Assembly (NCBI GenBank): GCA_030532405.1
Contig: JAUNLF010000003.1
Coordinates: 1-64,000, forward strand
Length of the DNA stretch: 64,000 nucleotides
Direction of reading: 5' to 3'
Source of the DNA: Actinomycetaceae bacterium
Lineage (GTDB): Bacteria; Actinomycetota; Actinomycetes; Actinomycetales; Actinomycetaceae
The notes beneath the pieces are model-generated. The model searched no databases and had not been told where the DNA came from. It saw only the letters and a program-made list of their open reading frames with translations. This document shows, in pieces, positions 1 to 64,000 of this stretch. The stretch's first letter is position 1. Each line of letters opens with the position of its first letter. The position numbers and the translations under genes were made by a program.

Positions 1-23
1 TAAAAACCAAGCTTACTAGCCAC
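1..23 (-). CDS. dmsB: Start of DMSO reductase iron-sulfur subunit (partial)
   Basis: Only the first seven codons and part of the eighth lie in the window. They read (M)ASKLGF and then TA-, probably Tyr. This fits the usual N-terminus of DmsB-type four-cluster ferredoxin subunits, where a GFY/F segment comes just before the first cysteine cluster. The GTG start follows a TAGGAGG Shine-Dalgarno that overlaps the dmsA stop codon, so the two are translationally linked. That it encodes the electron-transfer subunit is inferred from position and this short match. Confidence 0.6.
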
Positions 24-34
24 GATCAAACCTC

Positions 35-2515
35 CTAAACCCTCTCAACCTGAACGAGTGTGGTGTGCTGAGCGTTGCCCTTACCCAAGGGGGACGGGTG
101 CCACGACGTCAAGGTGTTAACCGATCCGCCAATGTCAATGCCATCCTTGTTCGGGTTAAACCACGAACCTTGGGGAACGGACACAACGCCGGGAGCGATA
201 CGACTTGTCACGCGTGCCTTAATCCTGATGCGACCGCGCCCGTTGTAAACGAGGACGAGGTCGTCGTTCTCGATTCCGCGTTCCTGCGCGTCCAGCGTGT
301 TAATCCACGCCACTTGCGGGTGTGCGTCGTCGCGCAACCAGTCGACGTTGCCGTACGAGGAGTGCGTGCGACCCTTAAAGTGGTGGCCAATGCACTGCAG
401 CGGGTATTCCGCGTTACTGCGTGCTTCCAGGGCGCCCTCCCATGTGTCAACGTGTTCGGGAAGTGCCGTTAGCTTGTCGCCGGGCAGGTTCTCGGGGAAC
501 TCCCAAGTCTTCGCCATTTCAGCAAGCTGCTGGGAGTAGATTTCGATCTTGCCAGACGGCGTATCCAACGGATTCGCCTCCGGATCCTCACGGAAGTCTG
601 CAAGTGGAATCACGGAATCGCCCTGCTTCTTCCAAATCCCCATCTCGCGTAGCTCCGTGTAAGACGGCAGGTCCGGAATGTCTTCGCGGGATGCGTCGAT
701 AGTGTACTCGCACCATTCTTCCTGCGTGCGTCCCTCCGTGAACTCTTGTTCAACTCCGAAGCGGCGCGCCAGTTCAGTGCAAACCCAGTAGATCGACTTG
801 CAATCGTAGAGGGGTTCAATCGCCTTCGACGCAACGATCGTGTATCCGAGATTGCCCGACGAGCCCTCCTTGATAACGTCCTCCTGCTCCGCGGTGGAAA
901 TGTCAGGCAGGATATAGTCCGCGTAACGCGCTGAAACCGTCATTTGAATATCGGAGACGACAATCAGCTCGGCCTTCGACTCGTCACGCAACAGTTCAAC
1001 AGTTCGGTTGATATCACCGTGTTGATTTGTGAGGGCGTTGCCGGCGTACTGCCAGATCATCTTGATCGGAACGTCCAGCTTGTCTTTACCCTGAACGCCG
1101 CCGTTGGTTGCGGTCATGCGTTCGCCGTGGTCTACGGCGTCGGTCCAGGAGAACACCGAAATCGAGGCCTTGACCGGGTTCTCGGTGGAGTTGAACGGGA
1201 ACTTCATCGGCAGGTTGAACGACGCTTCGCGCGCGCCCGTGCCGCCGCCGGGGACACCGATGTGTCCGAGCATTGCGGCCAGTGTGAATACTGCGCGCGC
1301 CTGGTTCTCACCGTTCGCGTGGCGCTGCGGGCCCCAGCCCTGCGTGACTGCGCACGGCTTTGCGGTGCCCATTTCGCGTGCCAAGCGACGAATCGTTGCC
1401 GCCGGAACGCCGGTGATGCTGGCGGCCCACTCGGGAGTCTTCTCGGTGCCGTCCTCACCCTTACCTTCAATGTATGAACGGTAAGAGGCGTTAGCAGGGG
1501 CGCCCTCGGGCATATGATCCTCATCGAATCCGACGCAATACTTGTCGAGGAATGCCTGGTCGTGCATATTTTCGGTAATGAGGACGTGCGCGATGCCGGC
1601 GACTAGTGCGGCGTCAGTGCCGGGGCGTAGCGCGATCCACTCATCGGAAAGGCCGATTGCGGAGTCGGAGTAACGCGGGTCGATAATGATCGTCCTGGTG
1701 CCGCTTTCTTTGCGGGTGCGTTGGGTTACGAAAAGTTCGCCGCCGCCGGACATCCTCGTCTCGAGCGGGTTGTTTCCGAACATCACTTGGAGTTTGGCGT
1801 TCTTCGCGTCCTCCAGGGAGTTTGACGCGACCCATCCGCCGTAGTGGTAGGGGTATGCCGCGGTGATCTGTGCCGTGGAGTAGTCGGCGTAGTGGTTTAG
1901 GTATCCGCCGAGCAGGTTCATGAGGCGCGCGAACGGTGTTTGCGCCGGCGGCCATGAGCGAGCCACGGTCGCGCCGAGTGTGCCCGTACCGTAGTTAAGG
2001 TAAATGGACTCGTTACCGTACTTGTCCAACAGTTCTTTCATCTTGTCGGCGATCTCGTCCAGAGCTTGCTCCCACGAAATCTCTTCCCACTCGCCGTCGC
2101 CGCGCATCGTTCCTTCTTTGCGCTTCAGCGGGGTCTTTAGGCGGTCGGGGTTGTAGATGCGGTGGCGGATCGACCGGCCGCGCACGCAGGCGCGGATCTG
2201 CTGGGTGCCGATCTCGTCGTCGCCGGTGCTTTCCGGCAGTACTCGGAAGATCTGCCCGTCCTTTACCTGAAGTTTCAGCGGGCAACGCGAACCGCAGTTA
2301 ACCGTGCAAGCCGACCAGACGGTGGCTTCAGCATCTTCCGCGCCCTCGGCCGCAATCGCCTGGTTGGCAAGTCCAACGCCGGGCTTGCCTGAGAAGAATG
2401 CGGGGGAGGTGGCGAGGGCAGTCGCGCCGCCGGCGACCGCGCTCCACTTTAAGAATGAGCGTCGAGACGGCCCCTTTGGGGTGTCCTGGAGCTCGTGTAG
2501 CTCGTTAACGGGCAC
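35..2515 (-). CDS. dmsA: DMSO/TMAO reductase-type molybdopterin catalytic subunit, Tat-exported
   Basis: This is the catalytic subunit of a DmsA/YnfE-type S- or N-oxide reductase, used as a terminal reductase in anaerobic respiration. The 826-residue protein starts with a twin-arginine signal (SRRSFLK at about 17-23, then a hydrophobic Ala/Gly stretch), so the folded holoenzyme is probably exported. A Cys-x3-Cys-x3-Cys motif near residues 70-78 and a fourth Cys in RACVRGR would bind the N-terminal 4Fe-4S cluster. The YSTAQI segment holds the Ser expected to ligate molybdenum, by analogy with DmsA. The C-terminus has a normal molydopterin-dinucleotide-binding domain. It starts at GTG with a strong AGGAGG upstream. 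The dmsB start follows directly, and molybdopterin genes lie on the other side. Substrate (DMSO, TMAO or other) cannot be read from the sequence. Confidence 0.93.
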   Translation of the reverse strand: MPVNELHELQDTPKGPSRRSFLKWSAVAGGATALATSPAFFSGKPGVGLANQAIAAEGAEDAEATVWSACTVNCGSRCPLKLQVKDGQIFRVLPESTGDDEIGTQQIRACVRGRSIRHRIYNPDRLKTPLKRKEGTMRGDGEWEEISWEQALDEIADKMKELLDKYGNESIYLNYGTGTLGATVARSWPPAQTPFARLMNLLGGYLNHYADYSTAQITAAYPYHYGGWVASNSLEDAKNAKLQVMFGNNPLETRMSGGGELFVTQRTRKESGTRTIIIDPRYSDSAIGLSDEWIALRPGTDAALVAGIAHVLITENMHDQAFLDKYCVGFDEDHMPEGAPANASYRSYIEGKGEDGTEKTPEWAASITGVPAATIRRLAREMGTAKPCAVTQGWGPQRHANGENQARAVFTLAAMLGHIGVPGGGTGAREASFNLPMKFPFNSTENPVKASISVFSWTDAVDHGERMTATNGGVQGKDKLDVPIKMIWQYAGNALTNQHGDINRTVELLRDESKAELIVVSDIQMTVSARYADYILPDISTAEQEDVIKEGSSGNLGYTIVASKAIEPLYDCKSIYWVCTELARRFGVEQEFTEGRTQEEWCEYTIDASREDIPDLPSYTELREMGIWKKQGDSVIPLADFREDPEANPLDTPSGKIEIYSQQLAEMAKTWEFPENLPGDKLTALPEHVDTWEGALEARSNAEYPLQCIGHHFKGRTHSSYGNVDWLRDDAHPQVAWINTLDAQERGIENDDLVLVYNGRGRIRIKARVTSRIAPGVVSVPQGSWFNPNKDGIDIGGSVNTLTSWHPSPLGKGNAQHTTLVQVERV

Positions 2516-2605
2516 AGTAAACGCCTCCTAAAATCATGAGAATTTAACCCAAAAGTATCAATAGGTTTGTTAGAACCTCCCGAATCCTTGTTAAGTCAGT
2601 GAAAA

Positions 2606-2619
2606 GTGTCGGTCGACAC
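2606..2619. promoter_or_regulatory. Operator-like palindrome between dmsA and the DUF6457-moaE genes
   Basis: GTGTCG-GT-CGACAC is a perfect 6-2-6 inverted repeat in the 251-base divergent intergenic region. Symmetry and position suggest a site for a dimeric transcription factor controlling one or both directions. No convincing -35/-10 pair was found next to it, no regulator gene is adjacent, and no clear FNR box (TTGAT-N4-ATCAA) is visible here, although an anaerobic enzyme is encoded. Confidence 0.35.
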
Positions 2620-2766
2620 ACTGTGATTTAGCGAACAGTATGCTTTTAAAAACATTGGGCATTTCTTAAATCTGGTGACGCTGTGGAAAGCTTCTCGCGA
2701 TCGAGCGAATTTGCATGAAACAGGTAGGCTTGAGTTCTGGGTGAAAACTGTTCCAAAGGAGGGCTC

Positions 2767-3072
2767 ATGAGCAAAAAGAAGGACGATCCGCAGACCATGG
2801 CGCAAATGCGCGAGTGGTTAGAGGACGCATCGAACGTACTCGGAGTTGATCCGAAGGTAGTGCTCGCGGTTGCGCAGCCGCACTTGCTTGACTTGGCTGG
2901 CGATACGGCGCGTAATACTTCGCGGCCGGGCACGCCGCCCACGGCCTTCATTGTTGGCCTGGTAGCGGGGCTTGCCGGAGGCGATTCCGACGCCCTGATC
3001 GCGAAGTCGGTGGAGTCGGTTGAAACCCTTCGCGCACACATCGCAGACAACTACAAGGGTGGCGACGAGTGA
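2767..3072 (+). CDS. DUF6457 domain protein, molybdopterin-linked
   Basis: This 101-residue acidic protein matches the small actinobacterial DUF6457 family in length and motifs: an N-terminal WLEDASNVLGVD-like segment and a central VAQPHLLDLAGDTA. In actinobacteria this domain is found alone or attached to MobA-like molybdopterin nucleotidyltransferases (family knowledge), so a role in cofactor synthesis or insertion is likely but not shown. The ATG is preceded by AAAGGAGGG. Its stop overlaps the moaE start (GTGA), which implies co-translation with moaE. Confidence 0.8.
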   Translation: MSKKKDDPQTMAQMREWLEDASNVLGVDPKVVLAVAQPHLLDLAGDTARNTSRPGTPPTAFIVGLVAGLAGGDSDALIAKSVESVETLRAHIADNYKGGDE

Positions 3073-3527
3073 GCGAAGCAGCCCGCATTATTCGCGCTGG
3101 AATCTCCTCGGACCCCGTCGACGAGCACGTAATCAGCGCTGAAGTTCAAGACGACCGCGCGGGAGCCATCGTCACGTTTACCGGCGCCGTTCGAAATCAC
3201 GACCAGGGTAGGGGAGTTACGTCCATCGAATACTCCTCCCACCCAACTGCGCCGCAAATCATGCGTGAAATCCTTACCGAAATTGGGATGCGTGAGGGCG
3301 TGCATGCCGTGTCTTGCGTTCACCGTGTCGGCCACGTGAGTGTCGGCCAAAACGCGATGGTCGCCGTGGTTGCCGCGTCGCACCGCTCGCAGGCGTTCAG
3401 TGCGGTTTCGGACTTGGTGGATGAGGTTAAGGAACGTCTGCCGGTTTGGAAGAAGCAGCACTTCCCGGACGGCTCGCACGAGTGGACGGGCATTGCCGAG
3501 CTAAAGGACGCCGACGCCAACGAGTAA
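3069..3527 (+). CDS. moaE: Molybdopterin synthase catalytic subunit MoaE
   Basis: MoaE is the large subunit of molybdopterin synthase. It transfers sulfur from the MoaD thiocarboxylate to cyclic pyranopterin monophosphate to make molybdopterin. The 152-residue length is normal. Recognisable motifs are GAIVTFTGAVRNHDQG, the HRVGHVSVGQNAMVAVVAASHR block and the lysine-containing VKERLPVWKKQHF block near the C-terminus that forms the active site. The GTG start overlaps the stop of the DUF6457 gene. Its partner moaD is encoded convergently just downstream, so the two subunits are on separate transcripts. Confidence 0.95.
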   Translation: MSEAARIIRAGISSDPVDEHVISAEVQDDRAGAIVTFTGAVRNHDQGRGVTSIEYSSHPTAPQIMREILTEIGMREGVHAVSCVHRVGHVSVGQNAMVAVVAASHRSQAFSAVSDLVDEVKERLPVWKKQHFPDGSHEWTGIAELKDADANE

Positions 3528-3560
3528 CCGGTAGCTTCAAGCACTTTTGAGAAGCGAAAA

Positions 3561-3595
3561 AGCCCGCGCATCTAGTTAACTAGTTTGCGCGGGCT
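3561..3595. terminator. Bidirectional terminator between moaE and moaD
   Basis: A perfect 10-bp stem AGCCCGCGCA/TGCGCGGGCT closes a 15-base loop. It is flanked by an A-run on the left (AAAAA) and CTTTT on the right, so it can stop transcription from both convergent genes. The loop itself contains the palindrome CTAGTTAACTAG. Confidence 0.85.
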
Positions 3596-3652
3596 AACTT
3601 TTACCCTTCTGCAAGTGGCGCGATTCCACCGCGTTTGCCGTAGCGGAGCCTT

Positions 3653-3913
3653 TTATCCTCCCGCGAACGGGGGTAGTACGTCTAGTTCCGAAATGTTTGC
3701 GGCCGAGTCGGATCTCTCAACGCGACGTCCGTGCGCCAGGAATGTTGACACGCCTAGGATCCTTGCGAGCAAGTCGTTTCCCGCGCTCACCCGGTCCAGG
3801 ACGTGCCCAACCGTTACGGGCGTGTCACCGTGCTCGCCCTCGGGATATAAAAGTTTGATGGAACTGGCACCGGCGGCCTCGGCGGCTCCGGCGAAAAAGC
3901 GAATGGTCACCAC
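3653..3913 (-). CDS. moaD: Molybdopterin synthase sulfur carrier subunit MoaD
   Basis: This is a small ubiquitin-fold sulfur carrier of 86 residues ending in Gly-Gly (PPFAGG), the residue that becomes thiocarboxylated and donates sulfur to MoaE. The start FFAGAAEAAG is typical of MoaD. The GTG start abuts the moaA stop codon (TAA-GTG) with no gap, so it is translated from the moaA message. Confidence 0.93.
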   Translation of the reverse strand: MVTIRFFAGAAEAAGASSIKLLYPEGEHGDTPVTVGHVLDRVSAGNDLLARILGVSTFLAHGRRVERSDSAANISELDVLPPFAGG

Positions 3914-4948
3914 TTAACCTCCGATTCTCGACATTGTTCGCTCTGGAGGGCGGAAATCGGGACGCGACATCCCGTGGCCCGCTTGTTTTTCCCAGGTTGC
4001 GCCGATCCAGATTTGGGCGAGTTCCTCATCCGTTGCACCATCGCGCATCGGGGTTCGCAAGTCGGTTTCCGTTGTTGCAAATAGGCAGGTGCGCATCTGG
4101 CCGTCCGCGGTTAGGCGAGCGCGGTCGCACGCGGTGCAAAACGGGTTCGTAACCGACGCGATCACGCCAACATCGCCAGCCGGATGGTCAGCGGATTCAG
4201 CAACATTCCACAGCTCGGCGGGAGCGGCACCGCGCGGCTCGGAAGACGGCGTCAACTCAAAGCGCTGCGACAAGCGATCCAAAATATCCTGTTGCGTCAG
4301 CAACTGGTCACGCCGCCAACCGTGAGCCGGGCCAAGGGGCATCTGCTCAATAAACCGCAGGTGATAGCCGTGATCCAGGCAGAAAGCCAGCAGGTCTGCG
4401 ACCTCGTCCTCATTAATCCCCTTCATCGCAACCGCATTGATCTTGATAGGGGACATTCCCGCATCCGCGGCGGCCTGAATACCGCGCAATGCGTCGTGCA
4501 AGCGGTCGCGGCGGGCGATCTGAGCGTAACGCTCCCGCGTCAGCGAATCCAGCGAAATGTTGGCCCGCGAAATCCCAGCTTCCACAAGGGACTCGGCGCG
4601 CTTATCAAGGCCCAGCCCGTTCGTCGTGATCGACATGGGTGGCGGGGTGCCCTTATGGGTGCGCAAAGTGGCGCATTCGGCGACTATATCTTCAAGGGAA
4701 CGGCGAAGCAGAGGCTCGCCACCCGTGAAACGGATTTCTTCAACACCCAGCAACTCAACAGCGATGCGAACAAGACGCACAACTTCTTCATCGGTCAGGG
4801 TGTCCTCGGTGGGTAGCCAATCCAGTCCCTCCGCAGGCATGCAATAAGCGCAACGCAGATTGCAACGGTCCGTCAAAGACACGCGAACATCGCGCGCTAC
4901 GCGGCCGTACTTATCGCGGAGCATGCCCTTGTCTGGCTCGAAATGCAT
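3914..4948 (-). CDS. moaA: GTP 3',8-cyclase MoaA
   Basis: MoaA is the radical-SAM enzyme that begins molybdenum cofactor synthesis by converting GTP to 3',8-cyclo-GTP. Of its 344 residues, CNLRCAYC (about 29-36) carries the Cys-x3-Cys-x2-Cys that binds the SAM-coordinating cluster. The C-terminal CTACDRARLTADGQMRTC segment provides the Cys-x2-Cys-x13-Cys of the second cluster that binds GTP. The FTGGEPLLR motif is also present, and the protein ends with the conserved Gly-Gly. The ATG at 4948 follows AAAGGTGAGAGG. A promoter with an embedded palindrome lies immediately upstream. Confidence 0.96.
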   Translation of the reverse strand: MHFEPDKGMLRDKYGRVARDVRVSLTDRCNLRCAYCMPAEGLDWLPTEDTLTDEEVVRLVRIAVELLGVEEIRFTGGEPLLRRSLEDIVAECATLRTHKGTPPPMSITTNGLGLDKRAESLVEAGISRANISLDSLTRERYAQIARRDRLHDALRGIQAAADAGMSPIKINAVAMKGINEDEVADLLAFCLDHGYHLRFIEQMPLGPAHGWRRDQLLTQQDILDRLSQRFELTPSSEPRGAAPAELWNVAESADHPAGDVGVIASVTNPFCTACDRARLTADGQMRTCLFATTETDLRTPMRDGATDEELAQIWIGATWEKQAGHGMSRPDFRPPERTMSRIGG

Positions 4949-4963
4949 CCTCTCACCTTTGCG

Positions 4964-4991
4964 AAAATATTCACGGATAGATCCGTGTCAA
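4964..4991 (-). promoter_or_regulatory. moaA promoter with operator-like palindrome in the spacer
   Basis: On the reverse strand there is a perfect -35 TTGACA (4986-4991), a 16-base spacer and a -10 TATTTT (4964-4969). The spacer is almost entirely the 7-2-7 inverted repeat CACGGATAGATCCGTG (4972-4987, as read on the + strand). A protein bound there would compete with RNA polymerase, so repression of moaAD is the simplest reading. The transcript leader would be very short, close to the Shine-Dalgarno. The regulator is unknown. Confidence 0.6.
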
Positions 4992-5010
4992 AGAATGTAT
5001 CCCCTAGAGT

Positions 5011-5601
5011 CTACGACCGGGGGTCGACTCCCAGCCACTCGAACCAACCCCGGTGTAACACGATCCACGCGAGCAGTCCGTAACCGGCCTGATTTGGGAG
5101 GCCGACCGGGCTCATCGCAAGGTCATCGTGCCACTGATCGTGGGTTGCAAGCGGATTATACGTATCAATAAAAGGTATAGAGCGGCGTTCACAGACCTCT
5201 TTACACGCCTGCGACACCTGCTGTAACTGCTTAGTGTCAGACGTGGGAAGTGGCGGCGGGCCAACAACCATCACCTTGATGTCAAGCTGCGCGGCAACAT
5301 CCACGATATTCGCCAGATTCAAACGCGTGCGAGCCGTGGATAAGCCGGCCTCAACGTCGGCCTTGCCAATCCCAATAACCAAACGATTGTCAGCACCATC
5401 TTTGAAACGCGGAAAACACTCGCGCTCCCAACGCTCTGCAAGCCCCGCAGTGGACTCGCCCGGAATCGCTAGTGGAAACACGTGCGAGTTCGCCGGCATA
5501 TCCGTGCGAGCCAAAACGCGGCCAAGCCAACCCAGCGCGCGCGGATCGGCCGTTCCAGCAACCAGCTCATCGCCAACTACACATAACCTCAAAGCGTCCA
5601 C
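5011..5601 (-). CDS. GDSL/SGNH hydrolase-like protein with degenerate active site
   Basis: The protein has 196 residues and the SGNH-hydrolase pattern: an N-terminal LRLCVVGDELVAG block, a mid-protein VIGIGKAD block and a VMVVGPPPLP strand. The usual nucleophile motif GDS(L) reads GDE here. The C-terminal Asp-x-x-His block that normally precedes PN-AG is absent (SPVGLPNQAGYG). Catalysis by the standard triad therefore looks impossible, and a non-enzymatic or altered role is inferred. The start is GTG at 5601, five bases after AAGGAGG; an in-frame TTG at 5616 is upstream of that Shine-Dalgarno and is less likely. It stands alone between moaA and kgd. It belongs to a recurrent actinobacterial GDSL-type family (from memory), not to a known pathway. 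Confidence 0.75.
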   Translation of the reverse strand: MDALRLCVVGDELVAGTADPRALGWLGRVLARTDMPANSHVFPLAIPGESTAGLAERWERECFPRFKDGADNRLVIGIGKADVEAGLSTARTRLNLANIVDVAAQLDIKVMVVGPPPLPTSDTKQLQQVSQACKEVCERRSIPFIDTYNPLATHDQWHDDLAMSPVGLPNQAGYGLLAWIVLHRGWFEWLGVDPRS

Positions 5602-5659
5602 ACGATCCTCCTTCAAGCACTCACAATACTTTGTTTACCGCGGCGCCGCCGAATTCACA

Positions 5660-5747
5660 GGCCCACCAGCGGATGCGGGGAGGGCGTCTACGCACGCCGC
5701 GCAGCGTCATTCACCCGAAGGGCCCACCCGCGGATGCGGGGAGGGCG
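5660..5747 (-). CRISPR. Relict two-repeat CRISPR, type I-E-like
   Basis: Two 27-base units at 5660-5686 and 5721-5747 differ at a single position. Their start-to-start distance is 61 bases, the classical 28/29 + 32/33 type I-E period. Read on the reverse strand each unit has the short-palindrome pattern of I-E repeats (CTCCCCGC-ATC-CGCGGGTGGGCC, spoken in parts). The unit at 5660-5686, which would be the distal one, carries the mismatch in the stem, as is common for the last repeat. Only one 34-base spacer exists and no cas genes are in the window. No further unit is found 61 bases to either side. It lies in the 263-base gap between the GDSL-like gene and kgd. A chance hairpin repeat is the alternative. 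Confidence 0.5.
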
Positions 5748-5816
5748 CACACCGTCCGCTTTGCCTAACGCTTGATGCCTCCCAAGCACGCCCTCATGCA
5801 CGCAAAACAAAAGCAA

Positions 5817-5848
5817 GTGCGGGACCGGCCCCAAAGCCAGTCCCGCAC
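5817..5848 (-). terminator. Terminator of kgd
   Basis: Inverted repeat GTGCGGGAC...GTCCCGCAC with an inner GGC/GCC extension around a CCCAAA loop. It lies 17 bases past the kgd stop codon. On the reverse strand it is followed by TTGCTTTTGTTTTG, a T-rich tail. Confidence 0.75.
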
Positions 5849-5864
5849 CCGTACTTTTAATGGT

Positions 5865-8800
5865 TTAGCGGCGGAAAGCCTCGTCCATCAAGATTCCGTG
5901 CTGGTACTTGTGTAGCTGCATCGTGCCGGCAGCCGGGGAGGCCGCGGCGGGACGCGATACGACAGATACCTGCTGGTCAAACTCGGTGAACATGTTGAGC
6001 GCCAAGAACGGCCACGGACCCTGGTTCTCCGGCTCGTCCTGAACCCAAACGAGCTGCGCATTACCGAACGGTTCCACAGCCTTCTTCAGGTCCTCAACGG
6101 GCAGCGGGTAGTACTGCTCGAGGCGTACGATCGCGGTCTTGTTGTCGCCGCGGCTTGCGCGTTCCTTCACGAGGTCGTAGTACACGCGACCCGACGTCAT
6201 GATCACGCGGTCAACATTTGCCGCGTTGTCGATGATCGCCTGATCCTGCTCGCCGTAAACGGTCTTGAAACCACCGGACGTGAACTCTTCAACCGAGGAG
6301 GCCGCCGCCGGAAGGCGCAGCAACTGCTTCGGAGTGAAGACGACCAGCGGTTTGCGAGGACGCTTGTACGCCTGCGTGCGCAACAGGTGGAAGTGGTTAG
6401 CCGGCGTGGACGGCTGGACGATCCACATGTTCTCTTCGGCAGCGAGCGACAGGTAACGCTCGATGCGGGCGGAGGAGTGGTCCGGGCCCTGGCCTTCGTA
6501 GCCGTGCGGTAGCAGTAGCACCACGGAGGAGCGCTGCGCCCACTTCTGCTCGGCCGACGAAATGAACTCGTCGATCACCGACTGCGCGCCGTTCGCGAAG
6601 TCACCGAACTGTGCTTCCCACAGAACCAGTGCTTCGGGGCGCTCCAGCGAGTAGCCGTACTCGAACGCCATCGGCGCGTATTCCGAAAGCGTCGAGTCGT
6701 AAATGTCGAACTTGGGCTGGCCTTCAACCAGGAAGTTCAGCGGCGTCCATTCGCGACCATTGTTGTGATCGTGGAGGACGGCGTGGCGTTGCACGAAGGT
6801 TGCGCGGCGCGAGTCCTGGCCGGACATGCGAACCGGCGTGCCCTCCATGAGCAGGGAGCCGAACGCGAGAAGCTCGCCGAAGCCCCAGTCGATCTTGCCC
6901 TCGCGGGACATTTGCTGGCGCTTTTCAAGCAGCTTGCCCATCTTCGGGTGAGGCGTGAAGCCCTCCGGAATATTCACGTGAGCATCGCCAATACGCTCGA
7001 CAACGTCACGCGGAATCGGGGATTCCCAGCCCAGCATCATGCCCTGACCCAGGCGCTGTGCCTCCGGGCGTTCCAGACCGGCAACCGTTTCAGCTGAAGC
7101 GTCAGACTTCGTGGCCTCGCGCGTCTCCTTCAGGATCTGGTCGAGCAGGTCGTGGTACTCCTGCAAAGCCTTCTCGGCCTCTTCCGCAGAAATGTCACCG
7201 CGGCCGACAAGGTCCTGAGCGTAACGATCGCGGGTCGTAGCAGTGCGGTCGATCAGCGCGTACATTACCGGTTGCGTCATCGACGGGTCGTCGCCCTCGT
7301 TGTGTCCACGACGACGGTACGAGACGAGGTCGATGATGACGTCCTTGTGGAACTCCTGACGGAACTCGAACGCGAGCTTCGCAACGCGCGCAACCATTTC
7401 CGGATCGTCACCGTTTACGTGGAAGATCGGAACCTGCAGGCCCTTTGCCATGTCGGTGGCGTACTTCGTGGAACGCGCAACCGTGTTGGAGGTCGTGAAG
7501 CCGATCTGGTTGTTAATGATGATGTGCAAGGTGCCGCCGTTACGGTAGGCGGGAACCTGGCTCATGTTCAGGGTCTCGTAGACAACACCCTGGCCGGCGA
7601 ACGCGGCGTCACCGTGAATCAGGATCGGCAGGACGGGCCAGCCCGGCTCGTTCAGCTTGTCGTGCTTAGCGCGAACAACGCCCTCAAGCACGCCGTCAGC
7701 GGCCTCTAGGTGCGACGGGTTAGCAGCCAGGTAAACCTTGGTGGCCTGACCGTCGTCGGCGGTGAATACGCCCTCGGTACCCAGGTGGTACTTCACGTCA
7801 CCCGAGCCCTGCACCGAACGCGGGTCGGCGTTGCCTTCAAACTCGGAGAAGATCTGGCCGTACGACTTACCGGCAATGTTTGCCAGCACGTTTAGGCGGC
7901 CACGGTGAGCCATGCCAATGCCGACTTCTGCAATGTTGTCGTGAGCGGCAACCCACAAAACGCGGTCGAGCAGAGGAATCAGGGATTCGGAGCCTTCAAG
8001 CGAGAACCGCTTTTGACCGATGTACTTGGTCTGCAAGAAATGCTCGAAAGCTTCTGCCTTGTTCAGCATCGACAGGATGTGACGCTGAGTTTGCAAGGAA
8101 GGCTTCTCCCACGGGTGCTCAACGCGCTGTTGGATCCACTCGCGCTGCTTGGGGTCAACCATGTGCATGTACTCGATACCCACGGAGCGGGTGTACGTGT
8201 CACGAAGTTGCTCGAGGATCTCGCGTAGCGTCATGAAGTCGCGACCGCCGAAACCACCGGTCGGGAACGAGCGGTCCAAGTCCCAAACGTTCAGGCCGTA
8301 GGTCGACAGGTTCAGATCCGGGTGGCGGCGAACCTTGTAATCTAGCGGGTCGGTGTCCGCGGCGAGGTGGCCGGCAACGCGGTACGCGTGGATGAGCTCC
8401 ACGATGCGTGCGGGCTTGCCCTTCTCGCGATCCGAATCGTATTCCTTGTCGCGCTCCCAACGGTAGGGAACGTAGGGGATACGCATCGAGTCAAAGACGC
8501 GGTCGTAGAAGCCGTCCTGACCGGCAAGCTTGCGCGAAACGTTACGCAGCAGCTCGCCTGACGCCGCACCCTGAATGATGCGGTGGTCGTACGTGGACGT
8601 CATCGTCATGATCTTGCCAACGCCCAGCTCAGCCAAACGCTGCGGGGAAGCGCCCGCCCATTCGACCGGGTAGTCGGTTGCGCCAACACCGATGATCGAG
8701 CCCTGGCCCTTCATCAGTCGCGGAACCGAGTGGGTGGTACCGATCGTGCCCGGGTTGGTCAGCGTGACCGTGCCGCCGGCAAAGTCGTCACCGGTCAGCT

Positions 8801-9509
8801 GGCCGTTACGCGCGCGACGAACGATGTCCTCGTACTTTCCAACAAACTCAGAGAACGTGAGGGTGTCCGCGTCGTGAATGACCGGAACCATCAGCATGCG
8901 CGAGCCATCCTTGCGCGGGATGTCAATCGCCAGGCCAAAGCCAACGTGAGCGAAATGCTCGATAGCCGGCTTGCCCTTTTCGTCCATCGTGTAGCGGACG
9001 TTCATCGAAGGCATCTCAACTAGAGCCTCGACAAGCGCGTAACCAATCAGGTGGGTGAACGAAACCTTGCCGCCGCGAGTGCGAGCCAGGTGTCCATTAA
9101 TTACCGCGCGGTTCTCGATCAGAAGCTTCGCGGGAATCTGACGAGCCGACGTAGCGGTCGGAACTTCCAGCGAGGCGTCCATGTTCTTGGCGACTGCGCG
9201 GAAGGCACCCTTTAGAGTTTCGACCTCGTCCTCGGTACGCAAATCTTCATTCAACTTCGACGCGGCACCGCTGTGCTGAAGGCGCGTGTACGGCGAAGTC
9301 GCTTGCGCGATCTTCGACAGTGGGCGCGGCGGAAGGTCGGAGCGAGTCACGTCCGTTGCGTTCGGGTTGAAACGTGAAGCCGACGCGGCAACCGGAGCGG
9401 AAGAGCTCATCGGTGCGGAGTCAGCAGAAATTTTTGAGGGGTCCGACGGCGCCGGCGGGGCGGGCCTGCGTACAGCTGCCTGTATCGGACCGGATGTGTT
9501 ATCAGTCAT
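5865..9509 (-). CDS. kgd: Multifunctional 2-oxoglutarate metabolism enzyme Kgd (E1/E2 fusion)
   Basis: This is the actinobacterial fusion of an E2-type succinyltransferase domain with a thiamine-diphosphate E1 domain. It performs 2-oxoglutarate decarboxylation/dehydrogenation in the TCA cycle and can make 2-hydroxy-3-oxoadipate. Of the 1214 residues, about 110-345 form the lipoyl-free E2 core, ending in TYDHRIIQGA with the catalytic His. The rest is E1, with HRGRLNVLAN and the ThDP/Mg segment GDAAFAGQGVVYE...NNQIGFTT. The first ~110 residues are Pro/Ala/Ser-rich and do not show the FG-x-N-x-WLVEE motif that opens mycobacterial Kgd. ATG at 9509 (MTDNTSG) is preferred because AAGGAAGCAGGAG is just before it; an upstream in-frame start at 9542 lies before that site. 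It is monocistronic, with its own terminator. Confidence 0.95.
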   Translation of the reverse strand: MTDNTSGPIQAAVRRPAPPAPSDPSKISADSAPMSSSAPVAASASRFNPNATDVTRSDLPPRPLSKIAQATSPYTRLQHSGAASKLNEDLRTEDEVETLKGAFRAVAKNMDASLEVPTATSARQIPAKLLIENRAVINGHLARTRGGKVSFTHLIGYALVEALVEMPSMNVRYTMDEKGKPAIEHFAHVGFGLAIDIPRKDGSRMLMVPVIHDADTLTFSEFVGKYEDIVRRARNGQLTGDDFAGGTVTLTNPGTIGTTHSVPRLMKGQGSIIGVGATDYPVEWAGASPQRLAELGVGKIMTMTSTYDHRIIQGAASGELLRNVSRKLAGQDGFYDRVFDSMRIPYVPYRWERDKEYDSDREKGKPARIVELIHAYRVAGHLAADTDPLDYKVRRHPDLNLSTYGLNVWDLDRSFPTGGFGGRDFMTLREILEQLRDTYTRSVGIEYMHMVDPKQREWIQQRVEHPWEKPSLQTQRHILSMLNKAEAFEHFLQTKYIGQKRFSLEGSESLIPLLDRVLWVAAHDNIAEVGIGMAHRGRLNVLANIAGKSYGQIFSEFEGNADPRSVQGSGDVKYHLGTEGVFTADDGQATKVYLAANPSHLEAADGVLEGVVRAKHDKLNEPGWPVLPILIHGDAAFAGQGVVYETLNMSQVPAYRNGGTLHIIINNQIGFTTSNTVARSTKYATDMAKGLQVPIFHVNGDDPEMVARVAKLAFEFRQEFHKDVIIDLVSYRRRGHNEGDDPSMTQPVMYALIDRTATTRDRYAQDLVGRGDISAEEAEKALQEYHDLLDQILKETREATKSDASAETVAGLERPEAQRLGQGMMLGWESPIPRDVVERIGDAHVNIPEGFTPHPKMGKLLEKRQQMSREGKIDWGFGELLAFGSLLMEGTPVRMSGQDSRRATFVQRHAVLHDHNNGREWTPLNFLVEGQPKFDIYDSTLSEYAPMAFEYGYSLERPEALVLWEAQFGDFANGAQSVIDEFISSAEQKWAQRSSVVLLLPHGYEGQGPDHSSARIERYLSLAAEENMWIVQPSTPANHFHLLRTQAYKRPRKPLVVFTPKQLLRLPAAASSVEEFTSGGFKTVYGEQDQAIIDNAANVDRVIMTSGRVYYDLVKERASRGDNKTAIVRLEQYYPLPVEDLKKAVEPFGNAQLVWVQDEPENQGPWPFLALNMFTEFDQQVSVVSRPAAASPAAGTMQLHKYQHGILMDEAFRR

Positions 9510-9912
9510 CGCTCCTGCTTCCTTGGTTCGCGATCTTTTCAACGAGTCCAGTTGGTTGCTTCGATTCTGGATAATCGCGCTCTACAACTGGCTAATAGTG
9601 TAGGACGAAAGCCGCGTAATTTCGCGTGATATAGCCAGATTTTAGGAAGTTTTTGACAACCCATAATCGGCCATGGCTTAACCGTTTCCAAATGCCTACA
9701 CCCACCTAAATATGCTTTGAAATTTGCGAGGGCGGGCGAGGGGTCGGATCGGGTTGTGCGCCGACCGTGGGTGAGTGTCGCCGGGCGGGTTGAGGTGCGG
9801 CTGGCGTTAGCAGAACCACGAAACGGTACGCGCGCGGTCACTGTTTTTTGGATAAGCTGACGAGGATGAATAAAGATGAACCTCCTCGAAGTTTTAAGCC
9901 GGTGGTGAGCCG
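9510..9912. other. Divergent intergenic region, kgd / CNNM gene
   Basis: About 400 bases without a credible gene. It should hold the reverse promoter of kgd and the forward promoter of the CorC-like operon. A perfect TTGACA is at about 9653 on the + strand but the -10 17 bases later is poor. A+T-rich stretches lie at about 9580-9660, then a G+C-rich stretch with one GAGGGCG copy at about 9728. No RNA gene, repeat or terminator was recognised. Confidence 0.4.
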
Positions 9913-11280
9913 GTGATTTATGATCTTCTGATGATCTTGCTGGGCGTTGTTTTAACGCTTGGTACGGCGGTGTTCGTTGCCGCAGAGTTCTCCTACGTCG
10001 CCCTTGATTCCGCTTCTGTTGAGCGTCGAGCTAACGCGGGTGACAAGCGTGCAAAGCAAATCCTCGGCGCGATCCGTACCCTGTCTACGCAGCTTTCGGG
10101 CGCGCAGGTCGGTATTACGCTGACTACGATCTTGCTGGGATACACCACGCAGGTGGCTTTGCTCGACATGTTCTCGAAGCTGCTGACTAACGCGGGGCTT
10201 GCAACCGCGTTGGCAACTACGCTCGCGGTTGCGCTTTCAGTGGTAGTGGTAAACGCGTTTTCGATGGTGTTTGGCGAACTTGTGCCAAAGAACATGGCGC
10301 TCGCGGATCCGCTACACACCGCGGGTTTGGTCACCCCGGTGCAGACGGGTTTTTCAAAGCTGCTGCACCCGCTCATCAAGTTGCTTAACGACACTGCAAA
10401 CAAGGTGCTGCACGCAATGGGGATCGAGCCGATGGAGGAAATCTCTTCGGCGCGTTCAGCATCCGAACTTGCCGCGCTGGTTCGTCACTCCGCGGAGGAG
10501 GGCACCCTTGACACCTCCACCGCAACGCTGCTTACAAAGTCGATTGCGATCGGGGAGCTGTCCGCGGTTGACGTCATGACCGACCGCGGTCGCATGCAGT
10601 ACATTCCCGAATCCGGGTCCGCCGCCGACGTGGTGGAACTCGCCCGCACCACCGGCCACTCGCGCTTTCCGGTAGTCGGCGATGACTCCGATGACATCAT
10701 CGCGTTCGTCTCGCTTCGCCGCGCCATCGCGGTGCCTTTTGAAAAGCGCGCCGAAGTTTCCGTCATGTCGTCCTCCCTTATATCGGATGCGCCAAAAGTG
10801 CCCGAAACGCTCGCGCTTGCACCACTGCTTGTGCAACTGCGTTCCGAAGGCCTGCAGGTCGCGGTCGTTGTCGACGAGTACGGGGGAACGTCCGGAATCG
10901 TCACGCTTGAGGACGTCGTGGAAGAAATCGTGGGTGAAGTCGCTGACGAACACGACATGCGCCGCCACGGTATTCGCCGCCAAAAGGACGGCAAGTGGAA
11001 AGTGCCGGGCACACTACGCCCGGATGAGCTTGAAGAACGCACCGGCATTTTCGTGCCCGAGGAAGGCCCTTACGAAACGCTTGGCGGCTTCATGATGTTT
11101 AAACTCAGCCGCATCGGCCAGATGGGGGACGTCGTAACCGAGGGGGACGTGACGTTGCGCGTTGCCCGCATGGATGGCCGCCGCATCGACCAAATCATCG
11201 TTGAAGGGCCGGCTCAAAACGCGGATGCGACGCTAGACGCCGAAGGCCGCGAGCTGCGAAAGGGAGGTGGCGCCAAATGA
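9913..11280 (+). CDS. CNNM/CorC-HlyC family membrane protein (first of pair)
   Basis: The 455-residue protein has the architecture of the hemolysin-C/CorC-like CNNM family. An N-terminal DUF21 membrane domain of several hydrophobic helices (about 1-185) includes the conserved VFGELVPKNMAL motif. A CBS pair follows (about 205-340, with VVVDEYGGTSGIVTLEDVVEEIVGE), then a C-terminal CorC_HlyC domain (about 350-440). Family members are linked to Mg2+ (or Co2+) export and ion homeostasis, and the 'hemolysin' name is historical. The GTG start at 9913 has only a weak GGTGAG upstream. It overlaps the next gene by four bases (ATGA). Confidence 0.9.
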   Translation: MIYDLLMILLGVVLTLGTAVFVAAEFSYVALDSASVERRANAGDKRAKQILGAIRTLSTQLSGAQVGITLTTILLGYTTQVALLDMFSKLLTNAGLATALATTLAVALSVVVVNAFSMVFGELVPKNMALADPLHTAGLVTPVQTGFSKLLHPLIKLLNDTANKVLHAMGIEPMEEISSARSASELAALVRHSAEEGTLDTSTATLLTKSIAIGELSAVDVMTDRGRMQYIPESGSAADVVELARTTGHSRFPVVGDDSDDIIAFVSLRRAIAVPFEKRAEVSVMSSSLISDAPKVPETLALAPLLVQLRSEGLQVAVVVDEYGGTSGIVTLEDVVEEIVGEVADEHDMRRHGIRRQKDGKWKVPGTLRPDELEERTGIFVPEEGPYETLGGFMMFKLSRIGQMGDVVTEGDVTLRVARMDGRRIDQIIVEGPAQNADATLDAEGRELRKGGGAK

Positions 11281-12347
11281 GTATTGGCACCGGACTCCTC
11301 ATTACCTTGCTACTGCTGGCCTTGAACGCGTTCTTTGTTGGCGCGGAGTTCGCGGTGACGTCTTCGCGGCGCGCCCAAATTGAACCGCTCGCAGAAGAGG
11401 GCAAGCGGGGTGCGAAAACAGCGCTGTGGGCAATCGAGCACGTGTCTTTGATGCTGTCGATCTCTCAGCTGGGCATTACCGTTGCGTCGACCTCCTTGGG
11501 CGCTGTTGCGGAACCGGCCATCGCGCGCCTGCTGCAAAAACCAATGGTCGCCATGGGCTTGCCCGCGGAGGCCTCCCACGCCGTTGGCTTCGTAGGCGCC
11601 CTCCTGATCGTTTTGTATCTGCACGTCGTGTTCGGCGAGATGGTTCCAAAGAACATCTCCGTGTCAAGGCCCGACAAAGCGCTGCTTATCCTCGCGCCGC
11701 CACTAGTTGCAATCGGCCGCCTGCTTCGCCCGATCGTTGTGGGTCTCGACCACCTCGCAAACTGGTTCGTACGCAAGTTTGGCCTCGAGCCGCGCTCTGA
11801 AGTTGCGTCCACATTTACCGCCGAAGAGGTCGCCTCGATCGTCGAGCTGTCCCAGCAGGAGGGCACGATCCACGACGACATCGGCCTGCTCACAGGCACC
11901 CTGGAGTTCTCCGAAGAATCGGTCGGGGACACCATGGTCGCCCTCGAAGACGTAATCGGACTACCCGCTACCGTGACGCCCGCGGACGTGGAACGCGAAG
12001 TCGCGAAGACCGGGTTCTCCAGGTATCCGATCCTTGACGACTCCGGACTGCCCGCCGGCTACATTCACCTAAAGGACGTGCTGTACGCGCGCCCCGAACA
12101 GCGCGACCTGCCGGTTGACGATTGGCGTTTTCGTGAAATGCCGATCGTTCGCGCCGAAGACGAAGTCGAGGACGCGCTACGGATCATGCAAGAATCCGGC
12201 ACGCACCTGGCGGAAGTCGTGCGGGATGGAAAGCCCGTTGGCGTCCTATTCCTGGAGGACGTTATTGAGGAGCTCGTCGGGGAAGTGCGCGACGCCCTCC
12301 AACGCGATGATCTTCTAATGGAACGCGAACTGGATGCCGAAGACTAA
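11277..12347 (+). CDS. CNNM/CorC-HlyC family membrane protein (second of pair)
   Basis: A shorter paralogue of the preceding gene, at 356 residues. The N-terminal DUF21 membrane region carries VFGEMVPKNISVSRP, and a CBS pair ends with VLFLEDVIEELVGEVRD. The C-terminal CorC_HlyC domain is missing, the usual difference between the two members of such actinobacterial pairs. The AGGGAGG Shine-Dalgarno lies inside the end of the upstream gene and the ATG overlaps its stop, so the two are co-translated and may form a heteromeric complex (inference). Confidence 0.9.
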   Translation: MSIGTGLLITLLLLALNAFFVGAEFAVTSSRRAQIEPLAEEGKRGAKTALWAIEHVSLMLSISQLGITVASTSLGAVAEPAIARLLQKPMVAMGLPAEASHAVGFVGALLIVLYLHVVFGEMVPKNISVSRPDKALLILAPPLVAIGRLLRPIVVGLDHLANWFVRKFGLEPRSEVASTFTAEEVASIVELSQQEGTIHDDIGLLTGTLEFSEESVGDTMVALEDVIGLPATVTPADVEREVAKTGFSRYPILDDSGLPAGYIHLKDVLYARPEQRDLPVDDWRFREMPIVRAEDEVEDALRIMQESGTHLAEVVRDGKPVGVLFLEDVIEELVGEVRDALQRDDLLMERELDAED

Positions 12348-12439
12348 AGCGCCGCGACGCGATGAGTGCTTAACGTACGTGCAACGCTCGCGGAGGGTTT
12401 AGAACAAAAGGTGAAACTTTCCACAGGATGACAAAAAGA

Positions 12440-12467
12440 TTGGTTTAATTACTTCGGCCGTTATATG
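12440..12467 (+). promoter_or_regulatory. Possible promoter of the M23 peptidase gene
   Basis: TTGGTT, 16-base spacer, TATATG, about 110 bases before the peptidase start, in an A+T-richer stretch after the end of the CorC-like pair. The match is moderate; no other candidate is better. Confidence 0.3.
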
Positions 12468-12518
12468 TTCGTTATGAACAGACAACGACTCGACTGTTCG
12501 TAAATATCTGAGATTTTG

Positions 12519-12549
12519 AATTCGCACCCCTATTTTGCGTGTGCGAATT
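12519..12549 (+). promoter_or_regulatory. Leader hairpin before the M23 peptidase
   Basis: AATTCGCAC and GTGCGAATT form a perfect 9-bp stem around a 13-base loop. It sits between the likely promoter and the Shine-Dalgarno of the peptidase and covers the alternative GTG start at 12539. There is no T-run, so an operator or an mRNA structure is more likely than a terminator. Confidence 0.4.
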
Positions 12550-12577
12550 GGGGAAGTTTTCGGAAGGACCGCAGAAC

Positions 12578-13420
12578 TTGACTGCACACGATGCGCCGCA
12601 AGGATCGCCGTTTCCAACTCGCCGTGAGTTGCGCGAACAGGCGACCGCGAAACACAAGTCGAGTAAGCGCATTAGCCTATCCGCATTAACCCGCGGTGGC
12701 CTGCTTGCAGTGCTCGCAGCAGCCACGGTCGCGGTACCCGTTTCCGGTTTCGTAGGCCCCGACAATTCGCTGTCACTTCCGTCAAAAGCCGTTGCGGCTC
12801 CCATCTCTGAGTCTTCTTGGGTCGAGTCTGAAGACACCGTCGTTACCGAAGCTGTTGGTCTTCGCGAAGTTGCGTCCGCGGCGTCGAGGGCGAAGCTTAG
12901 AACTCCTTTGGAAATCTCCGAGTGTTTGACCGTGATGCCCGCAAACGGTGACCGTGAGGTCACGGAGTCCGCTCCGATCGTCTGGCCCATGGTGTCCGGC
13001 ACGTTTAACTTTGCATCCCCGTTTGGAATGCGCTTCCACCCCGTGCTCGGATATTCGCGTATGCATGAGGGCGTGGACATGGCTGGGCCGCTCGGAACCC
13101 CGATTTTTGCGCCGGCCGACGGCGTGGTGTTGGAATCCCACCCCCAGAGCGGGTCGGGCTACTGGATTAAGATCCAGCACGAATACGCGGACGGTGGTAC
13201 TTTCTACACCGGTTACGCGCACATGTATGCCTCTGACGTCCTCGTGAAGGAGGGCGACAAGGTGTCTGCCGGCCAGAAGATCGCGGCGGTAGGTAACACC
13301 GGAACTTCTACGGGCCCGCACCTGCACTTTGAGGTTCACGATTCCAGTGACACCCCGATCGATCCTGTCTCTTGGCTTGAAGCTCAAAACGCCCGCCAGC
13401 CGGGTCAGGGCTGCGAGTAG
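12578..13420 (+). CDS. M23-family (LytM) peptidase, membrane anchored
   Basis: A predicted peptidoglycan endopeptidase or LytM-type protein. It has a short basic cytoplasmic segment (RRELREQATAKHKSSKR), one membrane segment near residues 40-58, a linker and a C-terminal M23 domain. Zn ligands are visible as HEGVD (His-x3-Asp) and HLHFE (His-x-His), with GYAHM between them, so the enzyme looks active. TTG at 12578 is chosen because AAGGA precedes it by nine bases; GTG at 12539 lies inside a strong hairpin and lacks a Shine-Dalgarno. The protein is then 280 residues. The glycerophosphodiesterase gene starts two bases after the stop. Confidence 0.85.
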   Translation: MTAHDAPQGSPFPTRRELREQATAKHKSSKRISLSALTRGGLLAVLAAATVAVPVSGFVGPDNSLSLPSKAVAAPISESSWVESEDTVVTEAVGLREVASAASRAKLRTPLEISECLTVMPANGDREVTESAPIVWPMVSGTFNFASPFGMRFHPVLGYSRMHEGVDMAGPLGTPIFAPADGVVLESHPQSGSGYWIKIQHEYADGGTFYTGYAHMYASDVLVKEGDKVSAGQKIAAVGNTGTSTGPHLHFEVHDSSDTPIDPVSWLEAQNARQPGQGCE

Positions 13421-13422
13421 TC

Positions 13423-14193
13423 GTGTACCGGGTCCCACACTTTGGGCCAGCACTTGTCATAGCGCACCGCGGTGGTGCCCTGCTCGCCCCAGAAAACTCC
13501 TGGGAATCTTTTGAAAACTGCGACCGGCTGGGGTTTAACCTGGTCGAGTCAGATGCTCACTTAACTTCCGACGGCCGTGTCGTACTGATTCACGATCCCG
13601 TTTTAGAGCGCGTATCGGACGGTTTCGGACCGGTTGCTTTGCACACGTGGGATGAACTGCAGGAAGTAACTATCAACGGGTCTGCGCGCGGACCGGTTTT
13701 GCTTGAGGATGTCCTGTCGTCATTTCCGAACCTGCACCTGAACTTGGATGCTAAGGAAGAGCAGGTTTGGAAGCCAATGGTTGACGTCATTCGCGCTCAC
13801 GATGCCACCGACCGCGTGCTGATTGCGTCTTTTGATTCCGCTCGTTTGCGCCGCGTTCGCCGCTATGCGCCCGAGTTGCAAACGTCGATGGGGCAAATGG
13901 AAGTTGCGCGCCTGTTCTTAACCACGCAGACAGCAATCATCAAACGCCAAGGGCGGGTTCCGCTTCCAAAACGCGGAATCGTGGCGGCGCAGGTGCCGCT
14001 GAACTTCGGCAAGATCCCACTCGTCACAAAGCGCTTCGTAGCAACCGCCCACAGGCTTGGGGTTGCCGTACACGTGTGGACACTAAATGAGCCAGAAGAA
14101 ATCGTTACCGCCCTCGACATGGGGGTCGACGGCATCATCACAGACCACCCCGTGCTGGCAAAAGAAATCATTGAAGCGCGCGGCAGAATGTGA
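13423..14193 (+). CDS. Glycerophosphodiester phosphodiesterase
   Basis: The 256-residue GDPD-family enzyme hydrolyses glycerophosphodiesters to glycerol-3-phosphate and an alcohol. Family motifs are IAHRGGALLAPENSWESF with the catalytic His-Arg and Glu, ESDAHLTSDGRVVLIHDPVLER with the metal-binding Glu/Asp and second His, and the C-terminal VWTLNEPEEIVTALDMGVDGIITDHP. The GTG start is two bases from the M23 stop, so both are probably on one transcript. No signal peptide is seen. Confidence 0.92.
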   Translation: MYRVPHFGPALVIAHRGGALLAPENSWESFENCDRLGFNLVESDAHLTSDGRVVLIHDPVLERVSDGFGPVALHTWDELQEVTINGSARGPVLLEDVLSSFPNLHLNLDAKEEQVWKPMVDVIRAHDATDRVLIASFDSARLRRVRRYAPELQTSMGQMEVARLFLTTQTAIIKRQGRVPLPKRGIVAAQVPLNFGKIPLVTKRFVATAHRLGVAVHVWTLNEPEEIVTALDMGVDGIITDHPVLAKEIIEARGRM

Positions 14194-14228
14194 TCTTGCC
14201 CGATCCCACGCTCGCCCTCACGGCCGGT

Positions 14229-14259
14229 TTGGAAATGCCAAGTCAAAATGAACTAGACT
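14229..14259 (+). promoter_or_regulatory. Possible promoter of tRNA-Arg
   Basis: TTGGAA (14229-14234) and TAGACT (14254-14259) with a 19-base spacer, about 70 bases before the tRNA. The -10 is good and the spacing is long. Confidence 0.3.
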
Positions 14260-14326
14260 GATCCGGTACCGCGACGCACTCGCTAGCGCACGTGTGTTGC
14301 AGGTACGGCCCGCAAACGCGGTTTTA

Positions 14327-14399
14327 GCCCCGATAGCTCAGCGGATAGAGCGTCTGCCTCCGGAGCAGAAGGTCGCAGGTTCGAGTCCTGTTCGGGGCG
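14327..14399 (+). tRNA. tRNA-Arg (CCG)
   Basis: A 73-base cloverleaf. The acceptor arms are GCCCCGA/TCGGGGC with discriminator G, the D arm is GCTC...GAGC, and the anticodon stem is TCTGC/GCAGA with loop CTCCGGA, giving anticodon CCG. The T arm carries GGTTCGAGTCC. It reads CGG arginine codons. No CCA is encoded. Confidence 0.96.
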
Positions 14400-14496
14400 C
14401 TTTTGCTACCCGCAACAAGGTTGTATCCCACGCGCCCAAAGCCCGCGCGATAAAGGTGGATAATGGGCAGAGAAGTTATTACAAATAGGAGGCCCC

Positions 14497-14952
14497 ATGC
14501 GCGTACACATCGCCGCTGACCACGCAGGTTACGAACTTCGCAAATATTTGATTGAGCGCCTAGAGCGAGCCGGTCACGAAGTTGTTGACCACGGCGCCAA
14601 AGAATACGACGCCATGGACGCGTACCCCACCATGTGCATTCCGGCCGCCGAGGCCGTAGCCGCAGACCCCGATTCCCTGGGCATCGTGATCGGCGGTTCC
14701 GGTAACGGCGAGCAGATGGCCGCGAACCTCGTTGACGGCGTGCGCGCAGCCCTCGTGTGGAGCGAATCCACCGCCGTGTTGGCCCGCGAGCACAACAATG
14801 CGAACGTCATTGCGATTGGTGCGCGTCAGCATTCGCGTGAGGAAGCCGCCCACTTCGTGAAGGTGTTCTTGGCTACCGCGTTCTCGGGCGATTCCCGCCA
14901 CGAAGACCGCATCGCCATGATGGCGGACTACGAGCAGAAGCGCTGCAAGTAA
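14497..14952 (+). CDS. rpiB: Ribose-5-phosphate isomerase B
   Basis: RpiB interconverts ribose-5-phosphate and ribulose-5-phosphate in the pentose phosphate pathway. The 151-residue protein begins MRVHIAADHAGYELR. It carries the GIVIGGSGNGEQMAAN loop (where many bacterial family members have Cys, this one has Ser in the GGSGNGE form usual in actinobacteria) and AREHNNANVIAIGAR. The start has a strong AGGAGG. Terminator-like structures follow within 120 bases. Confidence 0.94.
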   Translation: MRVHIAADHAGYELRKYLIERLERAGHEVVDHGAKEYDAMDAYPTMCIPAAEAVAADPDSLGIVIGGSGNGEQMAANLVDGVRAALVWSESTAVLAREHNNANVIAIGARQHSREEAAHFVKVFLATAFSGDSRHEDRIAMMADYEQKRCK

Positions 14953-15001
14953 CATTTTCGAGGGCGTGCGCGGTTGACCGACCCGCGGTTGTATCGCCCG
15001 G

Positions 15002-15019
15002 GAGGGCGTTTGCGCCCTC
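15002..15019. repeat. Hairpin made of inverted GAGGGCG copies
   Basis: GAGGGCG-TTTG-CGCCCTC: two copies of the window-wide heptamer face each other and form a perfect 7-bp stem with a 4-base loop, 50 bases after rpiB. The arrangement is like uptake-signal pairs used as terminators in other bacteria, but there is no T-run. Confidence 0.5.
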
Positions 15020-15035
15020 GCATAATAGCAACGCT

Positions 15036-15069
15036 TTGGGCGCCTGGTTGTGACCAACTGGGCGCCCAA
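15036..15069 (+). terminator. Terminator-like inverted repeat after rpiB
   Basis: TTGGGCGCC/GGCGCCCAA, a perfect 9-bp stem, encloses an inner TGGT/ACCA pair and is followed by TTTGC. The T-tract is short, so efficiency is uncertain. Confidence 0.5.
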
Positions 15070-15120
15070 TTTGCGGGCGCGAGTTACCCCTAAAACGGTC
15101 GAACCCATAAGATTGAGGGC

Positions 15121-16800
15121 GTGACTCCAAAAGATTTAGAAGAACTCATTCACGCAGTACTAACAACCTCCGTTGAAAGCGGCGCGGTTGAACTTGCGGC
15201 GGAAGATATTCCCGCGCAGGTCACCGTGGAACGCCCTCGTAACCGCGAACATGGCGACTGGGCCACCAATATCGCTATGCGCCTTGCGAAAAAGGCGGGC
15301 ACGAACCCGCGCGCACTGGCACAGATCCTGGCGGATCGTTTGGTGCAGCAAGACGGGATCGCCGAAGTTGACGTTGCGGGACCGGGGTTCATCAACATCC
15401 GACTCGACGCCGCATCCGCGGGCGAACTGGCCCGCACCATTTTGGAGGCCGGCGAACAGTACGGTCACAACGAGTCCAAGGCGGGCTCTCACGTAAACCT
15501 CGAGTACGTCTCGGCTAACCCGACGGGCCCCATCCACTTGGGCGGCGCACGCTGGGCGGCTGTTGGCGACTCGATGGCTCGACTTCTCAAGGCAGCCGGA
15601 GCTGAAGTTACCCGCGAGTACTACTTCAACGACCACGGCTCGCAGATCGACCGTTTCGCGCGTTCCCTGTACGCGCGCGCCAAGGGCGAGCCCGCCCCCG
15701 AAGACGGCTACGGCGGCCAGTACATCGAAGACATCGCCAACCAGGTCATGGCCGACGCGAAGGCCGCAGGCGAACCGAACCCGCTCGAGCTTTCCGAAGA
15801 AGACGCCGTGGAGGCGTTCCGCGCTCGCGGGGTGGAGCTCATGTTCGCCGAAATCAAGGCAAAACTAACCGAGTTCCGCACCGAGTTTGACGTGTTCTTC
15901 CACGAAGACTCCCTGCACGAATCGGGCGCCGTCACCGAAGCGATTCAGATCCTTCGCGACCGCGGCCATATTTACGACGAGGGCGGAGCCACCTGGCTTC
16001 GAACCACCGACTTTGGCGACGACAAAGACCGCGTAATCATCAAGTCCGACGGTGACGCCGCGTATTTTGCGGGCGACCTGGCCTACTACTTGGACAAGCG
16101 CAACCGCGGTGCGGACGAGGCCGTCTACCTGCTGGGCGCTGACCACCACGGTTATATCGGCCGCATGATGGCGATGTGTGCCGCGTTTGGCGACGAGCCG
16201 CACAAGAACCTGCAGATCCTAATCGGACAGCTAGTTAACCTGGTTCGCTCCGGCAAGCCGGTGCGCATGTCCAAACGCGCAGGCACAGTCGTAACCTTGG
16301 ACGACCTCGTGGACGCTGTTGGGGTGGATGCCGCGCGTTACTCGCTGGTTCGCACCTCGATTGATCAAAACGTTGACATCGACCTCGACCTGCTGTCGCA
16401 AAACACTAATGACAACCCGGTGTACTACGTGCAGTACGCGCACGCCCGCACCGCAAACGTGGGGCGCAACGCGGATGAGCACGGTGTGACGCGCGATCAG
16501 GGCTTCGACCCGTCGGCGCTCGACCACCCGGCTGACGCGCAGCTGCTAGGCGTGCTCGCGCAGTTCCCGGCGGTAGTCGGCCAGGCCGCGCAGTTCTTGG
16601 AACCGCACCGCGTTGCCCGCTACCTTGAAGAGCTCGCCTCCGCCTACCACACCTGGTACGCCCAGTGCCGCGTAACCCCGCGCGCCGAAGAGGAAGTCAC
16701 CGCCGGACACGTTGCCCGCCGCTGGCTCAACGACGCGGTCAAGCAGGTGTTGGCAAACGGCCTCGGCCTGCTTGGAGTCACCGCGCCCGAGCGCATGTAG
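15121..16800 (+). CDS. argS: Arginyl-tRNA synthetase
   Basis: Class I synthetase that charges tRNA-Arg, 559 residues. The N-terminal additional domain is followed by the HIGH-type signature in [13 protein letters not shown]. The KMSKS-like segment is [10 protein letters not shown]. The C-terminal DALR anticodon-binding domain includes YVQYAHAR and ends ...[14 protein letters not shown] start. It leads the lysA-hom-thrB run; the 114-base gap to lysA may hold a separate promoter. Confidence 0.96.
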
Positions 16801-16914
16801 TCGGCCCGAAGCGGAACCAAAGCGCACCCAGACCGGCGGTCCTCCGCAGGGTAGGTAGCCGGCGTCAGCGTTCGCAGCGGCCCCGCAATAGTAGAAGTTA
16901 AGTGAAGGAGTCCC

Positions 16915-18315
16915 ATGAGCACCGCCCTCGAAAATGAACGATGCCCACAGCCCCACGAACGCCCGGATTTGTGGCCGTGGAGTGCGAAGTTTGAGGGCGG
17001 GCAGCTCTGGCTGGGTGGCCGCCCGGCGACGCAGCTGGTGGAAGACTTTGGCTCGCCGGTGTACGTGCTGGACGAGTCCGACTTGGCGGGGCGTGCAACC
17101 GTGTGGGCAACCGTCATGGCCGAAGAGTTCTGGGACGGCTACGGCATGGGCGGCGGTAGCGCGTACTACGCGGCAAAAGCGATGATGAGCGCGCGCGTCA
17201 TCGAAATCGTGACCGCGGCCGGCATGGGCGTGGACACGGCGAGCCTCGGTGAACTAACCACGGCGCTACGCGCGGGCGCCGACCCGGACATGATCGGCCT
17301 GCACGGCAACAACAAGTCCGACGAGGAGCTCCGCCTGGCAATCAGCGCGGGCGAGCGGGGGATTGCCCGCATCGTGATTGACTCACCCGACGAGGTCGGC
17401 AGAGTCGCTCAGATCGCCTCCGAACTAGGCCGAAAAGCGCGAGTCATGATCCGCGTAACCACCGGAGTTCACGCCGGCGGCCACCAGTTCATCGCGACCG
17501 CGCACGAAGACCAAAAGTTCGGCCTGTCCCTAGCGAACGGCACTGCAAAGCGCGTCGCCCTCGACATTCAAAACTACGATTCGCTTGACTTCGTGGGCGT
17601 TCACAGCCATATCGGGTCGCAAATCCGCGACCTGGACGCGTTCTTTGAATCCGCGTCCCGCTTGCTTGGCCTGGTTAAAGATTTATCGAATGAGGGCGTG
17701 GCCTGCCGCGAGGTGGACCTCGGCGGGGGATACGCGATCACGTACACCGGGGCGGACCCCGAACCCGCAAGTCCGAAGGAGATCGCGCGGGCGCTCGCGG
17801 GCGCGGTACGGGCCGCGTGCGAGGAACTGGACCTGCAGGTGCCGCACGTGTCCATCGAGCCGGGCCGGTCCACGGTTGGCCCCACCACGGTCACGCTGTA
17901 CAAGGTGGGCACCGTGAAAGAAGTACCGCTGGAGGGGATGTCCCGCCTGTACGTATCGATTGACGGCGGTATGTCGGACAACATTCGCCCCGCGCTGTAC
18001 GAAGCAAACTACACGGCACTCTTGGCAAACCGAGAGGGCAGCAGCGCCCTCGTAAACGCACGCGTTGTTGGAAAACACTGCGAATCCGGTGACATTGTCG
18101 TGCACGACTTGGCCCTGCCGGCCGATATTAAACGCGGAGACATTTTGGCAGTCCCGGCGACGGGCGCATACGGGCACGCCATGTCGTCGAACTACAACAT
18201 GCTGACGCGACCGGGAACTTTGGGAGTCGGCGCGGGGGAGCCACACTGGATTGTGTACCCCGAAAAACTTGATCACCTTTTGGCACGCGACGCGTTTTTG
18301 GACGCAAACAACTAG
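16915..18315 (+). CDS. lysA: Diaminopimelate decarboxylase
   Basis: PLP-dependent enzyme for the last step of lysine synthesis, meso-diaminopimelate to lysine. Its 466 residues carry the PLP lysine in AYYAAKAMMS, the HSHIGSQI segment, the DLGGGYAI glycine loop and the EPGRSTVG phosphate-binding motif, and the VVGKHCESGDI segment supplies the second-subunit Cys. The ATG is preceded by GAAGGAG. The next gene in the row is hom, an arrangement common in actinobacteria that groups aspartate-family amino acids. Confidence 0.96.
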   Translation: MSTALENERCPQPHERPDLWPWSAKFEGGQLWLGGRPATQLVEDFGSPVYVLDESDLAGRATVWATVMAEEFWDGYGMGGGSAYYAAKAMMSARVIEIVTAAGMGVDTASLGELTTALRAGADPDMIGLHGNNKSDEELRLAISAGERGIARIVIDSPDEVGRVAQIASELGRKARVMIRVTTGVHAGGHQFIATAHEDQKFGLSLANGTAKRVALDIQNYDSLDFVGVHSHIGSQIRDLDAFFESASRLLGLVKDLSNEGVACREVDLGGGYAITYTGADPEPASPKEIARALAGAVRAACEELDLQVPHVSIEPGRSTVGPTTVTLYKVGTVKEVPLEGMSRLYVSIDGGMSDNIRPALYEANYTALLANREGSSALVNARVVGKHCESGDIVVHDLALPADIKRGDILAVPATGAYGHAMSSNYNMLTRPGTLGVGAGEPHWIVYPEKLDHLLARDAFLDANN

Positions 18316-18360
18316 GCTCAAGGAAGCTCAAGGTAAGGATCTACCGGATCTGGAGGAAAC

Positions 18361-19659
18361 ATGACCGTCCAAAACATTGCCGTACTGGGTGCGGGGACCG
18401 TGGGAGCGCAGGTGCTGCGTTTGATTAATGAGCACCGCGACGACCTGCAGGCGCGCTCGGGGGCACAGTTGAACGTGTCTGCGGTTTTGGTGCGCGACGT
18501 CAACGCGAAGCGCGACTGGGACGTGGATCCAAACCTTCTGACGACAGATGCGCAGGCCGCTATTGACGGCGCCGACATCGTGATCGAACTGATTGGTGGC
18601 ATCGAGCCGGCATTCACCTACGTTAAGCGCGCGCTTAAGAACGGCTCCACCGTGATTACGGGCAACAAGGCGCTTTTAGCCCAGCACGGTCCGAAACTTT
18701 ACGAGCTTGCCGCGCAAAACGACACGGACCTGTACTATGAGGCCGCTGTGGCGGGCGCGGTGCCGATCGTTTACGGCCTGCGCGAATCGCTCGCGGGTGA
18801 CCGCGTTAACCGCATGATCGGCATCGTGAACGGTACGACGAACTTTATCCTCGACCAGATGGCGACAACGGGGGCCAGCTATGAGGAGGCCCTGAAAGAA
18901 GCCCAGGATTTGGGTTACGCCGAGGCCGACCCGACCGCGGATGTGGAGGGCCTGGACGCGGCGGCCAAGTGCGCGATCATGGCGTCACTGGCGTTCCACT
19001 CGCGCGTGACCATGGAAGACGTTGAGGTCGAAGGCATCACGTCGATTACCGCCGAAGACATGGAGGAAGCCGCCAAGCAGGGCATGGTCATTAAACTGCT
19101 GGCGATTGCTGAACGCCGCGTCGATATTGAGGGCGTGGAGGGAATCGGCGTGCAGGTCTATCCCGCGCTGGTTCCGACTACACACCCGCTCGCTACGGTT
19201 TCGGGCGCGTTTAACGCTGTGGTTCTAGAGAACGAGTCGGCTGGCCGCCTCATGTTCTACGGTCAGGGCGCGGGCGGCGCTCCGACTGCGTCGGCAGTGC
19301 TATCGGACTTGGTGGCGGGCGCGTCGCACCGCGTGCGGGGCGGGCACGCTCCGCGCGAGTCGCGTTACGCGGAGCTTCCGATCCTCGATCCGGGTTCGGC
19401 GCAGACTCGTTTCCAGGTGCGCATTCGCGTGCGTGAGGCCGCTGGCGTTTTGGAAGAGGTTGCCGGCATTTTTGCTCGTCACGGCGTGTCCTTGCTCGCG
19501 GTGCAACAGAATAAGGCGAAGGATGGTCAGGACGTGCAGATCGTCCTCGCTACGCATACGACTAGGGATTCTGACTTGCAGGCTGTTATTGACGCGCTTG
19601 GTAAGTCGAAGTCGGTTTTGGCGATTGAGTCTAGCCTGCGGGTTGAAGGAGACGACTAG
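18361..19659 (+). CDS. hom: Homoserine dehydrogenase
   Basis: NAD(P)-dependent reduction of aspartate semialdehyde to homoserine, the branch point for threonine and methionine. The protein has 432 residues, with Rossmann GAGTVGAQV at the N-terminus, GGIEPAFTYVKRAL, ANKALLA-type NKALLAQHG and the substrate loop YEAAVAGAVPIV. The C-terminal region from about residue 350 is an ACT domain (FQVRIRVREAAGVLEEVAGIFARHGVS), which suggests feedback control by threonine. The start has GGAGG. thrB begins four bases after the stop. Confidence 0.96.
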   Translation: MTVQNIAVLGAGTVGAQVLRLINEHRDDLQARSGAQLNVSAVLVRDVNAKRDWDVDPNLLTTDAQAAIDGADIVIELIGGIEPAFTYVKRALKNGSTVITGNKALLAQHGPKLYELAAQNDTDLYYEAAVAGAVPIVYGLRESLAGDRVNRMIGIVNGTTNFILDQMATTGASYEEALKEAQDLGYAEADPTADVEGLDAAAKCAIMASLAFHSRVTMEDVEVEGITSITAEDMEEAAKQGMVIKLLAIAERRVDIEGVEGIGVQVYPALVPTTHPLATVSGAFNAVVLENESAGRLMFYGQGAGGAPTASAVLSDLVAGASHRVRGGHAPRESRYAELPILDPGSAQTRFQVRIRVREAAGVLEEVAGIFARHGVSLLAVQQNKAKDGQDVQIVLATHTTRDSDLQAVIDALGKSKSVLAIESSLRVEGDD

Positions 19660-19663
19660 GAAA

Positions 19664-20581
19664 ATGCGGCTCACTAACGACTTTGCGCGCGTTCGCGTGC
19701 CGGCCACGTCTGCGAACATTGGGCCGGGCTTCGATCATACGGGGCTTGCGCTTGATTTGTTTGATGAGGTCGAGATTCGCGCTGTCGTTGGTGACACGTT
19801 CGTTCAGGTTATGGGTCACGGTGCGGACACGGTTCCGACCGGTGAGGATAACTTGATCGTCCAGTCGGTTCGTCGCGGGCTGGATTATATGGATGCGTCG
19901 CAGGTGGGGATCCACATGGTGGCGCGCAATAGGATTCCGCACGGGTCGGGTTTGGGGTCGTCAGCTGCTGCGATTGTGGCGGGGTTGATGTTGTCTCGCG
20001 CGCTGGTTGGCGAGGGGGCGATGAGCGACCGTGAGGTGTTTGAACTTGCCACGCAGATTGAGGGGCATCCCGATAACGCGGCTCCCGCGGTGTTTGGCGG
20101 GGTTACTTTTTCGTGGATGGAGGGCGAGGACCGCGACGCGCAAACTGTTGTGGTTCCGCCGCCGGCTGGGATTGACGCCTGCGTACTAACGCCGAGTTAT
20201 TCGGTTGCGACCTCCAAGGCGCGGTCTGTGTTGCCCGAGCAGGTGCCGCACGAGGACGCTACGTTTAACGTTGCCCGCGCGTCGCTGCTGTCGCTGATTT
20301 TGGCGGGCGTGGCCTCCACGGAGCATCTGATGGCCGCCACGGAGGATCGCCTCCACCAGGCGCAGCGCGCGTCCGCGATGCCCGCAACATACGACCTGGT
20401 TCAATATCTTCGAGGACGCGGCCTGCCGGCCGTCGTGTCCGGGGCTGGCCCCAGCGTACTGGTTTTGGCAAACCTTGACCCCGCGATGCGCAGGGAAGCG
20501 GAGGCCGCCGGCTGGAAAGTAAAGTGCCCCGGCATCAGCCCTGTCGGTGCGACGATCATCGAGGCAACCCGATCCAACTAA
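19664..20581 (+). CDS. thrB: Homoserine kinase
   Basis: GHMP-family kinase that phosphorylates homoserine on the path to threonine, 305 residues. It shows RVRVPATSANIGPGFD at the start, the ATP-binding PHGSGLGSSAAA loop and the C-terminal GAGPSVLVL motif. The ATG at 19664 is chosen because the GHMP N-terminus begins there and GAAGGAG of the hom tail is positioned upstream; the open frame continues backwards into hom but without homology. threonine synthase (thrC) is not in the window. Confidence 0.96.
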   Translation: MRLTNDFARVRVPATSANIGPGFDHTGLALDLFDEVEIRAVVGDTFVQVMGHGADTVPTGEDNLIVQSVRRGLDYMDASQVGIHMVARNRIPHGSGLGSSAAAIVAGLMLSRALVGEGAMSDREVFELATQIEGHPDNAAPAVFGGVTFSWMEGEDRDAQTVVVPPPAGIDACVLTPSYSVATSKARSVLPEQVPHEDATFNVARASLLSLILAGVASTEHLMAATEDRLHQAQRASAMPATYDLVQYLRGRGLPAVVSGAGPSVLVLANLDPAMRREAEAAGWKVKCPGISPVGATIIEATRSN

Positions 20582-20866
20582 AACGCTGCTCGCCCTCGTA
20601 AAATAAACGCGTTGCACACGATCTTTAATTCACTGCCATTTCCGTCCAGACAAAACTACTGATACTATTTCCAACAGGTTCCAACGAACCGCAAGCTGGC
20701 TTCGGTCAGCGTCTTTAATCTTCCATCACGTTGTTCGTGCAGGGAAGAATGTACTCACATCCTTTTGATGTTCCTTTCTTTTCTGCTTTCTTTGATGGAA
20801 ACGCTCCTGCTTATTTGAGCAGAGATTCACACGGCCACTCGATGGCATCACCAGTGAGGAAATTCG
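20582..20866 (+). promoter_or_regulatory. Long leader region of rho
   Basis: A 285-base gene-free stretch. It should contain the rho promoter (a TACTAT -10 is at 20663-20668 with a poor -35) and a leader of roughly 190 bases. Positions 20762-20796 are strongly pyrimidine-rich, of the kind Rho itself binds, so autoregulation by premature termination is possible. This is inference from known rho autoregulation; no defined structure was recognised. GTGAGGA precedes the TTG start. Confidence 0.35.
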
Positions 20867-22708
20867 TTGAGCGATAACCCAACACCCAAGAGACGTCCAC
20901 TGTCACAGATGCGTCTTGCTGAACTGCGCGAAGTCGCTGAAGAGATGGGTCTTCAAGACTACGCAAAGATGCGCAAGCCTGACCTTTTGGCGGCAATCCG
21001 CGGAGCTCGTGGCGACAAGCCGCGCGGCAGGGGAGCGTCACAATCTCAAACTTCAAAGCCGAACGAGGGCGCCGCGGCCGCTGGCGACAACAGCCAAGAG
21101 GCGGGCCGTCAAGACACGAATCGCCAGGACGGGGCGCGCCAGGACGCGCAGGGCTCCGGTAAGGCCGACCAAGGCAAGTCCGGTTCGGAGGATTCTAACG
21201 AGGAGCCTCGCCGCCGTCGCCGCCGCGCAGCTACGGCGGGCGCGGGATCTCCCGAGTCGATCCAGCTGGATGTTAAGGCCGAGTTGAAGGCCGCCCAGAA
21301 AGACCAGTCCGATGACAACGCGGGTCAAAAGCAGGATCACCGCGGCAAGCGTGACGACCACAAGAAGTCGCTCGACGACATTAAGCTTCCGTCCGCGGAT
21401 GATGACAGCGACGATTCGGACAACAACGACAACGACGGCCGCGATAATAACGATCGTGGTAACCGTCGTCGTAACAATCGTCGCGATAATAACCGCGATA
21501 ATGGAGGCCGTCGCCGGCGCGGTCGCGACCGCAACAAGCGCCGCCGCGACGACCGTGAGGTAGAGATCGACGAAGACGACGTACTAATCCCGATCGCGGG
21601 CATCCTGGACGTTCAGGAAAACCACGCGTTCGTGCGCACGTCCGGCTACCTTCCCGGCCCGAACGACGTTTACGTAACGCTCGGTAACGTTCGCCGTTGG
21701 AACCTGCGTCCCGGTGACGCGGTCGTCGGCTCGGTTCGCCAGCCGCGTGAGGGCGAGCGTCAGCGTCAAAAGTACAACGCTTTGGTAGCCGTGGATTCGG
21801 TTAACGGCATTCCGGTTGATAAGGCCGGTGGCCGCCCGGAGTTCGCGAAGCTCACCCCGCTTTACCCCGACGACCACTTGCGTCTGGAGACCACTCCTAA
21901 GGCCATTACGCCGCGCATCATCGACCTGGTTGCGCCGATCGGTAAGGGCCAGCGCGGCCTGATCGTATCCCCGCCGAAGGCCGGTAAGACGATCATCATG
22001 CAGCAGATCGCTAACGCGATTTCGCAAAACGACCCCGACGTTCACCTGATGGTCGTCCTGGTCGACGAGCGCCCCGAGGAAGTCACCGACATGCGTCGCA
22101 CGGTCAAGGGCGAAGTCATCGCCTCGACGTTTGACCGTCCGGCCTCGGACCACACTATCGTTGCGGAACTCGCAATCGAACGCGCCAAGCGCCTGGTCGA
22201 ACTCGGCCACGACGTGGTTGTCCTCCTTGACTCGATTACCCGCCTGGGACGCGCCTACAACCTGGCGGCCCCCGCGTCGGGTCGTATCCTGTCCGGTGGT
22301 GTGGACGCGTCCGCGCTGTACCCGCCGAAGAAGTTCTTTGGCGCCGCACGAAACGTTGAAGAGGGCGGCTCGCTAACCATCATTGCGTCGGCTCTGGTCG
22401 AGACCGGCTCCAAGATGGACGAGGTCATCTTCGAGGAGTTCAAGGGCACCGGCAACATGGAGTTGCGCCTGTCGCGTCAGCTGGCCGACCGCCGTATCTT
22501 CCCTGCCGTCGACGTCAACGCGTCGGGCACGCGCCGCGAAGAGCTCCTGTTCAAGAAGGAAGAACTCGCAATCATGTGGCGTCTGCGCCGCGTGCTGGGC
22601 GTTTTGGAACAGCAGCAGGCTCTGGAGCTTGTACTTGACAAGCTGCAAGACACGCAGAACAACGCCGAGTTCCTCATGGCAATCGCAAAGACGACGCCCA
22701 AGGACTAG
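20867..22708 (+). CDS. rho: Transcription termination factor Rho with N-rich charged insert
   Basis: Hexameric RNA helicase/ATPase for factor-dependent termination. The 613-residue protein has the Rho N-terminal SAP-like segment (about 10-45). A long insert (about 50-230) is first Gln/Asp/Ser/Gly-rich and then very rich in Asn, Asp and Arg. The cold-shock RNA-binding domain ([17 protein letters not shown]) and the ATPase core follow, with Walker [20 protein letters not shown] and [13 protein letters not shown]. Inserts at this site are usual in actinobacterial Rho and add RNA contacts; the Asn richness is noted separately. TTG start. Confidence 0.96.
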
Positions 22709-22761
22709 GCAACAAAGCGCGGCACCCGACATGAAGGGGCCTCGCGTCAATCTAAATAAGA

Positions 22762-22798
22762 AGGCGGCGGCAACCAGGGAATCTGGTTGCCGTCGCCT
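22762..22798 (+). terminator. Terminator of rho
   Basis: AGGCGGCGGCAACCAG pairs with CTGGTTGCCGTCGCCT (one G-T pair) around a 5-base loop, then TTTGCTT. It lies 54 bases after the stop of rho. Confidence 0.8.
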
Positions 22799-22825
22799 TT
22801 GCTTGCGCCCGCGTTACTCGCGTGT

Positions 22826-22869
22826 TTCGCTACCGCCTCTGGTTGCGCGCTTCGCTACCGCGTTTGGTT
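22826..22869. repeat. Imperfect 25-base tandem repeat
   Basis: TTCGCTACCGCCTCTGGTT (22826-22844) recurs as TTCGCTACCGCGTTTGGTT (22851-22869) with a period of 25 bases. The surrounding 22800-22905 is a low-complexity mix of GCGTT/GCTTGCG words between the rho terminator and the DUF1684 stop. It has no visible function. Confidence 0.5.
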
Positions 22870-22909
22870 CAGCCCGCGTTGCGTGCGTCCGCGTTGCTTG
22901 CGCTTGCTT

Positions 22910-23710
22910 TTAAGAATTCACAGACTGGTAGGTCTCGTTCGGTTTCTTCTGTCCCGCTGGAATCGCAACGTCGATGATGTTTTCACCAACCGGGCGCGGA
23001 CACGTGCCAAACGGCAGGTAGTGGGCGGGGAAGTTGTGCGAATAGTTGAAGTCGACCACGAAGCCGTCCTCGGTCTCGCGCAGGGGTGCCCTGCGCCAAA
23101 GTGCGGATTCCTTGCCGGAGGTGAGGTCTTCGAAAATCACGAAAGGCTCCGGCGCCTGCGTCACCACGAGCGTGCGCGTGCGGTCCTCAAACGGAATATC
23201 CACCTCGCCGATGAAGTTCATTTTGCGCGTGAACCCCTCTTGCGCGGTGAAAATGTCACGCGTTCGCGGAGCGTCGTAGGGGCGGAAGGTGACGGGCACA
23301 ACCCACTGCGGTTGGTAGTCGTACGTGGGTGTTCCGGTGAAAGCTTTGCGGAAGAGGGCGTTATCGTCGCGCACGCGGACAAGCACACGCCCTCCGCGCA
23401 GCGCGATCTCTGGCACCTTCGAACCCAGGGTGAACTGCGGCATGGGGTCCGAGTCGGCGGGGAACTCGTGTTCCCCGGCGGCGGACTTGCCGTCTAGCGT
23501 CACGCCATCATCTTCGGAGAACTCGACGCGTACCAGGTCGCCCTCCACGCTCCAAAGACCGGGAAACTCGTCTACCTCTCGAGGGGTTTCATCCAAGAAA
23601 TCCAAGCTGATTACAGTGAGCCAGCCGTGCGACTTACGCATTTGTGCATCTTCTTCTTCGCGCCAGCGTTGCCACGCTGCAACGGCGCCATTACCTGCAT
23701 TGGTATCCAT
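22910..23710 (-). CDS. DUF1684 domain protein
   Basis: The 266-residue protein matches the DUF1684 family. It has an N-terminal W-x-x-WR-x-E-x-x-AQMRKSHGWLTVISLDFL segment and a central beta-rich part with the RPYDAPRTR motif. The C-terminus has DFNYSHNFPAHYLPFGTCPRP, the family's DFN-x-A-x-NPPCA-like block. No signal peptide or membrane segment is seen. The function of this family is unknown. It is a single gene pointing against rho and rpmE. Confidence 0.85.
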   Translation of the reverse strand: MDTNAGNGAVAAWQRWREEEDAQMRKSHGWLTVISLDFLDETPREVDEFPGLWSVEGDLVRVEFSEDDGVTLDGKSAAGEHEFPADSDPMPQFTLGSKVPEIALRGGRVLVRVRDDNALFRKAFTGTPTYDYQPQWVVPVTFRPYDAPRTRDIFTAQEGFTRKMNFIGEVDIPFEDRTRTLVVTQAPEPFVIFEDLTSGKESALWRRAPLRETEDGFVVDFNYSHNFPAHYLPFGTCPRPVGENIIDVAIPAGQKKPNETYQSVNS

Positions 23711-24003
23711 AAGTAAAAGTTAAACGACAGCAAAACCATTCTCAACAGGTACATTCCACAGTCCGCCCATCGCCCCCGACTAACGGGCGAGTCGCGCACA
23801 GCCCTACCGCGCAAGGACTAACCCGGGAAAACCGCGCCGGACGAAGCACAAACAGCGCACCCAGCACGCCCTCAACGTGATGAAAAAGACGTTTTGAAGG
23901 TGGATAGTTCGCCTTGAACCTGGCAAAATAGATCGATGGTTCCGGTTCACCAGCACGAAAAGTGTCTGGACCCGGCATCCTCGAATTCCTTAAGGAGAAC
24001 ACC

Positions 24004-24216
24004 ATGAAACAGGGCATTCACCCCGATTACACCCCGGTGCACGTAACCTGCACCTGCGGCAATGAGTTTGATACGCGTTCGACGCTAGGCGTGGAGGAAC
24101 TCCGCGTTGACGTTTGCTCGAACTGCCACCCGTTCTACACCGGCAAACAGAAGATTATGGATACCGGTGGCCGCGTGGCACGCTTCGAAGCGCGCTACGG
24201 CAAGCGCAAGAAGTAG
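24004..24216 (+). CDS. rpmE: Ribosomal protein bL31 (zinc-binding form)
   Basis: A 70-residue large-subunit ribosomal protein. It begins [20 protein letters not shown] and carries [13 protein letters not shown], so the Cys pairs of the zinc-containing C+ type are present. The ATG at 24004 has AAGGAG eight bases upstream; an open frame extends further back without homology. A terminator-like hairpin separates it from prfA. Confidence 0.96.
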
Positions 24217-24227
24217 CTTTTAACATT

Positions 24228-24264
24228 CGGCGCCGCCCTCCAAAAATTATTGGGGGTGGCGCCG
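24228..24264 (+). terminator. Terminator-like hairpin of rpmE
   Basis: CGGCGCCGCCC pairs with GGGTGGCGCCG (one G-U) around a 15-base A+T-rich loop, followed by TTTCGT. The tail is short. The hexamer TATACT at 24270-24275, just after it, is a likely -10 element of prfA. Confidence 0.6.
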
Positions 24265-24368
24265 TTTCGTATACTTTGAAAGGTGCGTGAGGGCGCCACC
24301 GCATACTCGCCCTCAAACGCCTACGACCGGTAGGTAAGCAAACAAACTTAGATGCTCGGAGGAAACGC

Positions 24369-25481
24369 GTGAGCGAGCAAGACTACAGCCATGAACTACA
24401 GGCGGTTCAACCCCTGCTCGAGGAGTACAAGGAGGTCGAACTGAGCCTTGCCGACCCCGAGGTCCTTGGCGACCGCGCGAAGTCGCGCAAACTTGCGAAG
24501 CGCTTCTCGGAACTCGGCGCCATTAAGGCTGTTGCCGACCGGTTCACGCAGGCACTTGGCGACCTGCAGGCCGCGGAAGAAATGGCGGAACTCGACGAGT
24601 CGTTTGCCGACGAGCTACCCAAGATGCGGACCGCGCTTGATGAGGCTCACGACAAGCTCGTTCGCACCCTCATTCCGCGCGACCCGTCCGATGCTGACGA
24701 CGTGATCCTAGAAATCAAGGCCGGCGAGGGCGGCGAAGAATCCGCTCTGTTCGCAGCCGACTTGGCTCGCATGTACACGCGCTACGCGGAGACCAAAAAC
24801 TGGAAGGTCAAAGAGCTTTCCTCCACGCCCACGGGCCTGGGCGGCTTGAAGGAAATCTCGCTGTCCATCGCGTCTAAGGGAAACGTGGCGCCCGAGGACG
24901 GCGTTTGGGCGCATTTGAAGTTCGAGGGCGGGGTTCACCGCGTGCAGCGCGTGCCCGTAACTGAATCTCAAGGTCGCGTACACACCTCGGCGGCCGGCGT
25001 GATCGTCGTACCCGAAGTGGAGGACGACGACGAGGAAATCGAAATCGACCAAAACGACCTTCGCATCGACGTGTACCGCTCATCGGGCCCGGGTGGCCAG
25101 TCGGTTAACACCACCGACTCCGCGGTTCGTATTACGCACATTCCCACCGGCATCGTCGTGTCCATGCAAAACGAAAAGTCGCAGATTCAAAACCGTGAGG
25201 CCGCCATGCGCGTCCTCAAGGCCCGACTAATCCAACAGGCCAAGGAAGAACGCGAAGCTGAAGAGGCCGCCGTGCGCCAATCCCAGGTGCGCACAGTGGA
25301 CCGCTCCGAGCGCATCCGCACCTACAACTTCCCCGAAAACCGCATTGCTGATCACCGCACCGGCTACAAGGCGTACAACCTGTCAACCGTGCTTGACGGT
25401 GAACTCGGCCCGGTCATCGAGTCGGCTATCGTCATGGACGAGCAGTCCCGCATGGATGCGGCCGGCAACCAGGAAGACTAA
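24369..25481 (+). CDS. prfA: Peptide chain release factor 1
   Basis: RF1 ends translation at UAA and UAG. The 370-residue protein has the catalytic GGQ in [16 protein letters not shown]. The codon-recognition tripeptide region reads PVT in [15 protein letters not shown], the P-x-T of RF1 rather than the SPF of RF2. GTG start after GAGGAAAC. It overlaps prmC by one base (TAATG), and prmC methylates the Gln of that GGQ, so the coupling is functional. Confidence 0.96.
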
Positions 25482-26359
25482 TGCCAGCCCAGACGGGTGG
25501 GGTTAACCCGCACCGCGTGTGGAACGACTCCACCCGTATCTTGACAGCCGCCGGCGTTCCCAGCCCGCAGGTTGATGCCCGCGAAATCCTGCAGGCCGTT
25601 TTAGACCAGCCGCCCTACATGTGGCCGGCCACGATTCCGCAGGCCAGCGCCGAGCGGATCCAAGAAATGGTCGCCCAGCGCGCCAAACGCGTGCCACTGC
25701 AACACGTGCTTGGAAAAATGTGGTTCATGGGCTTGCCGTTAAAAGCCCAGCCGGGCGTGTTCAACGTCCGCCCCGAAACCGAAGTGCTCGCGCAGTGGGC
25801 CATCGAGTCCCTCACCAAACTTCAAGGCGCCACGCCCGGAAAAAGTGGAGGCTCGGCCCTTCACGTGCTGGACATGTGCACGGGTTCGGGCGCCCTCGCA
25901 ATCGCAATATCGCACGCGCACCCAAACGCGGCCGTTACGGCAATCGAGAAATCTGCCGTCGCCGCCCAAGCAGCCAAAGACAATGCGGATCGTCTTAACC
26001 TGCCCGTAAACGTCATCGAGGGCGACGCGCTCGCGGTGAATGCGCAGTGGGCCGGCAGGTTTGACCTCGTGGTTTCAAACCCGCCGTACGTGCCCGCGCG
26101 AGAGCTAGACCCCGAACTCGACCACGACCCGGCCGAAGCCCTGTGGGGCGGTGGCGAAGACGGCCTGGACTTCATTCGCTCGCTGCTACCGATTGCGTAT
26201 CAATACTTGAAACCGGGCGGGCGGCTCGGCGTCGAACACGACGACACGCAGGGAGCCAAAACCGTGGAACTAGCCCGCGCCGCCGGATTCGAAGCCCACA
26301 CAATACCCGACCTCAACCAGCGCGACCGCTTCCTAATCGCCACAAAACCGGGCGCATAA
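25481..26359 (+). CDS. prmC: Release factor glutamine methyltransferase PrmC
   Basis: SAM-dependent N5-glutamine methyltransferase acting on the GGQ Gln of release factors. Of its 292 residues, the SAM loop is VLDMCTGSGALAIAI and the substrate motif is SNPPYVPARE (NPPY). The N-terminal helical domain that binds the release factor is present (about 1-80). It begins within the stop codon of prfA. Confidence 0.95.
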   Translation: MPAQTGGVNPHRVWNDSTRILTAAGVPSPQVDAREILQAVLDQPPYMWPATIPQASAERIQEMVAQRAKRVPLQHVLGKMWFMGLPLKAQPGVFNVRPETEVLAQWAIESLTKLQGATPGKSGGSALHVLDMCTGSGALAIAISHAHPNAAVTAIEKSAVAAQAAKDNADRLNLPVNVIEGDALAVNAQWAGRFDLVVSNPPYVPARELDPELDHDPAEALWGGGEDGLDFIRSLLPIAYQYLKPGGRLGVEHDDTQGAKTVELARAAGFEAHTIPDLNQRDRFLIATKPGA

Positions 26360-26404
26360 CCGCGCCAAGTCGGCTCGGCGCACTCCACGTGAGATAATGC
26401 CCCC

Positions 26405-27052
26405 ATGAATATAGTTCAGTGCAGTACGAAGTTAAACGACCTCGACGCCGACCAAATCAAGCGAATAATCGCATCCGACGGCGTAATCGTGCTCCCCACT
26501 GACACCGTGTACGGCATCGGCGCAAACCCGTACTCCACCGCCGCGGTGAACGCGGTACTTCGCGCCAAAGGACGAGGCCGCCAAATGCCGCCGCCCGTCC
26601 TCATTCCCACCCCCGAAGACGCTGAAAACGTATCCGAAGACCTAAACGACTGCGCGCGGGCCCTAATCCAGAATCTCTGGCCCGGAGCCCTCACCCTCAT
26701 CACCAAAGCGCCCGAAACCCTGCGCTTCGACCTCGGCGACATCAAAGACACGATCGCAATCCGCATGCCCGACCACCCCGTAACGCTAGACGTGCTTAGC
26801 CACACGGGTCCACTCGCAGTCACGTCCGCAAACCTAACCGGGAAACCACCCGCCACCAACATCGAACAGGCAATCAAATATTTCGACGAGGACGTCGCCT
26901 GCTACATCGATTCGGGCCCAACACCCGGCCCGGTGCCATCCACAATCATTGACGTAACGGGGGAGCACCCCGTACTACTTCGAGCCGGCGCCATCGACGT
27001 GGCAGTCATCGAAGAAATCTGCGGAGAAGAAATTCGAGGCCGCGGCGAATGA
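26405..27052 (+). CDS. tsaC: L-threonylcarbamoyladenylate synthase
   Basis: YrdC/Sua5-domain enzyme that makes threonylcarbamoyl-AMP from threonine, bicarbonate and ATP for t6A37 tRNA modification. At 215 residues it has the YrdC domain only and no C-terminal Sua5 domain. Motifs are GVIVLPTDTVYGIGANP, the KGRGRQMPPPVLI stretch, TKAPETLRFDLG and AVTSANLTGKP. The stop overlaps the wecA start by four bases. Confidence 0.93.
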   Translation: MNIVQCSTKLNDLDADQIKRIIASDGVIVLPTDTVYGIGANPYSTAAVNAVLRAKGRGRQMPPPVLIPTPEDAENVSEDLNDCARALIQNLWPGALTLITKAPETLRFDLGDIKDTIAIRMPDHPVTLDVLSHTGPLAVTSANLTGKPPATNIEQAIKYFDEDVACYIDSGPTPGPVPSTIIDVTGEHPVLLRAGAIDVAVIEEICGEEIRGRGE

Positions 27053-28152
27053 AGCTCTACATTCTGCTGACCGTCCTCGCCGCGGGCATCACGTGGGTAA
27101 TGACCGCAGTCATGCGCAGGCTGTCACTTGAATGGCACGTGCTTACCCCCGTGCGTGAACGCGACGTACACACCGTGCCCACGCCGCGACTCGGGGGAGT
27201 GGCCATGGCAATAGGTTTCGGAGTCGCCCTCCTATTCGCATCACGGCTACCGTACTTCGACCCCGTGTTTGCAACCAACACGCCCTGGGCGGTGCTGGCG
27301 GGCGTCGCAGCTATTGCCAGTCTCGGCCTCATCGACGATATTTGGGACCTGGATTGGACCGCAAAACTTGCCGGCCAAATTTTAGTGGCCCTAATGATGG
27401 CGTATTTTGGTGTGCAACTGATTTCGTTCCCCATTTTTGGCATCACAATAGGCTCATCAACGCTGTCACTGCTAGTCACGATCTTCGTATTCGTCGCGAT
27501 AATGAACGCGGTGAACTTCGTGGACGGGCTAGACGGACTCGCCGCCGGCGTGGTCGGAATAGGGGCAATCGGATTCTTCGCGTACTCCTACATGCTCACG
27601 CGCGTAACCGGGGCGCTCACCTACGCAACCACCGCGTCCCTACTGGTCGCAATCCTCGTTGGAATCTGCATCGGATTCCTGCCGCACAACTTCCACCCCG
27701 GAACCATATTCATGGGAGACTCCGGCGCGCTAACACTGGGAACCATCGTCGCGGCCGCCGGCATCATCGTCACCGGACAGATCGACCCGACCGTGCTCGG
27801 CACCTCCCAGCTGATAACAGCATTCCTGCCGATCATCCTGCCACTACTCGTAATCGTGCTGCCCCTGGTCGACATGACCCTCGCCGTATTCCGCAGGCTC
27901 CGCGCCGGCAGGTCACCCTTCCACCCCGACCGCATGCACCTGCACCACCGCCTGCTAAAACTCGGACACTCCCAAGTCGGAGTCGTCCTCATCATGTACC
28001 TGTGGACCGCAGTAATCACCTTCCCCGCGGTCGCCCTCATCGTATACAGCCCGCGCCAAGTAGCGATTGTGGCAATCCCCGCGATCTTCGTTAGTATGAT
28101 CCTGACCATTCGATTCCTACCGGGATTAAGAAGCAAGCTACAAAGAAAGTAG
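27049..28152 (+). CDS. wecA: Undecaprenyl-phosphate GlcNAc-1-phosphate transferase-like (WecA/TagO)
   Basis: A polytopic MraY-superfamily enzyme, 367 residues with about ten hydrophobic segments, that transfers a sugar-1-phosphate to polyprenyl phosphate at the start of cell-envelope polymer synthesis. Motifs are RLGGVAMAIGF, GLIDDIWDLDW, NFVDGLDGLAAGV (Asp-rich) and the HMHLHHRLL-like histidine loop. In mycobacteria the neighbour of the atp operon with this order is a decaprenyl-P GlcNAc transferase. The exact sugar is not shown by the sequence. Confidence 0.9.
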   Translation: MKLYILLTVLAAGITWVMTAVMRRLSLEWHVLTPVRERDVHTVPTPRLGGVAMAIGFGVALLFASRLPYFDPVFATNTPWAVLAGVAAIASLGLIDDIWDLDWTAKLAGQILVALMMAYFGVQLISFPIFGITIGSSTLSLLVTIFVFVAIMNAVNFVDGLDGLAAGVVGIGAIGFFAYSYMLTRVTGALTYATTASLLVAILVGICIGFLPHNFHPGTIFMGDSGALTLGTIVAAAGIIVTGQIDPTVLGTSQLITAFLPIILPLLVIVLPLVDMTLAVFRRLRAGRSPFHPDRMHLHHRLLKLGHSQVGVVLIMYLWTAVITFPAVALIVYSPRQVAIVAIPAIFVSMILTIRFLPGLRSKLQRK

Positions 28153-28157
28153 TGGTC

Positions 28158-28598
28158 ATGTCGACACCCCTCCAGCCCACGCCCGCACTTCGACGAGCAG
28201 TATCCGCGACTATTCGCAACGTGGCTGTGGTTGCCGTTGTAATCGCACTACTAACCGCACTAGTAGCGTTCTTTGCAGGCGGGCAACTTTCGGGCCTGTC
28301 AGCGCTACTCGGTGGAGGCGTCGGAATCGTCCTCGCAGGCGTCACATGGCTGACCATGTCGATGGCTATGAAAAATCTTGATTCGCAAGCTGCATTCATG
28401 GTCGGCGACTACCTGTTCAAAGTAGTCGTAGTGGTTGCCGCAGTGCTGGTCGTAAAGAACTTGACCTCACTGGATCACAAGGCCCTTGGCCTGGCACTCA
28501 TCATTTCTGTTGTCGCTCAAGCTGTTATTCAAACGTGGACTTTAGCAAGATCTAAAATCCCTACCATTGACAGCCCTGAAGACATCAAAAATGGGTAA
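28158..28598 (+). CDS. AtpI-like ATP synthase membrane protein
   Basis: 146 residues with four hydrophobic segments (about 22-42, 45-67, 80-100, 106-126) and a polar C-terminus. Its position between wecA and atpB is that of the poorly conserved AtpI/ATP synthase I protein in actinobacteria, thought to help c-ring assembly or Mg2+ supply. ATG at 28158 is preferred; GTG at 28152 overlaps the wecA stop and is two codons longer. Assignment rests on context and topology more than on sequence motifs. Confidence 0.75.
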   Translation: MSTPLQPTPALRRAVSATIRNVAVVAVVIALLTALVAFFAGGQLSGLSALLGGGVGIVLAGVTWLTMSMAMKNLDSQAAFMVGDYLFKVVVVVAAVLVVKNLTSLDHKALGLALIISVVAQAVIQTWTLARSKIPTIDSPEDIKNG

Positions 28599-28643
28599 AA
28601 AGTGTTAAGTAGCCACTGTAATGCTGATAGCATTTAGTACGGT

Positions 28644-28674
28644 TTGAGCCCAAGCGTTTAACTAATCGTATACA
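28644..28674 (+). promoter_or_regulatory. Possible promoter of the atp operon
   Basis: TTGAGC (28644-28649) and TATACA (28669-28674), spacer 19 bases, about 65-95 bases upstream of atpB. The region between the AtpI-like stop and atpB is A+T-richer than its surroundings. The spacing is long, so confidence is limited. Confidence 0.35.
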
Positions 28675-28765
28675 GTTTGGGAATAACGCCTCAGTTACCG
28701 GAAAAGGTAACATCAACACACGTCCCAGGGGGTGCATCCTGTTCACCGCAACAGTATCGTCCGCT

Positions 28766-29551
28766 TTGACAATGATTAGTCAAGGGCCGGTCCTAGCGAA
28801 GCCAGGGTTGGGGGATTTCTTCCCACCAGCATTTGCCTTTGAAGGCACAATTTTTGAAATGAACCGATTGGTTCTCGTACGGCTTATCGCTACCGCAGCT
28901 CTCGTGCTTATTTACGGCATCGGAGCCTCTCGCGCCCGCCTAGTCCCAACGAAGGGACAATCAATTCTTGAGGTACTCATCCTCTTCATCCGTGACAAGG
29001 TCGCAATCGAGACTCTCGGAGAGAAAAACGGACGCAAGTACGCGCCGATCCTCACCGTCATCTTCCTCGGCGTCCTGTTCATGAACATTACCGGCGTGAT
29101 TCCGGGTCTGAACATCGCGGCTTCATCCGTAGTAGCAGTACCGCTCGTGTTCGCAGTGCTGTCGTACATCGTCTTCGTCGGTGCCGGCATCAAGCACCTG
29201 GGTGCGGGCCAGTTCTTTAAGAACCAGCTCTTCCCGCCGGGAGTCCCGTGGCCGCTGTACTTCCTGCTGACGCCGATCGAACTACTGTCGACGTTCATCA
29301 TCCGCCCGGTAACCCTAACAATCCGTCTTTTGGCCAACATGCTGGCAGGCCACCTAATGCTCGCCCTCACCTTCTTCGGTACCCACTACCTCTTCTTTGA
29401 GGCCGCGGGCGCCATCAAGGCAGCGGGCGTACTGACCTTCGCCGGCGCGCTTGGTATCACCGCGTTTGAAATCTTCGTGGCGGGCCTGCAGGCATTCATT
29501 TTCTCGATCCTGACGGCCGTTTACATCAAGACCTCAATCGAAACCCATTAA
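28766..29551 (+). CDS. atpB: ATP synthase Fo subunit a
   Basis: Membrane stator subunit that forms the proton half-channels with the c-ring. 261 residues from TTG at 28766, with DFFPPAFAFEGTIFEMNR at the start, several membrane helices and the essential Arg in RPVTLTIRLLANMLAGH. The start is uncertain. TTG (28766) and ATG (28772) have no Shine-Dalgarno, while AGGGGG at 28727-28732 lies six bases before an in-frame CTG at 28739, which would add nine residues. It is the first gene of the eight-gene core operon. Confidence 0.94.
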   Translation: MTMISQGPVLAKPGLGDFFPPAFAFEGTIFEMNRLVLVRLIATAALVLIYGIGASRARLVPTKGQSILEVLILFIRDKVAIETLGEKNGRKYAPILTVIFLGVLFMNITGVIPGLNIAASSVVAVPLVFAVLSYIVFVGAGIKHLGAGQFFKNQLFPPGVPWPLYFLLTPIELLSTFIIRPVTLTIRLLANMLAGHLMLALTFFGTHYLFFEAAGAIKAAGVLTFAGALGITAFEIFVAGLQAFIFSILTAVYIKTSIETH

Positions 29552-29610
29552 CCCGACCCAACAGGGTCACCCAAAATCTCCTTAAGGCAAAAGCACTTAA
29601 GGCAACTTAG

Positions 29611-29829
<219 letters not shown>

Positions 29830-29830
29830 C

Positions 29831-30382
29831 ATGATGTTCCTACCCGCAGCAGCTGAAGCGGCAGAGCAGCCGAATATCCTGCTCCCACCGCTGTATGACA
29901 TCGTCTGGCAGCTGATTGCGTTGATCATCATCGGACTTGTTCTATACAAGTACGCACTACCCAAGTTCAACGCAATCCTCGATGAGCGTGCCCAGAGGAT
30001 TGAAGAGGGACTAAACGCCGCAGACCGCGCCAAAGAGGCCGAAGCGCTTGCCCGTCGCAAGGCAGAAGAAACCATTGCCGACGCCAACGCCGAAGCCGGA
30101 CGCATTCGTTCCGAAGCTAGCGAGGACGCCAAGAGCATTGTGGCGGCCGCTCGTAAGGACGCTGAGGAAGAAGCCGAGCGCATCCTAACGAACGCTCAGC
30201 GCCAGATTCAGGCCGAGCGTCAAGCAGCGGAGATTTCCCTCAAATCTGAAGTTGGCCTTCTGGCCACCGAACTCGCGGAGAAGATTGTCGGCGAGCACCT
30301 AAAGGACAACGAGCTTTCCGCCCGTGTCGTAGACAGGTTCCTCGACGACCTCGAATCCGATATGACAGTACAGGAGTCCTAA
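29831..30382 (+). CDS. atpF: ATP synthase Fo subunit b
   Basis: Peripheral-stalk subunit of 183 residues. One N-terminal membrane helix (about 20-42, LIALIIIGLVLYKYALPKF) is followed by a long Ala/Glu/Arg-rich coiled coil. Two ATGs are adjacent (29831, 29834) and either may be used. The atpH ATG follows its stop directly. Confidence 0.94.
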   Translation: MMFLPAAAEAAEQPNILLPPLYDIVWQLIALIIIGLVLYKYALPKFNAILDERAQRIEEGLNAADRAKEAEALARRKAEETIADANAEAGRIRSEASEDAKSIVAAARKDAEEEAERILTNAQRQIQAERQAAEISLKSEVGLLATELAEKIVGEHLKDNELSARVVDRFLDDLESDMTVQES

Positions 30383-31201
30383 ATGCGTGCAGCGAGTGAG
30401 AACAGCTTCAAGGCTGGCCTCGAGGTGCTTCTCCAAGCCATGCGCCATGACGACGTAAACGCAATGGCAATAGCCGAGAACCTCTACGGCTTCTCGGACG
30501 TGTTGCGTGACTCGGCGCGTCTTAACCACGCGTTGACGGATCCAGGTCGGCCGGTGGAAGACAAGCGCCAGCTCGCGCAAGACCTCCTGGCAGGGGGAGT
30601 CGAACCCGAAACGATCGGAGTCGTACAGGAACTGGCCGGCGGACGCTGGTCGACTCCCAGCGACCTCGAACAAGCTGTCGAAAACCTCGGCAATGAAGCA
30701 GTCTTCATCGCCGCGGAACGCGAAGGCGCACTAGAGCAAGTCGAAGAGCAACTATTCGCAGTCACGAACTTCCTCAGCGAAAACCGTGAACTACGAATCA
30801 ACCTCTCCGACCTCGGCGTCGGCAGTGCACACGACCGTGCACACTTCGCAGCTCGTTTCTTCGGTGATTCGCTCAACCGCTTCACGTCGCGACTACTGCG
30901 CCGCTCGGTGAGGCTGTCCATCCACGGCCGTCTGCTCTCGATGTTGCGTGAGCTGACCCGTATGGCTGCAAACCGTCGCGGACGCCTATTCGCGCGCGTC
31001 ACGTCAGCACAGCCCATGACAGACCAACAGCTCGAGCGTCTGCAACGGATCCTCGAGACGCGATACCAAAAGCCGATCGCCCTCAACGTCGTAGTAGACC
31101 CCGAAATCCTCGGCGGCGTACACGTTCAGGTGGGCAACGACGGTATCAACGCAACAGTGAGCTCCAACCTGGCCAAGGCCAAACGAGAGTTGGTGCGCTA
31201 A
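30383..31201 (+). CDS. atpH: ATP synthase F1 subunit delta
   Basis: Stalk subunit that ties b to the top of alpha3beta3. At 272 residues it is longer than the ~178 residues of E. coli delta, as usual in actinobacteria, with an extra segment around the middle. The C-terminus has the conserved LNVVVDPEILGGVHVQVGN block. It starts right after the atpF stop. Confidence 0.93.
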   Translation: MRAASENSFKAGLEVLLQAMRHDDVNAMAIAENLYGFSDVLRDSARLNHALTDPGRPVEDKRQLAQDLLAGGVEPETIGVVQELAGGRWSTPSDLEQAVENLGNEAVFIAAEREGALEQVEEQLFAVTNFLSENRELRINLSDLGVGSAHDRAHFAARFFGDSLNRFTSRLLRRSVRLSIHGRLLSMLRELTRMAANRRGRLFARVTSAQPMTDQQLERLQRILETRYQKPIALNVVVDPEILGGVHVQVGNDGINATVSSNLAKAKRELVR

Positions 31202-31243
31202 ATCCCATGATTTCACTATTTACAAACGGTAAGGAAAAGCTCA

Positions 31244-32875
31244 ATGGCTGAACTTTCTATCCGGCCCGAACAGATCCGGGCGGCTCTAGACAGCTTCGTA
31301 GAATCCTACGAGCCGTCAGAATCCGCCGCGGAGGAAATCGGCCACGTCACCCAAGCCGCTGACGGCATTGCACACGTCGAAGGCTTGCCGGGCGTCATGG
31401 CCAATGAGCTCCTCCGCTTTGAAGACGGAACGCTTGGGCTTGCATTAAACCTCGACATCCGCGAGATCGGTGTTATCGTCCTTGGCGAATTCACCCAGAT
31501 CGAAGAAGGCCAGGAAGTTCGCCGCACCGGCGACGTCCTCTCGGTCCCCGTAGGCGACGGATACCTCGGCCGCGTTGTTGACCCGATGGGTAACCCCGTC
31601 GACGGCCTCGGCGAAATCACCGACCTGGAAGGCACGCGCGCCCTCGAGCTGCAAGCTCCCGGCGTAATGATGCGTAAGTCGGTTCACGAGCCGCTAGAGA
31701 CCGGCCTTAAGGCAATCGACTCGATGATTCCGATCGGTCGCGGCCAGCGTCAGCTGATCATTGGTGACCGCCAGACCGGCAAGACCCAGATCGCACTCGA
31801 CGCCATCATGAACCAGCGCGCCAACTGGGAATCGGGCGACCCGAACAAGCAGGTCCGCTGTATCTACGTTGCAGTTGGTCAAAAGGGCTCCACGATCGCA
31901 GGCGTTCGCTCCGCGCTCGAAGAAGCCGGCGCCATGGAGTACACGACAATCATCGCGTCTCCCGCGTCCGACCCGGCAGGCTACAAGTACCTAGCTCCCT
32001 ACACTGGCTCGGCAATCGGCCAGCACTGGATGTACCAGGGCAAGCACGTCCTCATCATCTTTGACGATCTATCGAAGCAGGCGGAAGCATACCGCGCGGT
32101 ATCGCTCCTTCTCCGTCGTCCGCCGGGCCGCGAGGCATACCCCGGTGACGTCTTCTACTTGCACTCGCGCCTCCTAGAGCGCTGTGCAAAGCTCTCCGAT
32201 GATCTCGGTGGCGGTTCCATGACCGGCCTTCCGATCATCGAAACGAAGGCAAACGACGTTTCCGCTTACATTCCGACGAACGTCATTTCGATTACGGACG
32301 GCCAGATCTTCCTGCAGTCCGACCTCTTCAACTCCGGCCAGCGCCCCGCAGTGGACGTAGGTATCTCCGTGTCCCGTGTTGGCGGCGACGCGCAGATCAA
32401 GGCCATGAAGAAGGTTGCCGGTACCCTGAAGATCACGCTTGCGCAGTACCGCTCGATGGCTGCGTTCGCAATGTTCGCATCCGACCTCGACTCGGCCACG
32501 AAGGCCCAGCTGGTCCGCGGCGAACGCCTAATGGAACTGCTGAAGCAGCCGCAGGCAAACCCGTACCCGATCGAAGAACAGGTCGCCTCCATCTGGATGG
32601 GCACGAACGGCTACCTGGACGACATTCCGGTCGAGGACGTATCGCGCTTCGAGCACGGCATGCTCGACTACCTGCGCAACCGCAGCAACGTTCTACAGAC
32701 CATCAAGGAAACCGGTCAGCTTAGCGACGAGGTTCTAGATGGCCTTAAGAAGGGCATCGGAGACTACCACGAGTCGTTCCTATCCGCTGAAGGCCTGAAG
32801 AAGGACGGCGGCGCGGACGGCGAAGTAGAAGCTGAGCACACGCAAGAGCAGATCGTTCGCGGCAAGAAGGCCTGA
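31244..32875 (+). CDS. atpA: ATP synthase F1 subunit alpha
   Basis: Non-catalytic nucleotide-binding subunit, 543 residues. Walker A is GDRQTGKTQ, followed by [44 protein letters not shown] and [15 protein letters not shown] precedes the ATG. Three bases separate it from atpG. Confidence 0.97.
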
Positions 32876-32878
32876 TCC

Positions 32879-35277
<2,399 letters not shown>

Positions 35278-35282
35278 CGAAT

Positions 35283-35558
35283 ATGGCGACGAAAACTGGA
35301 ATGCTACAAGTCGAGGTGGTGACCCGCTCCGAGAGGCTCTGGCACGGCCTCGCCTCTTCGGTTGTGGTGCCGTCGGTCGAGGGCGATCTGGGTATCCTAT
35401 TCGGCCGCGCCCCGCTGCTAGCAGTGCTACGTCCGGGTTCAGTTGCGATCGAAACTGAAACGGATGGGCGTAAGCTGGTAGAAGTATCCGGTGGGTTCGC
35501 CTCCGTCGACTCGAACTTCGTGACGATTGTCGTCGAAGAGGGCAACTTCGCTGAGTAG
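35283..35558 (+). CDS. atpC: ATP synthase F1 subunit epsilon, short form
   Basis: 91 residues comprising only the N-terminal beta-sandwich domain (LQVEVVTRSERLWHG...VPSVEGDLGILFGRAPLLAVLRPG). The C-terminal two-helix domain, which inhibits ATP hydrolysis in E. coli-type enzymes, is absent. Short epsilons occur in several actinobacteria. It begins five bases after the atpD stop and closes the ATP synthase set. Confidence 0.93.
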   Translation: MATKTGMLQVEVVTRSERLWHGLASSVVVPSVEGDLGILFGRAPLLAVLRPGSVAIETETDGRKLVEVSGGFASVDSNFVTIVVEEGNFAE

Positions 35559-35586
35559 TTGAACAAATGAAAGGGGGAGGACAAAG

Positions 35587-35997
35587 ATGAGCGGTGTTAT
35601 TACGTTTTTCCTTGTCCTCCTCCTTCTTTTTCTGGCAGTAGTGATTATTGCCCTACTGTTTTTAGTGTTGCGTGTGCGCCGGATTGGCCACATTGTTGGC
35701 ACGTTTGAGTGTTGGATGCGCCCTGACACGTCGTCGGGGTGGGTGTCCGGCATGGCTCGTTTTGGGTCCCGCGAGTTGCAGTGGTTCCGCCTTGTCGGCT
35801 TTTACGTGGGTCCCCAGTTCACGATGCTCCGTGAAGGAATGAAGGTTTCTAACCCGATTTCCAGGCAGGAGGGCGTAGTCGAGGTGATCATCTCTTCTGG
35901 TGATAGCCGCGCGCACCTCGCCATGCGGTCGGAGTGGTATAACGGCCTGGTGTCTTGGGTGGAGTCGGGCCCGCCACGCCCTCGTGAACAATACTGA
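35587..35997 (+). CDS. DUF2550 membrane protein
   Basis: 136 residues with a single N-terminal membrane helix (about 5-28) followed by a soluble domain that begins RRIGHIVGTFECWMRPDTSSGWVSG. DUF2550 is an actinobacterial family located immediately after atpC, as here, and its function is unknown. ATG preceded by GGGGGAGGA. Confidence 0.87.
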   Translation: MSGVITFFLVLLLLFLAVVIIALLFLVLRVRRIGHIVGTFECWMRPDTSSGWVSGMARFGSRELQWFRLVGFYVGPQFTMLREGMKVSNPISRQEGVVEVIISSGDSRAHLAMRSEWYNGLVSWVESGPPRPREQY

Positions 35998-36068
35998 AAA
36001 TCCCCGCGTTGGGTATGCTGAAGATTCTGTTTGTCGGAATCTTGATTTTTAAGGAACCATAAGAACCT

Positions 36069-36764
36069 GTGCGCATTGTAATTGCAGACTGTTCGGTGGA
36101 TTATTCTGGTCGCCTTGACGCGCATTTGCCGAAGGCGAAGCGCGTGTTGATGCTGAAGGGTGACGGATCGGTGCTGATTCACTCTGATGGGGGATCTTAT
36201 AAGCCGTTGAACTGGATGACCGCGCCGTGCACGATGCATGAAGAGGAGCCATCCGAGGACGAGGCTGCCGCGGGTGTGGAACGCGTTTGGCGGATTCAGG
36301 CGACGAAGACTGATGACACGCTGGTGATCCGTTTGGGCCAGACGTACCTGGATCACGAGGAGAACCTTGGTATTGACCCGGGGTTGACGAAGGACGGCGT
36401 GGAAGCACACCTGCAGGAGCTGCTGGCTGATCAGGTTGAGTTGCTTGGCGACGGGTGGCGCACGATCCGGCGCGAGTATCCCACGGCGATTGGACCCGTG
36501 GACCTGATGGTGCGCACGGATAAGAATGAGCCGGTTGCCGTGGAGATTAAGCGCCGCGGTGGGATTGACGGCGTTGAACAGTTGACGCGCTACCTGGAAC
36601 TACTGGGCCGCGACCCGCTGCTGGAAGGTATTACCGGTATTTTTGCGGCGCAAGAGATTACGCGCCAAGCTCGTACGTTGGCAGAAGACCGCGGTATTCG
36701 GTGCGTGATTTTGGATTACGACGCCATGCGGGGCATGGATGACGTGGAGTCCCGCCTGTTCTAG
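36069..36764 (+). CDS. nucS: Mismatch endonuclease NucS/EndoMS
   Basis: Endonuclease that cuts double strands at mismatches and serves as the non-MutS mismatch repair of actinobacteria. In its 231 residues, the N-terminal domain begins [21 protein letters not shown] and contains [12 protein letters not shown]. The C-terminal nuclease core has [10 protein letters not shown]...[22 protein letters not shown] with the Asp, Glu-x-Lys catalytic set. It acts with the sliding clamp. GTG start. Confidence 0.95.
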
Positions 36765-36851
36765 TTGATTAAAACTGACCGGATTATATGGGAATCGGCA
36801 CACTTCGCTCATTTTCTTCACAGTTTGCTAAAGAGATAGCACAATAGAGGT

Positions 36852-38048
36852 ATGAAGTTGCCAAATGTTCTTAGAGGAAAACTCGTAACAGATTCACAGA
36901 TCATCGACGACGGTGCAGTCGTTTTTGATGAAGTAGTTCTAAAGGCTGGCGTCGCGTCAGAAATCTTGACCGATGAGGAAGCCGAAGCCGCAGTTAACGT
37001 CGAAGGCTATATTCTGCCCGGCCTGGTGGACGTGCACTGCCACGGCGGTGGCGGGGAGTCGTTCCCTAACGCCGAGACCACCGATCAGGCACTTGTCGCG
37101 ATCATGGAGCATCGCAAGCACGGCACCACGTCGCTCGTTGCCTCCGGAGTTACCGCGGCGGCGGATGTGCTTGAAGCTCGCGCAAAGACCCTGACCGAGC
37201 TGTGCAAGGCAGGTGAACTGGCCGGAATCCACTTTGAAGGCCCGTTCGTCTCTCACGAGCGTTGCGGCGCGCAGGATCCCACTTACATCGTGGATCCCGA
37301 CCCGCAGCTGACAAGCAAGCTGATCGACATTTGCGAAGGCTACTGCGTGACGATGACGCTCGCCCCGGAAAAGCCGAAGGCATACGGGCCGGGGTCTGTC
37401 GCTGAAGCCCTAATTGAGGGCGGGGCTCTGCCGTCCTGGGGCCACACCGACTCGGGGCCGGAGCACGTGCGTGCCGCCCTGGAGTACTCGCGTGAAAAGC
37501 TAAGCGAAACGGCGCCGCGTTCACCGAAGGCGACGGCCACGCACTTGTTTAACGGTATGCGTCCGATCCACCACCGCGACCCGGGCCCGGTTCCGGAGTT
37601 CCTAGCTGACGCTGCGGGTGACGGCGCGATCCTGGAGCTAATCGCAGACGGCGTTCACGTGGCTCCCGACATGGTTCGAGCCGTATACGAGACGCTGGGC
37701 CGCGACGCCCTCGTATTCGTAACTGACGCGATGGCGGCAACGGGTATGCCGGACGGTTCTTACCAACTTGGACCCCAGGCTGTAACGGTGAAGGATGGCG
37801 TTGCGCGCCTGACGGGTGGCGATTCGATCGCGGGTGGAACGTCGCACTTGCTTGACCAGGTTCGCCTGCTTGTTGAGGGCGGGTACGTCCCGCTTGTGGA
37901 CGCCGTGTACATGGCTACAAAGCAGGGGGCGAGCATCCTCGGTGACGACACCATTGGACACCTGAACGCGGGTGCTAAGGGTGACGTGCTGGTGGTTGAC
38001 GAAAAGTTCGCGCCCGTATCGGTTTACCGACGCGGCGAACTCGTTTAA
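36852..38048 (+). CDS. nagA: N-acetylglucosamine-6-phosphate deacetylase
   Basis: Metal-dependent amidohydrolase that makes glucosamine-6-phosphate from GlcNAc-6-P, in amino-sugar use and cell-wall recycling. The 398-residue protein has metal site GLVDVHCHGGGGESF, GIHFEGPFVSHERCGAQ, the WGHTDSGPEHVRAAL and ATHLFNGMRPIHHRDPG His sites, and VTDAMAATGMPDG with the catalytic Asp. GAGG lies only one base before the ATG, so the Shine-Dalgarno spacing is poor. No nagB neighbour is seen. Confidence 0.95.
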   Translation: MKLPNVLRGKLVTDSQIIDDGAVVFDEVVLKAGVASEILTDEEAEAAVNVEGYILPGLVDVHCHGGGGESFPNAETTDQALVAIMEHRKHGTTSLVASGVTAAADVLEARAKTLTELCKAGELAGIHFEGPFVSHERCGAQDPTYIVDPDPQLTSKLIDICEGYCVTMTLAPEKPKAYGPGSVAEALIEGGALPSWGHTDSGPEHVRAALEYSREKLSETAPRSPKATATHLFNGMRPIHHRDPGPVPEFLADAAGDGAILELIADGVHVAPDMVRAVYETLGRDALVFVTDAMAATGMPDGSYQLGPQAVTVKDGVARLTGGDSIAGGTSHLLDQVRLLVEGGYVPLVDAVYMATKQGASILGDDTIGHLNAGAKGDVLVVDEKFAPVSVYRRGELV

Positions 38049-38080
38049 CCCGCTAAGGGCCGCACCTGACGATAGAAGTG

Positions 38081-38109
38081 ATACGCCTCGGCATCTTGCC
38101 GGGGCGTAT
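38081..38109 (+). terminator. Hairpin after nagA, overlapping a -10-like TATACT
   Basis: ATACGCC-T-CGGC pairs with GCCG-G-GGCGTAT (one T-G) around a 5-base loop. There is no T-run. The right arm ends in TATACT (38107-38112), a perfect -10 hexamer that could serve the following small gene. Confidence 0.5.
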
Positions 38110-38153
38110 ACTCTTGTAGCCAGTAGTAGCTAATAGTTGAGGGGTTGAATCCG

Positions 38154-38456
38154 GTGGGTCGTCGCTCCAATAAGCGCCCGTACAGTGAGGGGCATAGGCC
38201 GCTGAACATGGATCGTTTGGCGTCGATGCCGCGGTCTGTGGATCGCGGGGGAGAGACCTTCAGCGTCCAGCGCCTGTCGTCGGCGGCTAAGACTTACACG
38301 TGTCCGGGTTGTCATCGCCCCATTACGCCGGGCTCGCAGCACGTGGTTGTTTGGCGTGAGGAGGGCCGTTTCGGCCTCGATCACGGTGTGGATTCGCGCA
38401 GGCACTGGCATCCGCACTGCTGGGATAGCGGTGTCGGATCCAGCACCTACTTTTAG
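38154..38456 (+). CDS. Small zinc-ribbon-like conserved actinobacterial protein
   Basis: 100 residues, basic N-terminus (GRRSNKRPYSEG), then KTYTCPGCHRPITPGSQHVVVW and a C-terminal RHWHPHCW. The Cys-x2-Cys plus His/Cys cluster probably binds zinc. Similar short proteins in other actinobacteria are often labelled ATP/GTP-binding without proof (from memory); no P-loop is visible here. GTG at 38154 is chosen because GAGGGG is nine bases upstream; the in-frame TTG at 38145 directly abuts that site. Confidence 0.75.
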   Translation: MGRRSNKRPYSEGHRPLNMDRLASMPRSVDRGGETFSVQRLSSAAKTYTCPGCHRPITPGSQHVVVWREEGRFGLDHGVDSRRHWHPHCWDSGVGSSTYF

Positions 38457-38465
38457 CGTCGACTA

Positions 38466-38490
38466 CTTGTACGCCGCTAGGGCGTACAAG
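38466..38490. terminator. Terminator between convergent genes at 38.5 kb
   Basis: CTTGTACGCC and GGCGTACAAG form a perfect 10-bp stem with a 5-base loop, with GAGTTTTCT to the right. It separates the zinc-ribbon gene from the DivIVA-domain gene. Confidence 0.75.
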
Positions 38491-38518
38491 GTACGAGTTT
38501 TCTAGTAGTGTTTTGGCG

Positions 38519-39835
38519 CTAGTTTGCGCTGTTTTCGTCCAGATTTTCCGGGAGGGCGAGCTTGGCTGGCTCTTCCTTCTTTGATTCGAGCGGTTCGAGT
38601 CCGGAGATGCTGCGCGCGGTGGGGGAGCCGAGTAGGCCGCGCATTTCGTCGAGGTAGGACGCGATGGATTCGCGTTGACGTTCCAGCTTTTCGACGGTGC
38701 GTTGCGCGGTGGCACGCTCGTTGAGTGCTTCTTGGCGTGCGGCTTCGCGTAGTTGGTCGGCTTCGGCTTCTGCGGCTGCGAGCATGGCTTCCGCGTTGCG
38801 GCGGGCGTCTTCTTGACGGCGACGAACGACGGCGTCGGTGTCGGTGAGTAGGCGCTCGGCGCGTTGCAGGGTTTCGGACAGGTGCTTTTCAGCTTCGGAG
38901 ACTTGCGCGCGAGCGGCGGCAACCATGGCTGAGGTTTCTTCGCGGGCTTGTTCGTGTGCTCGGGCGTCGGCTTCGCGAGCCTTGGCGCGCATGTCGGCGA
39001 TTTCTTGTTCGGCAGCCTGACGTTCTTGGGTGGTGTTTGCGCGCATCTCGTCGGCTTGTTGGCGGGCGTCACGAAGCAGGGTTTCAGCTTCAGCACGCGC
39101 GGAAGCGAGGGCGCTTTCCGCGGAGGAGCGGGCACTTTCGATGGTTTGCTTGGCTTCCGCGTTGGCGGCCTCGCGCACTGCCTGCGCGTCAGCGTTGGCG
39201 TCGGAGCGTAGCTGCGTGGATTCTTGTTCAGCTTGAACGCGTAGCTCAACAGCGTCCTTTTCTACGCGGGCGCGCATTACTTCAACTTCGCGTTCAACGG
39301 ACGCGCGAGCGTCGTTTACGTATGTGTTGGTTTCCGCGCGGGCAGACTGGGCGTCGCGTTCGGCGGACGCAACCATTTCGTCGGCGCGGTGCTGTGCGTT
39401 TGTGAGGACGGTTTCCGCTTCGGTGTGTGCGCGCGAGGTGCGTTCGTCAGCTTCGCGGCGGGCTTCTGACAGGAGGGCTTCGGCCTCGGCTTCGGCGCGT
39501 TGGGTGAGGCGTTGCGTTTGGGTGCGGGTGCGCTCAAGCAGGGCGTCGGCTTCGGCGCGCGCCTTCGTGGTGACGGCGCTGGCTTGCTCTTCGGCGGATC
39601 GCAGGAGTTGTTCAACGCGAGCACCGATGCCCGTGAAGGACGCCCTTTCGTGCTCTTCGAGCTGGGAGCGGTAGTCCTCAACGTCGGCCTCAAGTCCGCG
39701 CGCGCGATCTTCAGCGACCTCGGCGCGGCGGCGGGCTTCGGAAAGCGCGGTCATCAAGGTCTGGAGTTGCTCGTCGACCTGGACGCGGTCGTAGCCGCGC
39801 ATGACGACCGGGAAATCTGTTTGCTCTTCGCTCAC
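38519..39835 (-). CDS. DivIVA-domain coiled-coil protein, Scy-like
   Basis: 438 residues. The first ~30 carry a DivIVA-like motif (FPVVMRGYDRVQVDEQLQTLM). Nearly all the rest, to about residue 400, is a single Ala/Glu/Arg-rich coiled coil with many short ARAEAD/AEAEAL-type repeats. The tail ends in an acidic, non-coiled segment. This layout resembles polar-growth and division scaffolds of actinobacteria (Scy, DivIVA/Wag31 relatives), so a cytoskeletal role at poles or septum is likely. GTG start after AGGAG. It stands alone on the reverse strand. Long antisense frames over it are composition artefacts. Confidence 0.85.
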   Translation of the reverse strand: MSEEQTDFPVVMRGYDRVQVDEQLQTLMTALSEARRRAEVAEDRARGLEADVEDYRSQLEEHERASFTGIGARVEQLLRSAEEQASAVTTKARAEADALLERTRTQTQRLTQRAEAEAEALLSEARREADERTSRAHTEAETVLTNAQHRADEMVASAERDAQSARAETNTYVNDARASVEREVEVMRARVEKDAVELRVQAEQESTQLRSDANADAQAVREAANAEAKQTIESARSSAESALASARAEAETLLRDARQQADEMRANTTQERQAAEQEIADMRAKAREADARAHEQAREETSAMVAAARAQVSEAEKHLSETLQRAERLLTDTDAVVRRRQEDARRNAEAMLAAAEAEADQLREAARQEALNERATAQRTVEKLERQRESIASYLDEMRGLLGSPTARSISGLEPLESKKEEPAKLALPENLDENSAN

Positions 39836-40050
39836 CGATTGCTCCTATGATTAAAAGTGCACAATAAACTAACGCTAGTGCCTAGTGTAAACAACGACGC
39901 GGCTTCGCGTGAAAAGCTACGCAGTTTAGACGCCTTAACGGTATCGAAAAGGTGTCATTAGTCGCTACTGTCGCGCAATTGTGGTTTAACTTCAGGTTTA
40001 CACCTAATCTTTACGTATATGACATTTTTCCGTAACTACAGGGGCATCCG
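39836..40050. promoter_or_regulatory. Divergent promoter region
   Basis: 215 A+T-rich bases between the DivIVA-domain gene and the next forward gene. On the reverse strand TTTACA and TTTATT are separated by 17 bases near 39865-39895, a fair promoter for the coiled-coil gene. On the forward strand TTTACA near 39998 and TATATG near 40016 are too close to be a normal pair. AGGGG precedes the TTG start at 40051. Confidence 0.3.
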
Positions 40051-40968
40051 TTGAATACCGCTTGGAAACGTCAAGGCTTGGCCACCGCGTTGGCCGTGCT
40101 GGGGCTAGTCATGGTTGTAGTTGGTGTTTTGTTTGCGACCGTGTTCCGTCCGGACACTACGGTGAACGCTACTGCGCCGGCCCCGACAACTGCGTATTAC
40201 TCGACCCATCAGGGCGTTTTGAGCCTGGTGGGTGACGAGGCGACCGTTACTGCGACGGCTCCCGATGACCAGGAAATTACTATGGTATTGGGTCGTGCCG
40301 ACGATGTGAAGGCCTGGTTGCAGGGTGTTGCGTACACCGAGATTGTGGGCCTGTCGTCTTGGGAGGATTTGAAATTAGAATCTTTTGAGGGCGAGGACGA
40401 GCCTGGCGAGACCGGTAACCTAGCGGATTCGGATATGTGGCTAGAGGTCAAGACGGGTGCGGGTGAGGTCACTTGGACTCTTAATGAGCCGGCTTCCGAC
40501 CAGGTTTTGCTGACCGCGACTGACGGTGTTGAGCCGGCCCCGACTTTGACGCTGTCGTGGGAGCGTGACCGTCCGATCGCGTGGATTTACGTGCTGATTG
40601 GTGTGGGTGCGCTTTTGATTGCACTTGGCTTGGCGTTGTTCTTCCACCGTTCTAATCGCGGAGCGGAGTCGGACAAGGACAAGAAGGAAGCTACGAAGAA
40701 GCGCAGGCGGGAAGAGTTTGAACGCCAGCGCCGCGTGGAAGTACCTGAGAAGCAGACTATTGAAGCGAAGGTTGCCGGCAGGACCCACGTGCTCCCGTCG
40801 CGTCGCGCGATGCGAGAAGCCCGCGAGCGCGGTGAATCTACCGTGACCGTTGGTGGCCAGAGCTTTGAAACGGGTTTGATACCCGTAGTGAAGAAGGTGC
40901 GGGACGCGGAAGCAGAGGATGCGGCGACGTCCTCGGAAAACGAAAAAACTGACGATTCAAAGAAGTAG
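40051..40968 (+). CDS. Two-helix membrane protein of unknown function
   Basis: 305 residues. Membrane helix 1 is at about 10-32, with an external domain of about 140 residues that is beta-like and rich in Thr and acidic residues. Helix 2 is at about 170-196 (WIYVLIGVGALLIALGLALFF), with a strongly basic then acidic cytoplasmic tail (KKEATKKRRREEFERQRR and a Glu/Asp/Ser end). No family was recognised; similar proteins appear to be confined to Actinomycetales relatives (impression, not searched). TTG start. It is followed after 11 bases by a lipoprotein gene, so the two products probably work together at the outer face of the membrane. Confidence 0.8.
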   Translation: MNTAWKRQGLATALAVLGLVMVVVGVLFATVFRPDTTVNATAPAPTTAYYSTHQGVLSLVGDEATVTATAPDDQEITMVLGRADDVKAWLQGVAYTEIVGLSSWEDLKLESFEGEDEPGETGNLADSDMWLEVKTGAGEVTWTLNEPASDQVLLTATDGVEPAPTLTLSWERDRPIAWIYVLIGVGALLIALGLALFFHRSNRGAESDKDKKEATKKRRREEFERQRRVEVPEKQTIEAKVAGRTHVLPSRRAMREARERGESTVTVGGQSFETGLIPVVKKVRDAEAEDAATSSENEKTDDSKK

Positions 40969-40979
40969 GGGACCTATCA

Positions 40980-41972
40980 ATGAAACGTTCGCGTATTGCC
41001 GCTGCCGCAGTTGTACTGGCTCTTTCGAGTGCCGGTCTTGCGGGTTGCGCTGATGAGGTGCCCGAAGTTCCAGAGCCTGTTGAGCAGCCGACGGCCGTTG
41101 AGAGTCCGAACTTGGATTCGGAGCAGGTCGGCACCGTCCTCGAAGATGTTATGAAGGTCGTTAAGGAGGGCGACGAGGCGAAAGACTCGGAGCTGCTTGC
41201 CCCGCGCGTGAAGGATCCCGCGCTGACGCTGAGGGCGGGTTACTATCAGCTGGCTAAGGTCAAGGAAAAGGAAGTTCCGGAGTTTGTCCTCGATGAGGAT
41301 TCCGCAACTGTTACGAATACTGACGAGTGGCCGCGCGCCATCGTAGTGCCGACGATCGAAGATGAGGGCGAGCTGCCGAAGCTCGCGTTTATTACGCAAG
41401 ACTCGGCGCGTGATGACTACAAGCTGGAAAGCTGGGTGCGCATGTACCCGGGCAAGAGCGTTCAGACGGTGGAAGTCTCGGAGGGCTCGAGGGTAGTTCC
41501 CAACGATTCTACGGACTACTTACTGTCACCGACCGATGCGTTGGCGGCCTGGGCGGGGCGTCTTGACGGCGAAGGCGAGAATGCGGACCTGATCGCGGAA
41601 GACGAATTTACGAAGAGCTACCAGGCGGAGCGTGACAAGCTGGACGAGGCGTCCGGTGAATCCGGAGAGGTGACGTTCAAGGCGTCGCCGGCGGAGTCGC
41701 CGATTACCGCTGTGCAACTGGTTGACGGCAAGGCCCTGGTGTCCGGCCACATCACGTACACCGTGACTCACAAGCGTACGGATGAGCGTGCAAACTATAC
41801 GATCGGTGGCTACGCCGGTGAGCTCATGGAAGACCCGATGGTCGGTGACCAGCCCGTGGAGATCACCTACCTGGTCAGCGTGGCTTTGGTAGTGCCCGAG
41901 CAAGTTTCTGGTGCCCTTATCGAGCCGGTCGGGGCCGAACGCGTAATCCGATCCATTAAGCGCATAGAGTAG
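40980..41972 (+). CDS. Lipoprotein of unknown function
   Basis: 330 residues with a clear lipobox, LAGC with Cys at 23, after a basic hydrophobic signal peptide, so it is lipid-anchored outside. A short acidic Pro/Glu linker is followed by a domain of about 280 residues with no recognised motif. It follows the two-helix membrane protein gene and precedes a terminator. Confidence 0.82.
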   Translation: MKRSRIAAAAVVLALSSAGLAGCADEVPEVPEPVEQPTAVESPNLDSEQVGTVLEDVMKVVKEGDEAKDSELLAPRVKDPALTLRAGYYQLAKVKEKEVPEFVLDEDSATVTNTDEWPRAIVVPTIEDEGELPKLAFITQDSARDDYKLESWVRMYPGKSVQTVEVSEGSRVVPNDSTDYLLSPTDALAAWAGRLDGEGENADLIAEDEFTKSYQAERDKLDEASGESGEVTFKASPAESPITAVQLVDGKALVSGHITYTVTHKRTDERANYTIGGYAGELMEDPMVGDQPVEITYLVSVALVVPEQVSGALIEPVGAERVIRSIKRIE

Positions 41973-42032
41973 ATCCGGTAACTTTCACCGCTTTGCGCGC
42001 AGCCTCCGTGCGGGGGCACACCCGCCCGGATA

Positions 42033-42086
42033 CGGCACGCGTCGTGGTTGCCGGGATTGTGCAGACGGGGCTCGTGCCGCGTTTTT
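42033..42086 (+). terminator. Probable terminator after the lipoprotein gene
   Basis: CGGCACG and CGTGCCG form a 7-bp stem, then CGTTTTT. The loop is long (33 bases), which weakens the call, but the T-run and location fit. Confidence 0.4.
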
Positions 42087-42132
42087 AAGGCGGGCAGTGA
42101 GCTTTAGACGATTTTTATAGAGAGGGAACACT

Positions 42133-43083
42133 ATGGCTAACGAACAGGGCATGCCCGCAGATACGCGCGGTGCTGTATCTTTGGGCCAGCCTGGCGCGCA
42201 GCCGGCAGGTCAGGCGGGCGCGGCAGCTGCGTCAGGCTACGGCGCAGGAGCTCCCACTGGCGCTAACGGGGCTTACCCCGCCGCGGAGGCGGCCGCCCAG
42301 CCCGGGCAGCTTACCGGCCCGATCATCCGAGATATCGACGAGTCCGACCTCGAAGAAATCGTTGAAATCTCTAACCAGCTACCCGTCGTCATTGATCTGT
42401 GGGCAGATTGGTGCCAGCCGTGCAAGCAGTTGAGCCCGATCCTCGATGAGATCGTTAAGGAACTCGACGGCCGCGTTGTGCTTGCAAAGGTTGACGTGGA
42501 GGCGAACCCGCAGCTTGCGCAAATGTTCCAAGCCCAGTCGATTCCGACCGTCGTTGCGATTATTGGAGGGCGCCCCGTCCCACTGTTCCAGGGCGCTCAA
42601 CCAAAGGAACAGGTCGTTGCCGTATTCAACGAGCTGTTAAAGATTGCGGCCAACGCCGGCCTCACGGGCCGAATGATTGATAGTCCGCAGGACGCCGCCC
42701 CGAAAGTGAATCCGCTGCACGAGGCCGCGCTCGCGGCCGAGGACGCCGGAGACCTGGAGGGCGCTATTGCGCAGTGGCACAAGGTACTTGCCAACTCGCC
42801 TAAGGACACGGTCGCGAAGGAGGCGATTGCTCGTCTGAAGTTGGCTCAGCGCGTTAAGGATGGGGACGATTCGCCCATGTCTCGCGCGGACCAGGCTTTT
42901 GTTGATGGTGATGCGGATTCCGCGTTCGGCATGCTACTCGACATTATTCAGTCCTCCAAGGGGTCTGACGATGAGGCATTCGAGGCGGCTCGTACGCGCC
43001 TGCTAGAGATGTTCACCGTTCTTGGAAACGCTGATCCGCGTGTTAAAAATGCTCGAGGACGCCTTTCAAGCTTGCTGTTCTAG
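42133..43083 (+). CDS. Thioredoxin-domain TPR protein, YbbN-like co-chaperone
   Basis: 316 residues. The first ~60 are Ala/Gly/Pro-rich and disordered. A thioredoxin domain (about 62-170) follows, with an intact WCQPC active site at 92-97. A C-terminal helical TPR-like region (about 195-316) carries PLHEAALAAEDAGDLEGAIAQWHKVL. This is the layout of YbbN/CnoX-type chaperedoxins, which hold unfolded proteins and hand them to the GroEL/DnaK systems. The CxxC is retained here, whereas E. coli YbbN has a modified site. No signal peptide, so cytoplasmic. Confidence 0.88.
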   Translation: MANEQGMPADTRGAVSLGQPGAQPAGQAGAAAASGYGAGAPTGANGAYPAAEAAAQPGQLTGPIIRDIDESDLEEIVEISNQLPVVIDLWADWCQPCKQLSPILDEIVKELDGRVVLAKVDVEANPQLAQMFQAQSIPTVVAIIGGRPVPLFQGAQPKEQVVAVFNELLKIAANAGLTGRMIDSPQDAAPKVNPLHEAALAAEDAGDLEGAIAQWHKVLANSPKDTVAKEAIARLKLAQRVKDGDDSPMSRADQAFVDGDADSAFGMLLDIIQSSKGSDDEAFEAARTRLLEMFTVLGNADPRVKNARGRLSSLLF

Positions 43084-43126
43084 CTAAAATAAAGGGGAAA
43101 TACCCGCCCTAGTACTAAGGGAAAAA

Positions 43127-43828
43127 ATGAGTAGCCCGCTTTCTAATACGGCTGGAGCAACTACAGCTCTGAAAGTCTTGATTGGCATCTTTTCCCTTGT
43201 GATCCTGGCGAGTATCGGCGTCATTCTTTCAAAGACCGTATTTGCGCCTTCCGCGCAAGCACCCGCGGCCAGTGAGCAACCCTCAGTTGAAGCAACCTCA
43301 CTAGAGACTGTAACGCCGGAGCCTTCCGAGGAGGTTCCCACCGAACCTGTAACGGAAGTTGAGGAGGCACCGTCGACTGAGCCCAAGACGGAAGCGCCTG
43401 CCGAGGACGATGAGGCGGACGCGCAAATTGCGGCTGCAGAACGGTCAGGCGTGGAGCTTATTCGCGGTACTATTCGCGTTTTTAACGCGGAGGAGCTGCG
43501 CGACTTCCAGGGCGCATTTGATGCCATTCCGGAGAGCGAGGGCGCGCTCTTCGCGGTCTTGGTCTTTGACGAGCCGCAAGATTTCACGGCGGCTAGAGGA
43601 GCTGATCCCGGTTTTTTGACCCGTGAAGCGCAAATGTTAGGCCTTGTCGATTACCGGCCTGGCTGGACAGAGCAACTAGCAGCAATTGAAGCGTGGGAAG
43701 AATACGACGGTCTGCACGTGACGATGATTGCACCGGAGGCCGGATGGCCATCTGAAGGAACCTTGCCTTACTCCCAGCCCAGAGCATTTCCGGACGATCC
43801 CTCCGAATTCGAGTTTTGGGTGAAGTAG
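43127..43828 (+). CDS. Membrane-anchored protein of unknown function, first of a pair
   Basis: 233 residues. One membrane helix (about 15-38) is followed by a Ser/Thr/Pro/Glu-rich linker (about 40-100, runs of TPEPSEEVPTEP type). A soluble domain of about 130 residues follows, expected outside the cell (VELIRGTIRVFNAEELRDFQ...EFEFWVK). No cysteines are visible in the external domain and no family was recognised. AAGGG precedes the ATG. The next gene has the same layout but no clear sequence match, so the two form a module. Confidence 0.75.
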   Translation: MSSPLSNTAGATTALKVLIGIFSLVILASIGVILSKTVFAPSAQAPAASEQPSVEATSLETVTPEPSEEVPTEPVTEVEEAPSTEPKTEAPAEDDEADAQIAAAERSGVELIRGTIRVFNAEELRDFQGAFDAIPESEGALFAVLVFDEPQDFTAARGADPGFLTREAQMLGLVDYRPGWTEQLAAIEAWEEYDGLHVTMIAPEAGWPSEGTLPYSQPRAFPDDPSEFEFWVK

Positions 43829-43877
43829 ACCGGGCTCAACGCCAGGTCTTGGAATGCAACTAGAAAGGTTCTACCCA

Positions 43878-44609
43878 ATGTCCAACAACACAGTGCCAGA
43901 ATCATCCCAAAATTCGAAGCCCCCTGCGGCTAGCGGAAACGGACTAAAAATCGCGATAGGCGTTATTGCCGTGATCGTATTAGTAGTTGCGGGAATATTT
44001 TTCGCAAACCGTACATCGAAGCCATCTGAGGCAGATGCGCAGCCCACAGAGCAAGCTACCACCGAAGAATCGGTTACTGAAGAACCCGAATCGGAGGCCA
44101 CTGAGGAAGCTGAAGAGGCTCCCACTAGCGAGCTTGCAGGTATGTACATGAGTGTTTTAGACGATGAAGACTACTTGAAATTTTTTCCAGAGGAACTAAA
44201 AGATAACGAGGACTACGCGTTTGAGTCGGCGCAGTACGCCCTAGTTGAGATTTCGGGCGATGATAACCCTGAGCTGTTGGTTAAGACCGACGGCGTGCTC
44301 TCACCCGTTTGGTTCGTTTCTAATGAGGGTCACATTATTACGCCTGACGTCACAGTCGGCACTGCTTCTGACAACCAATTTGAAGGGATACTATACCAAC
44401 TCCCCAACGCGTCGCTCATCTACGGTGAATATAATCCCGAAACGGGTGATGGCGCGGCTTACGAGCTAAAGTCTCCCGATGGTCCGGTTCAAAGAACAGA
44501 AGTGGCACAAATCGTAAAAGGTGCTGTGCCCGCGGATCTGTTGAGTGATGCTGAACTAGTTGAATTCTTTGATGCTTCTGACAGAAGCCACCTTCAAGAC
44601 CTGCCTTAA
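43878..44609 (+). CDS. Membrane-anchored protein of unknown function, second of a pair
   Basis: 243 residues from ATG at 43878 (MSNNTVPESS), chosen over an in-frame ATG at 43854 because AAAGG lies between them at the right distance. A membrane helix (about 24-43) is followed by an acidic Glu/Thr linker (about 46-85). An external domain of about 155 residues begins MYMSVLDDEDYLKFF and includes YALVEISGDDNPELLVKTDG, a segment resembling EF-hand-like or FG-GAP-like 'DxxxDxxPELL' calcium loops. Function unknown. Base composition is lower in G+C than most neighbours. It ends at a very strong terminator. Confidence 0.73.
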   Translation: MSNNTVPESSQNSKPPAASGNGLKIAIGVIAVIVLVVAGIFFANRTSKPSEADAQPTEQATTEESVTEEPESEATEEAEEAPTSELAGMYMSVLDDEDYLKFFPEELKDNEDYAFESAQYALVEISGDDNPELLVKTDGVLSPVWFVSNEGHIITPDVTVGTASDNQFEGILYQLPNASLIYGEYNPETGDGAAYELKSPDGPVQRTEVAQIVKGAVPADLLSDAELVEFFDASDRSHLQDLP

Positions 44610-44627
44610 CAAAGCAAGTACCTGTAG

Positions 44628-44681
44628 GTAAACAAAGTGGGAGGGTGCGCCCAGCTGGGCACGCCCTCCCACTTTGTTTAC
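44628..44681. terminator. Long bidirectional terminator between the membrane-protein pair and glgB
   Basis: GTAAACAAAGTGGGAGGG pairs perfectly with CCCTCCCACTTTGTTTAC (18 bp), and an inner GCCCAG/CTGGGC palindrome fills the centre. A-rich and T-rich edges serve both directions of the convergent genes. One GAGGGCG copy (reverse) is in the right arm. Confidence 0.9.
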
Positions 44682-44686
44682 TTGGC

Positions 44687-46873
44687 TTAGTTGTCCTTAA
44701 CGGGGCGCAACCAAATGGCTCCTAGCGGTGGGACGCGTAGTTGCGCGGAGGCCGGCCTACCGTTCCAGGGAACTTCCTCTGCGACGATCTCACCCATGTT
44801 GCCCACACCGGAGCCGCCGTAAACCTCAGCGTCAGTGTTAAGCACTTCCTCCCAGCGACCCGCAAAGGGAAGGCCAACGCGGTAGCCTTCGTGCGGGTTG
44901 CCCGCAAAGTTCGAGATGCAAACCAGGAGTTCGGGCTCGCCCTCCTCGGTCTTTCCCTTGCGAATGTAGGAAATGACGTTGTGGTCCGCGTCGCCGGCTT
45001 CAATCCACTCGTAGCCGGTGAAGTTGTCGTCCCAAAGTGAGGGCGAACTGGTGTAGATCTCGTTCAGCCTAGTGACAAGGCGGTTCACGCCGCGGTGACC
45101 CGGATCGTCCAGTAGCCACCAGTCCAGCGAGTACGCTTCGGACCACTCGGACTCCTGGCCGATCTCCTGGCCCATGAACAGTAGCTGCTTACCCGGGTGC
45201 GACCACTGGTATGCAAGCAGTGAACGCAGGCCGGCGAGGCGACGCCACTTGTCGCCCGGCATCTTCGAAATCAAAGACCCCTTGCCGTGAACGACCTCGT
45301 CGTGGGAAAGCGGCAGAATAAAGTTTTCCGAGAACGCGTAAACCAGCGAGAACGTCAGCTCCCCGTGATGCCAGCGGCGGTTCACCGGGTCTTCTTGCAT
45401 GTAGCGCAGGGTGTCGTTCATCCAACCCATGTTCCACTTCATGCCGAACCCTAGGCCGCCACCTGACGTCGGTGCGGTTACGCCCGGCCACGCGGTGGAC
45501 TCCTCCGCGATCATCACAACACCGGGGTTGCGACGGTACGCGGTCGCGTTCGTCTCTTGCAAGAACTGGATGGCCTCCAAGTGCTCGCGTCCACCGTACT
45601 GGTTCGGACGCCACTCACCGTCGTTACGCGAGTAGTCCAGGTAGAGCATCGACGCTACAGCGTCTACGCGCAGGCCATCAATGTGGAACTCTTCAAGCCA
45701 GTACAGCGCGTTTGCAACCAGGAAGTTACGAACCTCGCGGCGACCAAAGTTAAACACGAGCGTGCCCCAGTCCGGGTGCTCGCCGCGCATGGGATCGGGA
45801 TCCTCGTAAAGCGCGGTCCCATCGAAGCGGGCCAGCGCCCAGTTGTCCTTCGGGAAGTGCGCCGGAACCCAGTCAAGCAAAACACCAATACCCGCCTGGT
45901 GTAGCTTGTCAACCAGGTAGCGGAAATCATCGGGAGTACCGAAACGCGCGGTAGGCGCGTAGTAGGACGTCACCTGGTAGCCCCAGGAACCGCCAAACGG
46001 GTGCTCCGCCACGGGCATAAACTCAACGTGCGTGAAGCCCATACGCTTTAAATAGGGGACCAGTTCATCGGCGAGCCCGCGGTACCCCAAGCCCTGCTTC
46101 CAAGAACCGATATGAACCTCGTAGATGGACATGGGTCCGTCATGCGGATTCTTCAGCGGACGGTTCTCCATCCACTCATCGTCATTCCACTCGTGGAACT
46201 TATCCGTAACAACCGACGCGGTCGCCGGCGGAATCTCGGTTGCCCTAGCCATCGGGTCGGCCTTCTGCATCCAGTTGCCGTCCGGCCCGCAAATCTCAAA
46301 CTTGTAGCGAGCCCCAACCTCGACACCCGGAATGAACAGTTCCCAAACACCGGAAGAGCCCAGCGAACGCATCGAACTACCGGTCCCATCCCAGTAGTTA
46401 AAGTCGCCCACCACGCGCACAGCCCGAGCATTCGGCGCCCACACGGCGAAAGACACACCGCGAACAGTTCCCAGCTCGCCCTCGTATTCACGCAAATGCG
46501 CGCCAAGCGCATCCCACAGGGTTTCGTGGCGGCCCTCACCGATTAGGTACAGGTCCATCTCGCCAAGGGTCGGCAAGAAGCGGTACGGGTCGTCAGCCTC
46601 AACTACCTGGTCGCCGTACGTGACGCGCAGGCGGTAGTCCGGGATCGTGTCACCGGGTAGCACTGCAACCCACACGCCGTCCTGCTCGTGAGTGGCCTTG
46701 TAGGTCGCGTCCTTGGTGATGACCTCTACGGAATCCGCCAGGTGGCGTACAGCGCGGATCGTAATCGAACCTTCGCCGACGTGGGCGCCCAGTACGGAGT
46801 GAGGAGAATGGTGCCGGGCCCCGGCTACCGCGGCAAGAGTCTGTTCATCAACGGGGATTGGTGTGGCGTTCAT
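44687..46873 (-). CDS. glgB: 1,4-alpha-glucan branching enzyme GlgB
   Basis: GH13 enzyme that introduces alpha-1,6 branches. The 728 residues comprise an N-terminal carbohydrate-binding part (about 1-105), a CBM48 region (about 110-220) and the catalytic barrel. The barrel has [17 protein letters not shown] (nucleophile Asp), [11 protein letters not shown] (acid/base Glu) and [15 protein letters not shown]. The C-terminal beta-domain ends [16 protein letters not shown] is nine bases before the ATG. It is the last gene of the GlgE-pathway row, 129 bases after mak. Confidence 0.97.
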
Positions 46874-46966
46874 ATTTGCAATTCTTCCATGAAGGGATGG
46901 TCTTAGGGCGAAAACGGGAATGCCGCTTATGCCGGTTGATCACAATGTCGGGTTTACGAGGGCGTG

Positions 46967-46989
46967 CCCGCGCGGCCTTCCCGCGCGGG
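46967..46989 (-). other. G+C-rich hairpin between mak and glgB
   Basis: CCCGCGCGG and CCGCGCGGG, a perfect 9-bp stem with a 5-base loop, 14 bases past the mak stop. No T-run follows on the reverse strand. It may stabilise or process the message between mak and glgB, or act as a weak attenuator. Confidence 0.45.
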
Positions 46990-47002
46990 GGTACCGGCAA
47001 GC

Positions 47003-48337
47003 TTACTGGGCGAGTCTGCGCAGTGCGTTTTCTGGAATCCAAATCCAGTCGGGGCGCATGCGGTATTCGTAGACTGCTTCGTACGCTGCTTTTTCGATTT
47101 CGAGGACGCGAATGAGTTCGCTTTCAACTTCGCCGAACCCGCCTCCGCGGGTGTAGCCGGCGATGAAAGAGTCGCGGGCTGCGGACAGCCAGCCGTCTTT
47201 CGCACCGCCCTTCGCGGCCGCGTAGTCGAAGGACCGTAGCATTCCCGCCACGTCGCGTAGCGCTAAGTCGGGCACGCGCCGTTCCGCCAAGGGGCGTAGC
47301 GGTTCGCCCTCAAAATCGAGGACGACCCAACCTTGGTCGCCGAGCAGTACCTGGCCCAGGTGGTAGTCGCCGTGAATGCGGATCAGTGGTGGCAGGGAGT
47401 CCAGGTTGCCGATTTGGTCGATTGCGGCCTCTAGCCTCGGGGTGAGGTCGGAGTCGCGAATGTCGGGGACCTCCGCGGCAGCCGCGGACAGGTTGACGTG
47501 CAGGCGCTCGCGCAGCTCCCCGGGCGTCAGCGTGCTCGAGGCGCCAAACGCCGACGCCATGTGCTCGTGCAGTCCCGCCGTGGTGGCTCCAAGTTCGCGG
47601 GCCAGCGAGGACGGGTCCTCGCCCGCGCTTGCCATCTCGACAAACAGTTCGAACCCGTCACGGCCATGCTTCACAGCGGCACCAGCGAAGCCCAGCACCG
47701 TGTCGTCAGTGGCCAGGTCACCAACCGGGATGCGCTCATCCAGGTAGGCAATCGGTTTGGCAATGTGCTCCCAGCCTTCGCGGGCCAGGCCGGACGTGAT
47801 CTCAACCTCGGGGTGCGTACCCGGCTGCAACACGCGCAAAATCTTAAGCACGCACGAGTACTTCGAGTCGAACATGACCGAAGTGTTGGACTGCTCGCCA
47901 CTTAACACGAACGCGTTATCCGCGGCCGCCAGCAAGTCGGCGAGCACGTCGTCAGCAAGCTCGGGTTCGATCGGCGAAAGGGTGTCGTTTTCGTAAGCCT
48001 TACGCAGCCACGCCCTCAAAAATGAAGGAGCGTATGCCCCATCCACAAGGTACGCGCCACGCAGCTCGGACACTACGCCGTAGTCAAGTTTTTCGTCGGT
48101 GTAAACCAGGGGAACTTGGACGTAAGCCTCGCCCACCTGGATGATGGAAATCCACACGGGGTCAAGGCCCTCGCCGGATTCTTTGTCGAAGTCAAGGGGC
48201 GCTGAATACGCGGAAAGGTCGATGTTGGCGACCAGGCGGACGGATTCACCCGTGGAACCGGGGAACCAGCGTTGCTTGTAGAGCCATTGGTCGATCTCGT
48301 CGAGTAAATCGACATCGGGCGGCCATGAAGCGCTCAT
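47003..48337 (-). CDS. mak: Maltokinase (Mak/Pep2)
   Basis: ATP-dependent maltokinase that makes maltose-1-phosphate, the substrate of GlgE. The 444-residue aminoglycoside-phosphotransferase-like fold begins with DQWLYKQRWFPGS, typical of the N-terminal lid of Pep2. The catalytic IRIHGDYHLGQVL (HGD-x-H) and VLDFEGEPLRPLAERR motifs lie in the C-terminal half. It overlaps treS by four bases (ATGA), so kinase and trehalose synthase are co-translated; in mycobacteria they form a complex. Confidence 0.94.
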   Translation of the reverse strand: MSASWPPDVDLLDEIDQWLYKQRWFPGSTGESVRLVANIDLSAYSAPLDFDKESGEGLDPVWISIIQVGEAYVQVPLVYTDEKLDYGVVSELRGAYLVDGAYAPSFLRAWLRKAYENDTLSPIEPELADDVLADLLAAADNAFVLSGEQSNTSVMFDSKYSCVLKILRVLQPGTHPEVEITSGLAREGWEHIAKPIAYLDERIPVGDLATDDTVLGFAGAAVKHGRDGFELFVEMASAGEDPSSLARELGATTAGLHEHMASAFGASSTLTPGELRERLHVNLSAAAAEVPDIRDSDLTPRLEAAIDQIGNLDSLPPLIRIHGDYHLGQVLLGDQGWVVLDFEGEPLRPLAERRVPDLALRDVAGMLRSFDYAAAKGGAKDGWLSAARDSFIAGYTRGGGFGEVESELIRVLEIEKAAYEAVYEYRMRPDWIWIPENALRRLAQ

Positions 48338-50124
48338 TGGTTATCTTCTTCCTCTTCATCATCTAGGAAAGTTACGTCCAGCCAGTAGAAGCCGTGGCGG
48401 CCAAGAGTAATATCGACAGTTTCGTCCTCTCGCACATCGGGGAACCGGTTGCCAGACGCGGTGTCGTACAGGTGCCAGCCGCCCATACCGGGCAGTTGGA
48501 TGGTCGCGGCGCGCGAGGAGGTAGAAAGGTTATTCACACACAGCACGGTTTGGTGCTCGTCGCGGCGCAAGAATGCGAGCACCGCGTCGTCCGATGTGGA
48601 AAGCAGGGTCAGCGAACCGATGCCGAACACGGGGTAGCGTTTGCGTACTTCCAGCATTGATCGAAGCCAGTTCAGCATTGAGGTCGGGCGCTTACGGTGT
48701 TCCGCCACGTTCACTGCGGCGGGCGCGTACGAGCCTGAAGACACTAGCGGCAGGTAGAAGTCTTTGGGGTCGGCCTTCGAGAAGCCCGCGCCTTCGGACG
48801 CATCCCACTGCATGGGCGTGCGCACACCGTCGCGGTCTTTCAGCCAAATGTCGTCGCCCATCCCGATTTCGTCACCGTAGTACAGGAACGGGGAGCCGGG
48901 GAATGACAGTAGCAGGGCGTGCGCGAGTTCGACCTCGCGGCGTGAACCTCGAAGCAGTGGCATTAGTCGGCGGCGAATACCAACGTTTGCGCGCATGCGA
49001 GGCTCGGGCGCGTACCAGCCGTACATGGCTTGCCGCTCTTCTTCGGTAACCATTTCCAAGGTCAGCTCGTCGTGGTTGCGCAAGAATGTGCCCCACTGGC
49101 CGCCCTTTGGTAGTGGCGGGGTGGCGGCGAAGGCTTCGCGAACGCCCTTGGAGGTTTCCTCGCGCAGGGCTGCGAAGATCTTCGGCATGATTGGGAAGTG
49201 GAAGCAAATGTGGCATTCGGGGTCGGAATCGGAACCGAAATATGCAACCACTTCGTGCGGGGGCTGGTTTGCTTCGGCGATGAGGACGGTGCCGGGGAAC
49301 TCTTCATCCACCATCTGGCGCAGTTCCGAGATGAACTCGTGCGTGCGCGGCAGGTTCTCGCAGTTTGTCCCGTCTTCCTCGTACAGGTAGGGGATCGCGT
49401 CCAAGCGGAATCCGTCCACACCTGTTTCCGCCCAGAATCGCAGCACGTTCTTAATGGCTTCGCGAACGGCAGGGTTTTCAAAGTTCAGATCCGGCTGGTG
49501 GCTAAAGAAACGGTGCCAGTAGTACTGTTTGCGAACGTCGTCGTACGCCCAGTTTGAGTCTTCGGTATCGATGAAGATGATGCGGGCATCTAGGTATTCT
49601 GACGGGCGGTCGCGCCACACGTAGAAGTCGCCGTAGGGGCCGGTTGGATCGTTTCTGGAGGCTTGGAACCACGGGTGCTGATCGGAAGTGTGGTTCATGA
49701 CCATGTCGATCACGATGCGAATGTTCCGCTTGTGCGCTTCGTCGACCAGCACGCGGAAGTCTTCCATGGAACCGTAGCGTCCATCGACGCCCGTGTAGTC
49801 GGCAATGTCGTAGCCGCCATCGCCCATGGGGGACGGGTAGAACGGTGGTAGCCACAGGGCGTCTACGCCCAGCCAGGACAGGTAGTCAAGTTTTTGGCGG
49901 AGTCCTTCGAAGTCACCTGTACCGTCGTCGTTCGAGTCGTAGAAAGAGTGGGTAAGGACCTCGTAAAACACGGCGGTTCGGTACCACTGCGGGTCTTCTG
50001 CCGGGGTGGGTAGAGTCGCGACTACGCGCTCTTTTGGCACCTCGTGAGATACCTGGCCGTGATCGGGCTGGGGGATAAGCGGAATCGCGCCCGTGGGTGT
50101 GGGGTCTATGGGTGCTGGAGTCAT
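48334..50124 (-). CDS. treS: Trehalose synthase TreS (maltose alpha-D-glucosyltransferase)
   Basis: GH13 isomerase interconverting maltose and trehalose and feeding maltose to the kinase. Its 596 residues show YEVLTHSFYDSNDDGTGDFEGL, VMNHTSDQHPWFQ, GVDGFRLDAIPYLYEE (nucleophile), VLIAEANQPP (acid/base) and FLRNHDELTLEM. It lacks a fused C-terminal maltokinase; the kinase is the separate downstream gene. 67 bases separate it from glgE. Confidence 0.95.
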   Translation of the reverse strand: MTPAPIDPTPTGAIPLIPQPDHGQVSHEVPKERVVATLPTPAEDPQWYRTAVFYEVLTHSFYDSNDDGTGDFEGLRQKLDYLSWLGVDALWLPPFYPSPMGDGGYDIADYTGVDGRYGSMEDFRVLVDEAHKRNIRIVIDMVMNHTSDQHPWFQASRNDPTGPYGDFYVWRDRPSEYLDARIIFIDTEDSNWAYDDVRKQYYWHRFFSHQPDLNFENPAVREAIKNVLRFWAETGVDGFRLDAIPYLYEEDGTNCENLPRTHEFISELRQMVDEEFPGTVLIAEANQPPHEVVAYFGSDSDPECHICFHFPIMPKIFAALREETSKGVREAFAATPPLPKGGQWGTFLRNHDELTLEMVTEEERQAMYGWYAPEPRMRANVGIRRRLMPLLRGSRREVELAHALLLSFPGSPFLYYGDEIGMGDDIWLKDRDGVRTPMQWDASEGAGFSKADPKDFYLPLVSSGSYAPAAVNVAEHRKRPTSMLNWLRSMLEVRKRYPVFGIGSLTLLSTSDDAVLAFLRRDEHQTVLCVNNLSTSSRAATIQLPGMGGWHLYDTASGNRFPDVREDETVDITLGRHGFYWLDVTFLDDEEEEDNQ

Positions 50125-50191
50125 TCAGTTCCTGCCTAACAGTCCGGTTACGCCAAGCGGGGCGGCGCTAACCGCCCCGCAAAACTAGCGT

Positions 50192-52291
50192 TTAGTTGCT
50201 CTGGCTATTCTTTACGGCCATGATATGCGCGGTGCGCTCTTGCGGGTTGAGCTTTACAAAGTTGTGCTCGCCCCACTGGTATTCGCGGCCGTCTAGTTCG
50301 TCGACAACTTCCAGGATTTGGCCGCCCGTGCCGTATGTGACGGCGGCGCCCAGCTTGGAAAGGTCGATTTCGACGGATCCTACGACCTCGTTGTGCGGGT
50401 CAAGGTTTACTACGACGATGACGGTGTCGTCTTCACCGGTCGGCGAGAACTTTGCGGGCACGTGCTTGGAGAAGCACAGTAGGCGGTCGTCCGACGTGGG
50501 GTGTACCTGGATGCGACGCAACTGTTGTAGCGCGGGGTGGCGTTTGCGCGCCGAGTTCAAAAGGGTGAGCAGGTTTTCAATGCCGTGCTGGTTTGCCTGC
50601 TCCCAGTTGCGGGGGCGGAACTCGTATTTTTCGTTGTCGATTTGTTCTTCGAATCCGGGCCTTTGCACGTTTTCGATGAATTCGTAGCCGGAATAAATTC
50701 CCCACGAGGGCGATCCTGTTGCTGCGAGGACTGCTCGCAGGGCGAAGATGGCCGTGCCACCGGTGGTCATCTGCGGGGTTAGAATGTCGTGCGTGGTCGG
50801 CCAGAAGTTCGGGCGCATCAGGTGGGATGTTTCTTCGGCGACTTCAACGAAGTAGTCGAGGATCTCCTGTTTTTCGGTGCGCCACGCGAAGTACGTGTAC
50901 GACTGGTGGAATCCAACGCCACCCAGGGTGCGCATCATGGCGGGGCGGGTGAACGCCTCGGCTAGGAAGATGACGTGCGGGTGTGATTCGTTGATGTCCG
51001 CCAAGAATCGCTGCCAGAAAGACAGCGGCTTCGTGTGCGGGTTGTCAACGCGGAAGATTGTCACGCCGTGTTCGATCCACTTCAGTACAACTTCCTTGAC
51101 GGCTTGGTAGATGCCTTCGGGGTCGTTGTCGAAGTTGAGCGGGTAAATGTCCTGGTACTTCTTCGGCGGGTTCTCCGCGTACGCGATTGAACCGTCGGCG
51201 CGCATAGAGAACCATTCGGGGTGTTCAGATACCCACGGGTGGTCCGGCGAGCACTGCAACGCGAGGTCCAGTGCTACTTCCATGTCGAGGGCGCGTGCGC
51301 GCTTGACGAACTCGTCAAAGTCATCAAACGTGCCAAGCTCGGGGTGAATCGCTTCGTGGCCGCCCTCGGGGGCGCCAATGCCGTAGGGTGAACCCGGATC
51401 TTGCGGGCCGGCCTCTAGCGTGTTGTTGCGTCCCTTGCGGAAAGCGGTGCCGATCGGGTGGATCGGGGTTAGGTAGATGACGTCGAAGCCCATGTCCGCA
51501 ATGCGCGGCAGGTGGTCGGCGGCCTGCAGTAGGGTGCCGGAAATCCAGTTGCCGTCCTCGTCGCGGTGAGCGCCGTAAGAACGCGGGAAGATCTCGTACC
51601 ACGAGGAGAATAGGGACTTAGAGCGGTCAACCTTCAGCGGGAACGTGCGGGTGCGCGTCCACAGTTCGCGAAGCGGAGTTTCCCTAAATACTGCTCGAAC
51701 TTGGGAGGACAGGCCCGCGGATAGGCGGGTTTGCGGGGAGGACGTCGTGTCACGCATAAGGCGTGCAGCCTCAAGGAGGATCTCGCGGCTTTCTTTCGCG
51801 GGTGCCTTTTGCTTGCGTGAGCCCTTCGGCAGGGGACGACCTTCCGAGGCGCGCTCCATGAGCCTTGCGCCCTCTTCAAGCATGAGTTCAACATCGGTGT
51901 CCGCCGCAATCTTGATAGCCGCGTCGTGACTCCAAGTTGCGTAGGGGTCCGACCAGCTGTCGATGCGGAACTTCCACGCACCCGGACGGTCGGGCATCAG
52001 CCAGGCTTCATAACGATCCAAGCCCGGCGCAATGTCGTACATGGGTACGCGCATGTGCTCTTTGCCGTCGGGGTCGATCAGTACTGCTTCTACACCAAGA
52101 GCGTCATGGCCTTCGCGGAATACGGTTGCGCGAACTGGGAACGACTCGCCCTCGGTGGCCTTGGCGGGCCACATGCCCTGCTCGATTACTGGGAAAACTT
52201 CGGTCGCTGGAATTCGGGTAATACGGGCTCGGGGAGGAACGGGGTTCTTCTTCAGGGCCGTAGCCTTCTTGTCGGCCATTGCTTTCGCCAT
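50192..52291 (-). CDS. glgE: Maltose-1-phosphate maltosyltransferase GlgE
   Basis: GH13_3 enzyme that extends alpha-1,4-glucans from maltose-1-phosphate. Its 699 residues comprise an N-terminal beta domain and long helical insert (about 1-200), then the barrel. DVIYLTPIHPIGTAFRKGRNNT, FRVDNPHTKPLSFW (nucleophile Asp) and VIFLAEAFTRPAMM (acid/base Glu) mark the active site. AAGGAG is ten bases before the ATG. It probably starts a transcript with treS and mak. Confidence 0.96.
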   Translation of the reverse strand: MAKAMADKKATALKKNPVPPRARITRIPATEVFPVIEQGMWPAKATEGESFPVRATVFREGHDALGVEAVLIDPDGKEHMRVPMYDIAPGLDRYEAWLMPDRPGAWKFRIDSWSDPYATWSHDAAIKIAADTDVELMLEEGARLMERASEGRPLPKGSRKQKAPAKESREILLEAARLMRDTTSSPQTRLSAGLSSQVRAVFRETPLRELWTRTRTFPLKVDRSKSLFSSWYEIFPRSYGAHRDEDGNWISGTLLQAADHLPRIADMGFDVIYLTPIHPIGTAFRKGRNNTLEAGPQDPGSPYGIGAPEGGHEAIHPELGTFDDFDEFVKRARALDMEVALDLALQCSPDHPWVSEHPEWFSMRADGSIAYAENPPKKYQDIYPLNFDNDPEGIYQAVKEVVLKWIEHGVTIFRVDNPHTKPLSFWQRFLADINESHPHVIFLAEAFTRPAMMRTLGGVGFHQSYTYFAWRTEKQEILDYFVEVAEETSHLMRPNFWPTTHDILTPQMTTGGTAIFALRAVLAATGSPSWGIYSGYEFIENVQRPGFEEQIDNEKYEFRPRNWEQANQHGIENLLTLLNSARKRHPALQQLRRIQVHPTSDDRLLCFSKHVPAKFSPTGEDDTVIVVVNLDPHNEVVGSVEIDLSKLGAAVTYGTGGQILEVVDELDGREYQWGEHNFVKLNPQERTAHIMAVKNSQSN

Positions 52292-52338
52292 TGGTCAAGA
52301 CTCCTTATTGCAAGATTTTTGGCGGACCATGTATATAA

Positions 52339-52360
52339 AACCCTAAAATTTTCTAGGGTT
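52339..52360 (-). promoter_or_regulatory. Inverted repeat between trpS and glgE
   Basis: AACCCTA/TAGGGTT with an 8-base loop. On the reverse strand it is followed by TTATATAC. It can be read as a small terminator of trpS or as an operator beside the -10 (TATACA/TATATA) of glgE. The 113-base gap has no other feature. Confidence 0.4.
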
Positions 52361-52404
52361 GATTGTTGGTTGATTCCACACTGTAGTTGGTCGTTGCAAA
52401 CCTC

Positions 52405-53520
52405 TTACGCGTAGTCCATGTGCATGGCGGCGATAACGTCCGCGAGGGTTTCGTTTGCGACCTCGTTTGCGCGTTCGTTGCCTTCGCGCAGGATTTGCAG
52501 CAGGTAGTCCTCGTTCGCTTCGAGTTCTGCGCGGCGGGCACGAATCGGGGCGAGCATCGTGTTTAGGTCTTCGGTTACGCGCGCCTTCAAAGCGCCGCCA
52601 CCGCCGTCACCGATTTGGTCGGCGATCTCTTCGGGTGCCTCGCCGGACGCCATTGACGCCATGAGTAGAAGGTTTGAAACTTCCGGGCGGTTCGCCGGGT
52701 CGTACGTGATTACGCGGTCAGCGTCCGTCTTCGCCTTCTTTAGGCGCTTCGCAGTTTCGTCAGCAGTCATGCGCAGTTCGATCGTGTTACCGCGCGATTT
52801 CGACATTTTTTCACCATCGAGGCCGAGGACGTGAGCTGCCTTGGATAGCAGTGCCTCGGGGCGCCTAAAGACGGGCTTGTCTTTTTCGACGCGGCCGTAG
52901 CGCTTGTCAAAGCGGGTGGCGATTAGGCGGGCTTGCTCCAGGTGGGGGAGCTGGTCTTGCCCAACGGGAACCAGGTTTGCCTTGCAAAATAGGATGTCTG
53001 CCGCCTGGTGGACAGGGTAGGTCAGTAGCAGGCCGGACATTGCGCGTCCGTCGGTCGCGTCTAGTTCGGCTTTGACGGTCGGGTTGCGGTGAAGTTCAGC
53101 CTCGGTTACCAGGGATAGGAACGGGAGCATCAGCTGGTTCAAAGCGGGAACCGCGGAGTGCGTAAAGATGGTCGCATTCTTCGGATCCATGCCTGCCGCC
53201 AGGTAGTCGGCCAAAAGGGATAGGACGCGCTCGCGTAGCGGGCCAACACCGTCCCGGTCGGTGATCACCTGGTAGTCGGCAATCAGCTGCCAGGTCTCCA
53301 CACCGCGCTTTTGAAGCTCAATGCGGTTCTTAATGGTCCCAAAATAGTGGCCCAGGTGCAGGTGCCCGGTCGGGCGGTCACCTGTCAGAATCCGGAACCT
53401 GGATGGGTCCTTGTCGATCTCTTTTTCGATCTCGGCGGAGCGGGCTTGCGTGCGCGCGAGAGACGCCGAATCTGTGCTTTGGCTTAGGGTTTCTTCAGCA
53501 GTATTACTCACGCGCGCCAT
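52405..53520 (-). CDS. trpS: Tryptophanyl-tRNA synthetase
   Basis: Class Ic synthetase charging tRNA-Trp, 371 residues with a 45-residue N-terminal extension. The signature is GDRPTGHLHLGHYFGTIKNR, the second motif is GQDQLPHLEQARLIA, and the KMSKS loop is KMSKSRGNTIEL. The HLGHY form of the HIGH motif differs from the GN-YMGA of E. coli TrpS and is nearer the type often found in actinobacteria as a second or alternative TrpRS. It starts nine bases after glgX with little Shine-Dalgarno, so translation is likely coupled to glgX. Confidence 0.93.
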   Translation of the reverse strand: MARVSNTAEETLSQSTDSASLARTQARSAEIEKEIDKDPSRFRILTGDRPTGHLHLGHYFGTIKNRIELQKRGVETWQLIADYQVITDRDGVGPLRERVLSLLADYLAAGMDPKNATIFTHSAVPALNQLMLPFLSLVTEAELHRNPTVKAELDATDGRAMSGLLLTYPVHQAADILFCKANLVPVGQDQLPHLEQARLIATRFDKRYGRVEKDKPVFRRPEALLSKAAHVLGLDGEKMSKSRGNTIELRMTADETAKRLKKAKTDADRVITYDPANRPEVSNLLLMASMASGEAPEEIADQIGDGGGGALKARVTEDLNTMLAPIRARRAELEANEDYLLQILREGNERANEVANETLADVIAAMHMDYA

Positions 53521-53529
53521 CTTATCGCA

Positions 53530-55818
53530 CTACTCAGTCAGATAAATCTGCAGAGATTGCGGCTCGATGTGAATCGTTGATCCCGGGCTGGCCGTATCGC
53601 AGTAGCTGTGGTCGGACGCGTCCGATACAGCGCCGCCCTCCTTCGGATTTGTCCACGACGAATCGAACACTAGGCGGTATCCGCGTCCGCGCCCTTCGGT
53701 GAGCTTTACGGACGCCGAGTTTAGGGTGCCGTTGAAAACTGCCAGAAGGTCAACGTCGTTGTAACGGAAGCCGGAGCGCAACACCTGCAGCGTACGGTTC
53801 TTCACCTGGTGCCAATCCTCGGCCTGCAACTTCGTGTTCGTTGCCGTATACCAAGAAAGGTCACGAATCTCGTCGCCGGGGAACACGGTTCCGCTTGCAA
53901 AGAATCTGGGGCGGAACACGGGGTGCACCCTGCGCAGTGCCAGCAGGTAGCGAACCGTGTCGAACATGTCGTGCTGCCACGAATCCATGTCCCAGTTCAC
54001 CCACGAAATACTGTTGTCCTGGCAGTACGCGTTGTTGTTACCGTACTGGGTGCGGCCGATCTCGTCACCGGCGGTCAGCATCGGTGTTCCCACCGACATG
54101 AGCATCGTAGCCATCAAGTTACGCATCGAACGTTCGCGGGCGTAGAACACCGAATCCAACATGCCCGAGGGCGTGGTGTCATCGTCGGTTGCTCGCCTGG
54201 GTAGGCGCTTCATGTGTCCTTCAATGCCGTGGTTCCACGACAGGTTTTGCGTGGTGCCGTCACGGTTGCCTTCGAGGTTGTCGAAGTTGTTCTTGTGGTT
54301 GTACGCCGTCAGGTCAGCCAGCGTGAAACCGTCGTGTGCGGTGATGAAGTTAATCGAAGATCTGGCCGGACGGTTATGACCGATTGTGGAGCCGAACAGG
54401 TCTGCGGATCCCGAGATGCGCGTGGCGATGTCGTTGGGACCTTGCGAGGGGCGTCCGGCCTCCAGGCTGGCAATATCGGCCAGCCAGAACGAGCGGATCG
54501 TGTCGCGGTAGCGGTCATTCCACTCTGACCACGGCAGCGGGAAGTTACCTGTCTGCCAGCCACCGGGGCCAATATCCCACGGCTCGGCAATGATCTTTTG
54601 CTTAGACAGCACGGGGTCCGCGGCGAGGGCCACAAAGAACGGGTGCCTGGGCGTGAAACCGGTTGCGAAACGCCCCAGCGTGGTCGCCAGGTCGAAGCGG
54701 AACCCGTCAACGCCTATGTCTTCAGACCAGTAGCGAAGCGAATCCAAAGTCATCTGAACGACGCGGGCCTCATCAAAGTTAACCGTGTTACCGCATCCGG
54801 TGTCGTCGATCATGTGGACGGGACGGTTCGCCGTGTGACGGTAGTACAAGTCCTGGCCGAAACCGCGCCAAGAGATCATCTGACCCGGAGTACCGCCCTC
54901 ACACGTGTGGTTATAAACAACGTCGAGGATTACCTCAATGTCGTGTTCATGCAGGATCGACACCATTCCGCGGACCTCATCCAACACGGCCTGAGCGCCG
55001 AGCTGCTGCGCGCGTTTCGTCGCGTAGGACGGTTCCGGGCTGAAGTAAGACAGCGTGGAGTAACCCCAGTAGTTAGTCAGGCGCTTGGCCAGCAAGAAAG
55101 GTTCCGGCCACTTCGCGTGAATGGGTAGCAGCTCCACCGCGGTGACGCCCAGCGCCTTCAAATGCGAGATCGCAGCCGGATGGGCCAGACCCGCGTAAGT
55201 GCCGCGAAGCTCTTTAGGCACGCCCTCCATCTGCTTGGTGAAACCCTTTACGTGCAGTTCGTAAATCACGGACTCGTTCCAAGACGTGCGCGGCTTTTGC
55301 GCCACACCAAACCCGGACGTGTCCACAACAATGCTGCGAGCAGTAGACGGAGCGGAGTCGATAGTCGACTGAACAAACGGAGTCTGGGTCGGCAGTAACT
55401 CTTCGTCAACCTCGTGACCGTGAATAGCGGGGCCAAGTACGACCTCGCCTTCCAAACCCTTACCGTAAGGGTCCAGCAACAGTTTGAACGGGTTGAACGA
55501 CTGGGCGCCCTCGGGATCCCACGGGCCATTAACACGGTACCCGTAGACCGTTCCGACGTTGCCGCCAGCCAAGTGGGCGGACCAGATACCAGCTTCGTGC
55601 GCATTCATCTGATATCGGTGTTCCACAGCGTCGTGGCCACTGTTAGTAAAAATGCAGAGTTCTACGCCGTAAGCGCCGGGTGCGGCAACAGCGAAGTCAA
55701 CTCCGCCCTCAACAATATTTGCGCCAAGGGTAGCAGGCTGAACGGTTGCAGGCGGAAGCGTTTTTGACGCGGCCTGCCACGTTTTCAGTGGTGCTGCCTG
55801 CGAATCTGAGCTAGCCAT
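53530..55818 (-). CDS. glgX: Glycogen debranching enzyme GlgX
   Basis: GH13 isoamylase-type enzyme removing alpha-1,6 branches from glycogen or limit dextrins. Start ATG at 55818 (MASSDSQAAPLKTWQ) with GGTGG nearby; the frame stays open upstream but has no family similarity. Within its 762 residues there is a CBM48 domain (about 30-150) and a barrel with GVDGFRFDLATTLGR, KIIAEPWDIGPGG, FITAHDGFTLADL and the C-terminal beta domain. It leads the transcript with trpS. Confidence 0.95.
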   Translation of the reverse strand: MASSDSQAAPLKTWQAASKTLPPATVQPATLGANIVEGGVDFAVAAPGAYGVELCIFTNSGHDAVEHRYQMNAHEAGIWSAHLAGGNVGTVYGYRVNGPWDPEGAQSFNPFKLLLDPYGKGLEGEVVLGPAIHGHEVDEELLPTQTPFVQSTIDSAPSTARSIVVDTSGFGVAQKPRTSWNESVIYELHVKGFTKQMEGVPKELRGTYAGLAHPAAISHLKALGVTAVELLPIHAKWPEPFLLAKRLTNYWGYSTLSYFSPEPSYATKRAQQLGAQAVLDEVRGMVSILHEHDIEVILDVVYNHTCEGGTPGQMISWRGFGQDLYYRHTANRPVHMIDDTGCGNTVNFDEARVVQMTLDSLRYWSEDIGVDGFRFDLATTLGRFATGFTPRHPFFVALAADPVLSKQKIIAEPWDIGPGGWQTGNFPLPWSEWNDRYRDTIRSFWLADIASLEAGRPSQGPNDIATRISGSADLFGSTIGHNRPARSSINFITAHDGFTLADLTAYNHKNNFDNLEGNRDGTTQNLSWNHGIEGHMKRLPRRATDDDTTPSGMLDSVFYARERSMRNLMATMLMSVGTPMLTAGDEIGRTQYGNNNAYCQDNSISWVNWDMDSWQHDMFDTVRYLLALRRVHPVFRPRFFASGTVFPGDEIRDLSWYTATNTKLQAEDWHQVKNRTLQVLRSGFRYNDVDLLAVFNGTLNSASVKLTEGRGRGYRLVFDSSWTNPKEGGAVSDASDHSYCDTASPGSTIHIEPQSLQIYLTE

Positions 55819-56004
55819 AAAACTAAACCACCGTTTACGTCTCGAAGGTGATTCGAGGCGCCTTATCGACATTTTGTTTATTTTGAAATGATACCTGAGC
55901 TGTGCAAAATCACAGCGATGCTGATAGTCACAGCCTTGATAACGTTTGTCACAACAGGAATTTGAATACGGCAATGTGCCTAAAATTGTGGCAATGTTAG
56001 GGCT

Positions 56005-56796
56005 ATGAGAGTTTTTGTCAGCATTAAACACGTTCCGGACGTGATGTCGGAACGCCGAATAGAAGATGGGCGCCTGGTCCGCGGGGAAGATGACACCCTG
56101 AACGAGCTGGACGAGAACGCGATCGAAGCAGCCTTTCAAGCCGTGGAGGAACACGGTGGCGAGGTGATTGCGGTGACGATGGGGCCGGAGGATGCTGAGG
56201 ACTCCGCCATGCTCGCCCTCCAAAAGGGCGCTGATCGAGCGATTGTGATTACTGATGATCGTCTTGCCGGATCCGACATTGTTGGAACCGCGCAGGTTTT
56301 GGCGGCCGCCGCGCGCAAGCTGGCTGAAGAAGAACCGATCGACCTGATCGTTACCGGCATGGCCAGCCTGGATGGTATGACGTCCATGGTTCCGGCCGCG
56401 ATTGCGGCGGATTTGCAGTGGCCGTACATTTCGTTGGCGTCCGAAATTCAGATTGACGAGGACGCGGTTGAGGCTCTGCGGTCTGCGGATGGCTTTGACG
56501 ACCGCCTGCGCGCGGGATTGCCGGCGGTCGTTTCGGTTACCGACCAGGTGAATGAGCCGCGCTTCCCGAACTTTAAGGACATGCGGGCGGCTCGTAAGAA
56601 GCCGTTGGACGTGTGGACGTTGGATGATTTGGCGGATGTGACTGACATCGAGAGTCTTGCGGTTGGTGAGCGCGGCGCGGGAACGATGGTTCTTGCGGCT
56701 GACGAGGAGCCCGAGCGTACCGCTGGCCAGATCGTGCAGGACGCCGGTGAGGGCGGCAAGAGGCTCGCCGATTACATCGCGGAGGTGCTGAAGTAG
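56005..56796 (+). CDS. etfB: Electron transfer flavoprotein subunit beta
   Basis: Beta subunit of the FAD/AMP-containing electron carrier, 263 residues. It begins MRVFVSIKHVPDVMSERRIEDG, has NELDENAIEAAFQ and VTMGPEDAEDSAMLALQKGADRA, and includes TGMASLDGMTSMVPA. The Shine-Dalgarno is weak. It overlaps etfA by one base. No acyl-CoA dehydrogenase or ETF-quinone reductase is nearby, so electron donor and acceptor are unknown. Confidence 0.94.
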   Translation: MRVFVSIKHVPDVMSERRIEDGRLVRGEDDTLNELDENAIEAAFQAVEEHGGEVIAVTMGPEDAEDSAMLALQKGADRAIVITDDRLAGSDIVGTAQVLAAAARKLAEEEPIDLIVTGMASLDGMTSMVPAAIAADLQWPYISLASEIQIDEDAVEALRSADGFDDRLRAGLPAVVSVTDQVNEPRFPNFKDMRAARKKPLDVWTLDDLADVTDIESLAVGERGAGTMVLAADEEPERTAGQIVQDAGEGGKRLADYIAEVLK

Positions 56797-57785
56797 TGGA
56801 AAAGCTAGATACTCCCATCCTGGTGATAACTGATCACACGGGTAATGCTGATGACGGGTTTGTGTTGACTGCGCCGTCGAAGCAGCTTTTGACTTTGGCG
56901 GGCCAGTTGACGAACGGTCGTATTGACGCGATTGCGCTGAATCCGAAGCCGGAGCTTGACCAGCTTGCGAAGTATGGTGTCAGCCGCGTGTTCACGCCGG
57001 ACCTTACGCAAATGTCGCCGCGCGTTGCGGCAGTTGTGGCGGATGCGGCGTATGAGGCTGCGAAGCAGGATTCTTACGCGGCCATTTTGAATGTTTCTAA
57101 TTATCGAGGGCGTGAGGTCGCCGCTGGGCTTGCTGTGCGACTGGGGTCTGGCGCGGTTGTTGACGTGACCGCATGCCGGGTTTTGGACGGCCAGATTGAG
57201 GCTAAGAAGTCGGTGCTTGCCGGCTCTTGGACCACGGTGTTTAAGGTGACTCGCGGAACGCCGGTTATCGCGTTGCGTCCGTCGTCGGTTGATGCTGAGG
57301 AGGTTGATTCGCCGACCGATCCGCAGGTGATCGCGCTGGACGTTGACTATTCGACGCCCGCTCGCGGGGTCGAGGTGGTGGAGTCTGTGGAGCAGGCCGG
57401 TTCGGGCCGTGTTTCGCTCACGGAAGCTCCGATCGTCGTGTGCGGTGGTCGCGGTGTTGACGGCGATTTCAGTGTTGTGGAGCAGATGGCTGACCAGCTT
57501 GGTGGCGCGGTTGGCGCTACCCGCGTTGCGGCTGACGAGGGGTGGATTGACCGCTCTGCGCAGATCGGCCAGACCGGTGTTACGGTTGCGCCGAACCTGT
57601 ACGTGGGTGTGGGGGTTTCGGGCGCTGTTCACCACGCGTGCGGTATTCAGGCTTCGCGTCACATCGTTGCGGTGTGTGATGATCCGGATGCTCCGATTTT
57701 TGAGATTGCAGATTTCGGCGTTGTCGGTGACCTCAATGAGGTGATCCCGCAGGCGCTTGAGGCACTAGCGGAAAAGGGGCTTTAA
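56796..57785 (+). CDS. etfA: Electron transfer flavoprotein subunit alpha
   Basis: Alpha subunit, 329 residues, GTG start. The C-terminal FAD-binding domain shows VVCGGRGVDGDF, GATRVAADEGWIDRSAQIGQTG, VAPNLYVGVGVSGAVHHACGIQ and the closing AVCDDPDAPIFEIADFGVVGDL. Start codon overlaps the etfB stop. mnmA follows after four bases, so the three genes are probably on one transcript. Confidence 0.95.
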   Translation: MEKLDTPILVITDHTGNADDGFVLTAPSKQLLTLAGQLTNGRIDAIALNPKPELDQLAKYGVSRVFTPDLTQMSPRVAAVVADAAYEAAKQDSYAAILNVSNYRGREVAAGLAVRLGSGAVVDVTACRVLDGQIEAKKSVLAGSWTTVFKVTRGTPVIALRPSSVDAEEVDSPTDPQVIALDVDYSTPARGVEVVESVEQAGSGRVSLTEAPIVVCGGRGVDGDFSVVEQMADQLGGAVGATRVAADEGWIDRSAQIGQTGVTVAPNLYVGVGVSGAVHHACGIQASRHIVAVCDDPDAPIFEIADFGVVGDLNEVIPQALEALAEKGL

Positions 57786-57789
57786 CCGG

Positions 57790-58971
57790 ATGAAGGTACT
57801 TGCAGCTCTGTCTGGCGGTGTTGATTCGGCTGTTGCGGCGGCTCGCGCTGTTGAGGCTGGCCATGATGTGACCGCTGTTCACATGGCGTTGAAGACCGAG
57901 GGTGAAAGTTGCGGCACTTCGCGGGGTTGTTCGAACCCGCAGGATCGGGCGGATGCGGCGGCGGCTTGCGCGAAGCTTGGTATTCCGTTTGAGGTTTGGG
58001 ATTTGGCTGACGAGTTTGAAGAGAAGGTCATCTCAGATTTCGTGTCGCAGTACGAAATGGGGCGCACGCCGAATCCGTGCGTTCGTTGTAACGAGTTCGT
58101 GAAGTTCCGCGAGCTTACGGTTCGTGCGCGCGAGCTTGGTTTCGACGCGGTTGTGACGGGCCATTATGCTCGCGTGGAGAAGCACGGGGATCGCTACCAG
58201 CTTTTGCGTGCCCGCGACTTGGCGAAGGATCAGTCTTACGTGTTGGCGGTGATGGGGGAGGAAGAGCTGTCCCGCGTCATTCTTCCTTTGGGAGACATGC
58301 CGTCTAAGGCGGCTGTTCGCGCGGAAGCGGAGGAGCGCGGCTTGGGGGTTTCGAACAAGCCGGATTCGTTTGATATTTGCTTTATTCCCGACGGTGATAC
58401 GCAGGGCTTTTTGCGTAGTCGTCTGGGGGAGTCTTCCGGACAGATTGTGGATACGGACGGTAACGTTCTTGGAAAGCACCGCGGCCATTTTGAGTTCACG
58501 GTTGGCCAGCGTAAGGGCCTTGGGATCGATCGCCCAGCTGCGGATGGTCGCCCTCGATACGTTCTTGAAACGCGGCCGTCAGAAAACGTGGTGGTCGTGG
58601 GGCCTGCGGAGCTACTCAGCATCGATATTGTGAACACGACGGATCTGACTTGGGATGCCGGGGACGATGAGGGCGATGTTCGCACGGTTCAGCCTTCGCC
58701 CATGGGTACGGATGAGGACGAGTGCTTGTATGCGCAAATGCGTGCGCATGGACGTCCCGTTCCGGTGAAGGCACTTGAACGTAAGGAGGGCGGGCTTCGC
58801 GTCACTTTGGCGGAGTCGGTGCGTGGGATTGCTCCGGGGCAGACCCTGGTGCTGTACCGCGGTAACCGCGTGATTGCTCAGTCGGTGATTGACGGTACTG
58901 AGCGCACGAAGGGCGCAGCTTCGGCTAAACAGTTGGGTAAGCGTCTAGCTGAGGACGCTGTGCCCGCGTAA
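57790..58971 (+). CDS. mnmA: tRNA-specific 2-thiouridylase MnmA
   Basis: Adds sulfur to wobble uridine 34 of tRNA-Lys, -Glu and -Gln. Its 393 residues have the PP-loop SGGVDSAVAA, the acceptor motif GRTPNPCVRCNEFVKF with the first catalytic Cys, and the second Cys in SFDICFIPDG. The GHYARVEKHG and VGQRKGLGI segments are also typical. It ends with a strong terminator. Cys desulfurase partner is not in the window. Confidence 0.95.
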   Translation: MKVLAALSGGVDSAVAAARAVEAGHDVTAVHMALKTEGESCGTSRGCSNPQDRADAAAACAKLGIPFEVWDLADEFEEKVISDFVSQYEMGRTPNPCVRCNEFVKFRELTVRARELGFDAVVTGHYARVEKHGDRYQLLRARDLAKDQSYVLAVMGEEELSRVILPLGDMPSKAAVRAEAEERGLGVSNKPDSFDICFIPDGDTQGFLRSRLGESSGQIVDTDGNVLGKHRGHFEFTVGQRKGLGIDRPAADGRPRYVLETRPSENVVVVGPAELLSIDIVNTTDLTWDAGDDEGDVRTVQPSPMGTDEDECLYAQMRAHGRPVPVKALERKEGGLRVTLAESVRGIAPGQTLVLYRGNRVIAQSVIDGTERTKGAASAKQLGKRLAEDAVPA

Positions 58972-59034
58972 CGCGTGTATCTGCCCGCGTAGAGCTCACT
59001 TGCGCCTGGCGTTGACGCTCTGAAGTGTTGGAAG

Positions 59035-59074
59035 AACGTGATCTGTTCCGATGTGGACGTAGATCACGTTTTTT
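59035..59074 (+). terminator. Terminator of mnmA
   Basis: AACGTGATCT and AGATCACGTT make a perfect 10-bp stem around a 16-base loop, and the right arm runs into TTTTTTC. Confidence 0.85.
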
Positions 59075-59102
59075 CAATTCACAGGTTGGCCGATTCTTTC
59101 GC

Positions 59103-59108
59103 TATACT
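59103..59108 (+). promoter_or_regulatory. -10 element of tRNA-Leu
   Basis: TATACT, eleven bases before the tRNA 5' end. The best -35 candidate TTCACA is 19 bases upstream, so only the -10 is confident. A start site would be about 4 bases before the mature tRNA. Confidence 0.5.
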
Positions 59109-59118
59109 TTTTGTCGTT

Positions 59119-59201
59119 GCCCGAGTGGCGGAATTGGTAGACGCGCCAGATTTAGGTTCTGGTGTCTTAGCGACGTGGGGGTTCAAGTCCCTTCTCGGGC
59201 A
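59119..59201 (+). tRNA. tRNA-Leu (TAG)
   Basis: An 83-base type II tRNA. The acceptor is GCCCGAG/CTCGGGC with discriminator A. The anticodon stem is CCAGA/TCTGG with loop TTTAGGT, giving anticodon TAG. A long variable arm (TGTCTTAGCGACG) and a GGTTCAAGTCC T arm are visible. It reads CUA (and related CUN) leucine codons. Confidence 0.96.
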
Positions 59202-59207
59202 CAAATC

Positions 59208-59231
59208 GCCCCGGCCTGGAAAGGCCGGGGC
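59208..59231 (+). terminator. Terminator of tRNA-Leu
   Basis: GCCCCGGCCT and AGGCCGGGGC, a perfect 10-bp stem with a 4-base loop, followed by TTTCTG, six bases after the tRNA. Confidence 0.85.
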
Positions 59232-59310
59232 TTTCTGCGTCCCACGAACCCTTCGATGCCCGCGGGGTCGAACCCGGCCCGTACACTCCGTGTCCTATCC
59301 TCCCTGTACG

Positions 59311-59403
59311 GTGGTGAAATACAGCTACTACGCGACGGCCGGCAGCCAAGTGACCGGTGAGAATCGTGTAGTGGAACTCGTGGAACAGTCTGCGAGATGT
59401 TGA
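59311..59403 (+). CDS. Possible 30-residue peptide or gene remnant
   Basis: An open frame from GTG at 59311 to TGA at 59403 would give MVKYSYYATAGSQVTGENRV and ten more residues. It lacks a Shine-Dalgarno and any recognised family. It is listed only because it lies between the tRNA-Leu terminator and an orphan gene, where remnants of an inserted element might be expected. Confidence 0.15.
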   Translation: MVKYSYYATAGSQVTGENRVVELVEQSARC

Positions 59404-59430
59404 GCGTGGAGCTAGAGGGAGGGCATTGTT

Positions 59431-59967
59431 ATGGCGCAAGCGGATGGTAAACGCCCGGGTTATGCGTCTTATCAGACGTTCTACACGTACGCTAGGGAGG
59501 ATGTGGACCGTGTTTACGACGGGTATAACCCGATCGTTAAAGGAATGGATGCTACAGAGTTCAAAATCGCACCATTCCAAGCCCTTCGCGACTACCAGTC
59601 GCGAAGCTTCTTCAGCGGTGATCCCGAGCTAGAAGTGCCAGTACTAGATGTGATTATCAGGCAGTACAAGGCTGAGGGCGGGTTCGCGCAGGCCAGTGAA
59701 TGCAGGGGGGCAGTACTGCAATGGCTAGAGCTAGAAGAACTACGCCAAACCGAAGAAGTCTACTTCGCACTGCACTACTTCGACATACTCGGAGGCCGAA
59801 TACGCAACAAAGACGAGCCAAGGTACACGGTCGACCCCTACGCCGTGTCAGAGTGGATCAAACGCGCCGAACCGGAGTTTAGTCTCATGGTTGAACGGTA
59901 CGCGCTCGCGGTGAATGCGGTGGTTAATGATGTGGCGGCGCAGTGGTATGGCGGGAGTCGTATGTAG
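59431..59967 (+). CDS. Hypothetical protein downstream of tRNA-Leu
   Basis: 178 residues, not recognised. It is soluble, acidic and aromatic-rich, with an N-terminal YASYQTFYTYAREDVDRVYDGY segment and a mostly helical prediction by eye, with no signal peptide, membrane helix or Cys pair. GGGAGGG seven bases before the ATG supports translation. It is flanked by tRNA-Leu on one side and a flavin reductase gene on the other. There is no integrase or att-like repeat. Confidence 0.65.
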   Translation: MAQADGKRPGYASYQTFYTYAREDVDRVYDGYNPIVKGMDATEFKIAPFQALRDYQSRSFFSGDPELEVPVLDVIIRQYKAEGGFAQASECRGAVLQWLELEELRQTEEVYFALHYFDILGGRIRNKDEPRYTVDPYAVSEWIKRAEPEFSLMVERYALAVNAVVNDVAAQWYGGSRM

Positions 59968-60039
59968 TTTGGCATGAGCGGTTTTTGGGTATCATGGCGA
60001 CAGAATGTGCTGGTTTACTCAAGACTTTAGAAGGCCAAA

Positions 60040-60612
60040 GTGACACGCGATATCCACCTTATTGACGAGCATTCATCTCTTGAAAACTACAAGCTTTCTA
60101 TGAGCTTGATCGTTCCGCGTCCCATCGCGTGGATTGCCACGTTTAACCAGGATGGTTCTGTAAACCTGGCTCCGTACGCACTGTTCTCGGTGGTGTGCAC
60201 TGACCCGATGATGTTGCAGTTCTCTTCGCGTTCCCCTAAAGACAGCTACCACAATGCCAAACGTGAAGGGGCCTTCACCGTCCACATCGCGACCGTTGAT
60301 CAGAAACCGCAAGTAGCCCTGACGTCGAAAGAATTCCCAGAGGGCGAATCCGAGGCCGATGCTGCGGGCATGACTTGGACGAAGGCACCTAACGTGAATG
60401 CTCCGATCCTGGACGACGCCCTGGTTGCTTTTGAGTGCGAAGTCCACTCCTTCGTAGACCTCGAGACTTCCGTGCTCACGATCGGCCGCGTGAAAGCCAT
60501 CCACACGGATCCTTCCATCATGGCGCAGGACGGCATGGCTGACTTTGCAAAACTCAACCCGCTGTCCAAGCTGGGACGCCAGCAGTGGGGCAAAACCGAA
60601 GACTTCGTGTAA
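60040..60612 (+). CDS. Flavin reductase-like / FMN-binding split-barrel protein
   Basis: 190 residues of the flavin reductase-like domain family. It has YKLSMSLIVPRPIAWIATFNQDGSVNLAPYALFSVVCTDP near the N-terminus, followed by FSSRSPKDSYHNAKREGAFTVHIA. These proteins bind FMN on a split barrel and either reduce flavins or act as oxidoreductases with unknown substrates. GTG start with AAGG upstream. Single gene. Confidence 0.88.
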   Translation: MTRDIHLIDEHSSLENYKLSMSLIVPRPIAWIATFNQDGSVNLAPYALFSVVCTDPMMLQFSSRSPKDSYHNAKREGAFTVHIATVDQKPQVALTSKEFPEGESEADAAGMTWTKAPNVNAPILDDALVAFECEVHSFVDLETSVLTIGRVKAIHTDPSIMAQDGMADFAKLNPLSKLGRQQWGKTEDFV

Positions 60613-60722
60613 ACCCGTGCCGAGCCTGTAACGGGCTACGCGCGGTTATTGGAAGTACCGCGCCTAAGAGCCCTGCGGGTGACGTAGCATGCGCATACGC
60701 TCAGCGTGGGGTTTACGCCCTC

Positions 60723-60769
60723 AAATGGCATAACGAGCTAGGCTACGCCATTTTGGGCACAATAGTGCC
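60723..60769 (+). promoter_or_regulatory. Two inverted repeats immediately upstream of bcp
   Basis: AAATGGC/GCCATTT (60723-60753) and GGCAC-AATA-GTGCC (60756-60769). The second one ends at the base before the ATG and would put the start next to a hairpin. No Shine-Dalgarno is visible between them. They may be regulatory sites or part of a leaderless promoter. Confidence 0.35.
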
Positions 60770-61243
60770 ATGGCACGTTTTGAAGAAGGACAGGAGGTTC
60801 CAGATTTCACGCTGGAATCTACCGAAGGCGAAATCAATCTTTACAGCATCATTGACGAGGCCGACAAGGGCGTCGTCGTGTACTTCTACCCGCGCGCATC
60901 CACACCCGGTTGCACGACAGAGGCATGCGATTTTCGGGATTCGCTTAGCTCACTGAAGTCATGCGGCTACACCGTGATCGGCGTGAGCCCAGACAAGATG
61001 CCCGCGCTTGAGAAGTTCCGAGACGAACAGGGCCTCAACTTTGCTTTGGCGTCCGACCCCGAAAAAACCGTAATGGAGCCGTGGGGCGCGTTTGGGGAAA
61101 AGAAAAACTACGGCAAGATCGTGCAGGGCGTTATCCGCTCAACCCTTGTTGTTGGAAAGGACCGTAAGGTCGAGCGCGCCATGTACAACGTCCGCGCGAA
61201 AGGGCACGTCGCCCGCGTGCGCAAGACCATTGGGTGTGACTAA
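60770..61243 (+). CDS. bcp: Thiol peroxidase Bcp (peroxiredoxin)
   Basis: Peroxiredoxin Q/Bcp that reduces hydroperoxides with thioredoxin as donor. The 157-residue protein has peroxidatic Cys in VYFYPRASTPGCTTEACDFRDS. The second Cys five residues on matches the resolving position of PrxQ. The start has no normal Shine-Dalgarno and is directly preceded by a hairpin. The gene ends three bases from a convergent reverse gene. Confidence 0.93.
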   Translation: MARFEEGQEVPDFTLESTEGEINLYSIIDEADKGVVVYFYPRASTPGCTTEACDFRDSLSSLKSCGYTVIGVSPDKMPALEKFRDEQGLNFALASDPEKTVMEPWGAFGEKKNYGKIVQGVIRSTLVVGKDRKVERAMYNVRAKGHVARVRKTIGCD

Positions 61244-61246
61244 ACG

Positions 61247-61762
61247 TTAAGCGTCAGTGCGGGTGCGATGGTGGCGGGCTAAGTTTTCCGCCACCCGCAC
61301 CGCCTGGCTCACGTCGCGTTCTTCGCGAAGCCAAGCCGCGGGGGACATGCCCTGCAAATCACGGTGAGCGGTAATAAACCACTTTCCAACAGCAAACGAA
61401 TCGTCAATGCATTCAAGCCGTCCGAGGACGTCAGGCAGGCCATCTAAGATCTGGTAATCCGAAGTGAGCTGCCACGTGGGATACATCCACGAGCCGCGCC
61501 CTCGCCGGACTCCTAAAATGCGGAACTCTTTAACAGCCTTGTTAATCGCCTGGCGGGAAACACCCATCAAATCAACCAAATCAGCAGTTGAACAAACTGG
61601 GCCAACCTGGTCCACAACTGACGGGCGGGGAGCGGTTAGCGCAGAAACGAGGCGAGTGACCTCATCGATCACAGCATCGTTTACATGAGTCTTCTTCGCT
61701 TTAAGAAGGCGCTGGCGCACCGCGACGAGAAGACGCTCTTCATCTGTTGACAGATGGCGCAC
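61247..61762 (-). CDS. HTH protein with a MbcA/ParS-like C-terminus
   Basis: 171 residues. A predicted helix-turn-helix lies at about 58-80 (STADLVDLMGVSRQAINKAVKEF). The C-terminal part (about 118-165, RLECIDDSFAVGKWFITAHRDLQGMSPAAWLREERDVSQAVRVAEN, given in parts) resembles the small Xre/MbcA/ParS antitoxin toxin-binding domain, with the ML-G-SPAAWL pattern. No RES-domain toxin gene adjoins it, so it may be an orphan antitoxin or a stand-alone regulator. GTG start with GAAAGGG upstream. It lies downstream of a tRNA-Lys on the same strand with no terminator between. Confidence 0.7.
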   Translation of the reverse strand: MRHLSTDEERLLVAVRQRLLKAKKTHVNDAVIDEVTRLVSALTAPRPSVVDQVGPVCSTADLVDLMGVSRQAINKAVKEFRILGVRRGRGSWMYPTWQLTSDYQILDGLPDVLGRLECIDDSFAVGKWFITAHRDLQGMSPAAWLREERDVSQAVRVAENLARHHRTRTDA

Positions 61763-61816
61763 CTGCTCAGCCCTTTCAAGATTTCATTTCACCGCAACAA
61801 GGCGATAATTACATAG

Positions 61817-61889
61817 TGCGCCGTGAGGGAATCGAACCCCCAACCCGCTGGTTAAGAGCCAGCTGCTCTGCCAATTGAGCTAACGGCGC
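61817..61889 (-). tRNA. tRNA-Lys (CTT), copy 1
   Basis: 73 bases. Acceptor GCGCCGT/ACGGCGC with discriminator A, anticodon stem GCTGG/CCAGC with loop CTCTTAA, giving anticodon CTT, and the T arm GGTTCGATTCC. It is identical, base for base, to the copy at 62063-62135. Confidence 0.96.
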
Positions 61890-61903
61890 ATTCGTTGCTT
61901 CGC

Positions 61904-61933
61904 ATAGTGTGCGTCAAAAACAACGAATGTCAG
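61904..61933 (-). promoter_or_regulatory. Promoter of tRNA-Lys copy 1
   Basis: On the reverse strand CTGACA (61928-61933), 18-base spacer, CACTAT (61904-61909), 15 bases before the tRNA. Both hexamers match the consensus in most positions. Confidence 0.5.
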
Positions 61934-62038
61934 AATACCACCGAGGTATGCCTCTGACAAACTCCAGAGATCAAGAACACAAATCAAAAAATTCGTGCTG
62001 CTTGTTGATCCTGCGAGGACGTTCTTTGCAAACAAAAA

Positions 62039-62056
62039 CCCCGACTTGCGCCGGGG
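62039..62056 (-). terminator. Terminator of tRNA-Lys copy 2
   Basis: On the reverse strand CCCCG, 8-base loop, CGGGG, then TTTTTGTTTG. Short stem with a good T-tail, directly downstream of the tRNA at 62063-62135, so the two tRNA-Lys genes are transcribed separately. Confidence 0.75.
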
Positions 62057-62062
62057 ATTTGG

Positions 62063-62135
62063 TGCGCCGTGAGGGAATCGAACCCCCAACCCGCTGGTTA
62101 AGAGCCAGCTGCTCTGCCAATTGAGCTAACGGCGC
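62063..62135 (-). tRNA. tRNA-Lys (CTT), copy 2
   Basis: Identical 73-base sequence to the gene at 61817-61889, with its own promoter and terminator. The flanking sequences differ. Confidence 0.96.
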
Positions 62136-62147
62136 GTGCAAGCAAAA

Positions 62148-62176
62148 ACTTTACGCCGAATAAACTGAAATCGCAA
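62148..62176 (-). promoter_or_regulatory. Promoter of tRNA-Lys copy 2
   Basis: On the reverse strand TTGCGA (62171-62176), 17-base spacer, TAAAGT (62148-62153), 12 bases before the tRNA. Good spacing and position. Confidence 0.6.
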
Positions 62177-62180
62177 AACG

Positions 62181-62210
62181 CTGGCATGCGCTTTACACCA
62201 CACCTATACA
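62181..62210 (+). promoter_or_regulatory. Possible promoter of the VKOR gene
   Basis: CTGGCA (62181-62186), 18-base spacer, TATACA (62205-62210), about 45 bases before the start. It overlaps the start of the divergent tRNA-Lys promoter region. Confidence 0.35.
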
Positions 62211-62255
62211 ATCAGGTCAGTAGTAGCGTGCGAGTACAACGTAAAGGAACGAACA

Positions 62256-62858
62256 GTGAACAAAGCAGCGAAGACACCCCGCAGGCACCGCCTGGGCCCA
62301 ATCAACGCGCTCGTCCTAATCATTGGCTCCGCCCTCGGACTAATCGCATCACTTGGCCTACTACAAACCGAACTAGACCACCTAAAAGACCCACTCGCAG
62401 CACTGGACTGTGACCTCAACGTACTGATCGGCTGCGGATCATCACTCATGTCGCCGCAAGCCCACCTGGTGGGCCTGCCAAACTCCGCGATAGGTGTGGC
62501 CGCATTCAGTGCGACCCTAACCCTCGGAATCCTCATGCTCCTACGCGTAGAAATGCCACCCATCGTCGGTGTACTAGCCGGCGTCGGAGCACTGGGCGGA
62601 CTCGCGTTCGTAGGCTACTTCCTATACCTGTCAGCGTCCGCTTTCCACTCGCTGTGCCCCTACTGCCTGGCAGTGTGGTCAGCAACCCTCATACTCGCCA
62701 GCGTCCTAATCCCATTCGCGCTAGCAAGCATGCCGGCATCCAAAGACTTCGGAAAATCCATGCAACGCCACACTTGGGCCGGCATGATCTCGCTACACCT
62801 GCTGGTCGTCATCATCATCCTATTCGCCATGAGCGACCAGATCGGAACCCTGTTCTAA
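62256..62858 (+). CDS. Vitamin K epoxide reductase (VKOR) family membrane protein
   Basis: 200 residues with four to five membrane helices. It has the loop cysteines in ALDCDLNVLIGCGSSLMS and the redox-active CPYC in SLCPYCLAVWS. Bacterial VKOR reoxidises a DsbA-like partner and passes electrons to quinone, so disulfide formation in exported proteins is the likely role in actinobacteria. The ATG-less GTG start follows AAAGGA. A DsbA partner is not in the window. Confidence 0.93.
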   Translation: MNKAAKTPRRHRLGPINALVLIIGSALGLIASLGLLQTELDHLKDPLAALDCDLNVLIGCGSSLMSPQAHLVGLPNSAIGVAAFSATLTLGILMLLRVEMPPIVGVLAGVGALGGLAFVGYFLYLSASAFHSLCPYCLAVWSATLILASVLIPFALASMPASKDFGKSMQRHTWAGMISLHLLVVIIILFAMSDQIGTLF

Positions 62859-62868
62859 AACGCCTACG

Positions 62869-63312
62869 CTAGTTCAACTCTGCCGAATCAATCGAGGGCG
62901 GAACATTCGCCCCCAGCCCCTGATTCTCCAGTTCGCCGCGCAATGCCTGCATAGTCGACTCCAAAGCGTCCCCGTCAGCTTCGCGCGCATTACCAAGCGC
63001 CAAATCGGCCTCCAAACGTAGCGGAATCACATGCAAATGCGTGTGAGGAACCTCGAAACCCGCAATCGTCAAACCGATGCGCTCACAGTCAAAGACCTCC
63101 AGCTGAGCTTTACCGATGCGCTGCGCGACCTTAAACAAATGCGCCGCATCATCAGCGGACAAATCCGTCCAAGCCGGGGCCGGTTCACGGGGGACTACGA
63201 GGACGTGGCCCGGACGCACCGGTTCAATAGTTGCAAACACCACGCACTTATCATCTGCGTACACGAAACGGCCCGGAATCTCACCGGCAATAATCATCTC
63301 AAAAACAGTCAT
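62869..63312 (-). CDS. HIT-family nucleotide hydrolase/transferase
   Basis: 147 residues with the histidine triad in HTHLHVIPL (His-x-His-x-His). The N-terminus MTVFEMIIAGEIPGRFVYADDKCVVF is typical of the HinT/Hit group. Likely hydrolyses AMP-lysine-type or dinucleotide substrates; the true substrate is not evident. Start ATG at 63312; the frame is open 63 bases further upstream without homology. It converges with VKOR, 10 bases apart. Confidence 0.92.
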   Translation of the reverse strand: MTVFEMIIAGEIPGRFVYADDKCVVFATIEPVRPGHVLVVPREPAPAWTDLSADDAAHLFKVAQRIGKAQLEVFDCERIGLTIAGFEVPHTHLHVIPLRLEADLALGNAREADGDALESTMQALRGELENQGLGANVPPSIDSAELN

Positions 63313-63468
63313 AACCCCATTGTGCCCGCCACGGCCACAAGATGTGCGGTGAGCGCAAAAATGCGGCCCACCCAAACACCGGGCGCGCCAAGCTTCTAGG
63401 AGTCAAGCCAAAGGCGCCCTCGTGAAATATCTACCAATGGACCGATGCGCTAAACTGCACCGATTTGC

Positions 63469-63483
63469 GGTAGTGTGACTACC
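63469..63483. promoter_or_regulatory. Small inverted repeat upstream of leuS
   Basis: GGTAGT-GTG-ACTACC, perfect 6-bp arms with a 3-base centre, 28 bases before the leuS start. TTGCGG overlaps its left edge and could be a -35. No T-box elements (such as the specifier stem or the TGGN antiterminator) were found. Confidence 0.35.
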
Positions 63484-63510
63484 GGATTTTGTACACGAAT
63501 AGAGGTCAAG

Positions 63511-64000
63511 ATGAGCAGTGAAACCGCAGCGGAAACTCCGTACCGTTACGACGCGGCTTTGGCGAATAAGATCGAAGCGCGCTGGCAAAAGCAGTGGGAG
63601 GACGAGGGCGCTTTTCGCGCCGACAACCCGGTCGGTGATCTAGCCGGGCCGCTAGCGGAAAAAGAGAAGTTCTACCTGCTCGACATGTTCCCCTACCCGT
63701 CAGGTGCGGGCCTGCACGTCGGCCACCCGCTGGGTTACATCGCGACCGACACGATCGCGCGCTACCAGCGCATGAGGAACAAGAACGTCCTCTACACGCT
63801 CGGCTTCGACGCGTTCGGCCTGCCCGCCGAACAATACGCCGTGCAAACCGGCCAGCACCCGCGCATCACAACCGACAACAACATTTCCAACATGACGCGT
63901 CAGCTGGAACGCATCGGCCTGTCCCACGACAAGCGTCGCGTGTTCGCAACCACCGACGAGGACTACGTGAAGTGGACGCAGTGGATCTTCCTGCAAATCT
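63511..64000 (+). CDS. leuS: Leucyl-tRNA synthetase, N-terminal part
   Basis: The first 163 codons only; the gene runs off the window. It begins [20 protein letters not shown]. It has the [18 protein letters not shown] segment with the HIGH-type signature HVGH at about residue 70, and continues with [20 protein letters not shown], all typical of bacterial LeuRS. ATG after AGAGG. Confidence 0.95.

Follow-up and report, generated by a model that had tools for sequence, protein, structure and literature searches.

The heptamer GAGGGCG, with its reverse complement CGCCCTC, occurs in 105 exact copies (53 on the plus and 52 on the minus strand) in the window, i.e. the whole stretch of 64,000 nt analysed here, where 17-20 are expected, and it is the best form of a wider word, GAGGNCG (with GAGGACG next), that is probably an independently evolved, dialect-forming signal for DNA uptake. 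An earlier note on this DNA had put the number at about 98 (about 48 forward, about 50 reverse), a real observation, if understated; its random expectation near 16 and its G+C estimate of about 58% are borne out by the 16.9 copies found on average in 100 dinucleotide shuffles (maximum 32) and by the computed 59.2%. It also rightly saw no orientation bias and called the pattern the most unusual one in the window, as no other 7-mer reaches the z of GAGGGCG at Markov order 2, 3 or 4 (20.1 expected and z 18.9 at order 3, 41.8 and z 9.8 at order 4). The copies are spaced fairly evenly (CV 0.85, exponential = 1), and the variant GAGGACG/CGTCCTC adds another 56. Throughout the 2.23-Mb Actinomycetaceae genome there are 3,037 copies of GAGGGCG (1,515 and 1,522 in the two orientations), about 1 per 730 bp, as compared with 409 (202 and 207) of the same word read backwards. 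A sample of 540,366 bp of this genome contains 654 copies, with 153 (order 3) or 275 (order 4) expected, so that a third-order Markov expectation, proposed earlier as a way to refute the pattern, leaves it standing.

That this excess reflects codon or amino-acid usage in a G+C-rich genome, such as a frequent Glu-Gly dicodon, is extremely improbable. The Glu-Gly frame (GAG GGC) does hold 49 of the 86 in-gene copies in the window, and in the high-G+C relatives G106, G038 and G052, as in 18 Streptomyces, 2 Brevibacterium and 3 Nocardioides loci, the word stays near the level given by shuffling synonymous codons. However, this shuffle predicts 22-24 in-gene copies for the window, and just 16.4 in the Glu-Gly frame against the 49 observed, and it accounts for about one quarter to one third of the in-gene copies in the window's genome, where codon usage is refuted as an explanation by the enrichment of each frame and of intergenic DNA. 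The earlier statement that copies occur in all reading frames needs correction for this frame bias: all six frames lie above the shuffle expectation in the window (with small numbers per frame), yet they are used unequally. In the 540,366-bp sample, 573 coding copies are found against 173.8 by synonymous shuffle, again with all six frames in excess, and 79 intergenic copies against 14.2, the density being greater between genes than in coding DNA. Genome-wide, the over-representation exceeds the effects of composition and codon use under both the Markov and the synonymous-shuffle nulls. With respect to position within genes, no bias toward gene ends is observed.

Among the 21 one-mismatch neighbours of GAGGGCG, clear enrichment is confined to those that differ at position 5 (A 3.74x, T 2.07x, C 2.03x), and the remaining 18 are near or below expectation (0.66-1.26x); the word is GAGGNCG, tolerant solely at position 5, with the preference G>A>>T,C. 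The earlier impression that the copies have no common flanking base fails for intergenic copies. In the window's genome (G000), solo intergenic copies have a T-rich upstream side, with A nearly excluded at -1, and GC..GG downstream. After three stretches (L090, L114 and L122) were dropped, in which an unrelated repeat array had contaminated the first logos, 99 sites remained, of which 21 paired or crowded ones were set aside; the flank pattern of the other 78 scores +1.23 and +0.78 in held-out halves, while eight control words score -2.35 to -6.17. The flanks of GAGGACG in G000 are similar (+0.59, 21 sites). In the closed related genome G080 the pattern is not seen, as 33 solo sites score -2.65, inside the control-word range there.

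Close intergenic pairs are facing in seven cases, tandem in three and back-to-back in none in G000, and all four pairs in G080 are facing (0 tandem, 0 back-to-back), together 11 facing, 3 tandem and 0 back-to-back; five other dialect samples held too few pairs for a comparison of orientation. Genome-wide, 34 facing pairs compare with about 26 by arithmetic for independent placement, a modest excess. Facing pairs in G128 were rejected as a signal, being an artefact of a palindrome.

Related genera are marked by related words. The top 7-mer at order 3 is GAGGGCG in G000, G080, G005 and G091 (second in G034), GAGGACG in G070 and G011, CGAGGCC/GAGGCCG in G042, GACGTCG/GACGCCG in G128 and GACGACG in G024 and G032, calls that were mostly made from 60 kb per genome. 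The same words remain on top at order 4 except in G042 and G024, and they lie far above the synonymous shuffle in every dialect genome but G042. As GACGACG/GACGTCG reaches 1.0-1.7x in unrelated actinobacteria, the case for the GACG-type words depends on Arcanobacterium (4.2x) and g24, where the excess is larger. A tree of ComEC unites the three GACG-type genomes in a single clade (97/100) and leaves the deep branches among GAGG-type genomes unresolved; the dialects share a core and follow phylogeny. A scan of 151 genomes of the family with the backward word as control is crude, and the conclusions rest on the Markov and synonymous-shuffle nulls. When CGAGGGCG was counted across the order (119 genomes, with the backward word as control), numbers were high in many families, and this result was discarded as uninterpretable without a codon null.

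Within the genus of G000, the excess is 3.6-7.2x in G147, G127, G077 and G108, and GAGGACG reaches 4.2x in G120 (11 vs. 2.6). Three motif-poor species show almost no excess (G053 and G023 together 1.44x, G141 1.18x); the small residue in G053 and G023 (45 vs. 31.1) exceeds the maximum of 41 reached in 20 shuffles. For P. hongkongensis, a named relative, 14.7 kb give 1.47x (20 vs. 13.7). In the ComEC tree, which was built without G147 and G120 and in which G119, from another genus, has no part in the argument on loss, the motif-poor trio groups (86/89, below the threshold of 95) inside the motif-bearing genus, and therefore one loss would suffice. The alignment of close relatives suggested in the earlier note, scored in seven of nine relatives, gave a divided result. 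Motif-bearing G147 retains 16 of 27 coding copies of G000 (all 7-mers 0.33; 96th percentile of 112) and motif-less G141 7 of 20 (all 7-mers 0.33), but conservation was not seen with motif-bearing G127 (3/12) and G077 (1/12), with few sites each.

Two 20-kb stretches with three copies of GAGGGCG each carry conjugation genes, and these conjugative islands are at shuffle level (5 vs. 8.4); the word is rare in recently acquired mobile DNA as far as these two islands go. Orientation relative to replication, read from the GC-skew sign of 20 stretches of G080 with 479 sites, is nearly neutral, with 271 copies (57%) running in leading-strand sense and 208 against it. Both orientations thus occur without strong replication polarity, as judged from the window and, for polarity, from G080 alone, and the earlier view that a polarised KOPS- or Chi-type signal is unlikely holds as far as this one closed relative.

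The genome of the window encodes comEA (SLBB+HHH), comEC and dprA, and a Tad locus with a DUF4244 Flp and TadE-like and TadF-like pilins. The competence genes that were to be looked for are thus present in the host, but they do not track the motif, because motif-poor G053, G023 and G141 also carry ComEC, DprA, T2SSE ATPases and Tad pilins, and G053 and G023 have comEA as well. The assembly of motif-bearing G147 (280 contigs) gave no ComEC match; of 16 loci, five (G000, G108, G141, G095 and G128) had their comEC overlooked by the gene caller of this analysis. Within the genus, all 11 genomes contain an Flp pilin, and no candidate receptor stood out. I also discarded N-methyl pilins as receptor (matches in 3 of 151 family genomes, none in G000) and the T2SSE ATPase as a motif-tracking gene (matched in all 151 genomes, in 150 of them above the cut-off, and not necessarily by Tad ATPases). 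A supposed loss of Tad pilins in G053 was wrong, as flp lies about 7.5 kb from tadA and is followed by TadE-/TadF-like genes; this split of flp and tadA is common to G023, not to motif-poor G141.

From the readings listed in the earlier note, an uptake-type signal fits best, given the related words, the conjugative islands free of the motif's excess, the facing pairs and the lack of strong polarity, with the function itself a candidate drawn from sequence. In G000 the proposed signal would have a T-rich left arm and a GC..GG right arm. Word-bearing double-stranded DNA would be bound by a surface receptor of the competence machine, for which a minor Tad pilin or ComEA is the most plausible choice, and passed on to ComEC, so that DNA of close relatives would be preferentially imported and recombined, and repeated import and recombination favouring word-bearing alleles could build up copies to the present density. 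A change of the receptor would let the favoured word drift into a new dialect, and a loss of competence or specificity would let it decay toward background. More tentatively, and with slightly more doubt than trust, I suggest that the Actinomycetaceae evolved an independent, dialect-forming self-recognition in uptake, with CGA(G/C)GNCG words and a Tad pilus/ComEA receptor, in which dialect switches would bound exchange between genera and which one species group would have lost.

Restriction sites are usually avoided, not enriched, and a restriction site is therefore not favoured. Alternatively, the word could be iterated like HIP1, a frequent palindromic octamer of cyanobacteria, through DNA modification, repair or mutation bias and without any role in uptake. 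The density is of the order of that of HIP1, several related words are enriched, and differences inside one genus are strong; nevertheless I consider this unlikely, as GAGGGCG, in contrast to HIP1, differs from its own reverse complement, and mutation bias hardly explains the intergenic flanks, the facing pairs, or six strict positions beside one tolerant position. The chance is a little smaller still for a Chi-like signal, at which a RecBCD/AddAB/AdnAB-type enzyme would stop and repair or recombination would start. The word is G-rich and asymmetric, it is not enriched in the two conjugative islands, and a 1,197-aa UvrD/RecB-like helicase is encoded (every match under the model cut-offs). However, Chi, like HIP1 and GAGGGCG a frequent short word, is strongly strand-biased along replication, and the 57% in G080 falls short of its bias in E. 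coli; nor is Chi known to have a flanking pattern or paired hairpins. Neither HIP1 nor Chi is known to show dialects and flanks as found here. Equally improbable is a site for an abundant nucleoid or segregation protein (KOPS-, SlmA- or NAP-like) or a building block of terminators, with which the fairly even coverage of the window and the facing intergenic pairs would agree. Against it, most of the sample copies (573 of 654) lie inside genes in all frames, the polarity in G080 is too weak for KOPS, where polarity toward the terminus is near-complete, and a housekeeping protein would hardly use different words in sister genera or be left without its sites in part of a genus.

Sequence-specific DNA uptake is so far known from Neisseria-type and Haemophilus-type bacteria, and a 2025 paper, in its available text, describes the ComP-dependent uptake of Neisseria as an outlier among transformable microbes, with Haemophilus set apart (PMC12040237). 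The available text of Frye et al. 2013 (PMC3630211) describes the DUS of the Neisseriaceae as a short word that is found genome-wide, in and between genes, with inverted pairs at terminators and eight dialects with a common core that follow phylogeny, and islands with the native DUS under-represented are reported as well (PMC7371117). GAGGGCG resembles it in being short, genome-wide, genic and intergenic, in its dialects and in its motif-poor islands; the DUS, however, is of unrelated sequence (core CTG), occurs in Gram-negative hosts, and has the minor type IV pilin ComP as its receptor, as opposed to the scarce N-methyl pilins here. The USS of the Pasteurellaceae is described as a core with an AT-rich arm, in two dialects with a common inner core and in many copies (PMC12616744, PMC2346458), features that GAGGGCG shares, while the USS is again unrelated in sequence and from Gram-negative hosts, the AT-rich arm is downstream in the published extended USS and upstream here, and the USS has a gene-terminus bias that GAGGGCG lacks. 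A bias toward genome-maintenance genes has been reported for known uptake-sequence systems. The actinobacterium Micrococcus luteus, according to a review (PMC6370729), is competent with Flp/Tad pili, comEA and comEC and without a comGA-F cluster; G000 is alike in its comEA, comEC and Tad/Flp genes, with no match to N-methyl pilins, and the available text of that review mentions no uptake sequence, unlike the proposal made here. Among the best-ranked full-text matches (titles and abstract openings, subscription papers and bioRxiv as such lying outside the search), no such word was described for the Actinomycetaceae, and a search for the bare heptamer gave nothing relevant among its best-ranked matches. 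If the uptake reading is true, sequence-specific uptake would have arisen once more, separately, in a Gram-positive phylum, and a receptor of a new kind (Tad or ComEA) would be indicated. It is an old question whether uptake words serve self-recognition or are a by-product of a biased receptor, and the dialects and the natural near-absence within a genus would allow a comparative test of why such words evolve; the word could also become a practical handle for transforming hard-to-manipulate species.

The non-coding spots named earlier are correct within 1-2 bases (14960, 20591 and 23867 replace 14959, 20589 and 23868), and intergenic copies in the window are given in Table 1.

Table 1. GAGGGCG/CGCCCTC in the window: the whole set and intergenic sites.
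Feature	Position	Strand	Basis
Whole set, 105 copies	433..63610	both	exact counts
Intergenic copy	5680..5686	+	gene calls
Intergenic copy	5741..5747	+	gene calls
Intergenic copy (GAGGGCGTGC)	5789..5795	-	gene calls, flank analysis
Intergenic copy, upstream T-rich	9728..9734	+	gene calls
Intergenic copy (GAGGGCGAGC), between gene ending 14193 and tRNA-Arg	14213..14219	-	
Intergenic copy, extended form TTTTCGAGGGCGTGC	14960..14966	+	gene calls
Facing pair GAGGGCG-TTTG-CGCCCTC, upstream of argS, two + strand genes around	15002..15019	.	
Intergenic copy, extended form TTTTACGAGGGCGAGC	20591..20597	-	gene calls
Intergenic copy (GAGGGCGTGC)	23867..23873	-	gene calls
Intergenic copy, past short gene 23962-24216	24234..24240	-	gene calls
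Facing pair GAGGGCG ... CGCCCTC, 12-base spacer	24289..24314	.	
Intergenic copy (GAGGGCGTGC)	44662..44668	-	gene calls
Intergenic copy, extended form TTTACGAGGGCGTGC	46958..46964	+	gene calls
Intergenic copy	60716..60722	-	gene calls
Intergenic copy	63415..63421	-	gene calls
Intergenic copy, per gene caller of this analysis	63604..63610	+	gene calls

Judged by eye, the facing pair upstream of argS may form a hairpin.

The heptamer GAGGGCG occurs 105 times in the window, with 53 and 52 exact copies on the two strands, against 16.9 expected from dinucleotide shuffling and 20.1 or 41.8 under Markov models of order 3 or 4, and its z score is the highest of all window 7-mers at orders 2, 3 and 4. 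The strong over-representation on both strands described in the earlier note is thus borne out, and it extends beyond the window: the whole genome (G000) holds 3,037 copies versus 409 of a reversed-letter control word, and a sample of 540,366 bp (the window and 27 of 30 stretches, three repeat-bearing ones being excluded) holds 654 versus 153 (order 3) or 275 (order 4). Ten window proteins were tested, with matches including a DmsA-type protein, a kgd-type oxoglutarate dehydrogenase, ArgS, LysA, Rho, AtpA, AtpD, GlgB and GlgX; among the matches listed, the best relatives of LysA are from an Actinomycetaceae MAG (62%) and Pauljensenia hongkongensis (61%). Two tRNA-Lys(CTT) genes lie close together at 61816-62135 on the minus strand.

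The excess in G000 is not due to codon use; the earlier note had named a strict coding-frame bias of that origin as a refutation. When synonymous codons were permuted with each protein and its codon pool preserved, 23.7 in-gene copies were expected in the window (200 shuffles, largest 33; 22.1 in a second set of 50) versus 86 observed, gene boundaries being those of a simple custom gene caller. In the larger sample, 573 in-gene copies compare with 173.8 expected (20 shuffles), and all six frames lie above expectation (observed/expected 266/101, 25/1.6, 36/9.7, 22/6.0, 30/13.4 and 194/42.4). Intergenic copies in that sample number 79 versus 14.2 expected, and in the window the word is denser between genes (2.6 per kb) than within them (1.5 per kb). 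Outside the family, in loci selected from a set of 80, GAGGGCG is at or below the synonymous-shuffle level: Streptomyces 0.93x (18 loci), Brevibacterium 0.95x (2), Nocardioides 0.83x (3), Micrococcaceae-type 0.61x (4) and Cutibacterium 0.70x (1).

Among the 21 one-letter neighbours, clear enrichment is confined to changes at position 5 (GAGGACG 3.74x, GAGGTCG 2.07x, GAGGCCG 2.03x; the remaining 18 range from 0.66x to 1.26x), so this position is tolerant and the other six are strict. The statement that the copies share no common flanking base does not hold between genes. In 78 solo intergenic copies, a T-rich stretch at -12 to -9 is followed by R at -6 and T at -5 (58%) and -3 (42%), A is found at -1 in just 3%, and G at +8, C at +9 and GG at +12/+13 follow downstream. 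A flank model trained on half of the copies scores +1.23 and +0.78 on the held-out half; eight control words score between -2.35 and -6.17, GAGGACG sites +0.59 (n=21) and GAGGTCG sites -0.13 (n=12). In G080, a related closed genome, the G000 pattern was not found (33 sites score -2.65, inside the control-word range there), and it may therefore be peculiar to the species or genus of G000.

Intergenic copies within 30 bp of each other tend to face one another: facing, tandem and back-to-back pairs number 7, 3 and 0 in G000 and 4, 0 and 0 in G080, versus 9, 10 and 4 and 7, 3 and 2 within genes. For several intergenic facing pairs a hairpin appears possible by eye. Genome-wide, 34 facing pairs 1-25 bp apart compare with about 26 under independent placement (arithmetic from the genome count), so the pairing belongs to intergenic DNA and is modest across the genome as a whole; in five further dialect samples pairs are too scarce for judgement.

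Facing intergenic copies of GAGGGCG with a predicted hairpin
Feature	Position	Sequence	Basis
Facing pair, predicted hairpin	15002-15019	window	by eye
Facing pair, predicted hairpin	24289-24314	window	by eye

Related words are favoured in related genera, as seen in 16 genome samples of 20-540 kb (13 of them 60 kb) from a family represented by 36 sampled genera. At order 3, GAGGGCG is the top 7-mer in G000, G080, G005 and G091 and second in G034, GAGGACG leads in G070 and G011, CGAGGCC/GAGGCCG in G042, GACGTCG/GACGCCG in G128 and GACGACG in G024 and G032; G028 and G026 give a weaker, mixed signal, and the high-G+C genomes G106, G038 and G052 have no such word among their top 7-mers. In G042 and G024 this top place is lost at order 4. 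Against synonymous shuffles, GAGGACG reaches 74 versus 25 in G070 and 34 versus 8.3 in G011, GACGTCG 57 versus 15.2 in G128, GACGACG 67 versus 12.6 in G032, and the GACG-type word of G024 36 versus 7.7; as such words reach 1.0-1.7x in unrelated actinobacteria, only clearly higher values count. GAGGCCG in G042 reaches only 71 versus 48.1 in genes, but 15 versus 4.0 between them. In Mobiluncus mulieris (L018) GAGGCCG occurs 9 times versus 3.8 in synonymous shuffles (largest of 20: 7), perhaps another dialect, 18 kb being too little to say.

Within the genus of G000, GAGGGCG is in excess in G147 (3.6x), G127 (3.6x), G077 (4.8x) and G108 (7.2x), G120 favours GAGGACG (4.2x, 11 versus 2.6), and G095 reaches 1.6-1.8x with three words. 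In the motif-poor species the excess is 1.18x (G141) and 1.44x (G053 and G023 pooled, 45 versus 31.1); as the largest of 20 shuffles gave 41, a small excess persists in the latter two. Across 40-120 kb of sequence, none of the three showed a conspicuous substitute word. In a ComEC tree without G147 and G120 they cluster (86/89, under the 95 mark) beside G000, within the motif-bearing genus, so that a single loss would suffice. Conservation of coding copies, a check proposed earlier, held against the nearest motif-bearing species, G147 (16 of 27, protein unchanged; all 7-mers 0.33; 96th percentile), but not against G127 (3 of 12; 0.17) and G077 (1 of 12; 0.16), which also bear the motif but are more distant. 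The motif-poor species retain 7 of 20 (G141; 0.33), 8 of 32 (G053; 0.24) and 7 of 31 (G023; 0.24), and G095 6 of 26 (0.19); site conservation is thus evident only versus the nearest motif-bearing species.

The four motif-poorest of 63 10-kb windows in G000 form two 20-kb stretches of ordinary G+C with 3 copies each. Seven of ten proteins from them matched Pfam: both stretches encode relaxases and TraG/TraD coupling proteins, one also has an ArdC domain, and the other has a C5 methylase plus a FokI-type nuclease; a PHROGs scan added an endolysin-like protein. Both are conjugative elements, in which GAGGGCG is at shuffle level (5 versus 8.4). In one conjugative element (L081, G000:C1:1-20000) the methylase gene adjoins the nuclease gene, and a short second DprA-like gene lies at G000:C1:7713-8285. 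Elsewhere, L090, L114 and L122 (G000:C4:40001-80000 and G000:C9) carry dense intergenic arrays of an unrelated ~84-bp direct repeat (CACTTTGGGTCTGAATCA ... GTGAGGGGAAGTG), with 74 of 76 matches to its core in 595 kb falling within these three.

GAGGGCG seems, on balance, to work like an uptake signal. The strict word with one tolerant position, the longer flank, the presence on both strands, the facing intergenic pairs, the related words in related clades, the near-absence in one species group and the lack of enrichment in conjugative islands fit DUS/USS better than the other classes considered; HIP1-like and Chi-like readings are less likely alternatives. A polarised KOPS-type signal is, as the earlier note held, unlikely: in 20 stretches of the closed G080, 271 copies have leading-strand sense, assigned per stretch from the sign of the GC skew, versus 208 in the opposite sense (57%), a polarity far from KOPS. 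In the published systems, Neisseriaceae DUS fall into eight dialects that share a core, which the related words resemble, and they form inverted pairs at terminators (PMC3630211); islands are identifiable there through under-represented native DUS (PMC7371117), as the conjugative islands here lack enrichment; and USS are of two types with an AT-rich extension (PMC12616744).

The competence genes looked for following the earlier note are present in G000 (comEA, comEC, dprA and Tad genes), but the motif-poor species retain all parts too, so the machinery fits general competence without naming the reader of the word. Of the 151 family genomes, 149 have a ComEC match, and the two exceptions, which include the motif-bearing G147, are assemblies in 280 and 360 contigs; comEA (SLBB and HHH) lies directly upstream of comEC in G000, the motif-poor G053 and G032. 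Each of the 11 genomes of the genus has DprA and the Flp pilin; among the 151 family genomes, T2SSE ATPases are matched in every one and N-methyl pilins in three. One Tad locus of G000 encodes TadA, a TadB-like protein and a DUF4244 Flp pilin, along with TadE- and TadF-like proteins slightly under the Pfam cut-offs; the Micrococcus luteus competence system relies on the same parts (PMC6370729). Many motif-bearing genera have ComEC open frames of ~480-600 aa, against ~700-1,600 aa in other genera, as if a domain were absent, with no strict match to the motif (818 aa in G032, 898 aa in G042). The distance between tadA and flp is ~7.5 kb in the motif-poor sisters (G053:C3, G023:C3) versus 1-2 kb in G000 and the motif-poor G141, and the intervening genes of G053 look by eye like sugar metabolism.
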